Source: Nocardioides albertanoniae (GTDB lineage: Bacteria; Actinomycetota; Actinomycetes; Propionibacteriales; Nocardioidaceae). Taken from it: a stretch of DNA of 64,000 nt. How positions within the stretch are numbered: the stretch's first letter is position 1; the number at the start of each line of letters is the position of its first letter. The stretch is from assembly GCF_006716315.1 (NCBI RefSeq), contig NZ_VFOV01000001.1, forward strand, positions 1,098,501-1,162,500. Direction: 5' to 3'. Both the position numbers and the translations under genes were made by a program. The notes under the pieces are model-generated. The model ran no database searches. It had not been told where the DNA came from and worked only from the letters and a program-made list of their open reading frames with translations. Shown here in pieces: positions 1-64,000 of this stretch.

Positions 1-1245
1 GAAGATCACGACCGCGGCGATGGTGCCGAGGGCGATCCCAGTAAAGGTGAGGTCGCCGAAGGTGAGGGTGAGGTTGCCGATGCCGATGACGAGGGCGGCA
101 GCGGCGGTGAACTGGTTGACCGGGTCGGCGAAGTCGACGCGGTTGTCGAGCCAGATCCGGATGCCGATGAGGCCGATGAGGCCGTAGAGGGCGACGGTGA
201 TGCCGCCGAGGACGCCGGCGGGGATCGTGTTCAGCAGGGCACCGAACTTCGGTGACAGCGAGAGCAGGATCGCGACCACGCCGGCGACCCAGTAGGCGGC
301 GGTGGAGAAGACGCGGGTGGCGGTCATGACGCCGATGTTCTCGCCGTACGTCGTGGTCGCGGAGCCGCCGAAGCCGCCGGCGATGGTGGTGGCGAGGCCG
401 TCGGCGAAGAGCGCTCGGCCGGTCTCGCGGTTGATGGTGTCGTCGCCGGCGAGGTGGGCGACGCTGCGTACGTGGCCGACGTTCTCGGCGATGAGCACGA
501 GCACGACGGGCAGGAACATCGGCACGACCGACCAGGTCACATCCGGCGTGGAGAAGTCGGGCAGCCCGAACCAGGCCGCCTCCTTGAACGCCGAGGTGTC
601 GATCTGGCCGGCGATCAGCGCGGCGATGTAGCCGACGACGACACCGACCAGGATCGAGAGCCGGGCGATCAGCCCGCGGAAGGCCACGGCGACGACCAGC
701 ACCGTCGCCAGCGTGATCGCGGCGACCAGCACCGCGCCGTTGTCGGGCTTGGCCGGGTCGCCACCGACGACGTTGTTGGTCGCGGCCGAGGCGAGGTTGA
801 GACCGATCAGCGCGACGATCGCACCGGTCACCACCGGAGGCATCAGCACCTCGATCCACCGGGTGCCGGTGACCATCACGATCACCCCGACCAGCGCCAG
901 CAGCGCGCCGGTGACCATGATCCCGAAGAGCGCGGCGCCCATCCCGCCGCCGCCCATGGCGGCCCCGATCGGCGCGATGAACGCGAACGACGAGCCGAGA
1001 TAGGAAGGCAGCCGGTTGCGCGTGATGAGCAGGAAGAGCAGCGTGCCGGCGCCGGAGAAGAACAGCGTGGTGGTCGGCGGGAAGCCGGTCAGCAGCGGCA
1101 CCAGGAACGTCGCGCCGAACATCGCGACCACGTGCTGCCCGCCGAAGCCGATCGTGCGCGGCCAGCTCAGCCGTTCACCGGGATTGACGATCGCCCCGTC
1201 GCGTACGTTCTTGCCGTCTTCGTGCAGGTCCCAACCGAATCGCAT
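1..1245 (-). CDS. uraA: Uracil/xanthine permease, NCS2 family (3' end outside window)
   Basis: Integral membrane nucleobase transporter, probably a proton-coupled uracil importer. Reading leftwards from the ATG at 1245, 415 codons are visible and the frame is still open at base 1, so the C-terminus is missing. The N-terminus reads MRFGWDLHEDGKNV and is followed by a long run of hydrophobic helices. Diagnostic NCS2 pieces are GFGGQHVVAMFGATFLVP near residues 34-51, and the region around GLATTIAGGFGGSATTTYGEN, which corresponds to the conserved Q/E-NxG substrate segment of UraA/PyrP. It stands alone and is divergent from the oxidoreductase at 1348. Uracil specificity is inferred from the family; xanthine cannot be excluded. 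Confidence 0.9.
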   Translation of the reverse strand, partial: MRFGWDLHEDGKNVRDGAIVNPGERLSWPRTIGFGGQHVVAMFGATFLVPLLTGFPPTTTLFFSGAGTLLFLLITRNRLPSYLGSSFAFIAPIGAAMGGGGMGAALFGIMVTGALLALVGVIVMVTGTRWIEVLMPPVVTGAIVALIGLNLASAATNNVVGGDPAKPDNGAVLVAAITLATVLVVAVAFRGLIARLSILVGVVVGYIAALIAGQIDTSAFKEAAWFGLPDFSTPDVTWSVVPMFLPVVLVLIAENVGHVRSVAHLAGDDTINRETGRALFADGLATTIAGGFGGSATTTYGENIGVMTATRVFSTAAYWVAGVVAILLSLSPKFGALLNTIPAGVLGGITVALYGLIGLIGIRIWLDNRVDFADPVNQFTAAAALVIGIGNLTLTFGDLTFTGIALGTIAAVVIF

Positions 1246-1347
1246 CTCGCACCCTCTTCAGCTCTCGTACGGCGCGATCGCCGCTCGCCGAACGATAGGG
1301 CCGATTCCCGCGAGGACGGAAGTGGGACGCTCCGTAGGGTTGATGAC

Positions 1348-2127
1348 ATGACGATCCGCATCGGAGTCCAGATCCAGCCCCAGCACGCCGACTACGCCCA
1401 GATCCGCGACGCCGCGCGCCGCGCGGAGGAGATCGGCGTCGACGTGATCTTCAACTGGGACCACTTCTACCCGCTCTACGGCGAACCCGACGGCAAGCAC
1501 TTCGAGGCCTGGACCATGCTCGCCGCCTGGGCCGAGCAGACCACCAGCGTCGAGATCGGCTGCCTGGTGACCTGCAACTCCTACCGCAACCCCGAGCTGC
1601 TCGCCGACATGGCCCGCACCGTCGACCACATCTCTGACGGCCGGCTGGTCTTCGGCATCGGGTCGGGCTGGTTCGAGCGCGACTACACCGAGTACGGCTA
1701 CGACTTCGGCACCGCCGGCTCCCGCCTCGACGCCCTCGGCGAGGCGCTGCCGCGCATCGAGAAGCGCTGGAGCGAGCTCAACCCCGCACCGCTGGGCCGC
1801 GATGGTTCGGGCGACATCCCGGTGATGATCGGTGGCGGCGGGGAGAAGAAGACCCTGAAGTACGTCGCGAAGCACGCCGACATCTGGCACTCGTTCTCCG
1901 ACGTGGCCACCCTCGAGCGCAAGCGCGGCATCCTCGCCGAGCACTGCGCGGCCATCGGCCGCGACGTGACCGAGATCGAGGTCTCGACGGCGGCCGACAC
2001 CGTCGAGGCCGCCAAGCCGCTCCACGACGCCGGCGCCACGCTGTTCACCTACGGCGTCGACGGCCCCGACTACGACCTCGCGCCGCTGGAGAAGCTCGTC
2101 GCCTGGCGGGACTCGGTCGGCGCCTGA
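1348..2127 (+). CDS. LLM-class F420-dependent oxidoreductase
   Basis: Luciferase-like monooxygenase fold enzyme of 259 residues, cytosolic, expected to use coenzyme F420. The ATG at 1348 was chosen because it begins with MTIRIGVQIQPQHADY, the usual first strand of the family; the open frame further upstream is only the antisense of uraA. Family landmarks are VIFNWDHFYPLYG (residues about 31-43), LVTCNSYRNPELLADMARTVDHIS in mid-protein, LVFGIGSGWFERDYTEYG, and PVMIGGGGEKKTLKYVA towards the C-terminus. The total is shorter than full-length luciferases, as in the F420-binding subfamily. The substrate is unknown. Confidence 0.9.
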   Translation: MTIRIGVQIQPQHADYAQIRDAARRAEEIGVDVIFNWDHFYPLYGEPDGKHFEAWTMLAAWAEQTTSVEIGCLVTCNSYRNPELLADMARTVDHISDGRLVFGIGSGWFERDYTEYGYDFGTAGSRLDALGEALPRIEKRWSELNPAPLGRDGSGDIPVMIGGGGEKKTLKYVAKHADIWHSFSDVATLERKRGILAEHCAAIGRDVTEIEVSTAADTVEAAKPLHDAGATLFTYGVDGPDYDLAPLEKLVAWRDSVGA

Positions 2128-2147
2128 CCTCGTGCCTTCGCGGCTGT

Positions 2148-2241
2148 GTTGGTTTCGACACGGGCTCGCTGGCGCTCGCCCGGCTCAACCAACGGTGGTC
2201 GAGCCGCCGGAGCCGCCAGGCGAAGGCGTGTCGAGACCAAC
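2148..2241. repeat. Intergenic imperfect palindrome with 15-bp arms
   Basis: The gap between the oxidoreductase and the aminotransferase is filled by a near-symmetrical element. The outer arms, GTTGGTTTCGACACG at 2148-2162 and CGTGTCGAGACCAAC at 2227-2241, pair with one mismatch. Inner pieces GGCTCAACCA and GTGGTCGAGCC also pair imperfectly. It lies between two convergent genes. Dispersed elements of this composition are common between genes in related actinobacteria, so it may be a REP/MITE-like repeat. It could also act as a bidirectional terminator. Confidence 0.55.
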
Positions 2242-2245
2242 ACGG

Positions 2246-3139
2246 TCACCCGACGACAACCGTCCCCGACGTCACCAGCAGATCCGCGTACGCCTTGGCG
2301 AGCTGCTGCGTGACCGGCCCACGCTCGATCGGCCGACCGTCGAGCGAGACCACCGGGGTCAGCCCGCCCATGGTGCCGGTCACGAAGGCCTCGTCGGCGG
2401 TGTGGGCGTCGGTGAGCGAGAAGTCGCCGACCGCGACCGGCTGCCCCAGCTGGGCAGCCAGCTCCAGGACGGTGGCGCGGGTGATGCCCTCGGGGCACGC
2501 CCGCGTGGTCGAGGTGCGCAGCACCCCGTCGCGTACGTGGAAGAAGTGGGTCGCGTTGGTCTCGGCGACGAAGCCGAGGTCGTCGAGCATCAGCGCGTCG
2601 TCGGCGCCGGCGTTGTTGGCCTCGACCTTCGCCAGGATCGAGGGGATCAGGTTGTTGTGGTGGATCTTCGGGTCGAGCATGTCGGCACGCGGGCGCCGCT
2701 GGGCGGCGGTGACCAGCGAGATGCCCGCGTCGTCGTAGACCGGCGACTTGAACTCGGCCAGCACGATCAGCGTCGGCCCCGACTGGTTGAGCCGCGGATC
2801 CATGCCGGAGGTCACCTTCACCCCGCGGGAGAGCGTGAGCCGGATGTGGACGTCGTCGTGCATCCCGTTCGCCGCCAGGCACTCCCGGATCGCCGAGATC
2901 ATGAACGCGTGCGACGGGATGTCGGTGAACGCGAGAGCCCGGGCCGATCGGCGCAGCCTCAGCAGATGCTCGGAGAGCTTGAAGATGCGCCCCTGGGTGA
3001 GCCGCAGCCCCTCCCAGACGCCGTCGCCGCCCTGGGCGAGCGAGTCGAACGGCGAGATCCGCGCCTCGAGCCGGTGGGTGAGGTCGCCGTTGATCCAGAC
3101 CTGGAGGTCGTCGTTGCGGGCGTCGTAGGTCTGGAGCAT
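2246..3139 (-). CDS. Class IV aminotransferase (branched-chain/ADC-lyase type)
   Basis: PLP-dependent fold-type IV enzyme of 297 residues; the family includes branched-chain amino-acid aminotransferases, D-amino-acid aminotransferases and aminodeoxychorismate lyase. Visible landmarks are VWEGLRLTQGRIFKLSEHL near residues 40-58, the Lys-containing segment DPKIHHNNLIPSILAK around residue 160 (catalytic Lys candidate), EANNAGADDALMLD, the VAETNATHFF glutamate segment, and TMGGLTPVVSLDGRPI near the C-terminus. Its start ATG shares one base with the stop codon of the sulfotransferase-like gene upstream (TGATG), so the two are translationally coupled. The exact substrate cannot be told from sequence. 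Confidence 0.85.
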   Translation of the reverse strand: MLQTYDARNDDLQVWINGDLTHRLEARISPFDSLAQGGDGVWEGLRLTQGRIFKLSEHLLRLRRSARALAFTDIPSHAFMISAIRECLAANGMHDDVHIRLTLSRGVKVTSGMDPRLNQSGPTLIVLAEFKSPVYDDAGISLVTAAQRRPRADMLDPKIHHNNLIPSILAKVEANNAGADDALMLDDLGFVAETNATHFFHVRDGVLRTSTTRACPEGITRATVLELAAQLGQPVAVGDFSLTDAHTADEAFVTGTMGGLTPVVSLDGRPIERGPVTQQLAKAYADLLVTSGTVVVG

Positions 3140-3891
3140 CAGTCACCATTCTCGACTCGAGGAGCCATGACATAGGGGGCGAGGCGATCGTAGTAGGGCA
3201 GGCATCGCTCCAGCAGCGGCTCCAGCCGTGCGGGCAACGGGTCGGCGGCGCCGGGGGAGGAGACCGCGAAGCCGGTCGACGCCCATACGCCCGAATACCA
3301 GTGCGACGCCCAGACGCCGTCGGAGTCACGACGGCCGACCGGCCATGTCAGCATCGCCTCGTCGAACCCGATCCCCAGCGCGGCGCACAGCGCTCTGAGC
3401 GACTCGCGAGGGGCTTCCAGGATCGAGGCGGCGTCGATCACCGGCCCACCGAACTCCTCGAAGAGCGCCACCTGCTGGGGGAGACCGAGATCCTCCAGCG
3501 TCGGCTCCTCGCGCACCTTGGCATACGACGTCAGCACCCGCAGCGGGTCACGCACCAGGAACGCGTGCGAGAGTCCCGAGAAGGCCTTCCAGTCCATCGA
3601 GGGGAGCATGTGGTGGGTCATGTGCTTCTGATACTGGATCGCTGAGTCGACCGGAGCGGTGGTGATCTCGCGGGCCACCACCCGCCAGTCCGTCGGCTGG
3701 GAGGCGATCACCTCGGCGCTTCCGGGGTGATCGATGCCGGTGGCCGAGAGGTAGGCGGCGTACAGCGGCTCGTCGAGGACGGTGCAGTCGGGCCGGTTCT
3801 CGAACGAACGCATCAAGGCCGTCGACAGGTTGCGAGGCCCGGACCACATCGCGATGCGCTCGGTCACCATCGGCTCAGTCACATCGCTCAA
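3139..3891 (-). CDS. Sulfotransferase-family protein
   Basis: Cytosolic P-loop protein of 250 residues. The PAPS-type 5' loop appears as RIAMWSGPRNLSTALMRSFE near residues 12-31, followed by the DEPLYAAYL segment and a later HAFLVRDPLRVLTSYAK segment equivalent to the 3'-phosphate loop of sulfotransferases. It is first in a two-gene unit with the class IV aminotransferase, overlapping it by one base. The pairing suggests a shared amino-acid-linked substrate, but neither product is known. It could act as a nucleotide-binding enzyme other than a true sulfotransferase. Confidence 0.8.
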   Translation of the reverse strand: MSDVTEPMVTERIAMWSGPRNLSTALMRSFENRPDCTVLDEPLYAAYLSATGIDHPGSAEVIASQPTDWRVVAREITTAPVDSAIQYQKHMTHHMLPSMDWKAFSGLSHAFLVRDPLRVLTSYAKVREEPTLEDLGLPQQVALFEEFGGPVIDAASILEAPRESLRALCAALGIGFDEAMLTWPVGRRDSDGVWASHWYSGVWASTGFAVSSPGAADPLPARLEPLLERCLPYYDRLAPYVMAPRVENGD

Positions 3892-3956
3892 CGTAGCGAT
3901 CGCCGGATGAAGTTGCAGAGTTAACTACCCCAGATGACCCGAGTGGCGGTTTCGCA

Positions 3957-3972
3957 TAGCCCGTTCGGGCTA
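3957..3972. promoter_or_regulatory. 7-bp hairpin in divergent intergenic region
   Basis: TAGCCCG and CGGGCTA pair perfectly around a two-base TT loop, in the 138-bp gap between the divergent sulfotransferase and acyltransferase genes. No U-tract follows, so it is more likely an operator or a 5'-UTR hairpin than a terminator. No known binding protein is recognised. Confidence 0.35.
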
Positions 3973-4029
3973 GGTACGCTGTAATTTCGCCCAACGCTCA
4001 TCTCAAGGTCCCCCAACCCCAGGATCGCT

Positions 4030-5217
4030 GTGTCTGCACCCAAGACCCATCACGAGACGTCGCTCGGCCGGATGGCCGTCCTCGACGCCGTACGCCTCTT
4101 CGCAGCCCTCGCGGTGGTGCTCTACCACTTCACTGCCCGGGCCCATGACCCCTGGCGTGAGGGCACCGTCTCCTCCGAGATCTTCCCGCACCTGTCGAAC
4201 GTGACGGTCTTCGGGCAGTTCGGCGTCGACCTCTTCTTCATCATCTCCGGGTTCGTGATCCTGATGTCGGCCTGGGGGCGCGACGTCGCCTCGTTCACCA
4301 CCTCGCGGATCACCCGTCTCTTCCCGGGCTACTGGGCCGCGGTGCTGCTGACCGCGGGTCTGCTGCTGTTCGTGTGGAGCCCCAACGACAAGCACGTGGC
4401 CCTCACCGACGTCGGCGTCAACCTGACGATGATGCAGACGGCCTTCGACGTGCCGATGGTCGACGGCGTCTACTGGACGCTCTGGTTCGAGCTGCGGTTC
4501 TACGTGCTGATCGGCATCTTGATGGTCTTCGGTCTGACGGGTGCGCGCGTGCTCGCCTTCGCCGCCATCTGGCCGACCGCCGCGGTGCTCGCCGACGCTG
4601 CCGGCGCGGGGCTCCTCAGCAACATCCTGATCGCCGAGTACGCCCCGATGTTCGCCGGCGGCATGGCCCTCTACATGGTGGCTCGCGACAAACGGAACCT
4701 GCTCGCCTGGCTGGTGTTGCTGCAGAACGTCGCCCTCGGCGCGGGCTGGGCGTCGCTCAACACCCGTGACCGGCTGATGGAGTGGACCAACTTCGACCCG
4801 CCGGTGGCCTGGTGTGTGCTGGCCAGCCTGGCGTGCTTCGTGCTGGTCGCCGTGGTCACCCTGACCCCGGTCTCACGGATCACGGGCCGCTGGTTCACCA
4901 CGGCGGGCCTGCTGACCTACCCGCTCTACCTGATCCACCAGTACTGGGGATTCGCCATCATCCGGGCGCTCACCGGCGACCTGCCCCGCTACGCCGTCCT
5001 GGCCATCGCCGTCGGCGCCTCGCTCGTGCTGGCCTGGCTGATCCACCGCCTGGTCGAGCGGCCGCTGGCCCCGCTGCTCAAGCGCGGACTGAAGAGCGCT
5101 TTCGCGTCGTTGGCCCACCAGGACGGCCGCCCCCGGGTCTCCCGCTCCCAGACGCCCGCACGTACGCGCGTTGAGGCGCCCGTGCGTGAGCGCGAGATGG
5201 AGTCGGTCAACCGCTGA
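4030..5217 (+). CDS. Acyltransferase family 3 membrane protein (OafA/YrhL-like)
   Basis: Polytopic membrane acyltransferase of 395 residues that would move acyl groups (often acetyl) onto extracytoplasmic glycans or other envelope molecules. The GTG start at 4030 gives the usual short cytoplasmic leader, then RMAVLDAVRLFAALAVVLYHF with the family's essential His in the first helix. The conserved GQFGVDLFFIISGFVILMS segment follows, then FTTSRITRLFPGYWAAV and about ten hydrophobic helices. A basic cytoplasmic tail of about 40 residues ends the protein. Adjacent genes do not reveal the acceptor. Confidence 0.87.
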   Translation: MSAPKTHHETSLGRMAVLDAVRLFAALAVVLYHFTARAHDPWREGTVSSEIFPHLSNVTVFGQFGVDLFFIISGFVILMSAWGRDVASFTTSRITRLFPGYWAAVLLTAGLLLFVWSPNDKHVALTDVGVNLTMMQTAFDVPMVDGVYWTLWFELRFYVLIGILMVFGLTGARVLAFAAIWPTAAVLADAAGAGLLSNILIAEYAPMFAGGMALYMVARDKRNLLAWLVLLQNVALGAGWASLNTRDRLMEWTNFDPPVAWCVLASLACFVLVAVVTLTPVSRITGRWFTTAGLLTYPLYLIHQYWGFAIIRALTGDLPRYAVLAIAVGASLVLAWLIHRLVERPLAPLLKRGLKSAFASLAHQDGRPRVSRSQTPARTRVEAPVREREMESVNR

Positions 5218-5237
5218 GCCCGGTGCGGGCTCAGCGG
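5211..5237. terminator. Bidirectional hairpin terminator
   Basis: A perfect 12-bp stem (CCGCTGAGCCCG with CGGGCTCAGCGG) closes a GTG loop and includes the acyltransferase stop codon. It sits in the 39-bp gap between the convergent acyltransferase and msrB genes and can serve both. There is no strong U-tract, which is usual for high-GC actinobacteria. Confidence 0.7.
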
Positions 5238-5256
5238 TGCGGCCCAGTGGTGCGGG

Positions 5257-5661
5257 TCAGGCCTCGTCGCTCGGCGCGAGGCTGATCGAGATCGAGTTGA
5301 TGCAGAACCGGTCACCGGTCGGGGTGCCGTAGCCGTCGGGGAAGACGTGGCCGAGGTGGGAGCCGCAGTTGGCGCAGCGCACCTCGACCCGGTCCATCCC
5401 GTGCGACTTGTCCTCGATGTATTCGATCGTGTCTGAGATCGGCTGGTAGAACGACGGCCAGCCGCAGCCCGAGTGGAACTTGGTGTCCGACTCGAACAGC
5501 TTGGCCTGGCAGGCCTTGCACGAGTAGACGCCCTTGGTCTCGGTGTCGGTGTATTCACCCGTGAACGCCCGCTCGGTGCCGGCCTCGCGCAGCACCGCGT
5601 ACTCCTCCGGCGACAGCTCGGCACGCCACTGCTCGTCGGACTTCTCCACGTTGTAACCCAT
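5257..5661 (-). CDS. msrB: Peptide-methionine (R)-S-oxide reductase MsrB
   Basis: Reduces methionine-R-sulfoxide in proteins; cytosolic, 134 residues. The start MGYNVEKSDEQW at 5661 is preferred over the ATG 25 codons upstream, because that extension is not family-like and runs into the divergent promoter. Zinc ligands are C48/C51 (SCKAC) and C96/C99 (CANC). The catalytic Cys is C120 in GDRFCINSISISL, preceded by the HSGCGWPSFY and GHVFPDG motifs. All key residues are present. It is divergent from the cysteine dioxygenase gene, so two sulfur-metabolism genes share one intergenic region. Confidence 0.95.
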   Translation of the reverse strand: MGYNVEKSDEQWRAELSPEEYAVLREAGTERAFTGEYTDTETKGVYSCKACQAKLFESDTKFHSGCGWPSFYQPISDTIEYIEDKSHGMDRVEVRCANCGSHLGHVFPDGYGTPTGDRFCINSISISLAPSDEA

Positions 5662-5714
5662 GGTTGAAATGGTACGTCTGGGGTGGGAGCCGGATTCCAG
5701 CGGCTGGATACCCG

Positions 5715-5742
5715 TTGCGAATGTCGAGTGATTCACTATACT
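5715..5742 (+). promoter_or_regulatory. Sigma70-type promoter for cysteine dioxygenase gene
   Basis: TTGCGA at 5715-5720 and TATACT at 5737-5742 are separated by 16 bp. They are followed about 20 bp downstream by a GGAGGAGG ribosome-binding site and the ATG at 5775. It matches the housekeeping consensus well for an actinobacterium. Confidence 0.6.
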
Positions 5743-5774
5743 TTAATTCCGCGCTGCTTCTGGAGGAGGCCATC

Positions 5775-6215
5775 ATGACCACGCTCGCCGCACAGCCCCT
5801 GCTGGACGCCATCCGCACCTATGCCGACGACGAGCTTCTCGCGCAGACCCAGGTGCCCGAGAGCGGACGGGACTTCCACCTCGTGCACCGCGACGACGAG
5901 GTCGAGGTCTGGTTGATCGCCTGGGCGCCCGGCACCAGCACCGGCTTCCACGACCACGGCTCCGCGGCTGCCGCTTTCACCGTGCTCGAGGGCAGCCTGA
6001 TCGAGCACAACTGGTTCGGCGGACTCCAGATCGCCGACATCGGCCCCGGTGACGCTCGGGTGCACGCGCCCGGCCATGTCCACGACGTACGCAACGTCGG
6101 TTCGCTGCCGGCGATCAGCCTGCACGCCTACACGCCGCACCTGGACGCGATGCACAGCTATCGCTTCCTCGGTGACCGGATCAGCCTGATCGGTGCCGAG
6201 CCCGGGCGGTCCTGA
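5775..6215 (+). CDS. Cysteine dioxygenase family cupin
   Basis: Fe(II)-dependent thiol dioxygenase, 146 residues, expected to oxidise cysteine to cysteine sulfinate in the cytosol. The ATG at 5775 is preceded by a strong GGAGGAGG. The cupin iron ligands are seen as GFHDHGSAAAAF (H59 and H61) and APGHVHDVRNV (H101 or H103), with the characteristic VLEGSLIEH strand between them. The length is shorter than mammalian enzymes, as for bacterial forms. It could act on 3-mercaptopropionate instead of cysteine; the sequence alone does not settle this. It is convergent with the acetyltransferase gene 7 bp away. Confidence 0.87.
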   Translation: MTTLAAQPLLDAIRTYADDELLAQTQVPESGRDFHLVHRDDEVEVWLIAWAPGTSTGFHDHGSAAAAFTVLEGSLIEHNWFGGLQIADIGPGDARVHAPGHVHDVRNVGSLPAISLHAYTPHLDAMHSYRFLGDRISLIGAEPGRS

Positions 6216-6222
6216 GCGCCGC

Positions 6223-7518
6223 TCAGAACCCGGTGATGCAGTAGGGCAGTGGCCCGCCGTCGGCCATCGCGGCCCAGGTCTCGATCGCCTCGGTCGAGCC
6301 GGTGACACGGCCCGCGGCCGCCAGGGTGCGCACGTCCACGCCGCCGAGGTAGAGCGCGCCGAGGGTGTCTGCGCTCAGCGTCACGCTCGGGCGTGCGTCC
6401 GTCGCGGTGACCTCGGCGCGGCCGTCGCGGACCACGACCTGCCAGGCGCCGGAGGCGTGCCCGAGCTGGTCGTCGACGCCGAGCACGATCTCGCCGTCGG
6501 CGTGCCACGGCCGTGCCTGCAGCGCCGCGACCGGATCGAGCACGCGCATCCACAAGAAGTCGTCGAGCTCCTCGCTCTTGACGACGAACGGCTCGGCGAG
6601 CGCCCACGAGAGCGGGTCGCGCAGCGGTGCCTTGCGCCAGCTGACCCGCTCGACGAGGTCGATGTCGGCGAGGAACCGCCACAGGCGGAGGTAGGCGGCC
6701 GGGGTCAGGGCGACCAGGTCGACGACGGTGGCCATCCGCAGGCCGGCGTCGTTGCGCTCGTCGGCGGTCTTGAAGACCACGTAACCATCGGGGGTGCCGG
6801 ACGCGTCCAGGTGCAGCGCCACCCGCTGCTTGGACTCGTCCTTGGAGTCGCCGCCGAAGTCGTAGGCGCTGGAGAGCCAGGTCTCGTAGTAGTGCGGGCG
6901 GGTGACCGAGCCGCGGGTGGTCTCCTGGAACGTGGCGTAGACGGAGGCGATCGTCTTCCACGCGTCGGCCGGCTCGAGGAGGGTGACCGAGCCGTCGTCG
7001 GTGATCGCGTCGTCGCGGAACCTGAACTTCGAGGTCACCTCGACCTCCACCTGACGCACGTGCGTGGCCATGCCGAACCCGAAGCGCCCGTAGATCGACC
7101 CCTCCGACACGGTCAGGGCAGCCAGCGGCAGCCCCTCGGCGACGGCGTCGGCCAGTGCGACCGTCATCAGCTTGCGCAGCAGCCCCTGCCGACGGTGGGT
7201 CGGGGCGACGGTGACGTCGCTGATCAGGCGCGTCGGCAGGCTGGTGCCGCCACCCACGTTGACCGGCGCCGTCCACGAGGAGAACGTGGCGACCGGCATG
7301 GTCGCCGAGGCGAACTCGGTGGCCTCCGACCAGGCGCCGAGCAGGGTCAGCGAGTCGTTCTGGGTGTGTGCCCGCCAGGCCGCGAACCCGTCGTCGTTGC
7401 CGCGGGTCTGGTGGAAACCGCGCCGGGTCGCCTCGTACCACCCCTTCAGCAACGCCTCGTCACCCTCGGACGGGTCGAGACTGCGGAAGACGAGGCCGGG
7501 GTGTTCGAGGCGTGACAT
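6223..7518 (-). CDS. eis: GNAT N-acetyltransferase, Eis family
   Basis: Acetyl-CoA-dependent acetyltransferase of 431 residues, the size of the Eis three-domain fold (two GNAT regions plus a sterol-carrier-like C-terminal domain). Landmarks are SDVTVAPTHRRQGLLRKLMT (acetyl-CoA P-loop, residues about 93-112), LPLAALTVSEGSIYGRFGFGMAT, and a C-terminal segment with RVTGSTEAIETWAAMADG that ends PYCITGF. The free C-terminal carboxylate of Phe is used for catalysis in this family. Eis acetylates amines, including aminoglycosides, in mycobacteria; the role here is inferred. It begins at ATG 7518, followed by MSRLEHPGLVFRSLDPSE. Confidence 0.88.
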   Translation of the reverse strand: MSRLEHPGLVFRSLDPSEGDEALLKGWYEATRRGFHQTRGNDDGFAAWRAHTQNDSLTLLGAWSEATEFASATMPVATFSSWTAPVNVGGGTSLPTRLISDVTVAPTHRRQGLLRKLMTVALADAVAEGLPLAALTVSEGSIYGRFGFGMATHVRQVEVEVTSKFRFRDDAITDDGSVTLLEPADAWKTIASVYATFQETTRGSVTRPHYYETWLSSAYDFGGDSKDESKQRVALHLDASGTPDGYVVFKTADERNDAGLRMATVVDLVALTPAAYLRLWRFLADIDLVERVSWRKAPLRDPLSWALAEPFVVKSEELDDFLWMRVLDPVAALQARPWHADGEIVLGVDDQLGHASGAWQVVVRDGRAEVTATDARPSVTLSADTLGALYLGGVDVRTLAAAGRVTGSTEAIETWAAMADGGPLPYCITGF

Positions 7519-7560
7519 GAGTCGAACGTACGCCGCCGCCGTCTGCGCCCGCGACAGGTT

Positions 7561-8481
7561 TTATGCCTCCGCCTCGGCTGGCGTCGCGGTCGTCGGCACG
7601 GTGGTCGAGACGTGTCGACGCCGACGCACCAGCAGCCAGATCGGCACCGCGACCAGGGCGATGACCGGGATCCACGGCAGCAGCGCTCCCGCAGCGGTCG
7701 CGACCCCGATCCCGAGCGCGCCGAGCGCACCCCATCCGGCGCTGAGCCCGGGGAGGAAGCCCGCGTCGTCTCCGTCGCCGGAGCCGGTGCCGGCGCGCGA
7801 GATGGTGATCGTGATCGTCGACAGCGAGGTCTGGTCGGCCAGATGTGCCTGCTGGGCGAGCAGCGAGTTGAGCTCCGCCTCACGGCTGGCGAGCTCGGAC
7901 TCGATCGAGATCACATCGCTGATCTGCTCGGCACGGGCGAGCAGTGTACGGATCCGCTCGATGCTCGCTCGGGCGTTCTTCACGCGCACGTCGGTGTCGA
8001 CCACCTCGGTGGTCACGTCGGTCGCGGTGGTGCTGGAGTCGACCAGGGTGCCGAGCTTCTCGAGCTCGGCCATCGCCTTCGCGAAGGAGGTCGACGGGAT
8101 CCGCAGGACCATCCGGGTGTGCCCGGGCCTGCCGTCGTCGTCGGTGCCGGTCTCCTGCTCGGCGACCTGGCCGGAGTGCTTGTCGGTGACGTGCTGGACC
8201 TGCGTACGTGCCTTGGCCACGTCCTTCGTCTCGGTGGCGATGGTGCCGGTGGAGATGATCGCCTGCTCGGCGACCGCCGGAGCCTGCTTGGCGTCGTGGT
8301 CGGGGGCGGACGCCGCCTTGCCGGCGCCGCCCCCGGTCTCCGCCAACGAGGTCGTGGCCGAGCCGCTGTCGGCCGACTTCTCCGAGCCCGCCGACCCGCC
8401 GCAGCCGGTGAGCACGAGCATGGTGGTGAGGGTGATCGCAAGGGCCATACCCGAGCTAGGCCGGACCTTTGTCGATGTCAT
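7561..8481 (-). CDS. DUF4349 lipoprotein with C-terminal membrane anchor
   Basis: Exported lipoprotein of 306 residues. The N-terminal signal ends in a lipobox LTGC near residue 27, followed by a low-complexity Ser/Gly/Ala linker. The DUF4349 core starts about residue 70 (AIISTGTIATETKDVAKAR). A helical coiled-coil region follows (RVKNARASIERIRTLLARAEQ... ELASREAELNSLLAQQAHL). The C-terminus has two hydrophobic segments and ends in a basic stretch RRRRHVSTT. The family has no established biochemical role; it is thought to be envelope-associated. It lies 42 bp upstream of eis on the same strand and may be cotranscribed. Confidence 0.85.
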   Translation of the reverse strand: MTSTKVRPSSGMALAITLTTMLVLTGCGGSAGSEKSADSGSATTSLAETGGGAGKAASAPDHDAKQAPAVAEQAIISTGTIATETKDVAKARTQVQHVTDKHSGQVAEQETGTDDDGRPGHTRMVLRIPSTSFAKAMAELEKLGTLVDSSTTATDVTTEVVDTDVRVKNARASIERIRTLLARAEQISDVISIESELASREAELNSLLAQQAHLADQTSLSTITITISRAGTGSGDGDDAGFLPGLSAGWGALGALGIGVATAAGALLPWIPVIALVAVPIWLLVRRRRHVSTTVPTTATPAEAEA

Positions 8482-8543
8482 GCCTGGGATACGCCCGGGG
8501 GCACCGTTTCGATGCAGCCGGTTGTGGTGCGGTCGGGGCCTGG

Positions 8544-9830
8544 TCAGTTCGTCGCCGCGGCGACCACCAGTGCGAGGGTCTGGGCCACGATGCCGTCGCG
8601 CATCTCGGCGACGGGCTCACCGGTGGCGTCACCCGACAGGATCGGCACGTGGATGTGACCCTGCTTGGTGTCGGCCTCGAGCGCGTCGCGCAGCGCCGTG
8701 GCGCGGTAGGCGGACTCGTTCGAGAGGTAGTCGCCGCCTGCGCCGGCCACCGCCGTGGAGCCCGGTGTCGGGTCCTCCCGGGTGACCGGAGTCGTCGATC
8801 CGGCCGGGATCTCGGTGATCGTGTGGTTGATGTTGACCGGGAAGCTGCCGGTCGGCGCGGCCTTCATCGCATCCGTGGGGAGCGTGGTGCGGGTCCACTG
8901 AGGCTGCGGGGTGGTGTGGGGCAGGTCTTCAGGGATCGGGATCGTCTCGTCGACGACGACCCGGTCGTTGTCGGGGACGGTGCCGCGGTGGGCGCCGTTC
9001 CAGTACTCCAGGTCGAAGCGGCCCTCGCGACCCTGGCTGATCGTGATCGCCGTGTCGACCGTACGCCGCCCGGAGACCAGGTGCGGAAGGAACGCGCGCT
9101 CGACGATGCCGTCGGCGAACGGCCCCCACAGCACGGGGAAGACCACGGTCTGGATCTCGACCGGCCCGTCGGGGGTCGAGACGGTGCGTCCGTCCATCGC
9201 GAGCGCGGTCGCGCCCGACGGGTTGGACTGCCGGATGTTGCGATCGAGCGTGAACGGGTCGAAGCCCGAGGCGAGCACCTGCCGCTGCCTGGCGTGCTTG
9301 CCGCCGTCGAACCGCGTCGTGTCGATGCCACGAGACGCCTCGTCGAACGCCCGCATCACCTTGTGGCGTGCGTCCTCGGACCAGCTCGGGAAGCCCGGAG
9401 CGACCCGAGCGAGCTCGAGCTCGCCGGCGAGGCGCGCCCAGTAGAGCGGACGGTCGTCGCTGCGGGGCAGGTCGCCGCCGGTGTCGCCGCGCCCCTGGAC
9501 CCGGTCGACCGCTCGCTGCCACAGGGCCTGGCCCGCGAGCCGAGCCGCGGCGACGGCAACCCTGCTGTGGCCGGCGTCGCAGACGGCTGCCCTGACGGTG
9601 CCGGCGACGTCGTCGAAACCGGAGCGCGCCAGGATGTCTGCGACCGCCGGCTCGGTGAGCCGCGTGTGCTCCACCCGGGTCTCGGGGGAGGTGATGGTGC
9701 CGCACCCCGGCGCGGCGCTCGCCGCTGCGGGGGCGCCGGTGGCGAGCCCGAGAGTGACGGCAGTAGTGGCCAGGGCCGCGGAAGTCAGGGCTGCGGCGGC
9801 GCGGGTGAGCGCCGAGGTGCGAGTCGGCAT
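8544..9830 (-). CDS. Secreted pyroglutamyl-peptidase-like protein (C15 family)
   Basis: Exported protein of 428 residues with a typical signal peptide (basic start, hydrophobic Ala-rich core, APAAASAAP cleavage region). The central part contains SGFDPFTLDRNIRQSNPSGATAL near residues 162-184, which matches the GFxPF...NPS substrate-pocket signature of pyrrolidone-carboxylate peptidases. A later segment holds a His-containing end region (KQGHIHVPIL) where the family has its catalytic His. It is about twice the length of intracellular Pcp, so it belongs to the long secreted actinobacterial branch. Whether the catalytic Cys is kept is not obvious to me, and activity is therefore uncertain. Confidence 0.72.
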   Translation of the reverse strand: MPTRTSALTRAAAALTSAALATTAVTLGLATGAPAAASAAPGCGTITSPETRVEHTRLTEPAVADILARSGFDDVAGTVRAAVCDAGHSRVAVAAARLAGQALWQRAVDRVQGRGDTGGDLPRSDDRPLYWARLAGELELARVAPGFPSWSEDARHKVMRAFDEASRGIDTTRFDGGKHARQRQVLASGFDPFTLDRNIRQSNPSGATALAMDGRTVSTPDGPVEIQTVVFPVLWGPFADGIVERAFLPHLVSGRRTVDTAITISQGREGRFDLEYWNGAHRGTVPDNDRVVVDETIPIPEDLPHTTPQPQWTRTTLPTDAMKAAPTGSFPVNINHTITEIPAGSTTPVTREDPTPGSTAVAGAGGDYLSNESAYRATALRDALEADTKQGHIHVPILSGDATGEPVAEMRDGIVAQTLALVVAAATN

Positions 9831-9981
9831 GCGGAGTCCTTCAGAAGGTGGGTCGCCGGAGGAGGTTGGAGCGGATCATTCCGCTCCCGGGACGTACTGG
9901 CTAGTGGCTTCTCCCGTCTTGCCGGGTCACTTCGAGCGATTTCGGTGGGTGGGCGAGTCCGGGGACGGCTAGGTTGGCGAC

Positions 9982-11067
9982 ATGGCCAAGACACCGCCGG
10001 CACACGTGCAGGTAGGCGAGCGCGAGGTGCGGATCTCCAGCCCCGACCGGGTGATCTACGAAGCGACGGACCGCACCGCAGAGGTGACGAAGCTGATGGT
10101 CGCTGAGTTCTTCGCGGCCGTCGGCGACCCGCTGATGCGGGCGCTCCGCGATCGTCCGACCGCGCTGGAGCGTTGGCCCGACGGCTGGCGCGAGGGCATG
10201 AAGCTGGCCACCGGACCCACCGACAAAGAGGGCGACGGCTTTTACCAGAAGCGCACCCCCAAGGGGGCTCCCGACTATCTCGAAGAGGTGCAGGTGACCT
10301 TCCCGAGCGGGCGTACGGCGCGCGAGATCTGCCCGACCGAGGCTGCGATCCCGGTCTGGTGCGCCCAGATGGGCGCGCTCACCTTCCACCCGTGGCCCGT
10401 CCGCCGCGCGAACGTGGATCGCCCCGACGAGCTGCGCATCGACCTCGACCCGCAGCCGGGCACCGACTTCGCCGACGTCGTGCGGGTCGCCGGTGTGGCC
10501 AAGGAGGCCCTCGAGGAGCTCGGCCTGCGTGGGTTCGCGAAGACCAGCGGCAACCGCGGCGTACACATCTATGTGCGCATCCGGCCGGAGTGGACCTTCG
10601 AGCAGCTGCGTCACGCCGCGATCGGCTTCGGGCGCGAGCTGGAGCGACGCGACGGGGGAGTGACCACCGCCTGGTGGAAGGAGGAGCGCGGCGAGCGCAT
10701 CTTCGTCGACTTCAACCAGAACAACCGAGATCGCACCATCGCCTCGGCCTACTCGCTGCGTGCCAAGCCCGGTGCTCCGGTCTCCACGCCGCTCACCTGG
10801 GGCGAGCTCGCCGACCTCGAGGACCCGCGCGAGCTGAACCTCTTCACCGTGCCCGACTTCCTCGCCGACGGCGACCGCTGGGCAGAGATCGACGACGAGG
10901 CGTACGACCTCGAGCCCCTGCTCGACCTGTGGGAGTCGTTGCCCGGCGGCGAGCTCAACTTCCCGCCCGACTACCCGAAGATGCCGGGGGAGCCGCCGCG
11001 GGTGCAGCCGAGCAAGAAGGTCGCCTCCCACTGGGACGACGACGGCAACCGCATCGACGACAAGTAG
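9982..11067 (+). CDS. LigD-type polymerase/primase domain protein (Prim-Pol)
   Basis: Stand-alone archaeo-eukaryotic-primase-type polymerase, 361 residues, like the polymerase domain of LigD and mycobacterial Prim-PolC. Catalytic carboxylates are visible in ELRIDLDPQPG (residues about 148-158). Nucleotide-binding residues lie in KTSGNRGVHIYV and in FVDFNQNNRDRTIASAYSLR. No ligase or nuclease domain is attached. A gene for the ATP-dependent ligase LigC lies 800 bp away on the other strand. LigC and Prim-PolC act together in gap-filling repair in mycobacteria, so a shared repair role is likely. Confidence 0.92.
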   Translation: MAKTPPAHVQVGEREVRISSPDRVIYEATDRTAEVTKLMVAEFFAAVGDPLMRALRDRPTALERWPDGWREGMKLATGPTDKEGDGFYQKRTPKGAPDYLEEVQVTFPSGRTAREICPTEAAIPVWCAQMGALTFHPWPVRRANVDRPDELRIDLDPQPGTDFADVVRVAGVAKEALEELGLRGFAKTSGNRGVHIYVRIRPEWTFEQLRHAAIGFGRELERRDGGVTTAWWKEERGERIFVDFNQNNRDRTIASAYSLRAKPGAPVSTPLTWGELADLEDPRELNLFTVPDFLADGDRWAEIDDEAYDLEPLLDLWESLPGGELNFPPDYPKMPGEPPRVQPSKKVASHWDDDGNRIDDK

Positions 11068-11094
11068 GTCGGCCTGAGGAGGGGACCGGAAGAA

Positions 11095-11190
11095 AGAAAA
11101 GGAAGCGCCTGCTCAGCGCGGATCCCCCGATCGCACGAGCAGGCACTTCCCGTTCGCCGGATCCCCCCGGAACGGCGAACGCACAAATAT
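11095..11190 (+). ncRNA. 6C RNA (tandem hairpins with C-rich loops)
   Basis: Two stem-loops stand side by side. The first has 14-bp arms (11101-11114 and 11137-11150, one mismatch) around a loop with five consecutive C. The second has CGTTCGCC (11151-11158) and GGCGAACG (11174-11181) around a loop with six consecutive C. Paired hairpins with C-runs in the loops define the actinobacterial 6C small RNA (B11 in mycobacteria), which is thought to pair with G-rich ribosome-binding sites. The + strand is chosen because the C-runs are on it. The exact 5' and 3' ends are estimates. Confidence 0.72.
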
Positions 11191-11311
11191 TAGGGGATTG
11201 CCAGCATGACCGCCACGGATCTTGGTAACAGGGCGGTAACCCTTCGTGTGTCGCCTGTCATATTCGGGGCGATCAGCCGAAACGCGGGCGGAACAAGCCG
11301 CCTGAGGCGTC

Positions 11312-11836
11312 TCACATCCCGGAGACGCCTTCGCCCTCGCCGGCCTGCTCGTCGAAGTTCTCGTGCTCGATCAGGTGCAGCACCGGCACGTCGAGATGGC
11401 GACGCGCCTGGTGGGACCAGTCGACGTGGAAGAACTCCGCGACCACGTGCGGCCGGGTCATGATGATCGCCTCGCGCCCGTCGACCGCGGCGACCTTGCT
11501 GCGCAGCGCCTTGACCGGGTCCTGGACCAGCTCGCCGTGCGCGGCCGCGCCGGAGGTGGTCAGCACCTTCAGCGTCTGCTCGAGCGCCTTCTCGGCCTCG
11601 TCCTTGGCCTCCTCGCGCACCGCGTCGAGGTCGATCTCGTTCATGATCATCGCCGAGCCGAGATACTCGGCCGCGCTGAGAGTGCCCATCGCCGACTCGA
11701 TCCGCGCCGCGGCATCCTCCAAGGGCAGCAGCACGTGGTAGATCGGGTCTTCGACCCCCTCGTGGAGAGAGTGGACCCGGGTGGCGTCGTCGAGAGTGAG
11801 TGCCTGCTCGACCAGCAGTACGACGTCGTAGCTCAT
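11312..11836 (-). CDS. Universal-stress-like/conserved hypothetical protein
   Basis: Soluble protein of 174 residues. It opens with MSYDVVLLVEQALTLDDATRVHSLHEG and has a long acidic helix (LDAVREEAKDEAEKALEQTLKVL). This is followed by a strand-helix-strand end REAIIMTRPHVVAEFFHVDWSHQAR and VPVLHLIEHENF, which resembles the nucleotide-fold half of UspA-type proteins. No ATP-binding GxxG motif is clear, so a non-ATP-binding Usp relative or an unrelated fold is possible. It lies between the 6C RNA and ligC on the ligC strand, 47 bp downstream of ligC, and could be cotranscribed with it. Confidence 0.55.
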   Translation of the reverse strand: MSYDVVLLVEQALTLDDATRVHSLHEGVEDPIYHVLLPLEDAAARIESAMGTLSAAEYLGSAMIMNEIDLDAVREEAKDEAEKALEQTLKVLTTSGAAAHGELVQDPVKALRSKVAAVDGREAIIMTRPHVVAEFFHVDWSHQARRHLDVPVLHLIEHENFDEQAGEGEGVSGM

Positions 11837-11883
11837 ACCTGTGACCCTAGCGGGATTTGGTCGTGCTGTTCAGGCCGTGCCGG

Positions 11884-12990
11884 TCAGCGTGGACCTCCGA
11901 GCACTTCGGACAGCTCGTAGGCCACCGGCTCCTCGAGCTGCTCGTAGCCGCACGTCTCGGGGTCACGGTCGGTGCGCCACCGCTTGAACTGGGCTGTGTG
12001 CCGGAACCGGCGCCCCTCCATGTGGTCATAGCCCACCTCGAGCACCCGCTCGGGGCGCAGCGGCGTGAAGGAGAGGTCCTTCCCCGCAGACCAGCGGCTC
12101 TGCGTGCCCGGGACACGATCGGGGTTGGCGGTGAGCCACTCGTTCCAACGCCCCCACGGGTGCTCTTCGATGGGCACGACCAGCGGCTGCAGCTCCTGCC
12201 ACAGCTCCGCGCGGCGCGCGGCGGTGAACGAGGCCGAGACGCCGATGTGCTGCAGCTCGGGCTGACCGTCCTCACCGGGGGCGTAGAGCCCCAGCAGCAG
12301 ACTCCCGAGCAGCGGCTTCTCCGGGGTGGACGTCTTGTGCTCGCGGTAGCCGGCCACGACCACATCAGCCGTACGGGAGTGCTTGACCTTGAGCATGGTG
12401 CGCTTGTCGGGGGAGTAGGGGGCGTCCAGCGGCTTGGCCATCACCCCGTCGAGGCCGGCGCCCTCGAACCGGGTGAACCAGTCCTGAGCGACCTCGGGGT
12501 CGGTCGTCGTGGTGCACAGGTGGACGCTCTGCGACGTCACCGGGGCGAAGGCTCCCTCCAGCGCAGCCCGCCGCTCGCTCAGCGGCTTCTCCAGGAACGA
12601 CTCCTCGCCCAGCGCGAGCAGGTCGAAGGCCGCGTACGAGGCCGGCGTCTCCTCGGCCAGCAGCGTGATCCGCGACTTCGCCGGGTGGATGCGCTGCTGC
12701 AGCACCTCGAACTCGAGCCGGTCGCCGATCGACACGAAGATCTCCCCGTCGAGCACGATCTTGTCGGGCAGCACCCTCCGCAGCTCCTCGACCACCTCGG
12801 GGAAGTAGCGCGTCAGCGGCTTGGTGTTGCGCGAGGCCAGCTCCACCTCGTCGCCGTCCTTGAACACGATGCACCGAAACCCGTCCCATTTTGGTTCTAG
12901 TTGGACGTTGGGTGCCATGGAGAGCACCTTCTCAAGCGACGCCGGCTTGGCCAGCATCGGCAGGATCGGCGGCATCACAGGAAGGTCCAC
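11884..12990 (-). CDS. ligC: ATP-dependent DNA ligase LigC, with N-terminus supplied by a mobile element
   Basis: Seals nicks using ATP; 368 residues with a nucleotidyltransferase domain and a C-terminal OB domain. Motif I is EPKWDG with the nucleophile K34. Further motifs are ASRNTK, VLDGEIF, GLDGVMAKPLDAPY and TMLKVKHSRTADVV. The GTG at 12990 is preferred because VDLPVMPPILPML matches two homologous fragments near 45.7 and 46.4 kb. A -10 hexamer TATCGT (13002-12997) stands six bases upstream, giving a leaderless start. Codons 1-34 lie on the integrated element, W35-D36 are the shared recombination core, and the rest is chromosomal. Residues 17-31 differ from the displaced copy (ASLEKVLSMAPNVQL versus AKGVPGDGGYAF), but the frame is intact. 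Confidence 0.93.
   Translation of the reverse strand: MDLPVMPPILPMLAKPASLEKVLSMAPNVQLEPKWDGFRCIVFKDGDEVELASRNTKPLTRYFPEVVEELRRVLPDKIVLDGEIFVSIGDRLEFEVLQQRIHPAKSRITLLAEETPASYAAFDLLALGEESFLEKPLSERRAALEGAFAPVTSQSVHLCTTTTDPEVAQDWFTRFEGAGLDGVMAKPLDAPYSPDKRTMLKVKHSRTADVVVAGYREHKTSTPEKPLLGSLLLGLYAPGEDGQPELQHIGVSASFTAARRAELWQELQPLVVPIEEHPWGRWNEWLTANPDRVPGTQSRWSAGKDLSFTPLRPERVLEVGYDHMEGRRFRHTAQFKRWRTDRDPETCGYEQLEEPVAYELSEVLGGPR
12874..12906 (-). other. attL of the ligC element
   Basis: Left hybrid junction. The core CGTCCCA (12882-12888) is identical to the right junction at 45643-45649. On the element side, five bases away, is the arm GTTCTAGTTGGAC (12894-12906), the inverse of GTACAACTAGAAC at the right end with one mismatch. 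On the chromosomal side CCGAA (12874-12878) is half of a presumed attB dyad. The core encodes Trp-Asp of the ligase KWDG motif. Confidence 0.85.
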
Positions 12991-13002
12991 GCTGTCACGA
13001 TA
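12991..13002 (-). promoter_or_regulatory. Leaderless promoter of element-supplied ligC 5' end
   Basis: TATCGT (13002-12997) is followed by exactly six bases and then the GTG. The displaced ligC copy has TACTGT in the identical position (45754-45749) before its GTG at 45742. The decayed copy has ACCTGT before 46420. The conserved geometry across three copies supports a leaderless transcript. Confidence 0.65.
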
Positions 13003-13126
13003 GGTGAGCCCGTGGGTGATCGTTGCCTCATTCGGTGTGTCGGTGGTCCAGGTGAGGCTGTCGGGGTTCCCGGTCGCAAGGTTCGCGATACTCGTCATCG
13101 ACCTCGTCGGGCTCGCGGTGATGACC

Positions 13127-13801
13127 TCACCAGTGCCGCATCAGTGCTCGGATCTGATCGGGATCGAGCCCGTAGTCGGCCAGCCGTCGGAACACCCGCA
13201 GCCTCTTTGCGCGGGTAGCGGTCCGGCGTCTGTAGTCCTGCCCCCAGGCTCGAGCGTCGGCGAGGATCAGTTCCTCGACGGACTGATCCCGGGTCCATCC
13301 GACCAGTGGCCACCACGCGTCGCGGATCTCCGGGGGCAGGCCGTCGACCAGATCGGGCCACAGGTCGACCAGCAGCGCAGCGTCGACGTGCTCGAAGAGC
13401 TGGGTCTCGTCGCCATAGCGCAGCAGCCAGGCATAACCGGCGGCGCGTTTGTCGCGATCACTCAGCGCGAACACCCTGTGGTCACGACCGTGCCACACCC
13501 ACAGCGGCGCGAAGCATTGCTCAGGCGACAACCGCCACAGCCGGTTCGGCACCAGCGCCGTGGACCGTCCAGGCCCGGCAACCGTGATCTGGTGGAAGGT
13601 GATCCGCTCGTTGAGGGCGAGCTCGAAGTCAAGGCATCGCAAGATGCGCTCGAGGACGGCGAGGGTGGGCGACTTCGCTCCACGTTCGTAAGCCGACAGC
13701 GATGGCTGTGATGTCCCGCATCGGCGCGCGAGCGCCTCTTGGGTCAACCCGCGAGCAGCGCGAGCGGCCTCCAACAGTGAGCCCTCGTGGCCGACGGCCA
13801 T
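13127..13801 (-). CDS. XRE-family helix-turn-helix regulator
   Basis: DNA-binding protein of 224 residues. The helix-turn-helix spans roughly residues 12-45 (ARGLTQEALARRCGTSQPSL then SAYERGAKSPTLAVLERIL). The remaining 160 residues are a domain I do not recognise, rich in Trp and Arg. The ATG at 13801 is chosen because TTGAGC (13836-13831), an 18-bp spacer and TATATT (13812-13807) put the transcription start on it, giving a leaderless message. A GTG at 13858 would add 19 residues. Divergent from the 13891 gene and next to attL, it is a candidate controller of element maintenance or transfer. Confidence 0.75.
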   Translation of the reverse strand: MAVGHEGSLLEAARAARGLTQEALARRCGTSQPSLSAYERGAKSPTLAVLERILRCLDFELALNERITFHQITVAGPGRSTALVPNRLWRLSPEQCFAPLWVWHGRDHRVFALSDRDKRAAGYAWLLRYGDETQLFEHVDAALLVDLWPDLVDGLPPEIRDAWWPLVGWTRDQSVEELILADARAWGQDYRRRTATRAKRLRVFRRLADYGLDPDQIRALMRHW

Positions 13802-13890
13802 ACCAAAATATAACTCTTCAGATCTGGCACGCTCAAGATCTGCATTTGTCTTGCGCACCTACCTGGTGACAGCCAGGAATGGGGGCCTCG

Positions 13891-14736
13891 ATGAGTGTTG
13901 CAGACCAGTTCGGACTCGACGATCCAGCGTCACCGCTGCTCGCTGAAGCGCGAGAAGGGTGGGAGCGATGGTGCGCTGTCGACCCGTGCCTGGCCGTGGT
14001 CGATGACCTGGCTGACCTCAGGGAATGGACCCGCCAGGCTGACGTCGCGAACAAGGCGGCGGTGCTGCGGACCCTGGCGACGCTGACCGCGACCGACCGG
14101 TCAGCAGTCGCTGCCCTGGTGTGGCTTCTGATCCCCGGAGGGTGCCGGGTTGCGGAGGCGTTGAGCGATCTGTCGCCCGACATCGATGCGCTGGTCGCCT
14201 CGGAGCTGTGGCTGCAGGCCGCCCAGGCGCATCGGCTACGAACGCCGTGGCTGGCCCGGGCGCTGTTGAACGCGACCCGACGCGAGGTCGCGGCCTCACT
14301 CGGGGTCGGCAGTCGTGCCGACCGTCACTGGGCGCGCGTGCTGCTCGCCGACGACCTCACCACGCTCGCGAGCGGTGCCGGCGATCGTGAGTCGCCGGAG
14401 GCGGAGGTCGCGCCGGAGGTGGAGCTGGGCGAGTTCTTCGACGAGGCAGTCCGCGACCACGCGATAGCAGAGGATGAAGTGCGCCTGCTCTGCGAGCTCG
14501 CGGCGTCAGCCGAGACCGTCGGCGCACCGCTGCATCGCGGTCGATTGGGCCTGACTACCCCTGCGGCCGTCGAACTGGTCGCCCACGACCACCCGGAGGC
14601 CGCGCGTACGCTGCGGCGACGCGCCGCCCATGCACTGGACCGCCTGAAGACCTACGCCGCCGCGTGCACCGACGACATCAGCCTGGACCGCTGGCGTGCC
14701 GACCACCAGGGCGGCGACGAGGTCGGCGCAGCGTGA
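13891..14736 (+). CDS. Conserved mobile-element protein of unknown function
   Basis: Soluble, helical, acidic protein of 281 residues with no recognised domain. The ATG at 13891 has GGGGG five bases upstream. An ATG at 13879 in the same frame is possible. Segments such as LVWLLIPGGCRVAEALSDL, LLNATRREVAASLGVGSRAD and AARTLRRRAAHALDRLKTYA suggest a helical DNA-binding protein reminiscent of sigma-factor-like regulators on actinobacterial plasmids, but I cannot prove it. It is convergent with the relaxase gene 9 bp away. Confidence 0.6.
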   Translation: MSVADQFGLDDPASPLLAEAREGWERWCAVDPCLAVVDDLADLREWTRQADVANKAAVLRTLATLTATDRSAVAALVWLLIPGGCRVAEALSDLSPDIDALVASELWLQAAQAHRLRTPWLARALLNATRREVAASLGVGSRADRHWARVLLADDLTTLASGAGDRESPEAEVAPEVELGEFFDEAVRDHAIAEDEVRLLCELAASAETVGAPLHRGRLGLTTPAAVELVAHDHPEAARTLRRRAAHALDRLKTYAAACTDDISLDRWRADHQGGDEVGAA

Positions 14737-14745
14737 CCCCCGGGG

Positions 14746-17700
14746 TCACATACCGATCGCCGATGGGCCAGCATGCCCGGCGGACTCGGATCGTGACTGA
14801 AGCGGGTCGCGCGGGGTGAGCCTGCGGACGCGGTAGGTCAGGGCGGCGATGGCATGCCCCTCGGGCAATGCGCCGCTGCTCAGGGCACGGTCTAGCAGTC
14901 CGCGGGAGTCGTGGCCGCGGCGATGGAGCGTGTCGAGCAGTCGAGCGAGCTCGATGGCTTCGCCTCGGGTGTGGTCGTCCTGGGCCTGGATTCCTGTCCG
15001 GCGGAGGATCAGCTCGTGCCAGCGCTGGACCGAGTCGCTGTAGCGACCAGTGAGCTGCCGCAGGAGATGGCGTTGGAAGCGGCCGGCGCGCGGTTCGGTG
15101 ACGGCTGGCCCGGTCGGGCGCGGATCGTCTTCGGGTACGCCGCGGGCGGCTCGCCACAGCGCGACGGTGTCGTGGAGGTCTCCGAGGACATCGGCGTACC
15201 GCGTCATCCAGGCCGGACGCTTCTGGCTTTCGATCGCTGTCGGTATGTCGGCGCCGACCAGGTGGTCGAGGAAGCCCTGTCTTGTCACCTCGACATGTTG
15301 GGAACGAGCGGTGAGATATGGACCCCAGGACTCATCCCGCGCCAGGTCGGCAGGTATCGCGGGTAGCCAGGGGAGTGGGCCTTCGCCGGCCGCGTCGAGG
15401 GCGTCTTCCCAACCGCTGCCAAGCACTCGCATTGCTCCGGTGGCGACCGCGTCGGCGTAGCGTAGGGAGGCGTCGTGGAGCTGGGTGGACCAGCTGCGGC
15501 CGCGGCGGAGCGTGGTGGTGGCCGAGACCGCAGCACCGTCACGACCGACCACGTCGTCGAGGATCTGGATCGCGGTCAGTTGTTCCTGCAGTCCAGGCAG
15601 CATGCACTGCCGCCGATCGGCCTCGACGGGGTCGATCGGTTCGAGCACCAGATGGACGTGGTTCTCGCGGCGGCCGCGGGTCAGCATCGTGTACAGCATC
15701 TGCCGATCCTCGCGGCCGTCGACGATCCCGTGGACGACGTCGGCGGTGAGGCCTTGTGCGGTGTGAACGGTTGAGGCGTAGCCGAGCTCGACGTGGTCGT
15801 GCACGTATTCGGCAGGCAGCGACGCCTTCAAGCCGGTTGTGGCGTGGCGTACGGTCAATGCGGCGCCGCGGATGCGGGTGATGGTCCACCGGTCACCGTT
15901 CTTGACCCAGTCGGTGCCGGAGACGGCCAGGCGGCGCTGGTTGTGACGGGTGATGATCGTGTCCCCGACTGATGCCTGGTTGCCGTCGGCCAGTTCGACC
16001 TCGGTCCGCGGCGCGATGCCGGCGAGACGCCGGGTGCGTGCCTGGTGGTTGAGGGTGGCGGCCATGTTTCGGGTGGGGGCCAGCATGAGTGTGTCCAGCC
16101 CGTCGTCTCGGTCGTGTTGCCAGGCGGCGAGGACCTCGGCGATCGTGGTGTCTTCGTCGGCGGTGTGGATGCGGTCGTGGTCGAGGTAGAACCCGATCGC
16201 GGTCTGATCACCGTCGCGAAGGTCTAAGGAGGCTGCGGCCTCGCCGGGGTCGATGAAGCGTACGACTTCCTCGAGCCGGTCGGCTCCGTGCCGATGGGTG
16301 ATGTCGCGCAGCACGCCACCGGCGCCGACGGCGGAGAGCTGCTGGTCATCGCCCAGGAGCCGGATCGTGGCACCGCGCGAGATGCAGAACGCGACTACCC
16401 GGTCGAGCGTCAACGTGTCGGCCATTCCCGCCTCGTCGATCACCACCAGGGTCTCTGGTCCGATCCGGGTGCTCAGCCCACTGCGACGGTCACCCCCAGT
16501 GTTGGTGGGCTGGGTGGCGACCTCGTCGTCGATCTTCGCGAGGGTCTCGCAGGGCAGGCCGGTCGCCTCCTGAAGTACCTTCGCCGCGGCGGCCGACGGT
16601 GCCAGCCCGATCGCGTCATAACCATTCATCGTCCAGACCGCAGCCAGCACCTCGACCGCGGTCGTCTTCCCCGACCCCGCCGGCGCCAATGCGAGGCGGA
16701 CCCGGTGACCACCACCGGCCAGCGCATGCACGAGCGCGTGTTGTCCGTCATTGAGCCGTACCCCGGCGACCGCGCTGGCGGCCAGGACGATGTCCACTTC
16801 TTCCGCAGAGAACGCGAAGTCGCTGCCCAGACCGGCCGCGTCGACCAGTCGCTGTTCGGCTTGAAGGATCCGCTGACTGGTGTAGTGATCGGCGCCGGTA
16901 TGTCGATACACGCTGGTTCCGCCCGAGCGACGAAGGCCACTGGGTTGGCGAAGATCGGTCCTTTGGTCGATGGGATCGTCGTCCGGCGTGAGCGACACCG
17001 ACATCCCGACGGCCGCCGCGACGACCGCATCGGCCATCGCGGGAAGGTCACCTGCCCTGATCTGACCAGGTGCCATGGCCCGCACCTGACGCTCCGCCTC
17101 TGCCCGCAGATGCCAGCTTTGCCAGGTCGCCCGACGGGTCTCGAGCTCGGTGATGACGGCGACTGCCATTGCGTGGATCACGTGTGTGTCGACGACGTCG
17201 GTAGAGGTCGATCGGCGCACCGGCGGCGACACATCCAATGCTTCGTGGATCATCGCGGCGAGGGTCGACTCGCTCCCGAGGAACTCCGATGCCTGGCGGC
17301 GCCAGATTCGTCGCTGGTCGGCCTCGGCGCGCGGCTCATGCTTAGGGGCGCGCGTCTCTAGATTGGCCTGCTGTACCAGCCCGAGCCGTTCCGACTCTGT
17401 CGGCGGCCGACCGTGCTCCGCGATGAACGCGCTCACGAGGTCGTCCTCACGGCGGTCGATGTCCCGGGCCCGCCGCGACCACACTCGACACAGCCCGGCT
17501 GAGACACCCACGATCTCGCGGACAGCGCGCCGCTCCCGAGGGTTCGCCCGTTCGGCGAACGTGACACCGAGCGCCTCGCCGAGCCGGTACTCGAGTGCGG
17601 TGTTATAGGTCTCCGAGATCGCCACCGTGTGCTGAAATAACAGCCGGCCATAGACGGTCAGCCACTTGCCCGAAAGTTTCGCCTGCACCTTGTTCGCGAC

Positions 17701-18249
17701 GGCGACATGGGTATGAAGGTCCGGGTCGCCGGCACGGGAGTCCCGGTGGCGGAACGCGGCCGCGATCAAGCCGCGGGTCTTGACCTGCCGCGCCCCGTCG
17801 GTCCCTTCGCGGGTGAACAGCACCTCGCGCTCGACATACGCCATCGCGTCGTTGACCGCGGCATCGTGGGCCTGCTCGATCGCACGCGCGATCTCGGGTG
17901 GCGCGACCGCCCAAAGCGTCGAGACCGACTTCACCGGGCTGAAGGTCAGATCGAACCCTGCCACCCCGTCCGACCGCGTCCGCCGACCCAACGGTCTCCC
18001 GGTGACGGGATGCTCGCCGACGCCGAACAGGTGGCCCATCTGTTCGGCTGTCACCACATCGCCCGCGTTGATCCCGTCCGGGCCAGCGAAGGCGTCGAGC
18101 CCAGATCCCGCCCACCGACCGGGCGCCTCGCCCTTGGCCTCGTAGTAGTCCGCCAGCGCTGTGGCGCCGAGCTCGGTGGAGTCACCCGCCGCTACCTGGC
18201 GGGTCAGGTACTCGTACCCCGAGCCTGCGGTCAGCTTGTGGATCGTCAT
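14746..18249 (-). CDS. MobF-family conjugative relaxase (TrwC/TraI-like) with helicase domain
   Basis: Nicks DNA at oriT and unwinds it for transfer; 1167 residues. The ATG at 18249 starts MTIHKLTAGSGYEYLTRQV, with the N-terminal Tyr residues where MobF relaxases carry the nucleophile. The metal-binding triad is in HRDSRAGDPDLHTHVAVANK, the MobF signature. A helicase follows, with Walker A APAGSGKTTAVE, Walker B TLVVIDEAGMAD, and later motifs RLLGDDQQLSAVGAGGVL and GYASTVHTAQGLTADVVHG. The C-terminus is hydrophilic. The full domain order is kept, so the protein is probably functional. The coupling ATPase and pilus genes usually found with it are absent from the element. Confidence 0.93.
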   Translation of the reverse strand: MTIHKLTAGSGYEYLTRQVAAGDSTELGATALADYYEAKGEAPGRWAGSGLDAFAGPDGINAGDVVTAEQMGHLFGVGEHPVTGRPLGRRTRSDGVAGFDLTFSPVKSVSTLWAVAPPEIARAIEQAHDAAVNDAMAYVEREVLFTREGTDGARQVKTRGLIAAAFRHRDSRAGDPDLHTHVAVANKVQAKLSGKWLTVYGRLLFQHTVAISETYNTALEYRLGEALGVTFAERANPRERRAVREIVGVSAGLCRVWSRRARDIDRREDDLVSAFIAEHGRPPTESERLGLVQQANLETRAPKHEPRAEADQRRIWRRQASEFLGSESTLAAMIHEALDVSPPVRRSTSTDVVDTHVIHAMAVAVITELETRRATWQSWHLRAEAERQVRAMAPGQIRAGDLPAMADAVVAAAVGMSVSLTPDDDPIDQRTDLRQPSGLRRSGGTSVYRHTGADHYTSQRILQAEQRLVDAAGLGSDFAFSAEEVDIVLAASAVAGVRLNDGQHALVHALAGGGHRVRLALAPAGSGKTTAVEVLAAVWTMNGYDAIGLAPSAAAAKVLQEATGLPCETLAKIDDEVATQPTNTGGDRRSGLSTRIGPETLVVIDEAGMADTLTLDRVVAFCISRGATIRLLGDDQQLSAVGAGGVLRDITHRHGADRLEEVVRFIDPGEAAASLDLRDGDQTAIGFYLDHDRIHTADEDTTIAEVLAAWQHDRDDGLDTLMLAPTRNMAATLNHQARTRRLAGIAPRTEVELADGNQASVGDTIITRHNQRRLAVSGTDWVKNGDRWTITRIRGAALTVRHATTGLKASLPAEYVHDHVELGYASTVHTAQGLTADVVHGIVDGREDRQMLYTMLTRGRRENHVHLVLEPIDPVEADRRQCMLPGLQEQLTAIQILDDVVGRDGAAVSATTTLRRGRSWSTQLHDASLRYADAVATGAMRVLGSGWEDALDAAGEGPLPWLPAIPADLARDESWGPYLTARSQHVEVTRQGFLDHLVGADIPTAIESQKRPAWMTRYADVLGDLHDTVALWRAARGVPEDDPRPTGPAVTEPRAGRFQRHLLRQLTGRYSDSVQRWHELILRRTGIQAQDDHTRGEAIELARLLDTLHRRGHDSRGLLDRALSSGALPEGHAIAALTYRVRRLTPRDPLQSRSESAGHAGPSAIGM

Positions 18250-18527
18250 GGTCACGTACCCCAGGGGCAGGGGAGGACCGCGAGTGGCCGAGGGGGAGCG
18301 GGAATGAAAGAGGTCTGTGCGTTCTGCGGGGTAGTCCGTGGCTCGCATGCCGCCCTGGCGGGGAGGAGGAGGTACCGGGCGCGACCCCGATCGCGATCCG
18401 CATTGCGCTCTTCCACCAAATGACCCTGACCGGCATGACCGAGCTCGACCTCTCCTACTCGACGCCGAGCGCGCCACCCCCGGGTCTGATCACATCCCGG
18501 TGCCGCGCGACCCCAGGACCTGTCGGC
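18250..18527. other. Relaxase upstream region, candidate oriT; one tiny ORF
   Basis: This 278-bp gap precedes the relaxase start and is the expected place for a MobF oriT, although I cannot identify a nick site. It contains G-tract-rich sequence (GGGGGAGCGGGAATGAAAG near 18290) and a possible 39-codon ORF (18304-18423, +) starting MKEVCAFCGVV with a CxxC pair and a good GGGGGAG ribosome site. The ORF runs into basic low-complexity sequence and may be chance. Confidence 0.3.
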
Positions 18528-19850
18528 TCAGCCACTGAACAACAGGTACAAGCCGCCGACTGTGTAGGTGATCATCACGACCAGCAGGCCGAGCTGTCCG
18601 GTGACCTGGTGGGTTCTCGGAAGAAGCTTGACGGCGCGATCGTGGGCGGCGATGACACCGAGGACATGGCCGGTCACCACGGCGAGGACCTTGATGACGG
18701 CGATCGTCGTAGGTTGGCTGGAGAGGAAGTAGACCGGGGTCCAATCGGCTGTGCCGAGCAGGTTCGAGCCGTTGAGCATCGGGTCGCTCAGCTGGATCAG
18801 AACCTGTTGGCCGTACTCGAGCAGGAGCGTCATGTAGTGCGCGACGACGTAGCCGACGATGATAGGCGCGACGGAGTGGGCAAAGAGCGCTGGCAGCTGA
18901 GCTCGCCTTAGACCTGGACCGACGGCGGTGGCAATGGTCCCGGCGGTGAAGGTGACGCCCACGAAGACGCAGAAGGCCAGCAGTACCAAGGTGCCGAGGA
19001 CGGTGGCGTCAATGACCGTGGTCTGGGTGATGCGTGCCCACGTCGGAGAGCGGCTGAAGCTGTCATACGCGGTCGACCCGAGCAGCACCGCCACGACGGC
19101 GACGCGGCTCGGGCTGGCGTCGAGGCCGTCCAGGTGGTTGAGCGGCCATTGCCAGATGCGGTTGCCGTCGGCGTCTCGCCCCAACGGTGACAGTTGGCCG
19201 ATGAGGGTCGAGTAGGCCTCGAACGGATCCGCGCGCTCGAACCAACGCTCCCCGAAGATGACGGCGCCGAGGACGAGGGTGACCACGTAGACCGTGAACC
19301 ATCCGCGAATGGGCGTGATGTAGGTGGAGTTGGGTGCGGCCAACTCGAGCCAGGCGAAGGCGAACAGCCCGATCGTGGCAGGCCAGTAACCGGCGAAACG
19401 AGGGAGCGGGATCAGTCCGCCACGAAGGGCCGGGCCGCCCAGGGCCGTGATGCCTGCATAGACCGTGCGCAGCGGGCTGATCGCCTTCCAGGCGGGTCCG
19501 AACAGGAGTGATACCGGCACAAGTCCGACCCAGACGAACACGTAGACGATCCCGAAGACCGGGTTGGAAGCAAGGTCCGGTCCGGCGACGAGCGCCCAGA
19601 CGAAGTAGCCGAAGGCGATCATGCCGAGAGTGCGTGCTGCTCCCTCGGCCCAACGGGAATCGAGGGCGATCGCGAGCCACGTCGGCAGCCGACGGCCCTT
19701 GCTTGCGTCAAGGCGCGGGCGGCGCCAAGCAAGAATGAGGATCACGAACGAAGCCGCCAGCGCGATCCCGGACCCGGTGATGGCATAGCTGGCCGGGATA
19801 GGAAGGTCCTGTGCGCCCCCGATGCCGTGAGCGGGAAAGAGGGTGTACAT
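18528..19850 (-). CDS. Polytopic membrane protein of unknown function
   Basis: 440 residues with about ten hydrophobic helices. Non-membrane pieces include FGPAWKAISPLRTVYAGI, ERADPFEAYSTLIGQLSPLGRD and HSVAPIIVGYVVAHYMTLLLEYGQQ, in which His residues lie within or near helices as in haem or copper membrane proteins. I do not recognise a characterised family. It is coupled to the cupredoxin-like lipoprotein gene 5 bp upstream, and the pair is driven from the 20.3-20.45 kb region carrying two BlaI-type dyads. That makes a role in copper or respiratory-chain handling likely. Confidence 0.65.
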   Translation of the reverse strand: MYTLFPAHGIGGAQDLPIPASYAITGSGIALAASFVILILAWRRPRLDASKGRRLPTWLAIALDSRWAEGAARTLGMIAFGYFVWALVAGPDLASNPVFGIVYVFVWVGLVPVSLLFGPAWKAISPLRTVYAGITALGGPALRGGLIPLPRFAGYWPATIGLFAFAWLELAAPNSTYITPIRGWFTVYVVTLVLGAVIFGERWFERADPFEAYSTLIGQLSPLGRDADGNRIWQWPLNHLDGLDASPSRVAVVAVLLGSTAYDSFSRSPTWARITQTTVIDATVLGTLVLLAFCVFVGVTFTAGTIATAVGPGLRRAQLPALFAHSVAPIIVGYVVAHYMTLLLEYGQQVLIQLSDPMLNGSNLLGTADWTPVYFLSSQPTTIAVIKVLAVVTGHVLGVIAAHDRAVKLLPRTHQVTGQLGLLVVMITYTVGGLYLLFSG

Positions 19851-19855
19851 CGGTG

Positions 19856-20299
19856 TCAGCGCGCTTCGATTTGCACGATCAACGCATCGGACTCGTGCTC
19901 CTCCACTTCGACCACGCCCGGCTTGTCGATGGTGACCTGGATCGTGGTCGTGCCCTCGGAGAACTCGGGGGTCTGCTCCGGACTGGAGTGGACGTGGAGG
20001 CCGCCGGCCCGATCGGAGGTGACGACAAAGGTCACCGGTTCGCCGACCTTGGCCTGAATCCGGGTGCCCTTAGGAGTCACAGACTTTCCGGAGATGGACA
20101 CCTCGACGACTGGCCCTTCGGGTTCCTGCTGCACCGGGCTGGAGGAGGAACGCGCTGGCGAGGCGGCCTGATCACCCGTGGACGGGGACGAGGACTGTGC
20201 AGGCGTGGGTGTCGTGGCCGGGGCTGTGCCGCCACCGCCGCATCCTGCGAGCAGCATCACGACCGCTCCCGCGCCAGCTACCGCCAGTGCCTTCTTCAC
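19856..20299 (-). CDS. Cupredoxin-like lipoprotein
   Basis: Exported lipoprotein of 147 residues. The lipobox LAGC ends the signal near residue 19, followed by a Ser/Pro/Thr linker to about residue 60. It then has a beta-sandwich domain (VVEVSISGKSVTPKGTRIQAKVG, FVVTSDRAGGLHVHS, TIDKPGVVEVEEHESDALIVQIEAR). The topology resembles EfeO/cupredoxin-like domains, and HVHS plus the His of EEHES could bind metal. The full blue-copper ligand set (Cys-His-Met) is absent. It forms a two-gene unit with the membrane protein downstream. Confidence 0.68.
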   Translation of the reverse strand: MKKALAVAGAGAVVMLLAGCGGGGTAPATTPTPAQSSSPSTGDQAASPARSSSSPVQQEPEGPVVEVSISGKSVTPKGTRIQAKVGEPVTFVVTSDRAGGLHVHSSPEQTPEFSEGTTTIQVTIDKPGVVEVEEHESDALIVQIEAR

Positions 20300-20335
20300 A
20301 GCAGATCCCTTTCGTCAGCGGGGCCATCACCCCGT

Positions 20336-20357
20336 CTCCTACAACAAGTAGTAGGAG
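20336..20357. promoter_or_regulatory. BlaI/CopY-type operator
   Basis: CTCCTAC-aacaa-GTAGTAG (20336-20354) fits the 7-5-7 dyad seen elsewhere in the element with 6 of 7 arm pairs. The outer CTCCTAC/GTAGGAG also pair. It lies 37 bp upstream of the lipoprotein start on the minus strand, a repressing position for that unit. Confidence 0.65.
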
Positions 20358-20421
20358 GGTAAAGGTGGGTGCTGAGAGTTCTCCAAACATGCGGCACCCG
20401 CAGCGCACGGCGACGGAGCGT

Positions 20422-20443
20422 CTCCTATCATGAGTAGTAGGAG
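20422..20443. promoter_or_regulatory. BlaI/CopY-type operator
   Basis: CTCCTAT-catga-GTAGTAG (20422-20440) nearly duplicates the site 86 bp away; the two 22-bp blocks agree except at four central bases. It ends in the ribosome-binding site of the small gene at 20452, so a bound repressor would cover the start of the BlaI-M56 unit and give autoregulation. Confidence 0.68.
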
Positions 20444-20451
20444 GTGTGCCG

Positions 20452-20613
20452 TTGACACCCGTGGAGCTGACCTGTCCCGACTGCCAGGTGACACTTGTGG
20501 CAGACAGCGTGGTTGAGCTGGCCGACGTGGTCGGTAAGCACGAGCTCAGCATCCACGAGCGACAGGCCGTGCGCCAGCATGTGCTGTCCAGGATCGGGGC
20601 GCAGAACCGATGA
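20452..20613 (+). CDS. Small CPDC-motif protein upstream of blaI
   Basis: A 53-codon gene starting at TTG 20452, seven bases after AGGAGG; a GTG at 20446 or 20461 is possible in the same frame. It reads TPVELTCPDCQVTLV at the start and ends VRQHVLSRIGAQNR. The single CxxC pair could bind a metal as half of a site, suggesting a dimeric metal or thiol sensor. It lies 35 bp upstream of the BlaI-like gene and shares its operator. No characterised family is recognised. Confidence 0.55.
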   Translation: MTPVELTCPDCQVTLVADSVVELADVVGKHELSIHERQAVRQHVLSRIGAQNR

Positions 20614-20648
20614 GTGTTGCGGCGTAAGAGTGAGGGAGAATCACCGGT

Positions 20649-21041
20649 ATGCGTCAGTTCGGGCATCTAGAAGCCAAGGTGATGGACCGGTTGTGGTCGG
20701 CGGATCGGCCGCTGACGGTTCGCGAGGTTCATGCGCTTCTGCCTACCGATCGGCAGCGGGCGTACACGACGGTGATGACGGTGATGGACAAGCTCTTCCG
20801 CAAGGGCGTCCTCGAGCGAGAGCTTGACGGCAAGGCCTATCGCTATCGTCCGGTGGCGTCGCGTGCGGAGCACACTGCCACGGCCATGGAGGAACTGCTC
20901 AGCACGAGTGGTACGCCGCGGTCGACATTGCTTCACTTCGTCGGTCAGCTCAGCGCCGAGGAGGCCCAGGAGCTGCGCGAGGCACTAGACGCCGTCGCCG
21001 TCGATCCTGTGGACCGATCGACCGGGGAGGGACGGTCGTGA
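20649..21041 (+). CDS. BlaI/MecI/CopY-family repressor
   Basis: Winged-helix repressor of 130 residues. The DNA-binding domain spans about residues 5-70 (FGHLEAKVMDRLWSADRPLTVREVHALL, then RAYTTVMTVMDKLFRKGVLERE), with the family's AYTTVMTVMDKL recognition helix. The C-terminal dimerisation helix region follows (TLLHFVGQLSAEEAQEL). There is no CxC metal motif as in CopY, so release is more likely by proteolysis than by copper binding. It overlaps the M56 protease gene by four bases (GTGA), the standard BlaI-BlaR1 type arrangement. Confidence 0.9.
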   Translation: MRQFGHLEAKVMDRLWSADRPLTVREVHALLPTDRQRAYTTVMTVMDKLFRKGVLERELDGKAYRYRPVASRAEHTATAMEELLSTSGTPRSTLLHFVGQLSAEEAQELREALDAVAVDPVDRSTGEGRS

Positions 21042-22024
21042 TCGCCGTCGTCGTGCTGATCGTGGTTGCCGCCACCGCCGGAACCCTGGGCGCCACGATG
21101 CTCTCGCGCGCCGGGTGGGTGAGGCGAGCGCCGGTCATCGGGTTGGTCGTGTGGCAGTCGGTGTCGGTGACCATCCTGGCCTCGGTGCTCCTGGCGGCCG
21201 CGCTGGTTGCGTTGCCGCCGCCCGTATTCTCGGCGGCATCTGGCTGGCTCGGGACCTGTCTGGGCCTGCTCGAGGGGCACTATGCTGCGCCGTTCGGCTG
21301 GATCGGGCGCGTGACGGGCGCGGTGATCGGGTGTGTCGTCCTGGCTCGAGCGGTGGGTTGCACGATGTTGGAGGCCCGCGCAGCGGGCGTTGCGCGTCGG
21401 GTCACGCGCGGGCGGCTCGCCCTGCTTGCGGCCCCGAGATCTGATGGCGTGCTGCTCCTCGAGGACGATCGTCCAGCGGCTTACTGCGTACCTGGCCGCC
21501 GACCGGTGGTCGTCCTCACCACGGGTGCCGAGCGACTCTTGCGTCCTGAGCAGAGGATCGCGGTGCTGACCCATGAACGGGCGCATCTTCGGGCGAGGCA
21601 CCACTGGGCGGTGTTGTGGGCATCGGGGCTGAACCGTGCCTTCGGGTTCGTTCCCGCGTTCGCGCACGGCGCCCGAGAGGTGGAGTTGCTGGTCGAGATG
21701 CATGCCGATGACGCGGCCGCACGAGCTAGCGGTCGTCAGAGTCTGGCTGAGGCGCTGGTCAGGATGGCCTCGGGCCCGGCGCCCACCGCGACGCTTGCCG
21801 CCCACGGTGCAGACGCAGTGACCCGCGTTCGGAGGCTGCTTGGTCGGCCCGAGCGGCTGGGCGCCGGCGCGCGGGTGGCGCTGACCGGGCTCGCGGCCGC
21901 GCTGCTGCTCGGTCCGGTGCTGATCGGGCTGCTCCCGGCGATCGAGTCGACCCTGCGGGAGCACTGCGCACCGTATGAGCATGCTTGTGACGTGCCGGGA
22001 CGTTCAGACGTCGCGCTGCCCTGA
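21038..22024 (+). CDS. M56-family membrane metallopeptidase (BlaR1-like protease part)
   Basis: Membrane protein of 328 residues. The Zn-protease motif HERAH is in LTHERAHLRARHHW, and a distal acidic segment VELLVEMHADDAAARAS provides the third ligand. There are about four transmembrane helices, two near the N-terminus, one mid-protein and one at the C-terminus (ALTGLAAALLLGPVLIGL). It lacks the penicillin-binding sensor domain of true BlaR1, so the signal must be sensed otherwise. It is coupled to the BlaI-like repressor, its presumed substrate. Its last 21 bases overlap the 3' end of the convergent copD-type gene. Confidence 0.85.
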   Translation: MIAVVVLIVVAATAGTLGATMLSRAGWVRRAPVIGLVVWQSVSVTILASVLLAAALVALPPPVFSAASGWLGTCLGLLEGHYAAPFGWIGRVTGAVIGCVVLARAVGCTMLEARAAGVARRVTRGRLALLAAPRSDGVLLLEDDRPAAYCVPGRRPVVVLTTGAERLLRPEQRIAVLTHERAHLRARHHWAVLWASGLNRAFGFVPAFAHGAREVELLVEMHADDAAARASGRQSLAEALVRMASGPAPTATLAAHGADAVTRVRRLLGRPERLGAGARVALTGLAAALLLGPVLIGLLPAIESTLREHCAPYEHACDVPGRSDVALP

Positions 22025-23998
22025 TCCTGTGTCGGATCCGTCGGGGGACCGGTCCGCCAGCGCTTGCAGTCGAGCGTTGTACGCGGCCCGCGCTGCATCT
22101 CCGTCCCGTTCAGCTCGCCTGTCGAGACGACGGGCCTCACGGCCGTCGGCGCGGACCCAGGCGGCAACGAGCGCTGCTGCCAGAAGTGCGAGTGGGAGGT
22201 CACCCATGGCCCAGCCCAGGGACGCGCCCAGATATTGGTCCTGCGCGAGGGTGTCGCCCCAGGTGCGCCCCAGCCCGCCGTACCACTCTTGAGCCAAGAT
22301 CTTGCGGCTGGACATCAACGAGATCGAGAAGAAGGCGTGGAACGCGAAGGTCGCCATCACCAGCAGGACCCGCAGCGGATAGGGCGGTCGGCGGGGCCCC
22401 GGATCCTCGCCGCACACGACGTTGGCGAGCAGGTAGCCGCTGAGCAGGAAGTGCGCGGTCATCAGCAGATGTCCGGTGTGTGTACTCAGGGCAAGCTCGA
22501 AGAGCCCGGAGTAGTAGAAGGTGGGCAGACTGATGATGAAGAGGCCGGCCGCCACCAGTGGATGCCCGAGCAGGCCGACGGGCCACGAGTGCACGATGAC
22601 GAGGAGCCACTCCCGGGCGCCGCGGGAGCCGTCCGTACGTCGTCGAAGTACACGCAGCGCCAGGGTCACCGGGCTGCCGAGCACCAAGAGGATCGGAACC
22701 AGCGTGGCGATGGTCATGTGTTGAACCATGTGCATGCTGAACAACACCTCGCCGTAGGTTCCTGGGGGCCCACTGGTCGCCCACAGCAGAACCAGGCAAC
22801 CGAGGAGCCATAGCACCGTGCGGCCTCGTGACCAGACGACGCCGCGCTGATGGAGTCGGCGCACACCGAGCAGATAGAGCACGGCCGCGAGCACGGCGAC
22901 AGGGCCCCAGAACGTGTCCAGGCGCCATTCGGTGATCCATCGTTGGGCCGTCAGCTCGGGCGGCATGGGCTGCCCGAGGATCGCCTCGGCCGGAGTCGCC
23001 GCGGGTTCTGTGCCGGAGCCCGATGGAGGCGCGGAGCGGCCCAAAGCGACCCCGGTACCGATCGCGACGCCCATCAGGGCAAGCTCTCCAACGGCGAGGC
23101 GTGCGAAACGGCCCCCGGTGAAGGATGCCGGGGTCGAGGCCAGCAGGCGCCGTCGATGCCACCAGCCGATCCCCAGGCATGCACCTAGCACCGCTGCCTT
23201 GATGGCGAGCAAGGCTCCATACGTGCTGAGGAGGTCGGCGACGGCAGGCACCCGGATGCCGGCAGCGAGCACTCCCGACAGGCCTACCAGCGCTGCACAC
23301 CAGCCGGCGAGGCGAGAGAATCCCGAGATCACGGACGTCGTGCGGGCAGCGGCGCCGGCAACCAGGAGAGCGGCCAGGGTGCCGACCCAGATCGTGACCG
23401 GGACCAGGTGCAGAAACTGCAGGTTCACTCCGAGATCGTGGTCGGAGTCTCCTGCGGCGTGCCCGGTCAGGGCGAGTGGCCACAGGGCAGCCAGGGCCAG
23501 CAACGTGCTGAATCCGATGCCGGTCACGCTGCGCACCAGGGCCGCGGTGGTCGTCGCGGCCGCAGCGAGGACGAGGCTGGCCGCAAGTGCCTTGCCGTAG
23601 TCGATCTGGGTGATGAAGAACCACACCGGCGCCCACCCTCCGGACCACGGTGAGACCCCTGAGACATCAGCCTGTACGAAGATGATCTCGATGGCTCCCG
23701 CAACGACCCAGGTGGAGCCGGCGGCAGCGGCTACGACCTGGCTCCTGCGCTGTGCAGCCCCAAGGAGGCGCCGGCCCGCTCCTGGCAGCAGCACCGCCGC
23801 CAACACCAGGCTGCCGATCGTCACCGTTGCGGCGACATCGCGCACGACGCGAGCGACGGGCAGACCCCACCGAGTGAGGGCGCCGGGGTCGGGGAGGCCT
23901 GATGTCGGAGACGCGACCGCGCCGGTGAGCGACAACAGGGCGACGGTCACCAGGACAGGAGTGGTCAGCAGACCGATGAGGAGAGCTCTCCTGGTCAC
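22004..23998 (-). CDS. Bifunctional CopD/CtaG-like membrane protein
   Basis: 664 residues, about 14-15 membrane helices. The N-terminal half is a CopD copper-resistance domain (around GLPVARVVRDVAATVTIGSL and LNLQFLHLVPVTIWVGTLAALLV). The C-terminal half is a caa3-CtaG type cytochrome oxidase assembly domain with His clusters such as FSMHMVQHMTIATLVPILLVLG and HTGHLLMTAHFLLSGYLLA. It probably imports or passes copper across the membrane and supplies it to oxidase. It overlaps copC by four bases (ATGA), so CopC could hand copper to it. Confidence 0.87.
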   Translation of the reverse strand: MTRRALLIGLLTTPVLVTVALLSLTGAVASPTSGLPDPGALTRWGLPVARVVRDVAATVTIGSLVLAAVLLPGAGRRLLGAAQRRSQVVAAAAGSTWVVAGAIEIIFVQADVSGVSPWSGGWAPVWFFITQIDYGKALAASLVLAAAATTTAALVRSVTGIGFSTLLALAALWPLALTGHAAGDSDHDLGVNLQFLHLVPVTIWVGTLAALLVAGAAARTTSVISGFSRLAGWCAALVGLSGVLAAGIRVPAVADLLSTYGALLAIKAAVLGACLGIGWWHRRRLLASTPASFTGGRFARLAVGELALMGVAIGTGVALGRSAPPSGSGTEPAATPAEAILGQPMPPELTAQRWITEWRLDTFWGPVAVLAAVLYLLGVRRLHQRGVVWSRGRTVLWLLGCLVLLWATSGPPGTYGEVLFSMHMVQHMTIATLVPILLVLGSPVTLALRVLRRRTDGSRGAREWLLVIVHSWPVGLLGHPLVAAGLFIISLPTFYYSGLFELALSTHTGHLLMTAHFLLSGYLLANVVCGEDPGPRRPPYPLRVLLVMATFAFHAFFSISLMSSRKILAQEWYGGLGRTWGDTLAQDQYLGASLGWAMGDLPLALLAAALVAAWVRADGREARRLDRRAERDGDAARAAYNARLQALADRSPDGSDTGSGQRDV

Positions 23999-24630
23999 TC
24001 CTGACCGTCCTTGCGACGACGCAGCAGGACGACCGGCATCGCGATCAAGGGCACGAGCAGGACGGCGAGGAACACGATACGGCCGGCGGTGGTTCCTGGT
24101 GCCTCCTTGGCGGCGTCGGTGCCCGAGGACCGATTACCGCTCGATGGCCGCGGTTCGTCCGTCATCGAAGCTGACGCAGTCGGCGAGGCACTGGGCGAGG
24201 CGTCTCCCGGGTTCGTCGCTGGGCGAGCCGCGACGGTGAACTTGACGGTTCCGGTGACCGGATGACCATCGGTTGAGACGACGCGAAAGCTGAGTGTCCA
24301 CGGGACCGCGTCGCCACCGGCGCCCGACGTGGCTGTCGCAGGCACGGCCGCGACCAGCTGGGTTCCTTCGGCTGTGGGGGAGGACAGCGAGGTGGCGGGC
24401 GTCTCCGGGGCGGAGAGGGTCAGCGTTGCGTACTCCGCGCTGATGGCCTCGTTGAAGGTGAGCCGCACCTGGGTCGGCATGGCCGACAGTTGCGCGCCGG
24501 CCGCCGGGTTCGACGCGACCACCGCGGTGTGCGCCTCGGCGGGAGCAACCGAGCCGAGGAGGGCGACCGCCCCGACCATGGCGGCCGCAACGAGCGTTGC
24601 GAGGTGTCGCGGACGCGTGGGATGGGGCAT
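23995..24630 (-). CDS. copC: CopC-domain copper-binding protein, membrane-anchored
   Basis: Exported protein of 211 residues. The signal peptide ends APAEA, and the mature N-terminus is HTAVVASNPAAGAQL. Its first His is the Cu(II) ligand of CopC proteins, and a second ligand His occurs in STDGHPVTGTVKF. A Ser/Pro-rich linker leads to a C-terminal helix (IVFLAVLLVPLIAMPVVLL) and a basic end. It is first in the copC-copD unit. A weak 7-5-7 dyad near 24712 lies 82 bp upstream of its start and could regulate it. Confidence 0.88.
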   Translation of the reverse strand: MPHPTRPRHLATLVAAAMVGAVALLGSVAPAEAHTAVVASNPAAGAQLSAMPTQVRLTFNEAISAEYATLTLSAPETPATSLSSPTAEGTQLVAAVPATATSGAGGDAVPWTLSFRVVSTDGHPVTGTVKFTVAARPATNPGDASPSASPTASASMTDEPRPSSGNRSSGTDAAKEAPGTTAGRIVFLAVLLVPLIAMPVVLLRRRKDGQE

Positions 24631-24711
24631 CGGAGTCTCCTTCGACTGGTGCGCTCGTTCGTCTAATGCTCTCGCTGGGTTCGGCCGCCACGGTCGGCGC
24701 GACCCAGGCGC

Positions 24712-24730
24712 GTACGATGCAAAGTAGTAG
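24712..24730. promoter_or_regulatory. Weak BlaI/CopY-type dyad
   Basis: GTACGAT-gcaaa-GTAGTAG matches the element's operator dyad at four of seven arm pairs; the right arm GTAGTAG is canonical. It lies between divergent copC and the CmtR-like gene, nearer copC's promoter side. It is the least convincing of the set. Confidence 0.4.
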
Positions 24731-24790
24731 TGGCGACTGGGAAGTTCCTGAGAGCTGCGCCGGCATCCGAGAATCGCCGGCTGGCGAGAC

Positions 24791-24825
24791 TTGACATGGC
24801 GTGCGCGACTGGCGATAACATCGCC
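24791..24825 (+). promoter_or_regulatory. Promoter with overlapping CmtR-type operator
   Basis: TTGACA (24791-24796), a 17-bp spacer and GATAAC (24814-24819) form a near-consensus promoter. A perfect dyad GGCGAT-AAC-ATCGCC (24811-24825) covers the -10, so a bound ArsR-type repressor would block polymerase. The start codon at 24828 lies where transcription should begin, with no ribosome site in front, so the message is probably leaderless. Confidence 0.7.
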
Positions 24826-24827
24826 GA

Positions 24828-25205
24828 ATGGCGATCATTAATGTCGAAGGGGTTGGCGCTCCGCCGATCGACGAGCGTTCCGCTGGCGTTGCCGCAGCCT
24901 GCTTGTTCCGCGGGATGAGTGATCCCTCGCGCGTAGCGATCCTGCGGCACCTGCTCCTGGGGGAGCACCGCGTGGCGGATCTGACCCAACACCTCGGATT
25001 GGCCCAGTCCACGGTCTCGAAGCACCTGGCCTGCCTTCGCGACTGCGGGCTGGTCGAGTCCCGGTCGGTCGGACGGTCGTCGGTGTACTCGCTGACGCAT
25101 CGCGACGCGGTGCTCAAGGTGTTCGCGGCCGCAGAAGAGCTTCTGGCTGCCACTGGAGACGCCGTCGTGTTGTGTCCGGTCAACGGTGAGGAGGCGGCAC
25201 AGTGA
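24828..25205 (+). CDS. ArsR/SmtB-family metal sensor, CmtR type
   Basis: Winged-helix repressor of 125 residues, first gene of a regulator-exporter-exporter unit. The recognition helix region is GLAQSTVSKHLACLRDCGLVES. C69 and C73 in ACLRDC sit where mycobacterial CmtR has its two helix Cys ligands, and C116 in VVLCPVN matches its C-terminal Cys, so Cd(II) or Pb(II) is the likely inducer. The dyad over its own -10 indicates autoregulation. It overlaps the CDF transporter gene by four bases. Confidence 0.88.
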   Translation: MAIINVEGVGAPPIDERSAGVAAACLFRGMSDPSRVAILRHLLLGEHRVADLTQHLGLAQSTVSKHLACLRDCGLVESRSVGRSSVYSLTHRDAVLKVFAAAEELLAATGDAVVLCPVNGEEAAQ

Positions 25206-25915
25206 CCACCGATCTTCCCGCCCCGGTCTTCACTGGAGACCAAGCAAGGCGCAAGCGGCTGGGCCGCCGTGCTCAACTGTTGGCCGCCGCGTCCGTGAGC
25301 TACAACGTGATCGAGGCAGTCATCGCGATCAGTGCCGGGCTGATCGCCGGGTCTGTCGCGCTGGTCGGATTCGGCCTGGACTCGATCGTGGAGGTCAGCA
25401 GTGGCCTGATCATCTTGTGGCAGTTCCGGCATCCGCTTCCGGAGTCTCGCGAGCGGCAGGCGTTGCGCCTGATGGCGTTGTCCTTCTTCGCACTCGCCGG
25501 CTACGTGACGTTCGAGTCCGTCCGCGCGCTGCTGAGTGGTGATGCACCGGAAAGCTCGCCGGTCGGGATCGCTCTGGCTGTGGCCTCGCTTGTGATCATG
25601 CCGTTCCTGTCCTGGGCGCAGCGGCGCACGGGGCGAGCGCTCGGGTCGAACGCCGTTGTCGCGGACTCCACGCAGACCTTGCTGTGCACCTACCTGTCGG
25701 CGGTCCTCCTTGCGGGCCTGCTTCTCAATGCTGCGCTCGGATGGGCGTGGGCCGACCCGATCGCGGGTCTCGTCATCGCCGCCGTCGCGGTGCGGGAAGG
25801 ACTCGAGGCGTGGCGTGGAGAGGGATGCGCGTGCGGACCTGATCTGCCGGCCGACCTCGACACCGCCTCCGGCGGCTGCGCTGACGGATGCTGCAACGAC
25901 GAGGGGAGGCTCTGA
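25202..25915 (+). CDS. Cation-diffusion-facilitator-type exporter with Cys-rich tail
   Basis: Membrane protein of 237 residues with six hydrophobic segments. The family metal site in helix 2 is GFGLDSIVEVSSG, and helix 5 carries VVADSTQTLLC. It lacks the long cytoplasmic CDF domain and instead ends in a Cys-rich tail with seven Cys in about 35 residues (CACGPD ... GGCADGCCND), likely a soft-metal relay. The gene lies between CmtR and CzcD-like genes with one- to four-base overlaps. Cadmium, lead or zinc efflux is inferred from the regulator. Confidence 0.82.
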   Translation: MTTDLPAPVFTGDQARRKRLGRRAQLLAAASVSYNVIEAVIAISAGLIAGSVALVGFGLDSIVEVSSGLIILWQFRHPLPESRERQALRLMALSFFALAGYVTFESVRALLSGDAPESSPVGIALAVASLVIMPFLSWAQRRTGRALGSNAVVADSTQTLLCTYLSAVLLAGLLLNAALGWAWADPIAGLVIAAVAVREGLEAWRGEGCACGPDLPADLDTASGGCADGCCNDEGRL

Positions 25916-26835
25916 TGGGCGGCCACGGACACGGACACGGACATGCGCCCGCCGCCGGGCATGCCGGTTCCCGCTACCGCGTGAGGTTGACGGCGGCGTT
26001 TGGCCTGGTCGCCGCATTCTTCCTGGTCGAGCTGGTCGCGGGATTGCTCTCCGGGTCTCTCGCCCTCGTCTCCGATGCCGGCCACATGGCCGCGGATGTG
26101 GTCGCTCTGGGGGCTGCGCTCGTCGCCACCAGGATCGCCACCAGGCCAGACACGACCGGCCGCAGGACGTACGGCTCCTACCGCGCTGAGGTGTTCGCCT
26201 CCGGCCTCACCGTCTTGATCATGCTCGGCGTGTCCGCCTACGTCGTCGCCGAGTCGGTCGCCCGGATCGGGGAGTCGCCGGAGCCGGCATCGGGCACGAT
26301 GCTGGTCGTTGGTGTCATCGGCCTGGCGGTGAACGTCGTCTCGATGCTCCTGCTCCGCTCCGGTTCGACCGAGTCGCTCAACGTCAAGGGCGCCTACTAC
26401 GAAGTCGTTGCCGATGCTGCCGGCAGCGTTGGGGTCATCCTGGCCGCGATCCTGGTCGCGGCAACCGGAAACGGCCTGTGGGACACCGCCGTGGCTCTGG
26501 CGATCGGCATCTTCGTGGCCGTACGTGCTGTCGTGCTCGGCCGCGAGGTCCTCGCCGTTCTCGGCCAGCACGTGCCCGACGGCGTCAGTCTGGACGAGGT
26601 CGTCACCGGTCTGGAGGCCATCGACGGCGTGAGCGAGGTCCACGATCTGCACATCTGGACCCTCACCTCCGGCATGAATGTGGCCACTGCCCATTTGGTC
26701 ACCAGCGCAGGCGTGTCGCCCGATGACGTGCTGACTCGGGCCCAAGCGCTGCTCGCCACGGAGCACCGGATCGAGCACGCGACGTTGCAGGTCGAGCAGG
26801 CGCCGACGGCGCAGTGTCACGAGGTCAACTGGTAG
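25915..26835 (+). CDS. CzcD-like cation diffusion facilitator
   Basis: Zn/Cd/Co antiporter of 306 residues. The ATG at 25915 shares a base with the upstream stop (TGATG). The N-terminus is His-rich (MGGHGHGHGHAPAAGHAG). Helix 2 site SDAGHMAADVVALG and helix 5 site YYEVVADAAGSVGV carry the HxxxD-type transport residues. A cytoplasmic beta-alpha-beta domain follows (VHDLHIWTLTSGMNVATAHL). Full length for the family. It forms a three-gene metal efflux unit with the CmtR-like regulator and the short CDF protein. Confidence 0.92.
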   Translation: MGGHGHGHGHAPAAGHAGSRYRVRLTAAFGLVAAFFLVELVAGLLSGSLALVSDAGHMAADVVALGAALVATRIATRPDTTGRRTYGSYRAEVFASGLTVLIMLGVSAYVVAESVARIGESPEPASGTMLVVGVIGLAVNVVSMLLLRSGSTESLNVKGAYYEVVADAAGSVGVILAAILVAATGNGLWDTAVALAIGIFVAVRAVVLGREVLAVLGQHVPDGVSLDEVVTGLEAIDGVSEVHDLHIWTLTSGMNVATAHLVTSAGVSPDDVLTRAQALLATEHRIEHATLQVEQAPTAQCHEVNW

Positions 26836-26942
26836 GGACTCGTGCCGGCCAGGCGGGTCGGTACAGCCTTGCCGGTCATCGTGCACGCGAGAGCCGTTGC
26901 GAGATGGGTTTCCATGATCACCAAGGTGCAGGCACGGGGACG

Positions 26943-27704
26943 CTATCTCGCCGAGAACTCCCAATGCCATGGTTCCGGTTTCGACCCGTCGCTGCGTGCC
27001 CACTGGGGGTTGTCCCAGCCCAGGTCGGGACCGTTGCGCCGCAGCCACGCGTGAGTAGCTGACGAGTAGGACTCGGCACCGCCGCAGAGGTCCAGCGCGA
27101 TCCCCCAGCCGTGGCGGCTCGTGCCGGGGTCTGCTGCCAGGTCCGGCTTGGCTTCGAACACCTGCTCCTGCGCTTCGATACTCCGGTAGGAGTCGGTCAC
27201 GCAGATGCCTTCGCCGAACTCAGAACGGTAGCGGTCGTCGAGCCGCGACCAGGCCTCGGCGGCATCGGGGTGAAGAGCGTGGGAGCTGCCGACCGGGAGC
27301 CCGCACAGCTCTCCCGCCGGCAGGCTTCCGTTGGGATGAGAGGTGGCCTGGTCCGAGGCAGTGCAGGACCGGAGCCATGCCGGATCACCATCCCGCTTGG
27401 GCTTGGTCCTCGTGCTCGGGGCGCCTCGCGTGACCGGCTTGCGACGATCTGTCGCTGCGTTCGGGGATGCCTCCACGGCTTCGGTCGGTCGGGCGCTTGC
27501 CGGAGCCTGTGCTCCGGAATCGGTGACTGCAGCGCGTTCGTCCTGAGTGACCGCAGACGCCACGGTGAAGGCAGCCGCGGTGGCTACCACCGCTCCGGCC
27601 GCAAGCCCAGAGGGCCCGAGCGAGCCCGGCGATCGCCGCTCGCCGCTCCATCGTCGTCGCGACAGCCTTTCGGCACGGTGTCGTCCCTGGGGTCGTCGAC
27701 TCAT
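26943..27704 (-). CDS. M15-family D-alanyl-D-alanine carboxypeptidase (VanY-like)
   Basis: Membrane-anchored, extracytoplasmic zinc peptidase of 253 residues that would trim D-Ala from peptidoglycan stems. The ATG at 27704 gives a basic leader and one hydrophobic segment, then a low-complexity linker. The catalytic domain at the C-terminus contains VTDSYRSIEAQEQVF, SRHGWGIALDLCGG (the zinc motif SxHxxGxAxD) and EPWHWEFSA (the distal ExxH pair). The gene is isolated and oriented away from the thioredoxin-like gene, and a 7-5-7 dyad at 27798-27816 lies in its promoter region, which places it in the metal/thiol regulon. Confidence 0.87.
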   Translation of the reverse strand: MSRRPQGRHRAERLSRRRWSGERRSPGSLGPSGLAAGAVVATAAAFTVASAVTQDERAAVTDSGAQAPASARPTEAVEASPNAATDRRKPVTRGAPSTRTKPKRDGDPAWLRSCTASDQATSHPNGSLPAGELCGLPVGSSHALHPDAAEAWSRLDDRYRSEFGEGICVTDSYRSIEAQEQVFEAKPDLAADPGTSRHGWGIALDLCGGAESYSSATHAWLRRNGPDLGWDNPQWARSDGSKPEPWHWEFSAR

Positions 27705-27797
27705 GTTCCTCACGTGGTTGTCTTTGCGGCACCCCATGGCTCCCTGTCTCCCGCATGAACGCGAGCGATTGGCCAGCTCTCGGGGCGGCCCCACAAT

Positions 27798-27816
27798 CTA
27801 CTATTCGACATCGGAG
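27798..27816. promoter_or_regulatory. BlaI/CopY-type operator
   Basis: CTACTAT-tcgac-ATCGGAG: the left arm is identical to the copA site and five of seven positions pair with the right arm. It lies about 95 bp upstream of the M15 peptidase start. Confidence 0.6.
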
Positions 27817-27957
27817 ACCGTCGAACCCGAGTGGCAGACCACGGAAACTCTCATAAAGACCACAGGGAACTCTCATAGAGAACGTAACGCTCCCGGACGG
27901 GATCTCTTGACCAGTGCCGGTGTTGCCCTCCCCCACGGATGCACGAGACCAGACACC

Positions 27958-27982
27958 TACTATCCTACTAAGTAGGCTAGTA
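27958..27982. promoter_or_regulatory. BlaI/CopY-type operator upstream of tlpA-resBC
   Basis: A 25-bp block is palindromic about position 27970 with a single mismatched pair: outer arms TACTA and TAGTA, inner arms CCTACT and AGTAGG. It is the longest dyad in the window. It overlaps the likely promoter region of the thioredoxin-like/cytochrome c maturation unit starting at 28038. Confidence 0.75.
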
Positions 27983-28037
27983 CGAACAGTCCTGGCGACC
28001 TCAAGAACGAGGGGACAGGACCGTGCGAAGGGGATCC

Positions 28038-28661
28038 ATGCTTGAGCAGAATGACAAGGGCTCGACAAGTCGAGGCCGGCTCCTCGCCGTGGTGGCGGTG
28101 GCCTTGGTCGTTGCGTTCGGCGCAGTCATCGGAGCGGCCATGTTCCTCCGAGATGGCCCCGGCCAGAGCTCGGCCGCTTCCCCGGGTGGTGACTCTGTCG
28201 AGGAGTACAGAGCCGGCGACCGCAGACCGGTCGGGAGTATCCGAGGTGGGCTTCTCGACGGTGGCACTTTCTCCAGCGCCGAGGTGAGCGGAGTCGTCGT
28301 ATACAACGTGTGGGGCTCATGGTGCGCGCCGTGTCGTACCGAGGCGCCGGTACTACGTCGGCTCTCGACGGAGTTTGCGACATCGGGTGTCAGGTTCATC
28401 GGCATCAATGTTCGTGACAATGATCAGGCGGCCCGCGCTTTCGAACGCACCTATGACATCGCTTACCCGAGTATCACCACCGCATCGGCGCCCGATGCCC
28501 TCCTCGCGTTCGGTAGCGCGTTTCCACCACGCGCCGTTCCGAGCACATTCGTCGTCGACGCAGAGGGCAGGCTCGCTGCTCGGATCCTGGGCCCGGCCAA
28601 GTACTCGACTCTCAAGGCATTGGTCACGCGAACGCTGGAGGCATCGGGGCCCACGTCGTGA
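28038..28661 (+). CDS. TlpA/ResA-like membrane-anchored thiol oxidoreductase
   Basis: Thioredoxin-fold protein of 207 residues that keeps apocytochrome c haem-binding Cys reduced on the outer side of the membrane. The ATG at 28038 follows AAGGGG at a good distance; a GTG at 28023 is possible. One N-terminal membrane anchor (residues about 15-37) precedes the domain. The active site is WCAPC with C96 and C99, and the cis-Pro loop is AVPSTFVVD. It overlaps resB by four bases, so it is first in the tlpA-resB-resC unit, the ccsX/resA position of system II. Confidence 0.9.
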   Translation: MLEQNDKGSTSRGRLLAVVAVALVVAFGAVIGAAMFLRDGPGQSSAASPGGDSVEEYRAGDRRPVGSIRGGLLDGGTFSSAEVSGVVVYNVWGSWCAPCRTEAPVLRRLSTEFATSGVRFIGINVRDNDQAARAFERTYDIAYPSITTASAPDALLAFGSAFPPRAVPSTFVVDAEGRLAARILGPAKYSTLKALVTRTLEASGPTS

Positions 28662-30250
28662 TGCGCTCACCTGAGTTCGGCCCGGGGAGGGTGCAGTCAT
28701 CCCGGCCTGAGGAAGCGCGCATCTCTTGGGGGTGGGGTCGCTGGGCTTGGAGGAAGCTGACTGCGATGCGTACCGCAGTCATTCTGCTCGCGCTGCTCGC
28801 CCTAGCGGCGATCCCCGGCTCGTTGTTGCCTCAGCGCGGTGTAGCCAGCGACCCCTTCGCGGTGACTCAGTACCAGCGAGACCACCCCGACTTGGCGCCT
28901 TGGCTCGACAGGTTCGGCATGTTCGAGGTCTATGCGTCGCCATGGTTCGCGGCGATATACATCCTGCTGCTGGTCTCGATGACGGGCTGTGTCCTACCTC
29001 GCACCCGCCAGTTGTGGCGATCCGCACGAAGTAGCCCACCCGCGGCTCCGCGCAACCTGGCCCGCCTGCACGGGCACCGAAGCTGGTCCAGCCGCCTCGA
29101 CGCCGAGGAGTTGCTCGACACCGCAGCACGGCACCTGCGCCGTCGGGGCTTTCGAGTGGTCATGGACGCCGATCAAGTGCGAGCCGAGAAGGGCTACCTT
29201 CGGGAAGTGGGGAACTTGATGTTCCATCTTTCACTGCTCGTCCTCCTCTTTGGCGTCGCCGCAGGCAAATTGCTTGGGTATGAGGGCCGGGTCGCGGTCA
29301 TCGAAGGATCATCGTTCACCAACGTCCGTGCCCTCTACGACGGCTTCGCTCGCTCACCTTGGACCGACGTTGACGACCTCGAACCGTTCACGCTCCGGCT
29401 CGAGGACTTCATGGCAACGTACGAATTGACGGGACCAAAGGCCGGAGAACCCAGGGACTTCAAGGCGAACATCTCCTACCGCACATCCGACAGCAGTCCC
29501 GAGCGTCAAACGACAGTCTCGCCGAATCAACCCCTCGTTGTTCGCGGCACGAAGGTGTTTCTGACCGGTCACGGCTACGCGCCCAAGGTCACGGTCCGCG
29601 ACGGAACCGGTGCGGTGGTCTTCACAGGTCCGGTGATCTTCCTGCCCAAGGACTCCGCACTCGCCTCCGACGGAGTCGTGAAGGCTCCCGACGCGCGCCC
29701 CGTACAGATCGCGTTCCAGGGAACCTTCCTGCCCACCGCTGCGATCGACGAGTCAGGGCCGTACTCGGCCTTCCCGAAAGCCATCGACCCCCAGCTCTTC
29801 CTGACCGCATTCACCGGTGACCTCGGTCTCGGCGACGGCACCCCGCAATCAGTGTTCACCTTGGACAAGTCGGGTCTGAGCCAGGTCCAAACGGACGACA
29901 AACCCTTCAGCCAAGCACTCTCGCCCGGCGAGACGATGAGCCTCCCCGATGGCAACGGCAGCCTCACCTTCGACGGTCTCGCGCAGTTCGCCAACTTCCA
30001 GATCGCCTACGACCCCGGCAAGGAGGTTTCTCTCGTTGCTGCCGTCCTCCTGCTGGTCGGACTCACCATGTCGCTGGCGATCCCAAGGCGACGCCTGTGG
30101 GTCCGCGTCACGAACACGGATGACGGGAATCACATCGAGCTCGCCTCACTCCCTCTGGCAAGGCGCGAGGCACCGGTATCCGAGTCAAGAGACCTGATCG
30201 CCGCCCTGGACGGACCCACCACCAAATCCCCCGAGGACGATGGCACATGA
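28658..30250 (+). CDS. resB: Cytochrome c biogenesis protein ResB/Ccs1
   Basis: System II haem-handling membrane protein of 530 residues. Early helices include MRTAVILLALLALAAIPGSLLPQRG, the typical ResB start, then a helix with SPWFAAIYILLLVSMTGCVLPRTRQL. A third helix LMFHLSLLVLLFGVAAGKLLGYEGR carries the conserved His. A large extracytoplasmic domain follows (about residues 215-450), and the last helix is VSLVAAVLLLVGLTMSLAI. It overlaps resC by four bases. ResB and ResC together attach haem to apocytochromes c. Confidence 0.93.
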   Translation: MMRSPEFGPGRVQSSRPEEARISWGWGRWAWRKLTAMRTAVILLALLALAAIPGSLLPQRGVASDPFAVTQYQRDHPDLAPWLDRFGMFEVYASPWFAAIYILLLVSMTGCVLPRTRQLWRSARSSPPAAPRNLARLHGHRSWSSRLDAEELLDTAARHLRRRGFRVVMDADQVRAEKGYLREVGNLMFHLSLLVLLFGVAAGKLLGYEGRVAVIEGSSFTNVRALYDGFARSPWTDVDDLEPFTLRLEDFMATYELTGPKAGEPRDFKANISYRTSDSSPERQTTVSPNQPLVVRGTKVFLTGHGYAPKVTVRDGTGAVVFTGPVIFLPKDSALASDGVVKAPDARPVQIAFQGTFLPTAAIDESGPYSAFPKAIDPQLFLTAFTGDLGLGDGTPQSVFTLDKSGLSQVQTDDKPFSQALSPGETMSLPDGNGSLTFDGLAQFANFQIAYDPGKEVSLVAAVLLLVGLTMSLAIPRRRLWVRVTNTDDGNHIELASLPLARREAPVSESRDLIAALDGPTTKSPEDDGT

Positions 30251-31149
30251 ACACACAGACCTTTGCCGAACTCTCCGACTCGATGATCTACTCGGCCATC
30301 GCCATCTATGGGCTTGCGCTGCTTGCCTATGCCGCTGAGAGCGCAGGACGTGTCGCGACCAGCGGGCCCAGAGTCCGGCAGAGCAACCGTCTGGTCCTGA
30401 TCGGAGCTGTGGGGACCTCGCTAACTGTGCTGGCTTTCCTGCTCAATGTCGGGGGCGTCGCCACGAGGGCTCTGGCGACTCAACGCGCGCCATGGGGCAA
30501 CATGTACGAGTTCGTCATCGTGGCCGCCCTTGCCTCCGGCGGCGCCTATCTGATTTTTCTGCGTCGGCAGCCGGTCCGGACGCTCGGGGTGTGGGTCGTC
30601 GCGGTCCTGCTGCTGGCATTGGGGCTCGCCGTCACCGTGCTGTACACACCCGCCGGCTCGCTGGTTCCGGTGCTCAACTCGTACTGGCTCGTCATTCACG
30701 TAGCGGCCGCGATCACGGCCAGCGGAATCTTCACGGTGGGGTTCGTCGCGGCAGCACTCTTCTTGGTGCGAATCCGCTCCGACAAACGCCAAGGTGTCGA
30801 TGCCGCTCCATCTCGGCGGTACGCCGCCACCCTTCCGGCCGCGGAGATCCTCGAGCGAGTCGCCCACGGGGCAGCGATGTTCGCATTCCCGATCTGGACG
30901 TTCGCGGTGATTGCGGGCGCGATCTGGGCGGAGAACTCCTGGGGACGCTACTGGGGATGGGACCCGAAGGAGACCTGGGCATTCATCACCTGGGTGCTCT
31001 ACGCTGCCTACCTGCACGCCCAGTCAACCGTCGGCTGGCGCGGAGCCCGAGCCTCCTGGTTCGCGATCGCCGGCTACCTGGCGCTCCTGTTCAACCTGTT
31101 CGGCGTGAACCTGTGGATCACCGGTCTCCATTCCTACGCAGGCGTGTAG
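30247..31149 (+). CDS. ccsB: Cytochrome c biogenesis protein ResC/CcsA
   Basis: Polytopic haem-lyase subunit of 300 residues with about eight helices. The WWD haem-binding signature is present as WGRYWGWDPKETWAFITW in the C-terminal third. Conserved His residues flank it (VIHVAAAIT, YLHAQST, GLHSYAGV at the end). It completes the system II set with the TlpA-like and ResB genes. No gene for a c-type cytochrome (CxxCH) is visible on the element, so the client must be chromosomal. Confidence 0.94.
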   Translation: MNTQTFAELSDSMIYSAIAIYGLALLAYAAESAGRVATSGPRVRQSNRLVLIGAVGTSLTVLAFLLNVGGVATRALATQRAPWGNMYEFVIVAALASGGAYLIFLRRQPVRTLGVWVVAVLLLALGLAVTVLYTPAGSLVPVLNSYWLVIHVAAAITASGIFTVGFVAAALFLVRIRSDKRQGVDAAPSRRYAATLPAAEILERVAHGAAMFAFPIWTFAVIAGAIWAENSWGRYWGWDPKETWAFITWVLYAAYLHAQSTVGWRGARASWFAIAGYLALLFNLFGVNLWITGLHSYAGV

Positions 31150-31267
31150 AGGTTCGCGGCGCTGGCAACGTCTGACGATCTGATGGTGCCCCTGGTCGAG
31201 ACGCCGTGAACTGGGTGCTGTCCGCGGTCGCGTCCAGCCCGAGGGCGAATCGACTACCGGCCATTTA

Positions 31268-31286
31268 CTACGATCCATCATCGTAG
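31268..31286. promoter_or_regulatory. BlaI/CopY-type operator upstream of dsbA-vkor
   Basis: CTACGAT-ccatc-ATCGTAG is a perfect 7-5-7 inverted repeat, in the 157-bp gap between resC and the DsbA-like gene, 21 bp before the GTG start at 31307. No other structure is seen in this gap. Confidence 0.75.
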
Positions 31287-31306
31287 ATTCCACTGAGACG
31301 AGAGTT

Positions 31307-31981
31307 GTGCCTGTGACCATCCAGTTGAAAGTCGCGATGCTGATCGCCGCAGCCTTCGTGATCGGCATCGGAGGCCTCCTGTTCTCGACAGGCCGTGACG
31401 ACGAACCTGCAACGGGCGACTCATCGAAGACCGCGAACGGTGCGCCTGATCCACGCCTCGTACGTCCCGACAGCCACGTTCTCGGGGAACGGGGAACCAG
31501 TGACGTGGTGCTGGTCGAGTTCTTGGACTTCGAGTGCGAGGCCTGTCGTGCCGCCTATCCGATCGTCGAGGAGCTTCGCGAGGAGTACGCCGGCGAGGTG
31601 ACCTTCGTGACCCGGTACTACCCGCTACCTGGGCACTTCAACTCCACCCGCGCCGCGCGGGCCGTGGAGTCGGCAGCGAGACAGGGCAAGTACGAGCAGA
31701 TGTACCAGCGGATGTTCGAGACCCAGTCTGCGTGGGGTGAGCAGCAGAAACCGATGGATGCGCTGTTTCGCAAGTACGCTGCGGAGCTCGGGCTGGACAT
31801 GAAGCGGTTCGACGCCGACTACTCGTCCAAGGATGTTGCTGATCGCGTTCAACGCGATGTCGACGACGGCACCGAGCTCGGGGTCCAGGGAACCCCGACG
31901 TTCTACCTTGACGGCGAGCTGTTCGAGCCAGCCGCTGCGGAGGACTTCAACACGGCTCTCGACGCTGCACTGGGCAAGTGA
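31307..31981 (+). CDS. DsbA-family thiol:disulfide oxidoreductase
   Basis: Membrane-anchored thioredoxin-fold protein of 224 residues with an N-terminal helix (VAMLIAAAFVIGIGGLLF). The active site is FECEAC (C77, C80); the usual DsbA dipeptide PH is replaced by EA. The cis-Pro region is GVQGTPTFYLDGELF. It introduces or shuffles disulfides in exported proteins, and its partner oxidant is almost certainly the VKOR homologue whose start overlaps its stop by four bases (ATGA). Transcription is probably controlled by the perfect dyad just upstream. Confidence 0.9.
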   Translation: MPVTIQLKVAMLIAAAFVIGIGGLLFSTGRDDEPATGDSSKTANGAPDPRLVRPDSHVLGERGTSDVVLVEFLDFECEACRAAYPIVEELREEYAGEVTFVTRYYPLPGHFNSTRAARAVESAARQGKYEQMYQRMFETQSAWGEQQKPMDALFRKYAAELGLDMKRFDADYSSKDVADRVQRDVDDGTELGVQGTPTFYLDGELFEPAAAEDFNTALDAALGK

Positions 31982-32631
31982 TGGCCACCACGCGAGCGTC
32001 CGGCAGCGATAGGGCCCGTGATGGCGTTCCTGTCACTTCGCTGCCGATCTCTGACAAGGCCCTTGCGTGGCTGCTGCTCATCGCCGGCCTGGTCGGCCTA
32101 GCTGCAGCATTCGTGCTGGCGGTAGAGAAGTTCACGCTGCTACGCAACCCGGACTACCTGCCCACCTGCAGCATCAACCCGGTGCTCAGCTGCGGATCGG
32201 TGATGTCTGCCGATCAGGCCGAGGCGTTCGGGTTCCCCAACCCACTCATCGGGGTGGCCGCCTTCCCTGTCGTCGCAATGACAGGCGCTGCGCTCCTTGC
32301 TGGTGCCGAACTCAAGCGTTGGTATTGGATCGGCCTTCAAGTCGGCGCAACGTTCGGCATGGCCTTCGTGGGATGGCTCATCTTCCAGAGTCTCTACCGG
32401 ATCGGCGCGTTGTGCCCGTACTGCATGGTGGTGTGGGCCGTGATGGGGGCCGTGTTCTGGTATGTCACTCTCCGAAACGCCGGCGCGGGGATGTTCGGCG
32501 CCAGGGTCGGCCGTAGTGCCGTGGTGCGATGGTCTGCACGCTGGCATCTCGTGGTGGTGACCACGGCGGCCGTGCTGGTGCTGACGTTGATCGCACATCG
32601 GTTCTGGTACTACTGGTCGACCTTGGCGTAA
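31978..32631 (+). CDS. Vitamin K epoxide reductase (VKOR) family protein
   Basis: Quinone-linked membrane oxidase that regenerates disulfide in DsbA, replacing DsbB in actinobacteria; 217 residues with four to five helices. The loop Cys pair is seen as TCSINPVLSCGSVM, the quinone-side pair as CPYC in IGALCPYCMVVWA. The C-terminus ends with an extra helix. It is coupled to the DsbA-like gene, so the two form an oxidative folding pair inside the element. Confidence 0.93.
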   Translation: MMATTRASGSDRARDGVPVTSLPISDKALAWLLLIAGLVGLAAAFVLAVEKFTLLRNPDYLPTCSINPVLSCGSVMSADQAEAFGFPNPLIGVAAFPVVAMTGAALLAGAELKRWYWIGLQVGATFGMAFVGWLIFQSLYRIGALCPYCMVVWAVMGAVFWYVTLRNAGAGMFGARVGRSAVVRWSARWHLVVVTTAAVLVLTLIAHRFWYYWSTLA

Positions 32632-32704
32632 GCCCGCCGGTCACATTGCAGACGGCGTCGTAAGCCCTGGTTCGCCACCGCCGGATCATCGCCGGACGAC
32701 GCAT

Positions 32705-32723
32705 CTACTATGAGCGATAGGAT
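32705..32723. promoter_or_regulatory. BlaI/CopY-type operator
   Basis: CTACTAT-gagcg-ATAGGAT: left arm identical to the copA site, five of seven pairs. It is 34 bp upstream of the second BlaI-like start and suggests autoregulation of the second BlaI-M56 pair. Confidence 0.62.
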
Positions 32724-32756
32724 TTCATGGGAGACGCTCGCGGATCGAGGACGGAC

Positions 32757-33110
32757 ATGCGTGGACTAGGGCAACTTGAGGCCACCGTCATGGGCGTGAT
32801 GTGGGAGGTCAGAGAGCCTGTCACGGTGCGCGCGGTGGTGGAGAGACTGCAGCAGAGCCGCGAGATTGCGTATACGACGGTGATGACCGTGATGGACAAT
32901 CTCCATTCGAAGGGCTTCTTGACGCGCGGGCGTGCAGGTCGGGCCTACGTCTACCAGGCTGCGCGACCACGAGAGGAGCACGAGGCGGAGCTGATGGAGG
33001 AGGTGCTGGCCGGAAGTGCTGACAGGAGCGCGACGTTGTTGCATTTCGTCGAGAAGATCACGCCTGACGAGCTGGCGCAGCTGAGGGCACTCCTGGCGGA
33101 CAAGCCGTGA
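32757..33110 (+). CDS. Second BlaI/MecI/CopY-family repressor
   Basis: Winged-helix repressor of 117 residues, homologous to the one at 20649 (LGQLEATVMGVMWEVREPVTVRAV, then IAYTTVMTVMDNLHSKGFLTRG). The ATG at 32757 with GAGGA upstream is preferred, since its first residues align with the other copy; ATG 32727 would add ten residues. The recognition helices of the two repressors are nearly the same (AYTTVMTVMDxL), so they may bind the same dyads. No metal-binding Cys motif is seen. It overlaps its M56 gene by four bases. Confidence 0.9.
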   Translation: MRGLGQLEATVMGVMWEVREPVTVRAVVERLQQSREIAYTTVMTVMDNLHSKGFLTRGRAGRAYVYQAARPREEHEAELMEEVLAGSADRSATLLHFVEKITPDELAQLRALLADKP

Positions 33111-34048
33111 CAGCCAGCATCATCTTGCTCAGTCTCGCCTTGGCACTCGGCGGGCTGGGGCCGCGACTGATCGACCGAGTCATGCGACCGGAGTCTGCTC
33201 CGATGTCGGGCGTGCTTGCCTGGCAGACGACCTCGGCAGCGGTGCTGCTGTCGTTCGGAATGGGTGCAGCGCTGTTATGCCGCCATATCTGGACGAGTGC
33301 ATCAGGCCTGGAGCTCCTCGGTCGTTGCGCGGAGCTGCTGACCCATGCACGCACGGCGGAGCCGGTCACTCTCGCTGGGCTGTTGGGGATCACGGTTCTT
33401 CTCGTTGGCGCGATGCGAGTGCTCTGGTGCGGCTTCCGGCACGCTCGGAGGATCGGCCGCGACCGCCGTGCGCAGCGACTGAGGCTGGCGATGCTGGCGG
33501 TCCCGCACGAGTCTGAACCTGACGTCCGAGTGATCGACCAGGGCCCAGCGACGGTGTTCTGCCTTCCTCACTGGGCTCGTGGTGACGTGTACGTCACCAA
33601 TGCAGCGCTCGAGGTCTTGTCGCGTGCCGAATTGGCGGCGGTGCTCGAGCATGAGCGCGCTCACCTGCGCGGGCGGCATGCGCTGGTGGTCTCTGCTGCG
33701 ACGGTGCTAGGGACGGCGTTTCCGTTCGTGCCTCTGTTCCGTGCGGCGGCGAACGCTGTTCCGGGCCTGGTTGAGATGGCAGCGGACGATGCCGCGGTTC
33801 GCCATACGGACCGACACGTCGTGGCGGGCGCCCTGCTGTGTCTGGCAGAGGCAGCTACCCCGGCAACGGCATTCGGTGCGGGTGGCAGCACGGTCATCCG
33901 CCGGGTGCGTCGCCTGGTCGATCCAGACCCCAGGTCGGGAGGGTTCCGGGTTGTTCTCGTGACGGCCGTGGCGCTGGCCGTACTGCTCGGCCCGATCGCG
34001 GTGGGGACGCTTGCTCCGGCTGCTGCATGCCCCTTCGCGATGCCCTGA
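33107..34048 (+). CDS. Second M56-family membrane metallopeptidase
   Basis: Membrane protease of 313 residues with the zinc motif HERAH in LEHERAHLRGRHAL and a distal acidic segment LVEMAADDAAVRHTDRH. Four hydrophobic helices are predicted, one at the C-terminus (VVLVTAVALAVLLGPIAVG). It is a paralogue of the 21038 gene with the same layout and no sensor domain. The presumed job is to cut its paired BlaI-like repressor upon an envelope signal. It is convergent with the 633-residue CopC/CopD gene. Confidence 0.85.
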   Translation: MTASIILLSLALALGGLGPRLIDRVMRPESAPMSGVLAWQTTSAAVLLSFGMGAALLCRHIWTSASGLELLGRCAELLTHARTAEPVTLAGLLGITVLLVGAMRVLWCGFRHARRIGRDRRAQRLRLAMLAVPHESEPDVRVIDQGPATVFCLPHWARGDVYVTNAALEVLSRAELAAVLEHERAHLRGRHALVVSAATVLGTAFPFVPLFRAAANAVPGLVEMAADDAAVRHTDRHVVAGALLCLAEAATPATAFGAGGSTVIRRVRRLVDPDPRSGGFRVVLVTAVALAVLLGPIAVGTLAPAAACPFAMP

Positions 34049-34074
34049 CAAGCGCCAACGGTCTTGGCGCTGGG

Positions 34075-35976
34075 TTAGTCGCCGTGCTCGGGATAGATCA
34101 GAGTCCGGGTGACGAGGTGATTGGGTGCGGCGAGCACTTCCTGCACGATGCGGTCGTGGTGATCGAGCGTGAGTTGCACGTAGGTTGCTTCTGCCGGATA
34201 TCCGAGGGCGAGCGTGTTGTCGTCGAGGCGGATGACCACCGGAGCGACCCCTGAACCGAACGGCCCTGTGCCGAGGTACTCCCGACCGGTCAACGGAATC
34301 GCGGATCGCCCGGCAGCGCCGATGCTCGTGTCGCTGGTGACCTGCTCGTGGACCACCACACGGGGTTCGCGCTCCGTCGCAGCCACAGCCTTCTTGAGCA
34401 GGTCGGGAGCAGGTCGAGCCGGCCAGGGGACGAGGAGCGCGGCGGTACCGCCGTCGAACTCCTCGTCGTCGACATAGAGGGTGACGGTGCTGGATCCCGG
34501 GCTCCAGTCGATCGGTGTGACGAAGCATCCTTCACCGCACTCGCGAAAGCGCAGTTTCACTGGCGCCTGCCGTGGTGGTGTGACGTTGCCCGACAGCGTG
34601 TAGCGATTGCTCCCCGTGTCCGCGGAAGTGGCTGCCGTATCCGGCGTGACGAGCCGGATCACGAGTTGGCCTTGGCTTGCTGTGGCTCCGATTCCGATCC
34701 AGCCGGCCCGGGTGCCCAGTGCCACGACCTCACCTGAGGGTGGGGGAGGAAACGGTAGCGGCGCGTCCTCCGGAGTCGGTGGAGCAAGCGCGGTGAGTGC
34801 TGAGGAGGCCACGAGCACGCCCGCGAGGGCCCCGATCTCAAGGTGGGCAGCCACCGAAGGCTGCCGGGCACCTCGGCGTAGGAACCAGCGGGCTGCGAGT
34901 GCGAGCGCGACGGCCACGAGAACGAGTCCGAGCTTGGCGGCGAGCCAGCGGCCGTACGAGGTATCGGTGAGCATGGGGACGATGTCGCCCAGAGGGACGA
35001 GCGGCGCGGCCGCGAGCGTGCCCGCGACCAGCACGGCTACGACGACCCAGAGCGCAGGTCGGGCATAGGTGACGAAGGCATCGCGAGCACCCGGCCCGCC
35101 CCGGCGTAGAGCAACCCGGACGGTGTGGACCAGCGCTCCGAGCCACACCGCTGCGGCAAGTAGGTGAAGGCTGAGGAACACCGCACCCCAGCCCGGGAGC
35201 TCCGCCTGGGGATGAGCTCGCAGGCCTTCGAGGATCGCGATACCGACCGTCCCTGCGATCAGCACCGTGCGGCGACGGGAGGCCAGCACGACGAGGGCCA
35301 GGGCCACCTCGCCTGCGGCGAGCCGTCCCGGGGCGGAGTCGACCAGCACGCCGACCCGGGTGACCCCGCTCGAAAGCGATCCGCCGCCGGCTTGGACGAG
35401 CGCCAGGCCGACGGCTCCTAGGAGGGCGAGACCCCCGCCGGTGCGGAGCAGCGGGCGGGGGTCGTCGGGCTCGCTCGTACGCCGCGCCAGGTGCTCTCCG
35501 ACCAATCCGCCCAGCAGCAGGGCGAGGCCGGCGAACAGCAGCCATCGGAGCACCCCTGTGGGAGTGGCACCTGGTGTTTGTGGCGTCTGTGGACCCAGAG
35601 TGAGCCCGGCGCTGGAGCCGACCGCGAACCGGAACTCGGCGGCCATCGAGTCGCCATCACGCGCGGTGACTGCCCAGGCCACCTCGTACTCGCCTGGCTC
35701 GAGGCGCGACAGCAACGGCACCGACAGGACTCGGTCGCCGCGGCTGAGCCTCACCGCTCCTACCGGGGCTGCCCCGTCCGGGCCTGTGATGGTGAGCGCG
35801 CTGCCTGCGGGGGCGACGGCCTGATCGAAGACCAGCTGGATCTGCCGCGGCGAGGTGGGGACTGCACCGTTGGCGGTGGGTGTGGTGAAGAGGAGGGTCG
35901 CGTGCGCCTGCGCTGGTGAGGGGAGGCTCAGCAGCACGATGCAGACGGCGGCCAGTACCACCAGCGATCGGATCAC
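34075..35976 (-). CDS. CopC-CopD fusion membrane protein
   Basis: 633 residues. The signal peptide ends PAQA, and the mature protein begins [16 protein letters not shown] like CopC. However, the second CopC ligand (usually DGH) reads [14 protein letters not shown], so the copper site is incomplete or uses Met. A hydrophobic CopD region of about eight helices covers roughly residues 145-420 (including [21 protein letters not shown]). A C-terminal extracytoplasmic beta-rich domain of about 200 residues ends the protein. It overlaps copA by four bases on the same strand, so it is exported with the CopA copper-efflux unit. Confidence 0.8.
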
Positions 35977-38237
35977 CGTGCGTGGAGGGGTTTGAAGCGG
36001 CGAAGCCGGAGGCTGTTGCTGACCACGAACACCGAGGAGCTCGCCATGGCGGCGCCGGCGATGAGTGGGTTGAGCAGACCGAATGCAGCTAGGGGTAGGG
36101 CGGCCACGTTGTAGAAGAACGCCCAGAACAGGTTGCCCTTGATGGTGCCCAAGGTCTTGCGGGCCAGCCTGATGGCGTCGACGGCGCCCCGCAGATCACC
36201 CTTGACCAGGGTCAGGTCGGCAGCGGCGATGGCGGCGTCGGTGCCGGTGCCCATGGCGAGGCCGAGGTCGGCCTGCGCGAGCGCGGCCGCGTCGTTGACG
36301 CCATCGCCGACCATGGCGACGACCTTACCGTCGGCTTGGAGTTTCTTGATGACGTCGACCTTGTCCTCGGGGTGGACTTCGGCGATGACATGCGCGATGT
36401 CGACCTGGGCAGCGATGTGCTGTGCGGCCGCCTCGTTGTCGCCGGTGAGGAGGATCGGCGTCAGGCCGAGCCTCTTCAAGTCGACGACGGCGCCCGCGCT
36501 GGTGGGCCGGAGCGCGTCCGCGACCACCAGCGCCGCCCGCGCCTGTCCGCTCCAGGCAGCGAGCACGACCGTGTGACCGGCCGCCTCGGCATTGCGCTGT
36601 GCAGAAACCAGAGCGTCAGGGATCGCCAGACCCAACGTGGCAAGCCATGTTGCCCGACCGGCGAACACCTCGTTGCCGTCCACGACGCCGCTGACGCCCC
36701 GACCCGCATGGTTGTGGAAGTCCGAGACAGGTCGAGGGTCGCTGAGTGTTTCGGCAATGGCGCGGGCAATGGGATGTTCGCTCGCATGCTCGATCGCACC
36801 TGCCAACTGCAGGGCCTCTTCCCGGTCCGTCCCCTCGTCGGTGATGACCTCGAGAAGCCGCATCCGGCCCTCGGTGACAGTACCGGTCTTGTCCAGGACG
36901 ATGGTGTCCACACGTCGGGTGGACTCCAGCACCTCGGGTCCACGGATCAGTAGACCGAGGTGGGCACCACGGCCGGTGCCGACCATCAGCGCAGTCGGGG
37001 TGGCCAGGCCCAGTGCACAGGGGCAGGCGATGATGAGGACGGCGACAGCCGCCGTGATCGCTGCGGTGGCAGTGTGACCGAGACCGATCCAGAGCCCGAA
37101 GGTGCCGGCCGCGATGACCAGGACGGCGGGTACGAAGACTGCTGACACCCGGTCAGCGAGCCGTTGGGCATGGGCCTTGCCGGTCTGCGCCTGCTCGACG
37201 AGGCGGGCGATCTGAGCCAACTTGGTGTCGCTGCCGACCCGAGTTGCTCGTACGACGAGTCGACCCCCTGCGTTGACGGTAGCTCCTGTGACGGTGTCGC
37301 CCGGGGCGACTTCGACTGGGACCGCCTCGCCGGTGAGCAGTGACTCGTCCACCGCGGAGGCGCCGTCGACGACCTCGCCGTCGGTGGCGATCTTCTCGCC
37401 GGGGCGTACGACGAACTCCGTGCCGATCGTGAGATGGTCGACGGGGATACGCACCTCGACGCCGTCTCGCAAGACTGCGACGTCCTTCGCCCCGAGGTCC
37501 AGCAGGGCACGGATCGCCTCGCCGGCGCGGCGTCTCGCTCGCGCCTCGAAGTAGCGGCCGGCGAGGATGAACGCCGTCAGGGCGGCAGCGACCTCGAGGT
37601 AGATCTCCGGAGTGCGGCCGAGCTCGCCGGACCGCGGCATCAGGGAGAACTCCATGTGCATGCCCGACTCGCCGGCACCTCCGAAGAACAGCGCGTAGAC
37701 ACTCCACCCCCAAGCGGCCAGCACACCGATCGAGACCAACGTGTCCATCGTGGCCGCACCGTGCCGAGCGTTGACGGCGGCAGCACGGTGGAAGGGCCAT
37801 GCACCCCACAGGGCGACCGGTGAGGCGAGCGCAAACGCGAGCCACTGCCAGAACTGGAACTGCGCCGGCGGCACCATCGACAGCACCACCACCGGTAGGG
37901 ACAGCACGGCAGACAGGATCAGCCGATCCCGCAGGGAACGGATGCGCCGCGCCTCGGCCGCCTCTGCCGACGCCTCACCAGATCCGTGCTCTGGTCTCGG
38001 GAGTGCGGCGCCGTATCCGGCGGTCGCGACGGTCGCAACCAGCTCGTCGGGCAACACGCTGCCTGGGAACGTGACGTGCGCGGAGGCCGTGGCGAAGTTG
38101 ACCGTCGCGAGGACGCCGGGCATCTTGTTGAGCTTCCGCTCGATTCGGGTCGCGCAGGATGCGCAGGTCATCCCGGTGATCGTGAGGTCCACGGTGCCGC
38201 CTGTGGCGGGCCCTGCGGACAGCGAGGTGTCGGTCAT
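35973..38237 (-). CDS. copA: Copper-translocating P1B-type ATPase CopA
   Basis: Cu(I) efflux pump, 754 residues. The ATG at 38237 has GAAAGGA upstream. An N-terminal HMA domain carries GMTCASC (C25, C28). Eight membrane helices are predicted, with the transport motif CPC in [17 protein letters not shown]. The phosphorylation motif is DKTGTVTEG, the nucleotide-binding domain has the HP pair in ASEHPIARA, and the hinge is [21 protein letters not shown] perfect operator dyad at 38248-38266 lies 11 bp upstream of its start codon. It is divergent from the DsbD/cupredoxin gene, so one operator can control both directions. Confidence 0.96.
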
Positions 38238-38247
38238 GGCGTCCTTT

Positions 38248-38266
38248 CTACTATCTGACATAGTAG
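38248..38266. promoter_or_regulatory. BlaI/CopY-type operator between copA and the cupredoxin operon
   Basis: CTACTAT-ctgac-ATAGTAG is a perfect 7-5-7 inverted repeat in the 62-bp gap between divergent copA (start 38237) and the 38300 gene. It is the best match to the element-wide consensus. Confidence 0.8.
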
Positions 38267-38299
38267 TAGCACTGTCGCGAACGAACGGAGACCATCCCC

Positions 38300-39358
38300 A
38301 TGAACCTTGGCGCCATCCTCCTTGCCGGCCTACTGGCTGGCGGCGTCTCATGTGCCGCCGTCCAAGGTGGCCTTCTGGCCGGTCTGGTGGCGCGCCAGAA
38401 GGGTCGCACGACCGGGATTGAGGGCGGGAAGCGACAGCCGGCGATGAAGCAGACGTGGCAGGCACAGCTCGGAGGTGACCTGGCTCCGGTGGGCGGCTTT
38501 CTCGCCGGGAAGATCACCTCGCACGCTCTGTTCGGCGCGCTGCTCGGCGCAGTCGGCTCGGCCGTCCAGCTCTCTCCGAATCTCCGCTCGACCGTGCAGA
38601 TCGTGGCGGGCCTTCTGATCATCGCCTTCGGTCTGGCTCAGCTCGGCGTACCGGGCTTCAGGAGTTTCGCGATCACTCTGCCCGCCTCCTGGGTGAAGCT
38701 CGTGCGTGGTCGTGCACACTCGACAAGCGCCCTGGCTCCAGCGATCCTCGGGTTCGCCTCGATCCTGCTGCCGTGTGGCGTGACGCTGTCGATGATGGCG
38801 CTGGCCATCACCTCAGGATCCCCTGTACGGGGCGCGCTCACCATGGCTGTGTTCGTTCTCGGCACCGCGCCGTTGTTCACCCTCATCGGATATGTCGCTC
38901 ACAAGGCGGCGGCTGCCTGGAAGGGCCGGCTCGCGCTCGCCACCGGCATCGTTGTGCTTCTCGCCGGGTTCTACACGCTGAACGGCGGCCTCACCCTGGC
39001 CGGTTCGCCGCTGGCCGCGCAGAATCTCAAACAGACCTTCGGTATCGACCAACCAGCGATCGCGGACGCCTCTACGGTGACGATGGCCGACGGCACACAG
39101 ACTGCGGTCATCACAGTCACCTCGGGCCGGTTCTCGCCAGCAAACCTCGCACTCAAGGCAGGCGTCCCGACCAAGGTGATCTTCCGTTCCCAGGGCGCCT
39201 ACGGATGCGTACGAGCGCTCGTCGTCCCCGCCCTCAACACTCAAACAGTTCTGCCCGAGAACGGCGACACCCCGTTCGACCTCGGCATCACCAAGGCCGG
39301 GCGCATCGACTACTCGTGCTCGATGGGCATGTACTCCGGCACCATCACGATCAGCTAG
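38300..39358 (+). CDS. DsbD/TauE-like membrane protein fused to a cupredoxin-like domain
   Basis: 352 residues. The first about 235 hold six to seven helices of the DsbD_2/UreH-like type with two Cys in helices ([11 protein letters not shown] near residue 17 and [14 protein letters not shown] near residue 158), as in CcdA/DsbD electron-transfer proteins. After a linker, a cupredoxin-like beta domain ends the protein; candidate copper ligands are in [11 protein letters not shown] and [12 protein letters not shown], a Cys/Met pattern suited to Cu(I). It heads a run of genes with the CopZ-like chaperone. It may move electrons or copper across the membrane. Confidence 0.82.
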
Positions 39359-39364
39359 GACACC

Positions 39365-39637
39365 ATGCAGACCACCTATACCTGGGCCGTGACCGGCATG
39401 CACTGCAACAGCTGCAGCATCCTCATCGACGAGGCCGTCGAAGAACTCGATGGCGTGACTTCTTCGACCACTTCGCTCAAGAAGAAGCTCACTACTGTCA
39501 CGCTCGACCCCACCCGATGCGAACCTGCCCACGTCGCCGAGGCGATCCGCATCGCCGGCTACGACGTCAACCCTGTATCCGTGAGCGCTCAGGCTGCACC
39601 CGCACGGCGCGCATGGTTTCGCCGGGCACGGTCGTGA
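39365..39637 (+). CDS. HMA-domain copper chaperone, CopZ-like
   Basis: Cytosolic metal-binding domain of 90 residues with GMHCNSC (C14, C17) in the standard loop. The beta-alpha-beta-beta-alpha-beta pattern follows (SILIDEAVEELDGV, TVTLDPTRC, AEAIRIAGYDV). The tail is basic and Arg-rich (RRAWFRRARS). It starts six bases after the cupredoxin fusion gene and would deliver Cu(I) to CopA. Confidence 0.9.
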   Translation: MQTTYTWAVTGMHCNSCSILIDEAVEELDGVTSSTTSLKKKLTTVTLDPTRCEPAHVAEAIRIAGYDVNPVSVSAQAAPARRAWFRRARS

Positions 39638-39644
39638 GGTCCTG

Positions 39645-39761
39645 ATGGGCAACCGCTCAAAGAGATGGGCGCAGAAGAGTCTGTGGCCCGTGTATGCGTT
39701 CGGGGCGTTCATCGTCATCGGCTTCACGCTCACCGTGCTCGGGGTGCGGACGTGCCTGTGA
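39645..39761 (+). CDS. 38-residue single-pass membrane protein
   Basis: Starts at ATG 39645 seven bases after the CopZ-like stop, with GAGG upstream. It has a basic N-terminus (MGNRSKRWAQKSLW), one hydrophobic helix (PVYAFGAFIVIGFTLTVLG) and ends VRTCL. Its stop overlaps the next start (GTGA), so it is embedded in the operon and unlikely to be chance. It is a possible accessory subunit of the copper or cytochrome machinery; I know no family for it. Confidence 0.6.
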   Translation: MGNRSKRWAQKSLWPVYAFGAFIVIGFTLTVLGVRTCL

Positions 39762-40237
39762 ACGCGCCATCGCACACCCATCTGGCGATGCGGGTGACTC
39801 TCGAGGGGCGCGACCGATACCGGTGGATCAGTCTCGGGGCGGCGGGCCTGGCAGTGATCGCTGGAGGCATGGCGGTGTTCGGCTTGCCCCCGATCGATCT
39901 CCACGGGCCGTTGCACTGGTACGGGATCATGGACCCGCTGTGCGGCGGCACTCGTGCCGCCCGCTACACCGCGATGGGTCGGTGGGGTGAGGCATGGCGC
40001 TACAACCCACTCGGCATCGCCACCGTGCTGGTCGTAAGCCTGCTGCTCCTACGTGGCGCCACCGGCATCATGACCGGCCGTTGGCTCACCGCGCACATCA
40101 CCTGGACCCGCCGCGCACGCAGGATCGCCATCGCTGCGGCCGTGATCTTGCTGATCCTTCTCGAGATCCGGCAACAGGGTCGGGCCGACCTGCTGATGCA
40201 GGGCACCTTCACCTTCATCGACCACCCTGTTCGTTGA
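39758..40237 (+). CDS. DUF2752 membrane protein
   Basis: 159 residues. The GTG at 39758 overlaps the upstream stop by four bases and is preferred to an ATG further upstream in the same frame, which would overlap the preceding small gene. The family signature is DPLCGGTRAARYTAMGRWGEAWRYNP, a Cys/Gly motif after the first helix, followed by two more helices (GIATVLVVSLLLLRG and RIAIAAAVILLILLEI). The function of DUF2752 is unknown. The position in the copper operon suggests an envelope role. Confidence 0.82.
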   Translation: MNAPSHTHLAMRVTLEGRDRYRWISLGAAGLAVIAGGMAVFGLPPIDLHGPLHWYGIMDPLCGGTRAARYTAMGRWGEAWRYNPLGIATVLVVSLLLLRGATGIMTGRWLTAHITWTRRARRIAIAAAVILLILLEIRQQGRADLLMQGTFTFIDHPVR

Positions 40238-40260
40238 ACCCTGACCCTGAGGATCGAACC

Positions 40261-41109
40261 ATGCACCGCCTGCCTGTTCTTGTAGCGATCTCCTCCTCCG
40301 TGATCCTGCTTCTGGGCGGCTGCGCGTCGGACCAACCGGAACGCTCAGCCGCCACGGGCGACGATCAACAGATCGGCCACATCCACGGGCTCGGCATCGA
40401 TCCCGCCGACGGCGCCCTGTATGCAGCAGGACACCTCGGGGTCTTCAAGATCGAGAACGGCACACCAACCCGCATCGCCAACCGCTGGCAAGACACCATG
40501 GCGTTCACCGTCACCGGTCCGCACACCTTCCTGGGCAGCGGCCACCCGGACCTGAACGAGGACCTGCCGCCCCATCTCGGTCTGATCGAATCCACCGATG
40601 CAGCCAAGACCTGGAAACCCCTGTCACTCCAGGGCGAGGCCGACTTCCACGCACTCGAGGTCGTCGGCAACCGGGTGTTCGGCTACGACTCCAACAGCAG
40701 CCAGATCCTCGCCACCACCGACCGTACGACGTGGAAGAGCGTGACGGAGGGCGAGTTCATCGACCTCGCCTCATCGTCGGGCAAGACTGATCAGGTCCTC
40801 GCCACCACCGGAGCGGGTGAACTCGTCCGGGTGGACCTCGGCGGCCAGACCACGAAAGTCGCCGACGCACCCCGGCTCGTGTGGATCGACGCCACCCCGC
40901 GCGGCGTGCTCGTCGGCACCGGACCTGACGGCAAGGTCTACACGGCCGACTCTGCAACCGGCGACTGGATCAACCCAGGATCGGTCACTGGGCAACCCGA
41001 AGCCCTCGACGCCACGGACACCGTCTGGCACGTCGCAACCGATACCGGAATCTACGCATCCGAGGATCAGGGGGCGACGTGGTCCAAGATCGTCGAAATC
41101 GGACAGTAA
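40261..41109 (+). CDS. F510_1955-type beta-propeller lipoprotein
   Basis: Exported lipoprotein of 282 residues. The lipobox LGGC falls near residue 21. The mature part is a repeat-rich beta-propeller-like domain with Asp-box-like turns such as STDAAKTWKPL, TTDRTTWKSV and SEDQGATWSKI, and begins IGHIHGLGIDPADG with two His that may bind metal. Proteins of this type are annotated as glycosyl-hydrolase-like but lack clear catalytic residues. It is last in the copper operon that starts at 38300, which points to metal binding rather than sugar cleavage. Confidence 0.8.
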   Translation: MHRLPVLVAISSSVILLLGGCASDQPERSAATGDDQQIGHIHGLGIDPADGALYAAGHLGVFKIENGTPTRIANRWQDTMAFTVTGPHTFLGSGHPDLNEDLPPHLGLIESTDAAKTWKPLSLQGEADFHALEVVGNRVFGYDSNSSQILATTDRTTWKSVTEGEFIDLASSSGKTDQVLATTGAGELVRVDLGGQTTKVADAPRLVWIDATPRGVLVGTGPDGKVYTADSATGDWINPGSVTGQPEALDATDTVWHVATDTGIYASEDQGATWSKIVEIGQ

Positions 41110-41303
41110 CTGCGTAAGTGCCCCGGTTGATCCGACAGCGGCGTCACCGCGAACGGGTCCTGTCCGGCAGTTTCTCCAGTACGAGCTGGATCGATCCGAT
41201 GTTCCAACATGGACTCCAGGATCGACGTTACCCAAAGGTGGCGCCGAAACGGCCTTGGTGCTGTGACGCCGACGGACGCGCGTCGGCGAATTTTGCGTGC
41301 CTC
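41110..41303. other. Intergenic region without recognised feature
   Basis: This 194-bp gap separates the end of the copper operon from the convergent lspA gene. I see no RNA structure, operator dyad or convincing ORF; it may hold an eroded gene fragment. Confidence 0.3.
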
Positions 41304-41801
41304 CTAGGTCTCAGTTGCTGGTTGGTCCTTCCAAGACAGCGCAACGAGCAGGAGTCCGCCGGTCACGATGAAAACGTCCGCGAGGTTGAAGGTGGGCCAC
41401 CAGCCGGTGTGCAGGTAATCGGTGACGTGCCCGTCCGGCGTGCGATCGATGAGGTTGGCGAGCGCGCCGCCGAGAATGACGGCGAGCGCGAGGCCCCAGG
41501 GCTGGCTTGCTTCTGGCGTGGTGCGCCATAGCAGCACTGCTACCCCTGCCGTGAGAAGGGCGGTTATCCCGACGACGATCCAGGACGGAGCGTCGGCTGC
41601 GAAGGAGAATGCGACGCCGGGGTTGAAGGTGAGCCGGAGATCGAGAAGGCCGCCTTCGATCGGAGCAGCAGGTAGGGCGCGTTCGGCCCATGCCTTGATT
41701 CCGAGGTCGGCTCCGGCAAGGACGGCGGCCAGGACGAGCAGCCCGATCCGGCGTTTGAGGACGCGGGACCGAGCTGCGACGGTGGTGCTAGGGGCTGTCA
41801 C
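41304..41801 (-). CDS. lspA: Lipoprotein signal peptidase LspA
   Basis: Aspartyl signal peptidase II, 165 residues, four helices. The GTG at 41801 overlaps the upstream CDF stop (GTGA). The motifs are complete: RLTFNPGVAFSF, GGALANLIDR (first catalytic Asp) and FNLADVFIVTGG (second catalytic Asp). It is an extra lspA in a metal-resistance unit, as known for PbrB/C-type lead resistance loci, where the peptidase accompanies a metal exporter. Besides lead tolerance it could process the several lipoproteins encoded on this element. Confidence 0.93.
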   Translation of the reverse strand: MTAPSTTVAARSRVLKRRIGLLVLAAVLAGADLGIKAWAERALPAAPIEGGLLDLRLTFNPGVAFSFAADAPSWIVVGITALLTAGVAVLLWRTTPEASQPWGLALAVILGGALANLIDRTPDGHVTDYLHTGWWPTFNLADVFIVTGGLLLVALSWKDQPATET

Positions 41802-42508
41802 TGGCAGTCCTGCGAGCACGAGGACGCCTGGCCGGAGCCGGGCTCGTTGTCGTCGTCTTCGCAGCCATCGTCGCAGACGAGTTCGCCTTCCCAGGCTTCC
41901 TTGCCCTCCATGATGGCGAAGGCGGCGATGACAAAGCCGGCTACGGGGTCGATCCAGGTCCAGCCCAACAGCGCGAAGGCCACCAGTCCCGCGAAGGTCG
42001 ATACGGACAGCCACGCGCACAGCTTCGTTTCGGCGGCGTCGGCGACGACGAGGCGGGAGTTCATCTCCAGACCGGCCTTGCGCTTGGCGTGGGCCAGCCA
42101 GGGCATGATGACGATGGAGACGCCGGTCAAGACGATGCCGACCAGGGAGGTGTCGGGTTTCTCGCCGCTGACGAGGTCGCGGATGCCTTCGATGGTGACG
42201 TAGGCGGCGAGGGCGAAGAACGTGACGGCGATGAACTTCAGGGCCCTGCGTTCCTTGGCCTCGTCTGGTTCGCCGCCCTTCATCTCCGCGAGCAGCCGCA
42301 CCAGGACCACCGTCGCGGCAGCGACCTCGATGCTGGAGTCGACCCCAAAGCCGATCAGCGAGACCGCCCCGGCGACCGTGCCGGCCGCGATCGCGATGAT
42401 GCCCTCGACGACGTTGTAGCCGATCGTGAACTGGGCGTACCTGACAGCGCGGCGGGCAGCCTTGCCGGTCACGTCCGGCGTGGTGGCCGTGGTCGGTGTG
42501 CTGCTCAT
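41798..42508 (-). CDS. Second CDF-type exporter with Cys-rich tail
   Basis: Membrane protein of 236 residues, a paralogue of the 25202 product (shared GFGVDSSIEVAAAT, YVTIEGIRDLVSGE and VVADAAETKLCAWLSV). It has six helices and no full cytoplasmic CDF domain. It ends in an acidic Cys-rich tail (VCDDGCEDDD ... SSCSQDCQ). It is sandwiched between the CmtR-like regulator and lspA with four-base overlaps, so the three are translationally coupled. Soft divalent metal (Cd or Pb) export is the likely role. Confidence 0.83.
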   Translation of the reverse strand: MSSTPTTATTPDVTGKAARRAVRYAQFTIGYNVVEGIIAIAAGTVAGAVSLIGFGVDSSIEVAAATVVLVRLLAEMKGGEPDEAKERRALKFIAVTFFALAAYVTIEGIRDLVSGEKPDTSLVGIVLTGVSIVIMPWLAHAKRKAGLEMNSRLVVADAAETKLCAWLSVSTFAGLVAFALLGWTWIDPVAGFVIAAFAIMEGKEAWEGELVCDDGCEDDDNEPGSGQASSCSQDCQ

Positions 42509-42894
42509 CGGGTGGACTCCTCAGGGCCGATGGAGTTGGATCCGTAGGTGGGGCACAGGTCGACGGCGTCGCCGGTAGCGGCGAGCAACTGCTCTGCGGA
42601 GGCGAGCAGGTCGAGCAGCTCCGGCCTAGCGAGCGAGTGCAGGGTGGCGCGGCCTTGTGGCCGGGAGGTGATCAGGCCACAGTCGCGCAGGCAGGCGAGG
42701 TGCGCGGAGACTGTGGACTGCGCCAGCCCCACGCAGCTGACTAGGTCCGTGACGCGGGCCTCGCCCTCTGCAAGTCGCCGCAGAATCGCCAGGCGTGCCG
42801 GGTCTCCCAGGGAACGGAACAGGGCAACGGCCGCGGTCGGCGCCCCACATGAGGTGGTAGCCGACAGTGCGCTCTCCGTGCTATCAATCGTCAT
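42505..42894 (-). CDS. Second CmtR-type ArsR/SmtB regulator
   Basis: Repressor of 129 residues, first gene of cmtR-CDF-lspA. The recognition region is GLAQSTVSAHLACLRDCGLITS. The presumed Cd/Pb ligands C68, C72 and C114 (VDLCPTYG) align with those of the 24828 copy and with mycobacterial CmtR. Upstream, GATAA (42903-42907) and TTATC (42924-42928) form a spaced dyad between this gene and the divergent methyltransferase, a candidate operator. Confidence 0.88.
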   Translation of the reverse strand: MTIDSTESALSATTSCGAPTAAVALFRSLGDPARLAILRRLAEGEARVTDLVSCVGLAQSTVSAHLACLRDCGLITSRPQGRATLHSLARPELLDLLASAEQLLAATGDAVDLCPTYGSNSIGPEESTR

Positions 42895-42944
42895 GGAACG
42901 ATGATAACTGTCGTAGTCGATGTTTATCTAGAAGGGGTCGTGTC

Positions 42945-43574
42945 ATGTTGATGAACCGAATCGAGAAAGCAGCGGTCAACAGTCCCGCCCGCCGGGCCCT
43001 GCAACGCTTCTACGAGGTCCCCGCGCTGTTGCGGCTGGCCGGCGGGCCGCTACCAGAGGGCGGCCGCGCCGTGGAGATCGGCTGCGGCTCCGGGTACGGC
43101 ACACGGATGATCCTCGACCGCTTCCAGGCCGCACAGGTCGATGCACTTGACCTCGATCCCGACATGGTGGCCAAGGCCCAGCACCGCCTAGCGGACCGTC
43201 CGGACCGGGTGCGCCTCCAGGTAGCGGACGCCACCGACCTGAAGGCGGCGTTTGATGCCGCGGACGCCACCTATGACGCGGCCTTCGACTTCGCGATCAT
43301 CCATCACATCCCCGATTGGCGCGCGAGCGTCGCTGAGATCGCACGTGTGCTGAAACCCGGCGGAATGTTCATCTTCGACGAAGTCACCGCCCATGCCCTG
43401 GCCCGACCGACCTACCGGCGACTGTTCGACCACCCCGAGCACGACCGATTCACCGCGCAGGATTTCCTCGCCGAGCTACCCCATCACGGCCTGGCTGTGA
43501 CCGGTGCATTCACCCGCATCCAGGGCGACTATCTGCTCGGCGCCGCCCGCAAGCTCGACTTCGGCAGCGAATGA
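42945..43574 (+). CDS. Class I SAM-dependent methyltransferase
   Basis: Cytosolic methyltransferase of 209 residues. The SAM site is AVEIGCGSGYGTRM (motif I), with DALDLDPDMVAKAQ (acidic loop), VADATDLKAAF, and the post-motif ARVLKPGGMFIFDEV. The ATG at 42945 follows AAGGGG by seven bases. The substrate is unknown; the position divergent from a CmtR-type unit suggests metal-linked expression, and methylation of a metal or metalloid is a speculative possibility. Confidence 0.85.
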   Translation: MLMNRIEKAAVNSPARRALQRFYEVPALLRLAGGPLPEGGRAVEIGCGSGYGTRMILDRFQAAQVDALDLDPDMVAKAQHRLADRPDRVRLQVADATDLKAAFDAADATYDAAFDFAIIHHIPDWRASVAEIARVLKPGGMFIFDEVTAHALARPTYRRLFDHPEHDRFTAQDFLAELPHHGLAVTGAFTRIQGDYLLGAARKLDFGSE

Positions 43575-43990
43575 GCACGATGCCCATCACCGAGGGACGT
43601 GATTTCGGCAGGTCAGAGGGCGTGCCGCACCGCACGTCAGGTGGCGGCTTGAAAATCGCCATGTCACGGTGAGCGGGTGTTCGAGGGCGAGGGTGGCCAC
43701 TGGCGGAGTGGTTTCGACCCTGGGTAGTAGGAGCGCGGCATGCCGCGCTGACTGCATCAGGGGGTGCAACGGTCATGAGGGCGGCGTCCAGGCGGGAAGC
43801 GACTCCAGACGCGTTGATACCCCCTGCGCGATCGAGTTCTCTCGAGGTGGCTTCGAGCGGACGAGTGCACCAGGACAGGCTCTGTGACGGTGAGCGAGCC
43901 AAGATCCTCACGCCGGAGCAGGACGCACGGGCGGTGCGAGCGCTGGCCGTGTTCAAGGCGAAGCGGGATGCGTTCTTGGCGGGGGTGCCG
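43575..43990. other. Intergenic region before the recombinase 3' end
   Basis: 416 bp with no gene I can defend. A reading frame on the + strand (about 43905-43990: ILTPEQDARAVRALAVFKAK and on) has protein-like composition but continues antisense to the recombinase, so it is probably an eroded ORF. GTAGTAG at 43724 lacks a pairing left arm. Confidence 0.3.
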
Positions 43991-45601
43991 TTAGAGCAGC
44001 TCGACGCGGATGTCTGGGTTGTCGACGTAGATGCGGTGAACGCCGAAGTCGCGTAGCAGTCTCTGCCGTAGAGCGACGGGTGCTGATTCGTCTTCCAAGG
44101 CTTGGGCCAGCTCGGCGAACCGCTCGGCAATCTCTCCGGCGAACGGGAGAATCTCGATCTGCGCGCTGTCACCAAGGTCAGCCAGGTCGGCCCGCGCCGC
44201 ACTGACCGCCTCATCAGTGCGGCGCTTCGTCGACACGAGGTCGTCGTCATCGAGAAGGCCCTTGATCGCCAGTCGTTTGGCGTTCTTCCACTCGGCTTCA
44301 GACTCCGCGATGCGGGCCTCTAGGGCGGTCCGCCTTCGGGCGTGTTCGTCTTTGGAGACGCCGCGGCTGACCGTGACCTGGACCGTGGCGCCACCACGTA
44401 TCGGCTGCGAACCGACACCCTTGATGATGCGGTCGGCCAGCATGCTGTTCACGCGCGTGCAGGTGCCTGGATAGCCTTCCTTGGCCACCATTCCGGGTCG
44501 AGTGCCGGGGCAGTAGAACCTGATGCGGATCTTCATGTTCGGTTTGCCCGGATTATCGACTCGGGCGTACATGCGGTGTCCGCAGCGGGCGCAGTAGACG
44601 AACCGATCCAGGACGTGCTCGGGAACGACGCGCTTCTTCATGCGGCGTTCGCCGCGTCGAGCCATGCGCTGAGTGTGCACGCGGTCCCAGAGGTCGGGAT
44701 CCACGAGCGGACCGAGCGGGGAAGCCTTCACGACACGTCCAGGGTCGTCCTCGTCGCGGGCTTCCAGGTAGGCCCTGCCGTTCTCGTCGCGAAGAACCTG
44801 CCGCCGGCCCCACACCAGTTCACCCTTGTAGAGAGGGTTGTCGAGGATTCCGTTGATCGTGTTTCCGCCCCACCCGGACCGTCGTGTCTTGGTTGGTACC
44901 GCTTCCGTATTCAGCCGTCGGGCGATTTCGTCGGAGGGCACGCCTTCATCGGCCCATGCGAAGATCTGCTTGAGCCAGGGGTATTCGTCCGGGTGCAGTT
45001 CGAGTTCGCCTGAACGCACCTTGCGGCCTCCGACGAAGGCCGGCATCCCGCTGGGAAGCTCGACGCCATCGACCACGAGCGGCTTCATACGTACGCCGTA
45101 CGCGGGGCGCATGGCGATCGTGGAGCCGGCCGCAACCTTGGCGCGAAGATTGCGGCGAGTGCGGCGCCTGACCTTGAGCACCTCGCCCTTCGCGTTCACG
45201 GCGCGTAGGTCGGCGTCGTACATCGCGTCCTCGTCGTGCGGATCGATCAGGCCGATGTCCTCTGTCACGAGCGTGATGCCGAGTCGTTTGCACAGGGTGG
45301 TGATCTGCTGGCGCTGGCCGATACCTGCGGTGAGTCGCTCGAGCTCGTTGACTACCAGGTAGTGCACATCGCGGTTGGCTTCCAGGTAGTCGAAGAGCTC
45401 TTGGAGGCCCGGGCGGTCGGCGAGACTGCGAGAGACACCTTCGTCGGCGAACGAGTGCGTCAAGACGATGTCGTGTTCGGCGGCAACGGCGTCGTTGATC
45501 GCGCGCTGCTCAGCCGTCGAACCCTGCTCGTCGGTCGAGTAGCGCGTGTAACCAACTCCGTGCCGCACCTGCGGCCCGGCGTTGTGGCGCCGTGCGTTCA
45601 C
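43991..45601 (-). CDS. Large serine recombinase (element integrase)
   Basis: Site-specific recombinase of 536 residues. The catalytic domain starts at about residue 15 with GVGYTRYSTDEQ (S22 nucleophile), then DEGVSRSLADRPGLQEL and LVVNELERLTAG with the conserved Arg residues. The recombinase domain covers about residues 165-300 (YGVRMKPL, LNTEAVPTKTRRSGWGGNTINGILDNPLYKGE). The zinc ribbon is FVYCARCGHRMYARV, with further Cys in YCPGTRPG and YPGTCTRV. A C-terminal coiled coil ends the protein. The gene begins 26 bp inside the right attP arm, so this enzyme almost certainly placed the element in ligC. Confidence 0.95.
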   Translation of the reverse strand: MNARRHNAGPQVRHGVGYTRYSTDEQGSTAEQRAINDAVAAEHDIVLTHSFADEGVSRSLADRPGLQELFDYLEANRDVHYLVVNELERLTAGIGQRQQITTLCKRLGITLVTEDIGLIDPHDEDAMYDADLRAVNAKGEVLKVRRRTRRNLRAKVAAGSTIAMRPAYGVRMKPLVVDGVELPSGMPAFVGGRKVRSGELELHPDEYPWLKQIFAWADEGVPSDEIARRLNTEAVPTKTRRSGWGGNTINGILDNPLYKGELVWGRRQVLRDENGRAYLEARDEDDPGRVVKASPLGPLVDPDLWDRVHTQRMARRGERRMKKRVVPEHVLDRFVYCARCGHRMYARVDNPGKPNMKIRIRFYCPGTRPGMVAKEGYPGTCTRVNSMLADRIIKGVGSQPIRGGATVQVTVSRGVSKDEHARRRTALEARIAESEAEWKNAKRLAIKGLLDDDDLVSTKRRTDEAVSAARADLADLGDSAQIEILPFAGEIAERFAELAQALEDESAPVALRQRLLRDFGVHRIYVDNPDIRVELL

Positions 45602-45619
45602 GGATGCATCGTACCGCGA

Positions 45620-45742
45620 TTACGTACAACTAGAACGGATGTCGTCCCACTTCGGCTCGAACGCATAGCCCCCGTCGCCCGGCACGCCCTTGGCAGGCTT
45701 CGCGAGCATCGGCAGGATCGGCGGCATCACGGGAAGGTCCAC
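45620..45742 (-). pseudogene. Displaced 5' end of ligC
   Basis: Forty codons from GTG 45742: VDLPVMPPILPMLAKPAKGV, then PGDGGYAFEPKWD. The chromosomal part ends at the Trp-Asp of the active-site motif, where the shared core CGTCCCA (45643-45649) meets the element's right arm, and the frame stops at TAA a few codons later. Its -10 hexamer TACTGT (45754-45749) is intact, so a short leaderless transcript reading towards the recombinase may still be made. The undamaged sequence argues for recent displacement. Confidence 0.85.
45624..45655 (+). other. attR of the ligC element
   Basis: The arm GTACAACTAGAAC (45624-45636) is the inverse of the left-end arm at 12894-12906 with one mismatch; six bases separate it from the core CGTCCCA (45643-45649). 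The chromosomal half TTCGG (45651-45655) completes an attB dyad with CCGAA at attL. Confidence 0.82.
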
Positions 45743-46330
45743 GTGAACACAGTAGGTCAGCCGAGGGTGGGTGTTCCCCAAGTCAGGGTTCGGGGATCCC
45801 AGGTTGCGTCGGGCGCGGAGTCGTTGGCGCGGGGTCGGCGGCGCTCGTGGCGGTGAACGTCTCGGTGCTCGGTACGCCTGTGGCCAATTTCCGTAGCCAC
45901 GCCTTCAGTCATGGCGCCAACCTTCTGGTGCGGTGCCGGCGAGGTCGAAGAGATCTCGGGCACGCGTTCGGCCGGTCTTTCCCGGAGCCGCAGTGGGCGT
46001 GAGGGAGGTGGCGAGTCGGTCGGATGCGGCGAGCTAGTCGCTGCGGACGCCGTCGCGAACGGCGTCGGCGATGAGCGAGCTGACGGCGCAGACCTTGACC
46101 AGATCGGCGATGGTCCGCTCGACGCCGGGCTCAGTGTGGGCGGGCCTGCGCGGTGGTCACCAGACCCATTGCCGCTCGGCAACGGCGCCCAGATGAGTGA
46201 GCGCCGCATCTGCCGTGGCAGCGATTGCACCCATTCGGGGAACAAATGTTGTTCTCTGATGTCTTGGGGTGGCCGTTCGCGACACGACCAGCGCCCTGGG
46301 GGATGGGGCGATCAGCGCCAACTGCAATTG
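45743..46330. other. Possible remnant of an earlier ligC-targeting element
   Basis: About 590 bp between two ligC 5' ends. No intact gene is recognised; reading frames are Ser/Pro/Arg-rich and look non-coding. Its limits, the displaced ligC copy on the left and a second core GTCCCA at 46331 on the right, suggest it is what is left of an older insertion at the same site. Confidence 0.45.
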
Positions 46331-46420
46331 GTCCCACCTCGGATCGAACACATACCCTCCGTCGCCTGACACGAGTTTCGCGGATTGGTCGGCAGAATTG
46401 GCGGCATCTCGGGAATCCAC
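46331..46420 (-). pseudogene. Decayed second 5' end of ligC
   Basis: From GTG 46420 the frame reads VDSRDAANSADQSAKLVSGD, then GGYVFDPRWDQL. GDGGYxFxPxWD aligns with the displaced copy (GDGGYAFEPKWD) at the same distance from the start, but the catalytic Lys is now Arg and the PVMPPILPML segment is destroyed. The core GTCCCA (46331-46336) again marks the break point inside the Trp-Asp codons. The -10 hexamer has decayed to ACCTGT. Confidence 0.7.
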
Positions 46421-46518
46421 GTGTTCACAGGTTGCCAGGATTGGGGTAGAGGTTTGCCAATGCAGGTGCCTACCCTTACCGCTAGCATGACGGCAGATCT
46501 TGGCGGCTCGGGGAGGCA
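46421..46518. other. Intergenic region upstream of the effector cluster
   Basis: 98 bp, presumed promoter region of the type VII effector cluster. TACCCTTACC and GCTAGCATGACG are near the start, but no clear promoter is assigned. Confidence 0.25.
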
Positions 46519-46812
46519 GTGTTGGCGGACATCAGGCTCAATTTGGACGATCTTCAGAAACTTTGGAGTGACCTGTCAAGGGTTTGCGACCAGTTTGGGC
46601 AGACCGACGGAGTCGGCGTGGACCTGATTGATGCCGTCGGGCACGACGGTCTAGCCGATCGCTTGGAGGACTTCGGAAGTTCTTGGGACGAGCGTCGAGA
46701 AGACATGGTCGATGATCTCGACACGGTCTGGCGTGGTGTCAGGTTGGTTGAGCAGGGGTTCCGAGAGTTGGACGCGGAACTCGGCGATAGTCTCGAAGGG
46801 GCGGTCTCCTGA
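46519..46812 (+). CDS. Small helical WXG100-like protein
   Basis: 97 residues, acidic, almost entirely helical with two Trp-containing segments (LQKLWSDLSRVCDQF and GSSWDERREDMVDDLDTVW). It resembles the small partner proteins that precede type VII effectors, though no strict WxG turn is seen. GTG 46519 or TTG 46522 may be the start; GGGGAGG is just upstream. Its stop shares a base with the effector start (TGATG). It probably forms a helical hairpin complex with the effector N-terminus for secretion. Confidence 0.65.
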   Translation: MLADIRLNLDDLQKLWSDLSRVCDQFGQTDGVGVDLIDAVGHDGLADRLEDFGSSWDERREDMVDDLDTVWRGVRLVEQGFRELDAELGDSLEGAVS

Positions 46813-48338
46813 TGACGGGGGGACCCGGAGCTTATCTCTACGAGTTGACTCCGATTCCTGGCGATCCGGGGACAGTGCGTAGCGGGGCTCAGCGTCTACT
46901 GGGCACCGCTGAGTCGATCCGAAGCTCTGCCAGCACGATGGAACGTTTGGTCAACGGTGAGGGTGGCGAGAGCAAAGGGCTCAAGAAGGCCATCGATCGG
47001 GCCGAGGAGGTGCTACCGCGGCTTGAGCAGGCGGCTGAGCGCTACCAGGTCGCAGGTGAGGCGCTGCTGGAGTTTGCTCGCGATCAGGACGGGGCTATCG
47101 AAGCGGCCGATCGCGCGATTTTAGAGTACGAGCAGGCGCGAGAGGATGCGGCTACGGCAGCGAATGAAGATGTTCCTGAGGACGGTGCAGACGCCCACGA
47201 GTCGAGGATGGATGAGCTTCGGGGCAATGTCGCTGCCGCCGAGGCCGCCTACAACGCCGCACGCGATGATTGGAACCGCGCCGCTGAACATGCTGACAGT
47301 CTGATCGAGGACGTCGTCGAGGACTCACCGCTCAACGATGGCATGTTCGATGACATCAAGGGACTCGGCGAAGACATTCTCGATGCGCTCGCCCCGGTGG
47401 CGGATCTTCTAGCGGAGATCGCGAAGTCGTTGTCCGCGTTGGAAAACGTGCTGATCGATCTGGTGAATCCTTGGGGCGACGAGAATCCCAGCGCCGCGTC
47501 TGACGCTGCTCGGCGCGAGGCTGTGGAGAAGTTCAGAGACCCAGGCCCAGCGGGGCAGGCTTACCGGAAGCATGTCGATGAGATGTTCGACCTAGCGGAC
47601 GCCTCATACAATGATTCGGGCGCCCCCAAGCCGTGGCACCGGTTGACTGGGGCCGAGTTAGCGGCATACGGGATCGACATGGCCACGGACAAGAACTTCC
47701 AGGCATCAGTCTTTCGTAATCCCGAGACGGGCGAGGTCGCGGTCGCCTATCGCGGTAGCGAAATGAACGCCGGCGACTGGAGCCAGAATCTCCAGAACGC
47801 CGGCGACCTTTCGTCAGCGCAGCACGAGCAAGCGATCGATCTGGCGACCCAGGTTACCGACACCTTCGGCATAGATAACGTCGAGTTCACCGGACACTCC
47901 CTTGGTGGCAGCCTGGCCGCGACCGCGAGCGTTGCGACCGGTTGTAACGCGACCACGTTCAACGCCGAGGGCATCGGCGCAGGAAACTACGCCGCGGCCG
48001 CCGATGCATACGGCGATCGTGCGAGCGCTGACAACGTGACGAACTTCCGGACCAGTAACGACCCTCTCACCATCGGCCAGGAGGGCATCGACGTAGTTCC
48101 GCCTGCCGGAGTGCAGGTGACGATCCCGACGGAGACGCCTGGTATCGCTGCGGGGCACGGTAGGGGGCCTTCCCATGGCACGGCAGCAACTAGAAGGACG
48201 GATGAGAATGTTGGCAATGGGAGAGCCGCCGCAGCTCGACTTCGTGCTCGAGGGGGTGTGGATGCAATGCCAAGCCGGAGACGCCCAGCGTGTGGGCAGA
48301 CTTCTAGACGTACTTCGAGGTTCGGGTCCTGCCGGTGA
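46812..48338 (+). CDS. Type VII-type effector with alpha/beta-hydrolase (lipase) domain
   Basis: 508 residues. The N-terminal 220 form a helical T7SS-signal region (GDPGTVRSGAQRLLGTAESI, RYQVAGEALLEFARDQDGAI, long coiled coils). The C-terminal half is a class 3 lipase/DUF2974-like domain: VAVAYRGSEMNAGDWSQNL, the nucleophile elbow FTGHSLGGSLAATAS (Ser), and FRTSNDPLTI as the acid region. The terminal about 55 residues (after AAGHGRGPSHG) are Arg-rich and lie in a frame that overlaps the next gene for over 130 bp, which suggests a frameshift has replaced the original C-terminus after the His-containing end. Confidence 0.75.
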   Translation: MTGGPGAYLYELTPIPGDPGTVRSGAQRLLGTAESIRSSASTMERLVNGEGGESKGLKKAIDRAEEVLPRLEQAAERYQVAGEALLEFARDQDGAIEAADRAILEYEQAREDAATAANEDVPEDGADAHESRMDELRGNVAAAEAAYNAARDDWNRAAEHADSLIEDVVEDSPLNDGMFDDIKGLGEDILDALAPVADLLAEIAKSLSALENVLIDLVNPWGDENPSAASDAARREAVEKFRDPGPAGQAYRKHVDEMFDLADASYNDSGAPKPWHRLTGAELAAYGIDMATDKNFQASVFRNPETGEVAVAYRGSEMNAGDWSQNLQNAGDLSSAQHEQAIDLATQVTDTFGIDNVEFTGHSLGGSLAATASVATGCNATTFNAEGIGAGNYAAAADAYGDRASADNVTNFRTSNDPLTIGQEGIDVVPPAGVQVTIPTETPGIAAGHGRGPSHGTAATRRTDENVGNGRAAAARLRARGGVDAMPSRRRPACGQTSRRTSRFGSCR

Positions 48339-48747
48339 GCTTCATGCGGCGCGGTTTCGTGATGACCTCGACCGCTGGCGCGCGGCCGGGGGTCACCAGA
48401 TCTTCCTACGCCAAGATCAGCCCGAACTACTGACGCTGACGTGGCCGCGGTCTCTGCCGTCTCCGGCGATCTTCGCTGGCAAGGACGCAGCGATTGAGTC
48501 GTTGCGGGCGGAGGCGGGCGGTGAGGCGACCGAGCTGAGGAGCGATCACGGATTCTGGATAGTTCGCGCCGAGCGCAGCGGCGATGTCTCGCTGTCGTCG
48601 ACCTATTGGATCGCTCATCCGACCAGCGCTCGCACGCTCGTCCTGGACGCCACGATCTTCCCGAACGCCCGCGACCGCATGTCGACCTACGACTCGTTGG
48701 CTGCAACGATGTCATGGAAGGACGCTGATCCGTTCTCGGGCCAGTAA
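48202..48747 (+). CDS. Partner/immunity-type protein of the effector cluster
   Basis: Soluble protein of 181 residues of unknown family. The ATG at 48202 has AAGGAC upstream; ATG 48175 would add nine residues. It reads PPQLDFVLEGVWMQCQAGDA and later FWIVRAERSGDVSLSSTYWIAHPTS. It overlaps the effector gene in another frame. Its place directly after an effector is where immunity or adaptor proteins occur in polymorphic toxin loci, but I cannot assign a domain. Confidence 0.62.
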   Translation: MRMLAMGEPPQLDFVLEGVWMQCQAGDAQRVGRLLDVLRGSGPAGELHAARFRDDLDRWRAAGGHQIFLRQDQPELLTLTWPRSLPSPAIFAGKDAAIESLRAEAGGEATELRSDHGFWIVRAERSGDVSLSSTYWIAHPTSARTLVLDATIFPNARDRMSTYDSLAATMSWKDADPFSGQ

Positions 48748-48800
48748 GTGGTTGATTCACGGAGCGACCGACGCGCCCATATGCCGATCTCGCACGGGCG

Positions 48801-49289
48801 CTATGCGCTGTCGGCACATCCGCTCACGGTACTGAACGCCTCGGTGGTTGTGATCGACTTCACCCAGTCGTCCCAATCCGGGTCTTTTTGCGCCGCGTCG
48901 GTGAGGGTGAAGGTTGTTTTGGCGAACTTGTCGATGGGAGCGACGTGGTCAGTCTCTGAATTGAGTGCGAAGGTGGTGGGGGTCTCCACGCCGGGGAGGC
49001 GAGAGTCTTCATCCATATGGTTCTCATCAAAGAACTGATTGGTGGTGATGACCATGATCTGGTTGAAGCCGAACTTCTGCATATCGTCGGGGAGGTCGAT
49101 GACCTTGGCTCGCACGAACTCGATCTTCCGCATCCCATTGATCTTGGGGTCTGGATTCACTGTCTCCATGACCGTGTTGACGACTGCCTCATCGGCATCT
49201 TTGCATCCGTCGGTGGCTTTGTTGATCGGGTTGCAGGCCATCAATGGGAGCAGGAGGAGGCCGCATGTCAGTCTGAGGAGTCGCTGCAT
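48801..49289 (-). CDS. Lipoprotein of unknown function
   Basis: Exported lipoprotein of 162 residues. The signal ends in the lipobox LMAC near residue 19. The mature domain holds two further Cys (C29 in DGCKDADEAV and one near the C-terminus, SGCADSA) that probably form a disulfide. Strands such as IEFVRAKVIDLPDD and FNQIMVITTNQFFDENH are visible. It is convergent with the effector cluster. It may protect the cell surface against the lipase-like effector, though that is conjecture. Confidence 0.7.
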   Translation of the reverse strand: MQRLLRLTCGLLLLPLMACNPINKATDGCKDADEAVVNTVMETVNPDPKINGMRKIEFVRAKVIDLPDDMQKFGFNQIMVITTNQFFDENHMDEDSRLPGVETPTTFALNSETDHVAPIDKFAKTTFTLTDAAQKDPDWDDWVKSITTTEAFSTVSGCADSA

Positions 49290-49604
49290 GCACGAGATGC
49301 TATCGGCCCTTGATGTGCGTCAAGACGGATGTGCGTCGTTGCCACGCCGTACAGCCCAAGGGGCCAACCCGGCGAGGAGGAACGAAGCGGCCCGCACGTA
49401 GGAGCGGATCCCCATGCCGGTGGTCCGGCCGCGGTGGGCCGGCCTCGTCCAACCAAACCGCCATGCCAACAACCGGCCTAGCCGAGACGATTGCGACGAT
49501 GCGGCGGCCGGCGCCGGTTCGGGCGAGGTCCTCGGCGAGGTCAGGACGTACGCCTCGCGGGCCTTCACTGCCTCGTCCGTTGCCTGTCCCGATCCGAGCG
49601 GAAG
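49290..49604. other. Intergenic region with one doubtful small ORF
   Basis: 315 bp. On the minus strand a frame at 49320-49568 (82 codons, MKAREAYVLTSPRTS ... with SYVRAASFLLAGLAPWAV near its end) has a hydrophobic patch, but no ribosome site or known match is evident. No RNA element is seen. Confidence 0.3.
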
Positions 49605-50126
49605 TCACTCGGTCGGCAGCAGCACCGTGGAGAGCATCACGCGCTGCTTGTCGTCGACCTGCTCGAGGTGGGGAGAGATCAGGGCGTTGAAACCCTCCTG
49701 GATCCGCGCCAGGTCGTCCTCGTCGACGTAGAGGGGGCCCGAGCCGAACCCGAGGTGGCTGCGGGCCACCTCGCCCAGGCCGAGCGAGTCCTCGAAGGTG
49801 CGGAGGAGCTCGCCGACGAAGGCGAGGAAGGCGGCCCGCACCTGCTCGTCCGACAGCGTCGACAGCTCGGCCTGGTCGACGTGGGCCATCCGCTCGCCCA
49901 GCGTGTAGGTGCGCTCGACGGCGCCTCGTACGCGCCGCTCCGATGCCACGGCGAGCACCTCCGCCTTCACGAGCACCGAGATGTGTCGATACAGCGTTGC
50001 CTGCGGGACGTCGGGGAGCAGCGTCTGCAGCTCGGCCGTCGTCTGGTCGCGGCTGCCCACCGCGTGCAGGATCCGCAGCCGCACGGGATGCGCGACGACT
50101 GTGGAGATATCGCCTTGCGGAGCCAT
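49605..50126 (-). CDS. ArsR-like winged-helix regulator with C-terminal sensing domain
   Basis: 173 residues. The N-terminal HTH is ISTVVAHPVRLRILHAVGSR, then LLPDVPQATLYRHISVLVKAEVLAVA. This is followed by a C-terminal domain of about 100 residues similar to the YdhP/PadR-like extension found beside ABC exporters (AFLAFVGELLRTFEDSLGLGEV). No Cys metal site is present, so it senses something other than a metal. It is divergent from a three-gene ABC export unit, which it probably represses. The intergenic AT-rich ATTATTCTCATTCTGAGAAT (with TTCTCATTCTGAGAA as a dyad) is a candidate operator. Confidence 0.82.
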   Translation of the reverse strand: MAPQGDISTVVAHPVRLRILHAVGSRDQTTAELQTLLPDVPQATLYRHISVLVKAEVLAVASERRVRGAVERTYTLGERMAHVDQAELSTLSDEQVRAAFLAFVGELLRTFEDSLGLGEVARSHLGFGSGPLYVDEDDLARIQEGFNALISPHLEQVDDKQRVMLSTVLLPTE

Positions 50127-50134
50127 TCACCCTC

Positions 50135-50155
50135 CATTATTCTCATTCTGAGAAT
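50135..50155. promoter_or_regulatory. Candidate operator for the ABC unit regulator
   Basis: ATTCTCATTCTGAGAAT is a 7-3-7 inverted repeat (ATTCTCA/TGAGAAT), AT-rich against the surrounding GC, in the 61-bp gap between the divergent regulator and the 50188 gene. Confidence 0.6.
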
Positions 50156-50187
50156 GTTATCGATCTGAACATAGTCTAGGAGGCGCG

Positions 50188-50553
50188 ATGACCACCCTCA
50201 ACTTCGACGGCCGGCGGCTGACGGTCACCTTTCCCAGCTGGGAGCTGCTGATGGCAGGCCGCTCGAGCCACACCGTCGACATCGACGGGATCGACTACGT
50301 CGAGGCCCTGCCCGGGTGGAGCTCGGAGATCCTGGGCATCCGCTCGGGCCTGGTCGTCTCCGGCTATCGCAAGCTCGGCACCTTCCGGCACCCGGACGGC
50401 ACCCGCCGACTGGTCTCGATGTCGCGCGGGCTGCCGCTGCTGCGGGTGCGGATGCGCGACCGGGATGCCGGTGCCGGGTTCGACGAGCTGCTCATCAGCG
50501 ACCGCGACGCTGCCGAGATCGCCGCCGACCTCGGCGCTCAGGCATGGGCATGA
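50188..50553 (+). CDS. Conserved hypothetical, PH-like small protein
   Basis: 121 residues, mostly beta strands (LNFDGRRLTVTFPSWELLMAGR, VDIDGIDYVEAL, LVVSGYRKLGTFRHPDGTRRLVSM, LPLLRVRMRDRDAGAGFDELLISD), consistent with a PH-like barrel. It is first in an operon with an ABC ATPase and permease and overlaps the ATPase start by four bases. The function is unknown; similar small proteins accompany multidrug-type exporters. Confidence 0.72.
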   Translation: MTTLNFDGRRLTVTFPSWELLMAGRSSHTVDIDGIDYVEALPGWSSEILGIRSGLVVSGYRKLGTFRHPDGTRRLVSMSRGLPLLRVRMRDRDAGAGFDELLISDRDAAEIAADLGAQAWA

Positions 50554-51308
50554 GCGCCTCGGCGAGCGCGACGGCCTCGGACGTCGAACGGCTGCAGGGT
50601 CCGCTGCTGCGGGCCCAGGGCCTGGTCAAGGGCTTCGGCGCGGTGCCGGCGCTGAACCGGATCGACCTGGAGGCGCGTCCGGGGAGGGTGACCGGGTTCA
50701 TCGGGCCCAACGGTGCGGGCAAGAGCACCACCCTGCGCATCCTCACCGGGCTGATCCGTGCCGACGGCGGCACCGCGACCATCGACGGGATGCCGTACGC
50801 CGCGCTGGAGTGCCCACCGCGGGTGCTGGGTGTCGTCGGTGACCTGGCCGGCGCCCATCCGGGGATGACGGCCAGGGGACACCTGCAGACGCAGGCGGCC
50901 ATGATCCGCGCCTCGGACGACCGCGTCGAGCAGGTGCTCGACGAGACCGGCCTGCGCTCGGCGGCACGTCGCCGCGTACGCGGATTCTCGACCGGGATGC
51001 GGCAGCGGCTGGCGCTGGCCACGGCCCTGCTGGGCGAGCCCGCCGGGCTGATCCTCGACGAGCCGACCAACGGGCTCGACCCCTCCGGCACGATCTGGCT
51101 CCGCCGGAGGCTGCGCGCCTTCGCCGACGCCGGTGGCACGGTGCTGGTCGCCAGCCATGTGCTCACCGATCTGCAGCAGATGATCGATGACGTGGTGATC
51201 ATCGAGGGCGGTCGTTCGCTGTGGTCGGGGTCGCTGAGCGACTTCACCGACAACCACGCCTCCCTGGAGGAGGCCTATCTGAGCATGATCGAGAAGGAGA
51301 TGGCATGA
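50550..51308 (+). CDS. ABC transporter ATP-binding protein
   Basis: Exporter-type ATPase of 252 residues. Walker A is GPNGAGKSTT, the signature is FSTGMRQRLALA, Walker B is GLILDEPTNGLDP, and the switch His is in VLVASHVL. The ATG at 50550 overlaps the preceding stop (ATGA); ATG 50544 is an alternative. It powers the permease encoded next. Substrate class is unknown; this ATPase type is typical of bacitracin/multidrug-like ABC-2 exporters. Confidence 0.93.
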   Translation: MSASASATASDVERLQGPLLRAQGLVKGFGAVPALNRIDLEARPGRVTGFIGPNGAGKSTTLRILTGLIRADGGTATIDGMPYAALECPPRVLGVVGDLAGAHPGMTARGHLQTQAAMIRASDDRVEQVLDETGLRSAARRRVRGFSTGMRQRLALATALLGEPAGLILDEPTNGLDPSGTIWLRRRLRAFADAGGTVLVASHVLTDLQQMIDDVVIIEGGRSLWSGSLSDFTDNHASLEEAYLSMIEKEMA

Positions 51309-52111
51309 GGCAGCTCACTGGTGCGATCCGGGGCGAGCTCGTGCGCCTGACACGCACGCGACTGATCTGGTGGACGCTGATCGCGGCGGCGCTGTGCGGA
51401 GGCGGCCTCGTCGGGCTCGTCAGCCTGACCGGCCCCGAGAACGCCACCCCGCCGATGCCCGGTCTCGACACGGTCGAAGGTGTCTCGGGCGTGCTGAGCC
51501 TGCTCAGTGTCACCCTGTTCGTGCCGGCGCTGATCGGCACGGCCGCGATCAGCGGCGAGTATCGGCACCGCACCGTCGCGACCACCTTCCTTGCGATCCC
51601 GCGGCGCGGGCAGGTGCTGATCGCCAAGCTGGTCGCCTACAGCGCCCTCGGTCTGGGCTACGGCCTCGCCTTTGCCCTGACCGCGGTCGCCGGCCTCTAC
51701 GCGGGCTCGGCGTTGCACGGAGGTGGCCTGGGGCTCGGCGTCGCCGACGTGGTGGGCACCGTGTCGCGATACGGGGCCGCTGCTGCCATCTACATGCTGC
51801 TGGGTGTCGGCATCGGCGCGATCGCGCGCAACCAGTTCCTCGCGATCGGCCTCACCCTGGGCTACTTCTATCTCGTGGAGAACCTGATCATGATCGTGCC
51901 GGGCGTGAACATGGCCTATCCCTTCCTGCCCGGCGGAGCCGCCTCCGCCCTCACCGGCTCCACCGCGTTGCTGGAGATGATCGCCGCCGAGACGGGGCAG
52001 AGCGGCCCCGCGATCCAGGCGCCGCTGATCGGAGCACTGGTTCTCCTCGGCTACGCGCTGATGTCCTCGGCCCTGGCCGCCGCCGTCTCCCTGCGCCGCG
52101 ACGTCACCTGA
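51305..52111 (+). CDS. ABC-2 type transporter permease
   Basis: Integral membrane subunit of 268 residues with six helices. It starts MRQLTGAIRGELVRLTRTR with a basic cytoplasmic leader, then a helix (LIWWTLIAAALCGGGLVGLV). Four-base overlap with the ATPase gene (ATGA). The segment GEYRHRTVATTFLAIPRRGQVLIAKL is the coupling-type element typical of ABC-2 permeases. It probably forms a homodimeric exporter with two ATPase subunits. Confidence 0.9.
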   Translation: MRQLTGAIRGELVRLTRTRLIWWTLIAAALCGGGLVGLVSLTGPENATPPMPGLDTVEGVSGVLSLLSVTLFVPALIGTAAISGEYRHRTVATTFLAIPRRGQVLIAKLVAYSALGLGYGLAFALTAVAGLYAGSALHGGGLGLGVADVVGTVSRYGAAAAIYMLLGVGIGAIARNQFLAIGLTLGYFYLVENLIMIVPGVNMAYPFLPGGAASALTGSTALLEMIAAETGQSGPAIQAPLIGALVLLGYALMSSALAAAVSLRRDVT

Positions 52112-52172
52112 TGTCAGTGCGGTAGCCACGGCCTCTGCCGTCTACAGTTGTGCCGTGCGTTTCGGCGTACGT

Positions 52173-52251
52173 TCCCCAGTTGGTCTGCCGGCAGGGCCCG
52201 CCTGACTTTGAATCAGGATCAGCGACGTAGGTTCGACTCCTACCTGGGGAG
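52173..52251 (+). tRNA. tRNA-Gln(TTG)-like gene with atypical variable region
   Basis: Acceptor strands TCCCCAG (52173-52179) and CTGGGGA (52244-52250) pair fully. The anticodon stem CCTGA/TCAGG closes the loop CTTTGAA with T33 and anticodon TTG; the T stem GTAGG/CCTAC closes TTCGACT. The discriminator is G and no CCA is encoded. The D arm (GGTC/GGCC) is weak, and nine bases lie between the anticodon and T stems instead of four or five, so it may be a variant or degenerating tRNA. Its 3' half is repeated at 56172-56214. Confidence 0.6.
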
Positions 52252-52257
52252 CAGAGA
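52215..52257 (+). repeat. 43-bp direct repeat, left copy (in tRNA 3' half)
   Basis: Identical to 56172-56214. It includes the T arm and 3' acceptor strand of the tRNA plus six downstream bases. Such repeats arise when an island integrates into a tRNA 3' end. Confidence 0.85.
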
Positions 52258-52314
52258 GCACCGAAGAGACCGGCGCCGGATGTGAGCCGTGGGGCAGGGA
52301 AGCTGGTCGCGGTG

Positions 52315-52665
52315 CTAGGGGCGAGATGCCAAGGTGTCGGCGAGAGCGTCGAGCATGCCGGGAACGATGGAGAAGTACGCCCATCGGCCGCGCTGCTCGC
52401 GGGTGACCAGTCCGGCCTCGACCAGCAGCTTCATGTGGTGGGACACGGTTGGTTGTGACAGACCGATCGGCTCGGTGAGGTCGCAGATGCACGCCTCCTG
52501 GTCCTCGCCGGCCGCGATGATCGAGAGCAGCTTGACCCGGTTCGGGTCGCCGAGCGCCTTGAACATCCGCGCCAGTGCCTCGGCCTGGTTGTCATCGAGG
52601 ATGCCCGCGGTCACGGGTGAGCAGCACGCGACGGCGGCGGACGGAAGCGCGGGAAGGGTGGTCAT
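52315..52665 (-). CDS. arsR: ArsR arsenite-responsive repressor
   Basis: 116 residues. Winged helix with recognition segment IGLSQPTVSHHMKLLVEAGLV. Candidate As(III) ligands are C14-C15 (VACCSPV) near the N-terminus together with C59/C61 (EACICDL), the arrangement known for Corynebacterium glutamicum ArsR. It is divergent from the FAD oxidoreductase gene, with a 13-bp-armed dyad between them. Confidence 0.92.
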   Translation of the reverse strand: MTTLPALPSAAVACCSPVTAGILDDNQAEALARMFKALGDPNRVKLLSIIAAGEDQEACICDLTEPIGLSQPTVSHHMKLLVEAGLVTREQRGRWAYFSIVPGMLDALADTLASRP

Positions 52666-52691
52666 GACGGCTATTGTACCGAATTATATTG

Positions 52692-52738
52692 ACGAACGTC
52701 GATACGTCATCTAGGGTCGCCAACATATCGACGTTCGT
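52692..52738. promoter_or_regulatory. ars divergent operator
   Basis: ACGAACGTCGATA (52692-52704) and TATCGACGTTCGT (52726-52738) are perfect inverted repeats 21 bp apart in the gap between arsR and the oxidoreductase gene. Each arm contains a smaller GACG/CGTC-type dyad. Two ArsR dimers could bind. Confidence 0.7.
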
Positions 52739-52754
52739 GAATCTGAGGAGCATC

Positions 52755-54080
52755 ATGACCGACCTTCCTGTTGCTGTCATCGGCGCTGGGCCCCAGGGGC
52801 TCGCGGCCGCGGCCCATCTCTTGGAGCGTGGGCTCACCCCGCTTGTGTTCGAGCAGGGGAGCGAGCCTGCTGCGGCGGTTGCCGAGTGGGGCCACGTGCG
52901 TCTCTTCTCGGCTTGGCCCGAGCTGGTCGACAAGGCAGCCGTCCGGCGTTTGGAGCCCGCCGGCTGGTCTGCGCCGGAGAAGGGCTATCCCACCGGCGCT
53001 CAGTGGCGCGAGCGCTACCTCGCCCCGCTGGCCGACGCTCTTGTCGACCACATCCACTACGGCTCTGTGGTTACCGGCGTCTCGCGCAAGGGCCGTGACC
53101 GGCTGGTCGACGCGGACCGCGCCGAGCAGCCGTTCGTCCTCCATGTGACCAGCGCCGATGGTGCCGAGGAACGCGTCCAGGTGCGCGCCGTCATCGACGC
53201 GTCCGGCACCTGGCGCCGGCCCAACCCTGCCGGGGCCGATGGCCTCCCCGCTCTCGGCGAGCGCGCCGCCCATGCCGCGGGCGCGCTCGGCTATGCCGTC
53301 CCGGACCGTGCCCACCCCGAGGCGTACGCCGCCCGGCACACGGTCGTGATCGGAGCCGGTGACTCGGCCTTCAACGCCGTCAACGAGCTCACCGCGATTG
53401 CCAAGGACCACCCGGGAACCAGGATCACCTGGGCGATCCGCCGGGCGGTCTCGACCAACACCTTCGGTGGTGGTGACGCCGACGAGCTCCCGGAGCGGGG
53501 CGCTCTCGGCGTACGCGCGAAGAAGGCCGTCCAGGACGGCACGGTCGAGCTGGTGACCGGGTTCCGCACGGAGCGGGTCGACGGCGCGAGCGTGATCTCC
53601 GAGGACGGCCGCGTCGTCGAGGCCGACCAGGTCGTTGTCCTGACCGGCTACCGCCCGGATCTCGGCTTCCTGAGCGAGATGCGGCTCGACCTGGACCCGA
53701 CGCTCGAGGCGCCGCGCAACATCGCGGTCCAGATCGACCCCAACCTCCACTCCTGCGGCTCGGTCAGCGCGACCGGCGCCAAGGACCTCGCCCAGCCCGA
53801 GCCCGACCTCTACCTGGTCGGGATGAAGTCCTACGGACGGGCGCCGACGTTCCTGGCGATGACCGGCTACGAGCAGGTACGCAGCGTGGTTGCCGAGCTC
53901 GCCGGTGACCACGACGCCGCCGCCCGGGTCGAGCTAGAGCTCCCCGACACCGGAGTGTGTGGCGGCGCCGGAGTGTTCGACGACCCGGACAGTGCACAGG
54001 GTGGCGGTGGCTGCTGCGGCCCGTCGGCCCCGAGCGGGGAACTGTTCACGATCAGCCGGGCGCCGATCACTCTCTCGTGA
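52755..54080 (+). CDS. FAD-dependent oxidoreductase, ArsO/trimethylamine-monooxygenase-like
   Basis: Flavoprotein of 441 residues. The FAD-binding GxGxxG is VIGAGPQGLAAAAHLLERG near residues 8-26; the NADPH-binding motif is VVIGAGDSAFNAVNEL. The ATG at 52755 has GAGGAG upstream. A C-terminal region has a Cys-rich tail (GVCGGAGVF and GGCCGPSAP) unusual for the family and suited to arsenite binding. Arsenic monooxygenase homologues (ArsO) lie in ars operons, but their reaction is not established. Convergent with arsC, overlapping it by 14 bases. Confidence 0.85.
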   Translation: MTDLPVAVIGAGPQGLAAAAHLLERGLTPLVFEQGSEPAAAVAEWGHVRLFSAWPELVDKAAVRRLEPAGWSAPEKGYPTGAQWRERYLAPLADALVDHIHYGSVVTGVSRKGRDRLVDADRAEQPFVLHVTSADGAEERVQVRAVIDASGTWRRPNPAGADGLPALGERAAHAAGALGYAVPDRAHPEAYAARHTVVIGAGDSAFNAVNELTAIAKDHPGTRITWAIRRAVSTNTFGGGDADELPERGALGVRAKKAVQDGTVELVTGFRTERVDGASVISEDGRVVEADQVVVLTGYRPDLGFLSEMRLDLDPTLEAPRNIAVQIDPNLHSCGSVSATGAKDLAQPEPDLYLVGMKSYGRAPTFLAMTGYEQVRSVVAELAGDHDAAARVELELPDTGVCGGAGVFDDPDSAQGGGGCCGPSAPSGELFTISRAPITLS

Positions 54081-54558
54081 CCGAGCGATCCGGTGTAACG
54101 CCGAGATCGAGCAGCAGGGCGAGCACCCGCTGCTCGATCTCGTCGCGGATGCCGCGCACGTGCTCGATGCCGCCGCCCTTCGGGTCCGTGACCTTCCAGT
54201 CCTCGTAGCGCTTGCCGGGGTAGAACGGGCAGGCGTCACCGCACCCCATCGTGATGACGGCATCGGCGCTGCGAACGACCTCATCGGTCCACGGCTTGGG
54301 GAACTCTCCAGAGATATCGATCCCGAGCTCGGCCATGGCCTCGACCGCAACCGGGTTGATCCCTGCGGCTGGTGCTGAACCACCGGACCAGCCGATCGCC
54401 TGGCCGCCGGCGTAGTGCTGGAAGAAGCCGAGCGCCATCTGGGAGCGGCCGGCGTTCTCGACGCACAGGAACAGCACGCCCGGCTTGCCGTCCTCGGCGA
54501 GGTGCGCGGTGGCGCTCTCCAGGGCCAGCTTCTGGTCGGGGGTGAGGCTGTCGTCCAT
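54067..54558 (-). CDS. arsC: Arsenate reductase ArsC (LMW-PTP fold)
   Basis: 163 residues, cytosolic. The active-site loop is FLCVENAGRSQMA, the Cx5R signature (C32, R38), with VENAGRSQ as in corynebacterial arsenate reductases that use mycothiol/mycoredoxin. An additional conserved segment AVITMGCGDACPFYPGK carries two further Cys. It starts at MDDSLTPDQK at 54558; the upstream 32 codons are not family-like. It reduces arsenate to arsenite for export through the aquaglyceroporin. Confidence 0.93.
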   Translation of the reverse strand: MDDSLTPDQKLALESATAHLAEDGKPGVLFLCVENAGRSQMALGFFQHYAGGQAIGWSGGSAPAAGINPVAVEAMAELGIDISGEFPKPWTDEVVRSADAVITMGCGDACPFYPGKRYEDWKVTDPKGGGIEHVRGIRDEIEQRVLALLLDLGVTPDRSVTRE

Positions 54559-54592
54559 GGGGTGAACTCGTTCCGTGTGGGGGTGTTGTGTG

Positions 54593-55261
54593 TCAGGAGA
54601 AGCGGGAAGCAAGCGTCTTGACGCGGTGCTCGAGCTCGACGTACACAGCGTCAAAAGCCTCAGGCCCCTTGGTCACCGGGTCCGGGATCGACCAGTGCAG
54701 CTCACCAGGCCCCTTCGGCGTTTCGTGAGCACGGTCACACACCGTGACGACCAGATCCTCGGGATCCAGCACGTCATCGACATGGCGGGGCTCGACGATG
54801 GGGACGTCCAGATCGTGACGAGCGGCGGCATCGAGCGTTCCAGGGTTGATCTGCGCAGCAGGATGAGTGCCGGCGGACGCGGCCGGGACCGAGCTGACCT
54901 GACGCCACAGTGCCGCAGCCAGATGAGAACGTGCCGAGTTGCCCGTGCACACGAACAGGACACGCCTGGGCACCACCATGGGGGAGGCGGTGCCCAGGCT
55001 CTCGAGCGTGTCCTGCTCGAGGTGCAGGTACGTGCGTCTCCCGTCGCCCTCGGAATGGTGACGGGACACGACGCCTGCGTTCACCAGCGCCTGGACGTGG
55101 TGAGCAAACAAGTTCGACGGGACATTCAGCATCGCGCCGAGCTCTGTGGGGGAGGCATCAGTTATCTGGAGGCTGTCAACGATGCGGAGCCGCACCGGAT
55201 CGCCGAGCGACGCATGCACGTTGGCTCGTCGCTGCAACTCTGACTTTATCTCAGCATCCAT
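54593..55261 (-). CDS. ArsR-ArsC fusion regulator/phosphatase
   Basis: 222 residues in two domains. Residues 1-90 are a winged helix (LGDPVRLRIVDSLQI, then LNVPSNLFAHHVQALVNAGVV). Residues about 97-222 are an LMW-PTP domain with VLFVCTGNSARSHLAAAL (C105, R111). The enzyme domain keeps the Cx5R loop, but it may act as arsenate reductase or as a sensor tied to DNA binding. It is divergent from the aquaglyceroporin gene and has overlapping short dyads (TCAATATTGA at 55265-55274; TTGACTGATCAA) just upstream. Confidence 0.88.
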   Translation of the reverse strand: MDAEIKSELQRRANVHASLGDPVRLRIVDSLQITDASPTELGAMLNVPSNLFAHHVQALVNAGVVSRHHSEGDGRRTYLHLEQDTLESLGTASPMVVPRRVLFVCTGNSARSHLAAALWRQVSSVPAASAGTHPAAQINPGTLDAAARHDLDVPIVEPRHVDDVLDPEDLVVTVCDRAHETPKGPGELHWSIPDPVTKGPEAFDAVYVELEHRVKTLASRFS

Positions 55262-55264
55262 TGA

Positions 55265-55283
55265 CTCAATATTGACTGATCAA
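55265..55283. promoter_or_regulatory. Candidate operator for the fusion regulator and aquaglyceroporin
   Basis: TCAATATTGA (55265-55274) is a perfect palindrome that overlaps TTGACTGATCAA (55272-55283), a second dyad, in the 38-bp gap between the divergent genes. AT-rich relative to surroundings. Confidence 0.5.
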
Positions 55284-55299
55284 TCTTGGGTCGTCAAGA

Positions 55300-56022
55300 A
55301 TGCGACCCGTGAACTTGTCCCTCCCGCGCCGCCTGCTCGCCGAGCTCCTCGGCACGGCCCTCCTTGTCACCGTGGTCGTCGGATCCGGCATCGCCGCACA
55401 ACAGCTCTCGCCCGCCGACACCGGCCTGCAGCTCCTGGAGAACTCGCTGGCGACCGTCTTCGGGTTGGCCGCTCTGATCCTGATGCTCGGCCCGGTCTCA
55501 GGCGCGCACTTCAACCCGGTGGTCTCGCTCGCCGATTGGTTCCTCGGCCGCCGCGCGGGCAAAGGGCTCTCGTTACCCGAGGTCGGCGCCTACTCGATCG
55601 CGCAGATTCTTGGAGCGATCGGCGGTGCGGCGCTGGCCAACGTGATGTTCGAGGTCGAGCAGGCGATCTCGACCAAGGACCGCGCCACCGGCGGTCACTT
55701 CGTGGCCGAGATCGTGGCCACGGCCGGCCTGGTCGCTCTGATCTTCGCGCTCGTACGCAGCGACCGCGGCGCGCTGGCCGCCCCTGCCGTGGGCGGCTAC
55801 ATCGGTGCTGCCTACTGGTTCACCAGCTCCACCTCGTTCGCCAATCCGGCGGTCACGATCGGCCGAGTCTTCTCTGACACCTTCGCTGGCATCGCGCCCG
55901 GTTCAGTGGCGCCGTTCGTCCTTGCTCAGGTCGTGGGACTCGTCGTCGGTGTACTGCTGATCCTGGCTCTCTACCCCGACGCCGGCGACCGTGCTGATGA
56001 CGTCGTGATCCCGCACTCGTAG
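55300..56022 (+). CDS. MIP-family aquaglyceroporin (AqpS-like)
   Basis: Channel of 240 residues with six helices. Two NPA-type motifs are present as HFNPVVSL and FANPAVTI; the first has Val instead of Ala, as in ars-linked aquaglyceroporins. It replaces ArsB as the arsenite exit pathway: arsenite made by ArsC leaves down its gradient. The start ATG 55300 follows the regulator's promoter by 38 bases. It is last in the islet. Confidence 0.92.
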   Translation: MRPVNLSLPRRLLAELLGTALLVTVVVGSGIAAQQLSPADTGLQLLENSLATVFGLAALILMLGPVSGAHFNPVVSLADWFLGRRAGKGLSLPEVGAYSIAQILGAIGGAALANVMFEVEQAISTKDRATGGHFVAEIVATAGLVALIFALVRSDRGALAAPAVGGYIGAAYWFTSSTSFANPAVTIGRVFSDTFAGIAPGSVAPFVLAQVVGLVVGVLLILALYPDAGDRADDVVIPHS

Positions 56023-56171
56023 GGACGCATCAATGGTCCGGAAGGGGGATTGCGCGTCGCTCTCTTGGCCCGGTTGATGGCACACGGACGACACACCAAC
56101 CCATGCGATTTCCGCGTCACTCAGTGACACACGTTCACGCTCAGGTGTAGGTGGGAACGTGCCTTTGAGCG

Positions 56172-56214
56172 AGGATCAGCGACGTAGGTTCGACTCCTAC
56201 CTGGGGAGCAGAGA
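56172..56214 (+). repeat. 43-bp direct repeat, right copy (orphan tRNA 3' half)
   Basis: Identical to 52215-52257 and not preceded by a tRNA 5' half, so it is not a gene. It marks the right boundary of the arsenic islet. Confidence 0.82.
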
Positions 56215-56227
56215 CGGTCAGATGACC

Positions 56228-56764
56228 TCAGCTCGGCGGCGGCTCTTCATGGCGGCGTACGAACCACGGGGCCAGGCCGACGAGCAGCAGCGAAGCTGCC
56301 CACAGATAGAAGCCGATCCCCAGGCCGCTGATCTCGCCGCGGTTGTTGCCGCTCTCGTCGAGTGGAACGTCCATCCCGATCAGCGTCGCCGCGGCTGTGA
56401 TGGCGGCCAGGCCGACGACCAGCGGCAGCACCCGCAGCACCCATGACCTGTGCGGTAGGAGCACGCCGACCAGGGCGACCAGTGCTGTCAGGAGCTGTCC
56501 TGCCCAGGCGGTCAGCGCCCACGCGCCGTACAGGGCGCCGAAAGCAGCACACATCAACCCGGGGATCGCGTCACCGTCGGTGACCGGATAGGCCGGGAGG
56601 AACAGGGCGACCAACCATGCGACGGCTGCCACCAGGGCCACGATCAACGCACGCCGGCGGTCGACGCGCGGCTCCCGCGCCGTGCTGGACCGGCGAGGGT
56701 CCTTCCCAGAGCGTTCGGGATCGGGGGAGTGGCCCGGCGGCATGTCGCTCATGTCGCCCATCAT
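56228..56764 (-). CDS. Conserved actinobacterial membrane protein
   Basis: 178 residues with a hydrophilic, Arg-rich N-terminus (MMGDMSDMPPGHS ... RRALIV) and four hydrophobic helices. A short loop with Asp/Glu residues (DVPLDESGNNRGEIS) precedes the last helix. The function is unknown. It lies 14 bp beyond the islet boundary. Confidence 0.72.
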   Translation of the reverse strand: MMGDMSDMPPGHSPDPERSGKDPRRSSTAREPRVDRRRALIVALVAAVAWLVALFLPAYPVTDGDAIPGLMCAAFGALYGAWALTAWAGQLLTALVALVGVLLPHRSWVLRVLPLVVGLAAITAAATLIGMDVPLDESGNNRGEISGLGIGFYLWAASLLLVGLAPWFVRRHEEPPPS

Positions 56765-57030
56765 GCAGCAGATACGGCGATGACCTGCCTTGTGTGTGCC
56801 TCAGCGGGCGGAGTCGTGACGTCCGTCCGGACACCCCGCCGACAACACTGTTGGCTGCACGTTGTTCACTTTCGTGTAAGGTCACCGGGCTTCCTGTGTG
56901 CGTCCGCGTGTCGCGCTGGTGATTCCGAGGATGCCTGGGGAGACATGGATACTGGCCTGTGACAGGGCCGTGGGGGAGCAGGGTGTAAAGTCGCCCAAAC
57001 TAATCGACAAACACTTGGAGGAACGTGGGC
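56765..57030. other. Upstream region of the cytidylyltransferase gene
   Basis: 266 bp of non-coding sequence between divergent genes. The end contains GGAGG (57017-57021) nine bases before ATG 57031. No operator or RNA structure is clearly seen. Confidence 0.3.
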
Positions 57031-57462
57031 ATGGGACCGATCATCGGTTACGTACCTGGCGTGTTCGATCTCTTCCACGTCGGCCACCTCAACATGCTTC
57101 GCCAGGCGCGGGAGCGCTGCGACACGTTGATCGCGGGCGTGGTCTCCGACGAGGTCTGCGAGGCGTCCAAGGGGATCATTCCGACGGTGCCCCTCGTCGA
57201 GAGGCTGGAGATCGTGGAGGCGATCGGGATCGTGGACGCGGTCTATGCCGAGCGCACCACCGACAAGGTCGACTCCTGGCGCGAGGTCGGGTTCACCCAC
57301 CTCTTCAAGGGCGATGACTGGAAGGGCACCGAGAAGGGCGACGCGCTCGAGAAGAAGATGGCGTCGGTCGGTGTCGAGCTCATCTACTTCCCCTACACCC
57401 TCCAGACCAGCAGCACCGCTCTGCGGAAGGCCATCTCGCGAGAGGGTGCCCAGGTCTCGTGA
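57031..57462 (+). CDS. Glycerol-phosphate-type cytidylyltransferase (TagD-like)
   Basis: Cytidylyltransferase of 143 residues with the catalytic HxGH motif in FHVGHLNMLRQA, and the downstream TSSTALRKA (RTxGIST-like) segment. ATG 57031 is preferred over GTG 57025 because of ribosome-site spacing. It makes a CDP-activated alcohol (CDP-glycerol or a relative) for cell-envelope polymer decoration. Its stop overlaps the start of the LicD fusion gene (GTGA), so the two work together. Confidence 0.88.
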   Translation: MGPIIGYVPGVFDLFHVGHLNMLRQARERCDTLIAGVVSDEVCEASKGIIPTVPLVERLEIVEAIGIVDAVYAERTTDKVDSWREVGFTHLFKGDDWKGTEKGDALEKKMASVGVELIYFPYTLQTSSTALRKAISREGAQVS

Positions 57463-59078
57463 CGTCCAGCTCCCCCGCACCGGGCGGACAGTTCGAGGTC
57501 TCCGACGACGGGGTTCTCGTGCGCGACTCCTCGACGCCGGTGCTGGTCCTCTCCGTCGACGGGCAGTACGTCTGGTCCCTGACCCCCGAGCGCGACGGCG
57601 AGGCGGTCGGCGACGGCACCCTGGTGCGGTGGCCCGGGGTGCTCACCCGGTTCCTCGACGGCTCCGCCACCGTGACGATCGCCGACTACGAGGGCGAGGC
57701 GCTCTTCGAGGAGAAGGTCACGCTCGGCACCGGTGAGGGCGCGATCTCCATCGTCGACAAGGAGGGCCACCCGCTCAGCGTCGACAAGGTCGGCCACCTG
57801 ACCCGCTCGTTCGAGGCCACCGACGAAAGCATCCGCGCGGAGATCCTCGAGGGCACCCAGCGTGTGCTCGCCGACCTGCGCGACGTGGTCGGCGTCGAGG
57901 CCTACCTCAACTACGGCGCGCTCCTCGGCGCGATCCGCGAGGGTCGGATGCTCGGCCACGACTCCGACACCGACGTCTGCTACCTCTCCAAGCACACCGT
58001 GCCGGCCGATATCATCACCGAGTCGTACGCCATCGAGCGCACCATGCGCGGACGCGGCTGGAGCCTGCTGCGGATGTCCGGCGGCGACATCAAGGTGCTC
58101 CTCGAGGTCTCCGACGGCCGCAAGGTGCACATCGACATCTTCGTCGCGTTCTACGTGCCCGACGCCGACGGCGAGCCGGTCTTCTACCAGCTCGGCAACC
58201 GCTCCGGCCGGCTGCGCCGCGAGGCGATCGTGCCGGTCTCGACGATCAACCTGCACGGCTACGACTTCCCGGCTCCCGCCGAGCCCGAAGAGATGCTGGC
58301 CTTCATCTACGGGCCGCAGTGGCGCACCCCCGACCCGTCGTTCAAGTACGCGGATCCGCCGGCCGGCGTACGCCGTCTGGACGGGTGGCTGCGTGGCTTC
58401 CGCACCGACATGGGCTTCTGGACCGAGTTCCACAACACCCACGCGGGCGAGATCGAGGGCAAGGAGTCGCCCTTCGGCACGTGGGTGCTCGAGCAGCTGC
58501 CCGACGACGCCAAGGTCGTCGACATCGGTGCCGGCGCGAACAGTCGCGACGCGCGCTACTTCGCACGTAACGGGCACCAGGTGCACGCCGTCGACTTCTC
58601 CCGCGCGGCCGTGGCGGCCATCCGTCGCCGGGCCAACCGCAGCAAGCTCTCGCTCACCGTCGACCAGCTGATCCTCGGCGAGCTGCGCTCGACGCTCGCG
58701 CTCGGCGCGCGGCTGGCCCGCGACCCGCACCACCTCTTCGCCCGCGACCTGATCGGCTGTCTCGACGGCGCCGCGCGCAGCCAGCTGTGGACCTTGTCGA
58801 AGATGGCGCTGCGGCCCGGCGGCGGCAAGCTCTACCTCGAGTTCGCAGCTACCGGCGACGACGAGTCCCTGCCGACTCCCGAGCCCGAAGGCCTCGTACG
58901 CCGCGTCGACCCCGACCTGGTCCGAGCCGAGATCGAGGCGGCCGGCGGTGTGATCGAGCATCTCGAGATCGTCGACGGCGCCGACATGCTCGGCACGCCG
59001 ATGCCTCGCGTCGCCCGTCTGCGTGCCTCCTGGCCCGCACCCCAAGACTCAGCGCAGCCTGCTGCGGAAGGAAACTGA
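57459..59078 (+). CDS. LicD-like nucleotidyl/phosphocholine transferase fused to SAM methyltransferase
   Basis: 539 residues. After an N-terminal strand-rich domain (about 100 residues), a LicD-type domain contains YGALLGAIREGRMLGHDSDT, with the conserved acidic residues DSDTD. The C-terminal 200 residues form a class I methyltransferase: VVDIGAGANSRDARYFA (motif I) and GGGKLYLEFAATG. LicD proteins attach phosphocholine or similar groups to teichoic acids and glycans; the attached methyltransferase could methylate the head group. The GTG start overlaps the cytidylyltransferase stop. Confidence 0.82.
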   Translation: MTSSSPAPGGQFEVSDDGVLVRDSSTPVLVLSVDGQYVWSLTPERDGEAVGDGTLVRWPGVLTRFLDGSATVTIADYEGEALFEEKVTLGTGEGAISIVDKEGHPLSVDKVGHLTRSFEATDESIRAEILEGTQRVLADLRDVVGVEAYLNYGALLGAIREGRMLGHDSDTDVCYLSKHTVPADIITESYAIERTMRGRGWSLLRMSGGDIKVLLEVSDGRKVHIDIFVAFYVPDADGEPVFYQLGNRSGRLRREAIVPVSTINLHGYDFPAPAEPEEMLAFIYGPQWRTPDPSFKYADPPAGVRRLDGWLRGFRTDMGFWTEFHNTHAGEIEGKESPFGTWVLEQLPDDAKVVDIGAGANSRDARYFARNGHQVHAVDFSRAAVAAIRRRANRSKLSLTVDQLILGELRSTLALGARLARDPHHLFARDLIGCLDGAARSQLWTLSKMALRPGGGKLYLEFAATGDDESLPTPEPEGLVRRVDPDLVRAEIEAAGGVIEHLEIVDGADMLGTPMPRVARLRASWPAPQDSAQPAAEGN

Positions 59079-59079
59079 C

Positions 59080-59316
59080 ATGTCCGACGATTCCGGCATC
59101 AAGAACATCGCCCGCGGCGCCCGTGACGCGGCCCGTACGCGCGCCTCGCTGGTGCGCCGCATCGAGGCGCTCGAGGCCGAGGTGCAGGAGCAGCGCCAGC
59201 TCAACCGTCGTGTCGCCGAGCTGACTGACGTCGTCGCCGAGCTGCTGATCCCGCTGCAGGACGCCGACAAGGAGAAGGCGGAGAAGGTCCTGGCGGAGTA
59301 CCGCGACCGGATCTGA
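59080..59316 (+). CDS. Small coiled-coil protein (DUF6752-like)
   Basis: 78 residues, starting MSDDSGIKNIARGARDAAR and continuing as one long amphipathic helix with heptads (IEALEAEVQEQRQLNRRVAEL). It starts one base after the LicD fusion stop, with AAGGAA ahead of ATG 59080. Probably a scaffold or adaptor in the glycopolymer unit; the function is unknown. Confidence 0.75.
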   Translation: MSDDSGIKNIARGARDAARTRASLVRRIEALEAEVQEQRQLNRRVAELTDVVAELLIPLQDADKEKAEKVLAEYRDRI

Positions 59317-59347
59317 CTCGACCGGACGCCATTCACTCTGGCGCGAT

Positions 59348-59968
59348 TCACTCCAGCGCGTCGACGGCCCGCCTGAGATCGTCGAGCCGCTGACCTAGCC
59401 GGCGACGGGCGTCACCGCCGGGCCCCATGTCGGCGCCGGAGTCCAGGTCGGCGACGGCCTCCTCCACACTCGCGACGCGGGCGCGGAGGTCGGTGACGAC
59501 GTCGACGTCGGCCCGGCCGAGCGCACCGCGACGCTCGTCCAGCGATCGGCGCAGCAGGTCGGCCTGGGCGCTCAGCTTGCGGCTGGCGTGCCACAGGTCG
59601 ACGAAGACCTGCACCTTCGCACGCAGGAGCCAGGGGTCGAACGGCTTGGCGAGGAAGTCGGCCGCGCCGGTCGTGTAGCCGCGGTACGCGAGGTGGGTGT
59701 CGAAGTCGTTGGCGGTCAAGAAGATGATCGGCACGTTCTTCGTGCGCTCGCGCGCCTTGATCCGCGTGGCCGTCTCGAAGCCGTCCATCCCCGGCATCTG
59801 CGCGTCGAGCAGGATCAGCGCGAAGTCGTCATGGAGGAGCGCACGCAAGGCGTCCTCCCCGGAACCGGCCCGGACCAGGGTCTGGTCGAGCGAGCCGAGG
59901 ATCGCCTCGAGCGCGACGAGGTTGGCCGGCCGATCATCGACCAGCAGGATCTTCGCCCGTCCACTCAT
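59348..59968 (-). CDS. Response regulator with C-terminal helical domain
   Basis: 206 residues. REC domain residues 1-125: KILLVDDRPANLV (acid pocket DD), phospho-acceptor Asp in LILLDAQMPGMDG, Thr in IFLTAND, Lys in LAKPFDPWLL. The C-terminal part is a helical coiled region (LRRSLDERRGALG ... RRLGQRLDDLRRAVDALE) without a DNA-binding or enzymatic motif. It lies 76 bp downstream of the hybrid kinase gene on the same strand and is probably a partner for phosphotransfer. Confidence 0.9.
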   Translation of the reverse strand: MSGRAKILLVDDRPANLVALEAILGSLDQTLVRAGSGEDALRALLHDDFALILLDAQMPGMDGFETATRIKARERTKNVPIIFLTANDFDTHLAYRGYTTGAADFLAKPFDPWLLRAKVQVFVDLWHASRKLSAQADLLRRSLDERRGALGRADVDVVTDLRARVASVEEAVADLDSGADMGPGGDARRRLGQRLDDLRRAVDALE

Positions 59969-60044
59969 GCCGTCGCCTCCGTCGGAAAGTGGCAAGGGTG
60001 CGGAGGAGGCGGCCTGAGGCTGCTGGTCGCTCGCTGGCGCTCGC

Positions 60045-64000
<3,956 letters not shown>

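What the first reader, a model, noticed from the sequence alone, without database searches (positions are those of the whole stretch)
12874..45742. Mobile element integrated inside the KxDG active-site codons of DNA ligase LigC and rebuilt its N-terminus
attL and attR share the core CGTCCCA, which encodes the Trp-Asp of the ligase motif KWDG. On the left the ligase reads through the junction into the element, which supplies the Lys codon, the 33 preceding codons, a GTG start and a leaderless promoter. On the right the original 5' end (VDLPVMPPILPMLAKPAKGV...) stops a few codons past the core. Thus the catalytic lysine of LigC is now element-encoded. attP arm codons GAA CCA AAA are synonymous with the chromosomal GAG CCG AAG (Glu-Pro-Lys). 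Integration into an active-site motif with gene repair is an unusual solution to targeting a conserved site.
Basis: seen in the sequence. Interest (0 to 1): 0.92.

Follow-up and report, generated by a model that had tools for sequence, protein, structure and literature searches.

The report
Mobile element rebuilds ligase active-site end
A mobile DNA element in a Nocardioides-like bacterium inserts in the middle of the active-site code of a DNA-repair ligase gene and hands the gene a replacement start, so that the element's own attachment sequence also spells part of a host enzyme.

Summary
A 32.8-kb element (12882-45642) splits ligC between the Trp and Asp codons of its KWDG motif. The element supplies start codon and residues 1-34, motif lysine included. 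The original 5' end lies at the far junction, 41 bp from a large serine recombinase gene. Relatives G010 and G014 have the uninterrupted gene. The 6 of 215 genus genomes in which this recombinase was found all show this anatomy. The joined attP is an inverted repeat centred on Trp|Asp, so one attP half-site is also LigC code. The element differs from its copy in G217 at 7 of 32,750 positions; the ligC-side flank is 84% identical. G126, where no such recombinase was found, encodes the same 33 residues with 10 synonymous and 0 replacement differences. A TANNNT box precedes 9 of 9 distinct element-type and 51 of 52 native starts examined. Rebuilding a gene's 5' end on integration is known (SXT/prfC, IMEVchUSA3/dusA). 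Doing it inside a catalytic motif with a dual-coded serine-recombinase attP is a new variant. Ligase activity, transcription and excision were not tested.

The parts
11884..12990 (-). hybrid ligC: ATP-dependent DNA ligase, chromosomal body with element-encoded residues 1-34
   Evidence: Pfam DNA_ligase_A_M and DNA_ligase_A_C; 88% identical to LigC of G010 and G014
12889..12990 (-). element-encoded 5' end of ligC (34 codons, GTG to the motif I Lys codon)
   Evidence: identical in G217 although the flanks differ; G010 and G014 have another start there
12997..13002 (-). TANNNT (-10-like) box 12 nt before the GTG; element-supplied leaderless promoter (inferred)
   Evidence: 9 of 9 distinct element-type and 51 of 52 native ligC starts examined have it in the last 20 nt
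12882..12888 (.). attL core CGTCCCA; inferred crossing-over dinucleotide 12884-12885 = first two bases of the Asp codon
12894..12910 (-). left attP arm (CAACGTCCAACTAGAAC in the ligC sense), also coding for N-V-Q-L-E
   Evidence: inverted partner of 45620-45636
45643..45649 (.). attR core CGTCCCA
45620..45636 (+). right attP arm TTACGTACAACTAGAAC
   Evidence: inverted partner of the left arm; TTACGTACA also lies at the matching place in the other five elements
45643..45742 (-). displaced original 5' end of ligC, stops 7 codons after the Asp codon
   Evidence: 90% identical to ligC of G010 and G014 over 114 bp
43991..45601 (-). large serine recombinase (integrase), 536 aa, starts 41 bp from the core
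   Evidence: Pfam Resolvase + Recombinase; relatives found in 5 other genus genomes, each at ligC
14746..18477 (-). TrwC-type relaxase-helicase, mobilization gene
   Evidence: Pfam TrwC E 5.4e-89 and AAA_30
13127..13858 (-). helix-turn-helix regulator next to the rebuilt ligC
   Evidence: Pfam HTH_3
22004..38465 (.). cargo including copper-related genes: CtaG/CopD 22004-23998, ResB 28658-30250, cytochrome c assembly 30247-31149, CopC/CopD 34075-35976, P-type ATPase 35973-38465
46331..46420 (-). third, decayed ligC 5' end that also stops at GTCCCA; likely scar of an earlier event at the same site
   Evidence: 72-74% identical to native ligC starts in blastn, with internal gaps

Best explanation
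This is an integrative, probably mobilizable, element whose large serine recombinase recombines its attP with an attB made of the conserved LigC motif I codons (GAGCCSAAGTGG|GACGGNTTY). Shown by comparison: the insertion splits ligC at TGG|GAC. attP is an inverted repeat about that point. One attP half plus the DNA beyond it encodes a replacement promoter-like box, start codon and 34 residues that restore an open ligC. The other half lies before the integrase gene and ends up beside the displaced native 5' end. Inferred: because attB is conserved in protein and DNA, the element has a target in many related hosts, and carrying its own version of the upstream codons spares the host its ligase. 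The attP half-site is therefore selected twice, for recombinase binding and for LigC coding. When the recombinase is lost, the DNA tends to drift to host codons while the amino acids stay.
For: Empty sites in G010 and G014. Same two-ended anatomy in 6 of 6 genomes where the recombinase was found, of 215 searched. attP symmetry about G|A of 13 to 17 of 25 pairs, against shuffle means of 6.5-7.2, best centre at 0 in all six. Element 99.98% identical between G000 and G217 against 83.7% for the ligC-side flank and 91.8% for the displaced ends. pN/pS at most 0.42 in all 64 pairs of non-identical starts; 10 synonymous and 0 replacement differences between G000 and G126. Leaderless-type box replaced in kind. 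Arm third positions G or C: 3-4 of 8 in the six recombinase-bearing genomes, 6-7 of 8 in four of six others. Predicted model confident over residues 1-40 (block pLDDT 91-96).
Against: No excised circle or joined attP was seen (0 of 215), but that pattern fits only the G100 and G179 forms, not those of G000, G217, G015 and G162. Ligase activity, transcription start and recombination were not measured. The six genomes hold only four distinct attP arms. Two genomes without a detected recombinase (G171 3 of 8, G205 2 of 8) do not show codon drift; both break at contig ends, as does G192. One search had no positive control among its six genomes, and one search scored at most 6 candidates a genome, so absence of the recombinase there is likely but not certain. 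G142 carries an element-type 5' end away from ligC.
Confidence: 0.93

Rival explanations
1. The element-type N-terminus is an ordinary alternative allele of ligC that spreads by homologous recombination, and the element merely sits beside it.
For: G126 has the same N-terminal protein with no recombinase found. Some LigC outside the element type (P0125, P0126) have loosely similar segments.
Against: A second, native 5' end lies at the far end of the element in 8 of 12 genomes with an element-type start. attP symmetry is centred on the junction. The N-terminus is identical in G000 and G217 while their displaced ends and flanks differ.
Confidence: 0.04
2. The insertion simply disrupts ligC and the open frame is fortuitous; the hybrid is not used.
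For: LigC is considered a backup ligase in mycobacteria (start of the abstract of PMC8068969 in the listing), so loss might be tolerated. No activity data.
Against: 11 of 12 element-type starts read on into a ligC of near full length, and the one that does not (G142) has changed L, M and L residues that the other 11 keep. Synonymous bias. Promoter-like box kept.
Confidence: 0.04
3. The 33-kb segment was assembled by successive insertions or rearrangement, not by one recombinase event.
For: A third decayed ligC 5' end at 46331-46420 and about 6 kb of extra DNA up to 52107 without a match in the fetched parts of G010, G014 and G217.
Against: The whole 12890-45639 segment recurs in G217 with 7 mismatches and no gap, in a different flank.
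Confidence: 0.05

Closest known systems
IMEVchUSA3 and other dusA-specific integrative elements (PMC8409611; passages and one section read)
   Same: integrates in the 5' end of a conserved gene and supplies a new promoter and an N-terminus of the same length (61% identity over 35 residues)
   Different: tRNA-modification gene dusA in Vibrio and E. coli, rdfN-dependent excision; here a large serine recombinase, the join is in a catalytic motif, the start looks leaderless, and the attP arm is coding
SXT ICE in prfC (as described in PMC8409611; original paper not read)
   Same: 5' end of the target gene replaced by an element-borne promoter and N-terminus
   Different: other integrase type (recalled: tyrosine recombinase), other gene
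Large serine recombinases that target conserved genes (PMC10083194, passages read; supplements not read)
   Same: many recombinases target one conserved coding site, e.g. a magnesium chelatase/protease gene or a prolyl isomerase gene
   Different: the passages describe targets as disrupted; 'restor' occurs 0 times in the main text, and the 'ligase' passages shown concern T4 ligase reagents
Mycobacterium abscessus attB-29, serine integrase at codon 6 of a SpoU-like gene (PMC10654092, passages read)
   Same: serine integrase, actinobacterial, 5' end of a coding gene
   Different: the authors state that it is unclear whether expression is reconstituted; codon 6, not a catalytic motif

Membership tests
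Large serine recombinase (integrase) | resolvase catalytic domain plus recombinase domain and long C-terminal part | tested here: met
   PF00239 and PF07508 in 536 aa; Y18, R20, S22 invariant in 13 aligned sequences (the naming of the catalytic serine is recalled)
Large serine recombinase (integrase) | non-identical attP and attB sharing only a short core, attP next to the integrase gene | tested here: met
   7-bp shared core in G000, 41 bp from the integrase start; 7-21 bp in the six genomes
Large serine recombinase (integrase) | recombination activity in vitro or in vivo | not testable with these tools
   no experiment
Integrative mobilizable element | relaxase gene within the element | tested here: met
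   TrwC relaxase in G000, G162 and G100 and by tblastn in G217, G015 and G179
Integrative mobilizable element | no conjugation machinery of its own | tested here: inconclusive
   none among the 16 element ORFs scanned against Pfam, but not every ORF was scanned
Elements that rebuild the 5' end of their target gene (SXT/prfC and dusA type) | element supplies start codon and N-terminal coding in frame | tested here: met
Elements that rebuild the 5' end of their target gene (SXT/prfC and dusA type) | element-borne promoter drives the rebuilt gene | tested here: inconclusive
   conserved TANNNT position; no sigma-70 type promoter by the simple scan; no expression data
ATP-dependent DNA ligase (LigC type) | motif I KxDG within the adenylation domain, with a C-terminal ligase domain | tested here: met
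   PF01068 and PF04679; KWDG aligns with KYDG of 9dfa and 2cfm; that this Lys is the adenylated one is recalled

The most novel reading that the evidence does not exclude
A family of serine-recombinase elements has made one half of its attachment site double as the coding sequence of a host repair ligase's active-site strand. The element thus takes over transcription and the catalytic segment of LigC in each host, possibly tuning the ligase to its own transfer or establishment, and leaves a permanent chimeric ligase after it decays.
Probability: 0.2. Interest if true: 0.85.

Novelty: new variant of a known kind. Interest (0 to 1): 0.68.

Why it matters
It shows how a mobile element can use a very conserved stretch of a protein gene as its target without destroying the gene, by making its attP read as protein. 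Decayed copies give a natural experiment that separates DNA-level constraint (attP) from protein-level constraint (LigC). The recombinase targets an active-site sequence that changes little between the relatives seen here, which makes it of interest as an integration tool in actinobacteria, and the comparison of G000 with G217 fixes the ends of the element.

Tried and rejected
The idea that the right-hand fragment is a chance match was rejected: 90% identity to relatives over 114 bp and the same arrangement in five more genomes. That the element-type N-terminus is ancestral was rejected: 203 of 215 genus genomes have no match to it at E <= 1e-14. That threshold probably misses variants such as those of P0104 and P0108, so 12 is a lower bound.

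A search for joined attP in 215 genomes found none, with a pattern that fits only the G100 and G179 forms. Viral contigs gave no relative of the recombinase. The order-level sample gave 2 of 391 genomes, G000 and G179 (only 3 candidates scored per genome in the rows shown). Against plasmids I searched 24,000 of the element's 32,761 bases: 27 records matched, none over 80% of the query, and the 20 listed all match the same roughly 500 bp of the P-type ATPase gene. The fold of the hybrid was predicted but not compared with a structure library. Literature searches whose listings showed no ligC-targeting element.

Full report
What is in the sequence. ligC (11884-12990, minus strand) is an ATP-dependent DNA ligase with both Pfam ligase domains. 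Its motif I, KWDG, aligns with KYDG of solved DNA ligases 9dfa and 2cfm. The sequence CGTCCCA occurs at 12882-12888 and again at 45643-45649. At the second copy, read on the minus strand, lies another ligC start (VDLPVMPPILPMLAKPAKGVPGDGGYAFEPKWD, start 45742) that stops seven codons past the Asp. The window lies in one 4.97-Mb contig.

Empty sites. In G010 and G014 (LigC 88% identical) the gene is whole and carries the right-hand type of start (KPVKGVPTDGGYAFEPKWDGFR). Both halves of the window align to one place there. So the right-hand fragment is the original 5' end and the left-hand start came with the insert.

The insert. It is about 32.76 kb. It has a 536-aa large serine recombinase starting 41 bp from the right core, a TrwC relaxase, and copper-related cargo. 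G217, whose ligC-side flank is only 83.7% identical, carries the same insert with 7 mismatches and no gap over 32,750 positions. The displaced native ends are 91.8% identical. This points to recent movement between species. The first difference lies 2 bases beyond the core on the ligC side and within 20 bases on the other.

Recurrence. A search of 215 genus genomes found the recombinase in 6: G000, G217, G015, G162, G179 and G100, the last split into two frames (at most 6 candidates scored per genome). In 6 of 6, one end is a rebuilt ligC and the other a displaced native start beside the recombinase. Start-to-start distances in that order are about 32.8, 32.8, 8.8, 8.8, 11.2 and 14.3 kb. The shared cores range from 7 to 21 bp and all contain TGGGACG.

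attP. Joining the element sides gives an inverted repeat (CAACTAGAAC/GTTCTAGTTG in G000 and G217; ACGTACA/TGTACGT in G015, G162, G179 and G100). About the G|A between TGG and GAC, 17, 17, 16, 16, 16 and 13 of 25 positions pair, in the order G000, G217, G015, G162, G179, G100. Shuffles average 6.5-7.2 and reach the value in 0, 0, 1, 0, 2 and 19 of 5000. Position 0 is the best centre in all six. attB is less symmetric (9-12 of 25). The crossing-over point is thus inferred to be the first two bases of the Asp codon. The Lys codon is element DNA in the rebuilt gene.

Dual coding. The left attP arm encodes P-[NY]-V-Q-[LI]-E-P-K (R-Y-V-Q-I-E-P-K in G179). In the six recombinase-bearing genomes these eight codons have 3-4 G/C third positions of 8, against 21-22 of 25 in the rest of the element-borne part. 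Twelve of 215 genomes have an element-type start. Of the six without a detected recombinase, G072, G126, G142 and G192 have 6-7 of 8; G171 and G205, both cut by contig ends, have 3 and 2, against the trend. G126 encodes the same 33 residues as G000 with 10 synonymous and no replacement differences. These are few and partly related sequences, so the pattern is suggestive, not proof.

Use of the hybrid gene. 11 of 12 element-type starts run into a ligC of near full length. The exception, G142, has the start at another locus next to a tyrosine integrase gene, with three changed residues that the other 11 keep, and a native ligC elsewhere. A TANNNT box lies in the last 20 nt before the start in 9 of 9 distinct element-type and 51 of 52 native starts among the loci fetched, at -12 to -14, and in 0-1 of them in each of the four preceding 20-nt bins (G142 was not matched by that script, and its upstream DNA shows no such box). 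So the element replaces a leaderless-type promoter with one of the same kind; that such boxes mark leaderless starts is recalled knowledge. A generic sigma-70 scan found nothing. The AlphaFold model of the hybrid has block pLDDT 91-96 over residues 1-40.

Decay and scars. G072 has a displaced native start and a right attP arm but no recombinase found. G171 has a displaced start and TTGTACGTAA at the end of another contig; its motif there reads KFD, not KWD. G126 has only a weak native remnant 13 kb away (E 0.003, 0.08). In G192 and G205 the contigs end 2.5 and 0.2 kb upstream. The window has a third, decayed ligC start ending at GTCCCA (46331-46420). Displaced native starts were found in 8 of 12 genomes with an element-type start.

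Known relatives. [quoted passage not shown] Serine recombinases are known to favour conserved coding sites (PMC10083194). The listings of the searches made show no report of a ligC target (open-licence papers only). Hence: new variant of a known kind.

Noticed in passing
window 46331-46420: A third, gapped ligC 5' end (72-74% identical to native starts) that also ends at the core, pointing to an earlier event at the same site; it is unclear how that left a native-type start at 45742.
   Followed up: partly
window 45757-52107: About 6 kb next to the tRNA-Gln without a match in the fetched parts of G010, G014 and G217 or in the other loci compared.
   Followed up: partly
L134:7291-8764: In G142 an element-type ligC start lies within about 20 bp of the stop codon of a tyrosine integrase gene, away from ligC, with a family relaxase nearby; perhaps a second integrase type that used the same core.
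   Followed up: partly
window 31852-31941: tRNA-Pro (agg) gene predicted inside the element.
   Followed up: no
window 62401-64000: Direct repeats with a spacing of about 276 bp in a 1312-aa open frame (60045-63983), with matches in G217, G010 and G014.
   Followed up: no
P0104 and P0108: Two LigC proteins 89% identical to the window's, from Nocardioides sp. NPDC058538 and NPDC057772, carry yet another start type (KLSTLENVQIEPKWD, ILKTLENVQLEPKWD); NPDC057772 also has a 92% identical recombinase (P0003).
   Followed up: no
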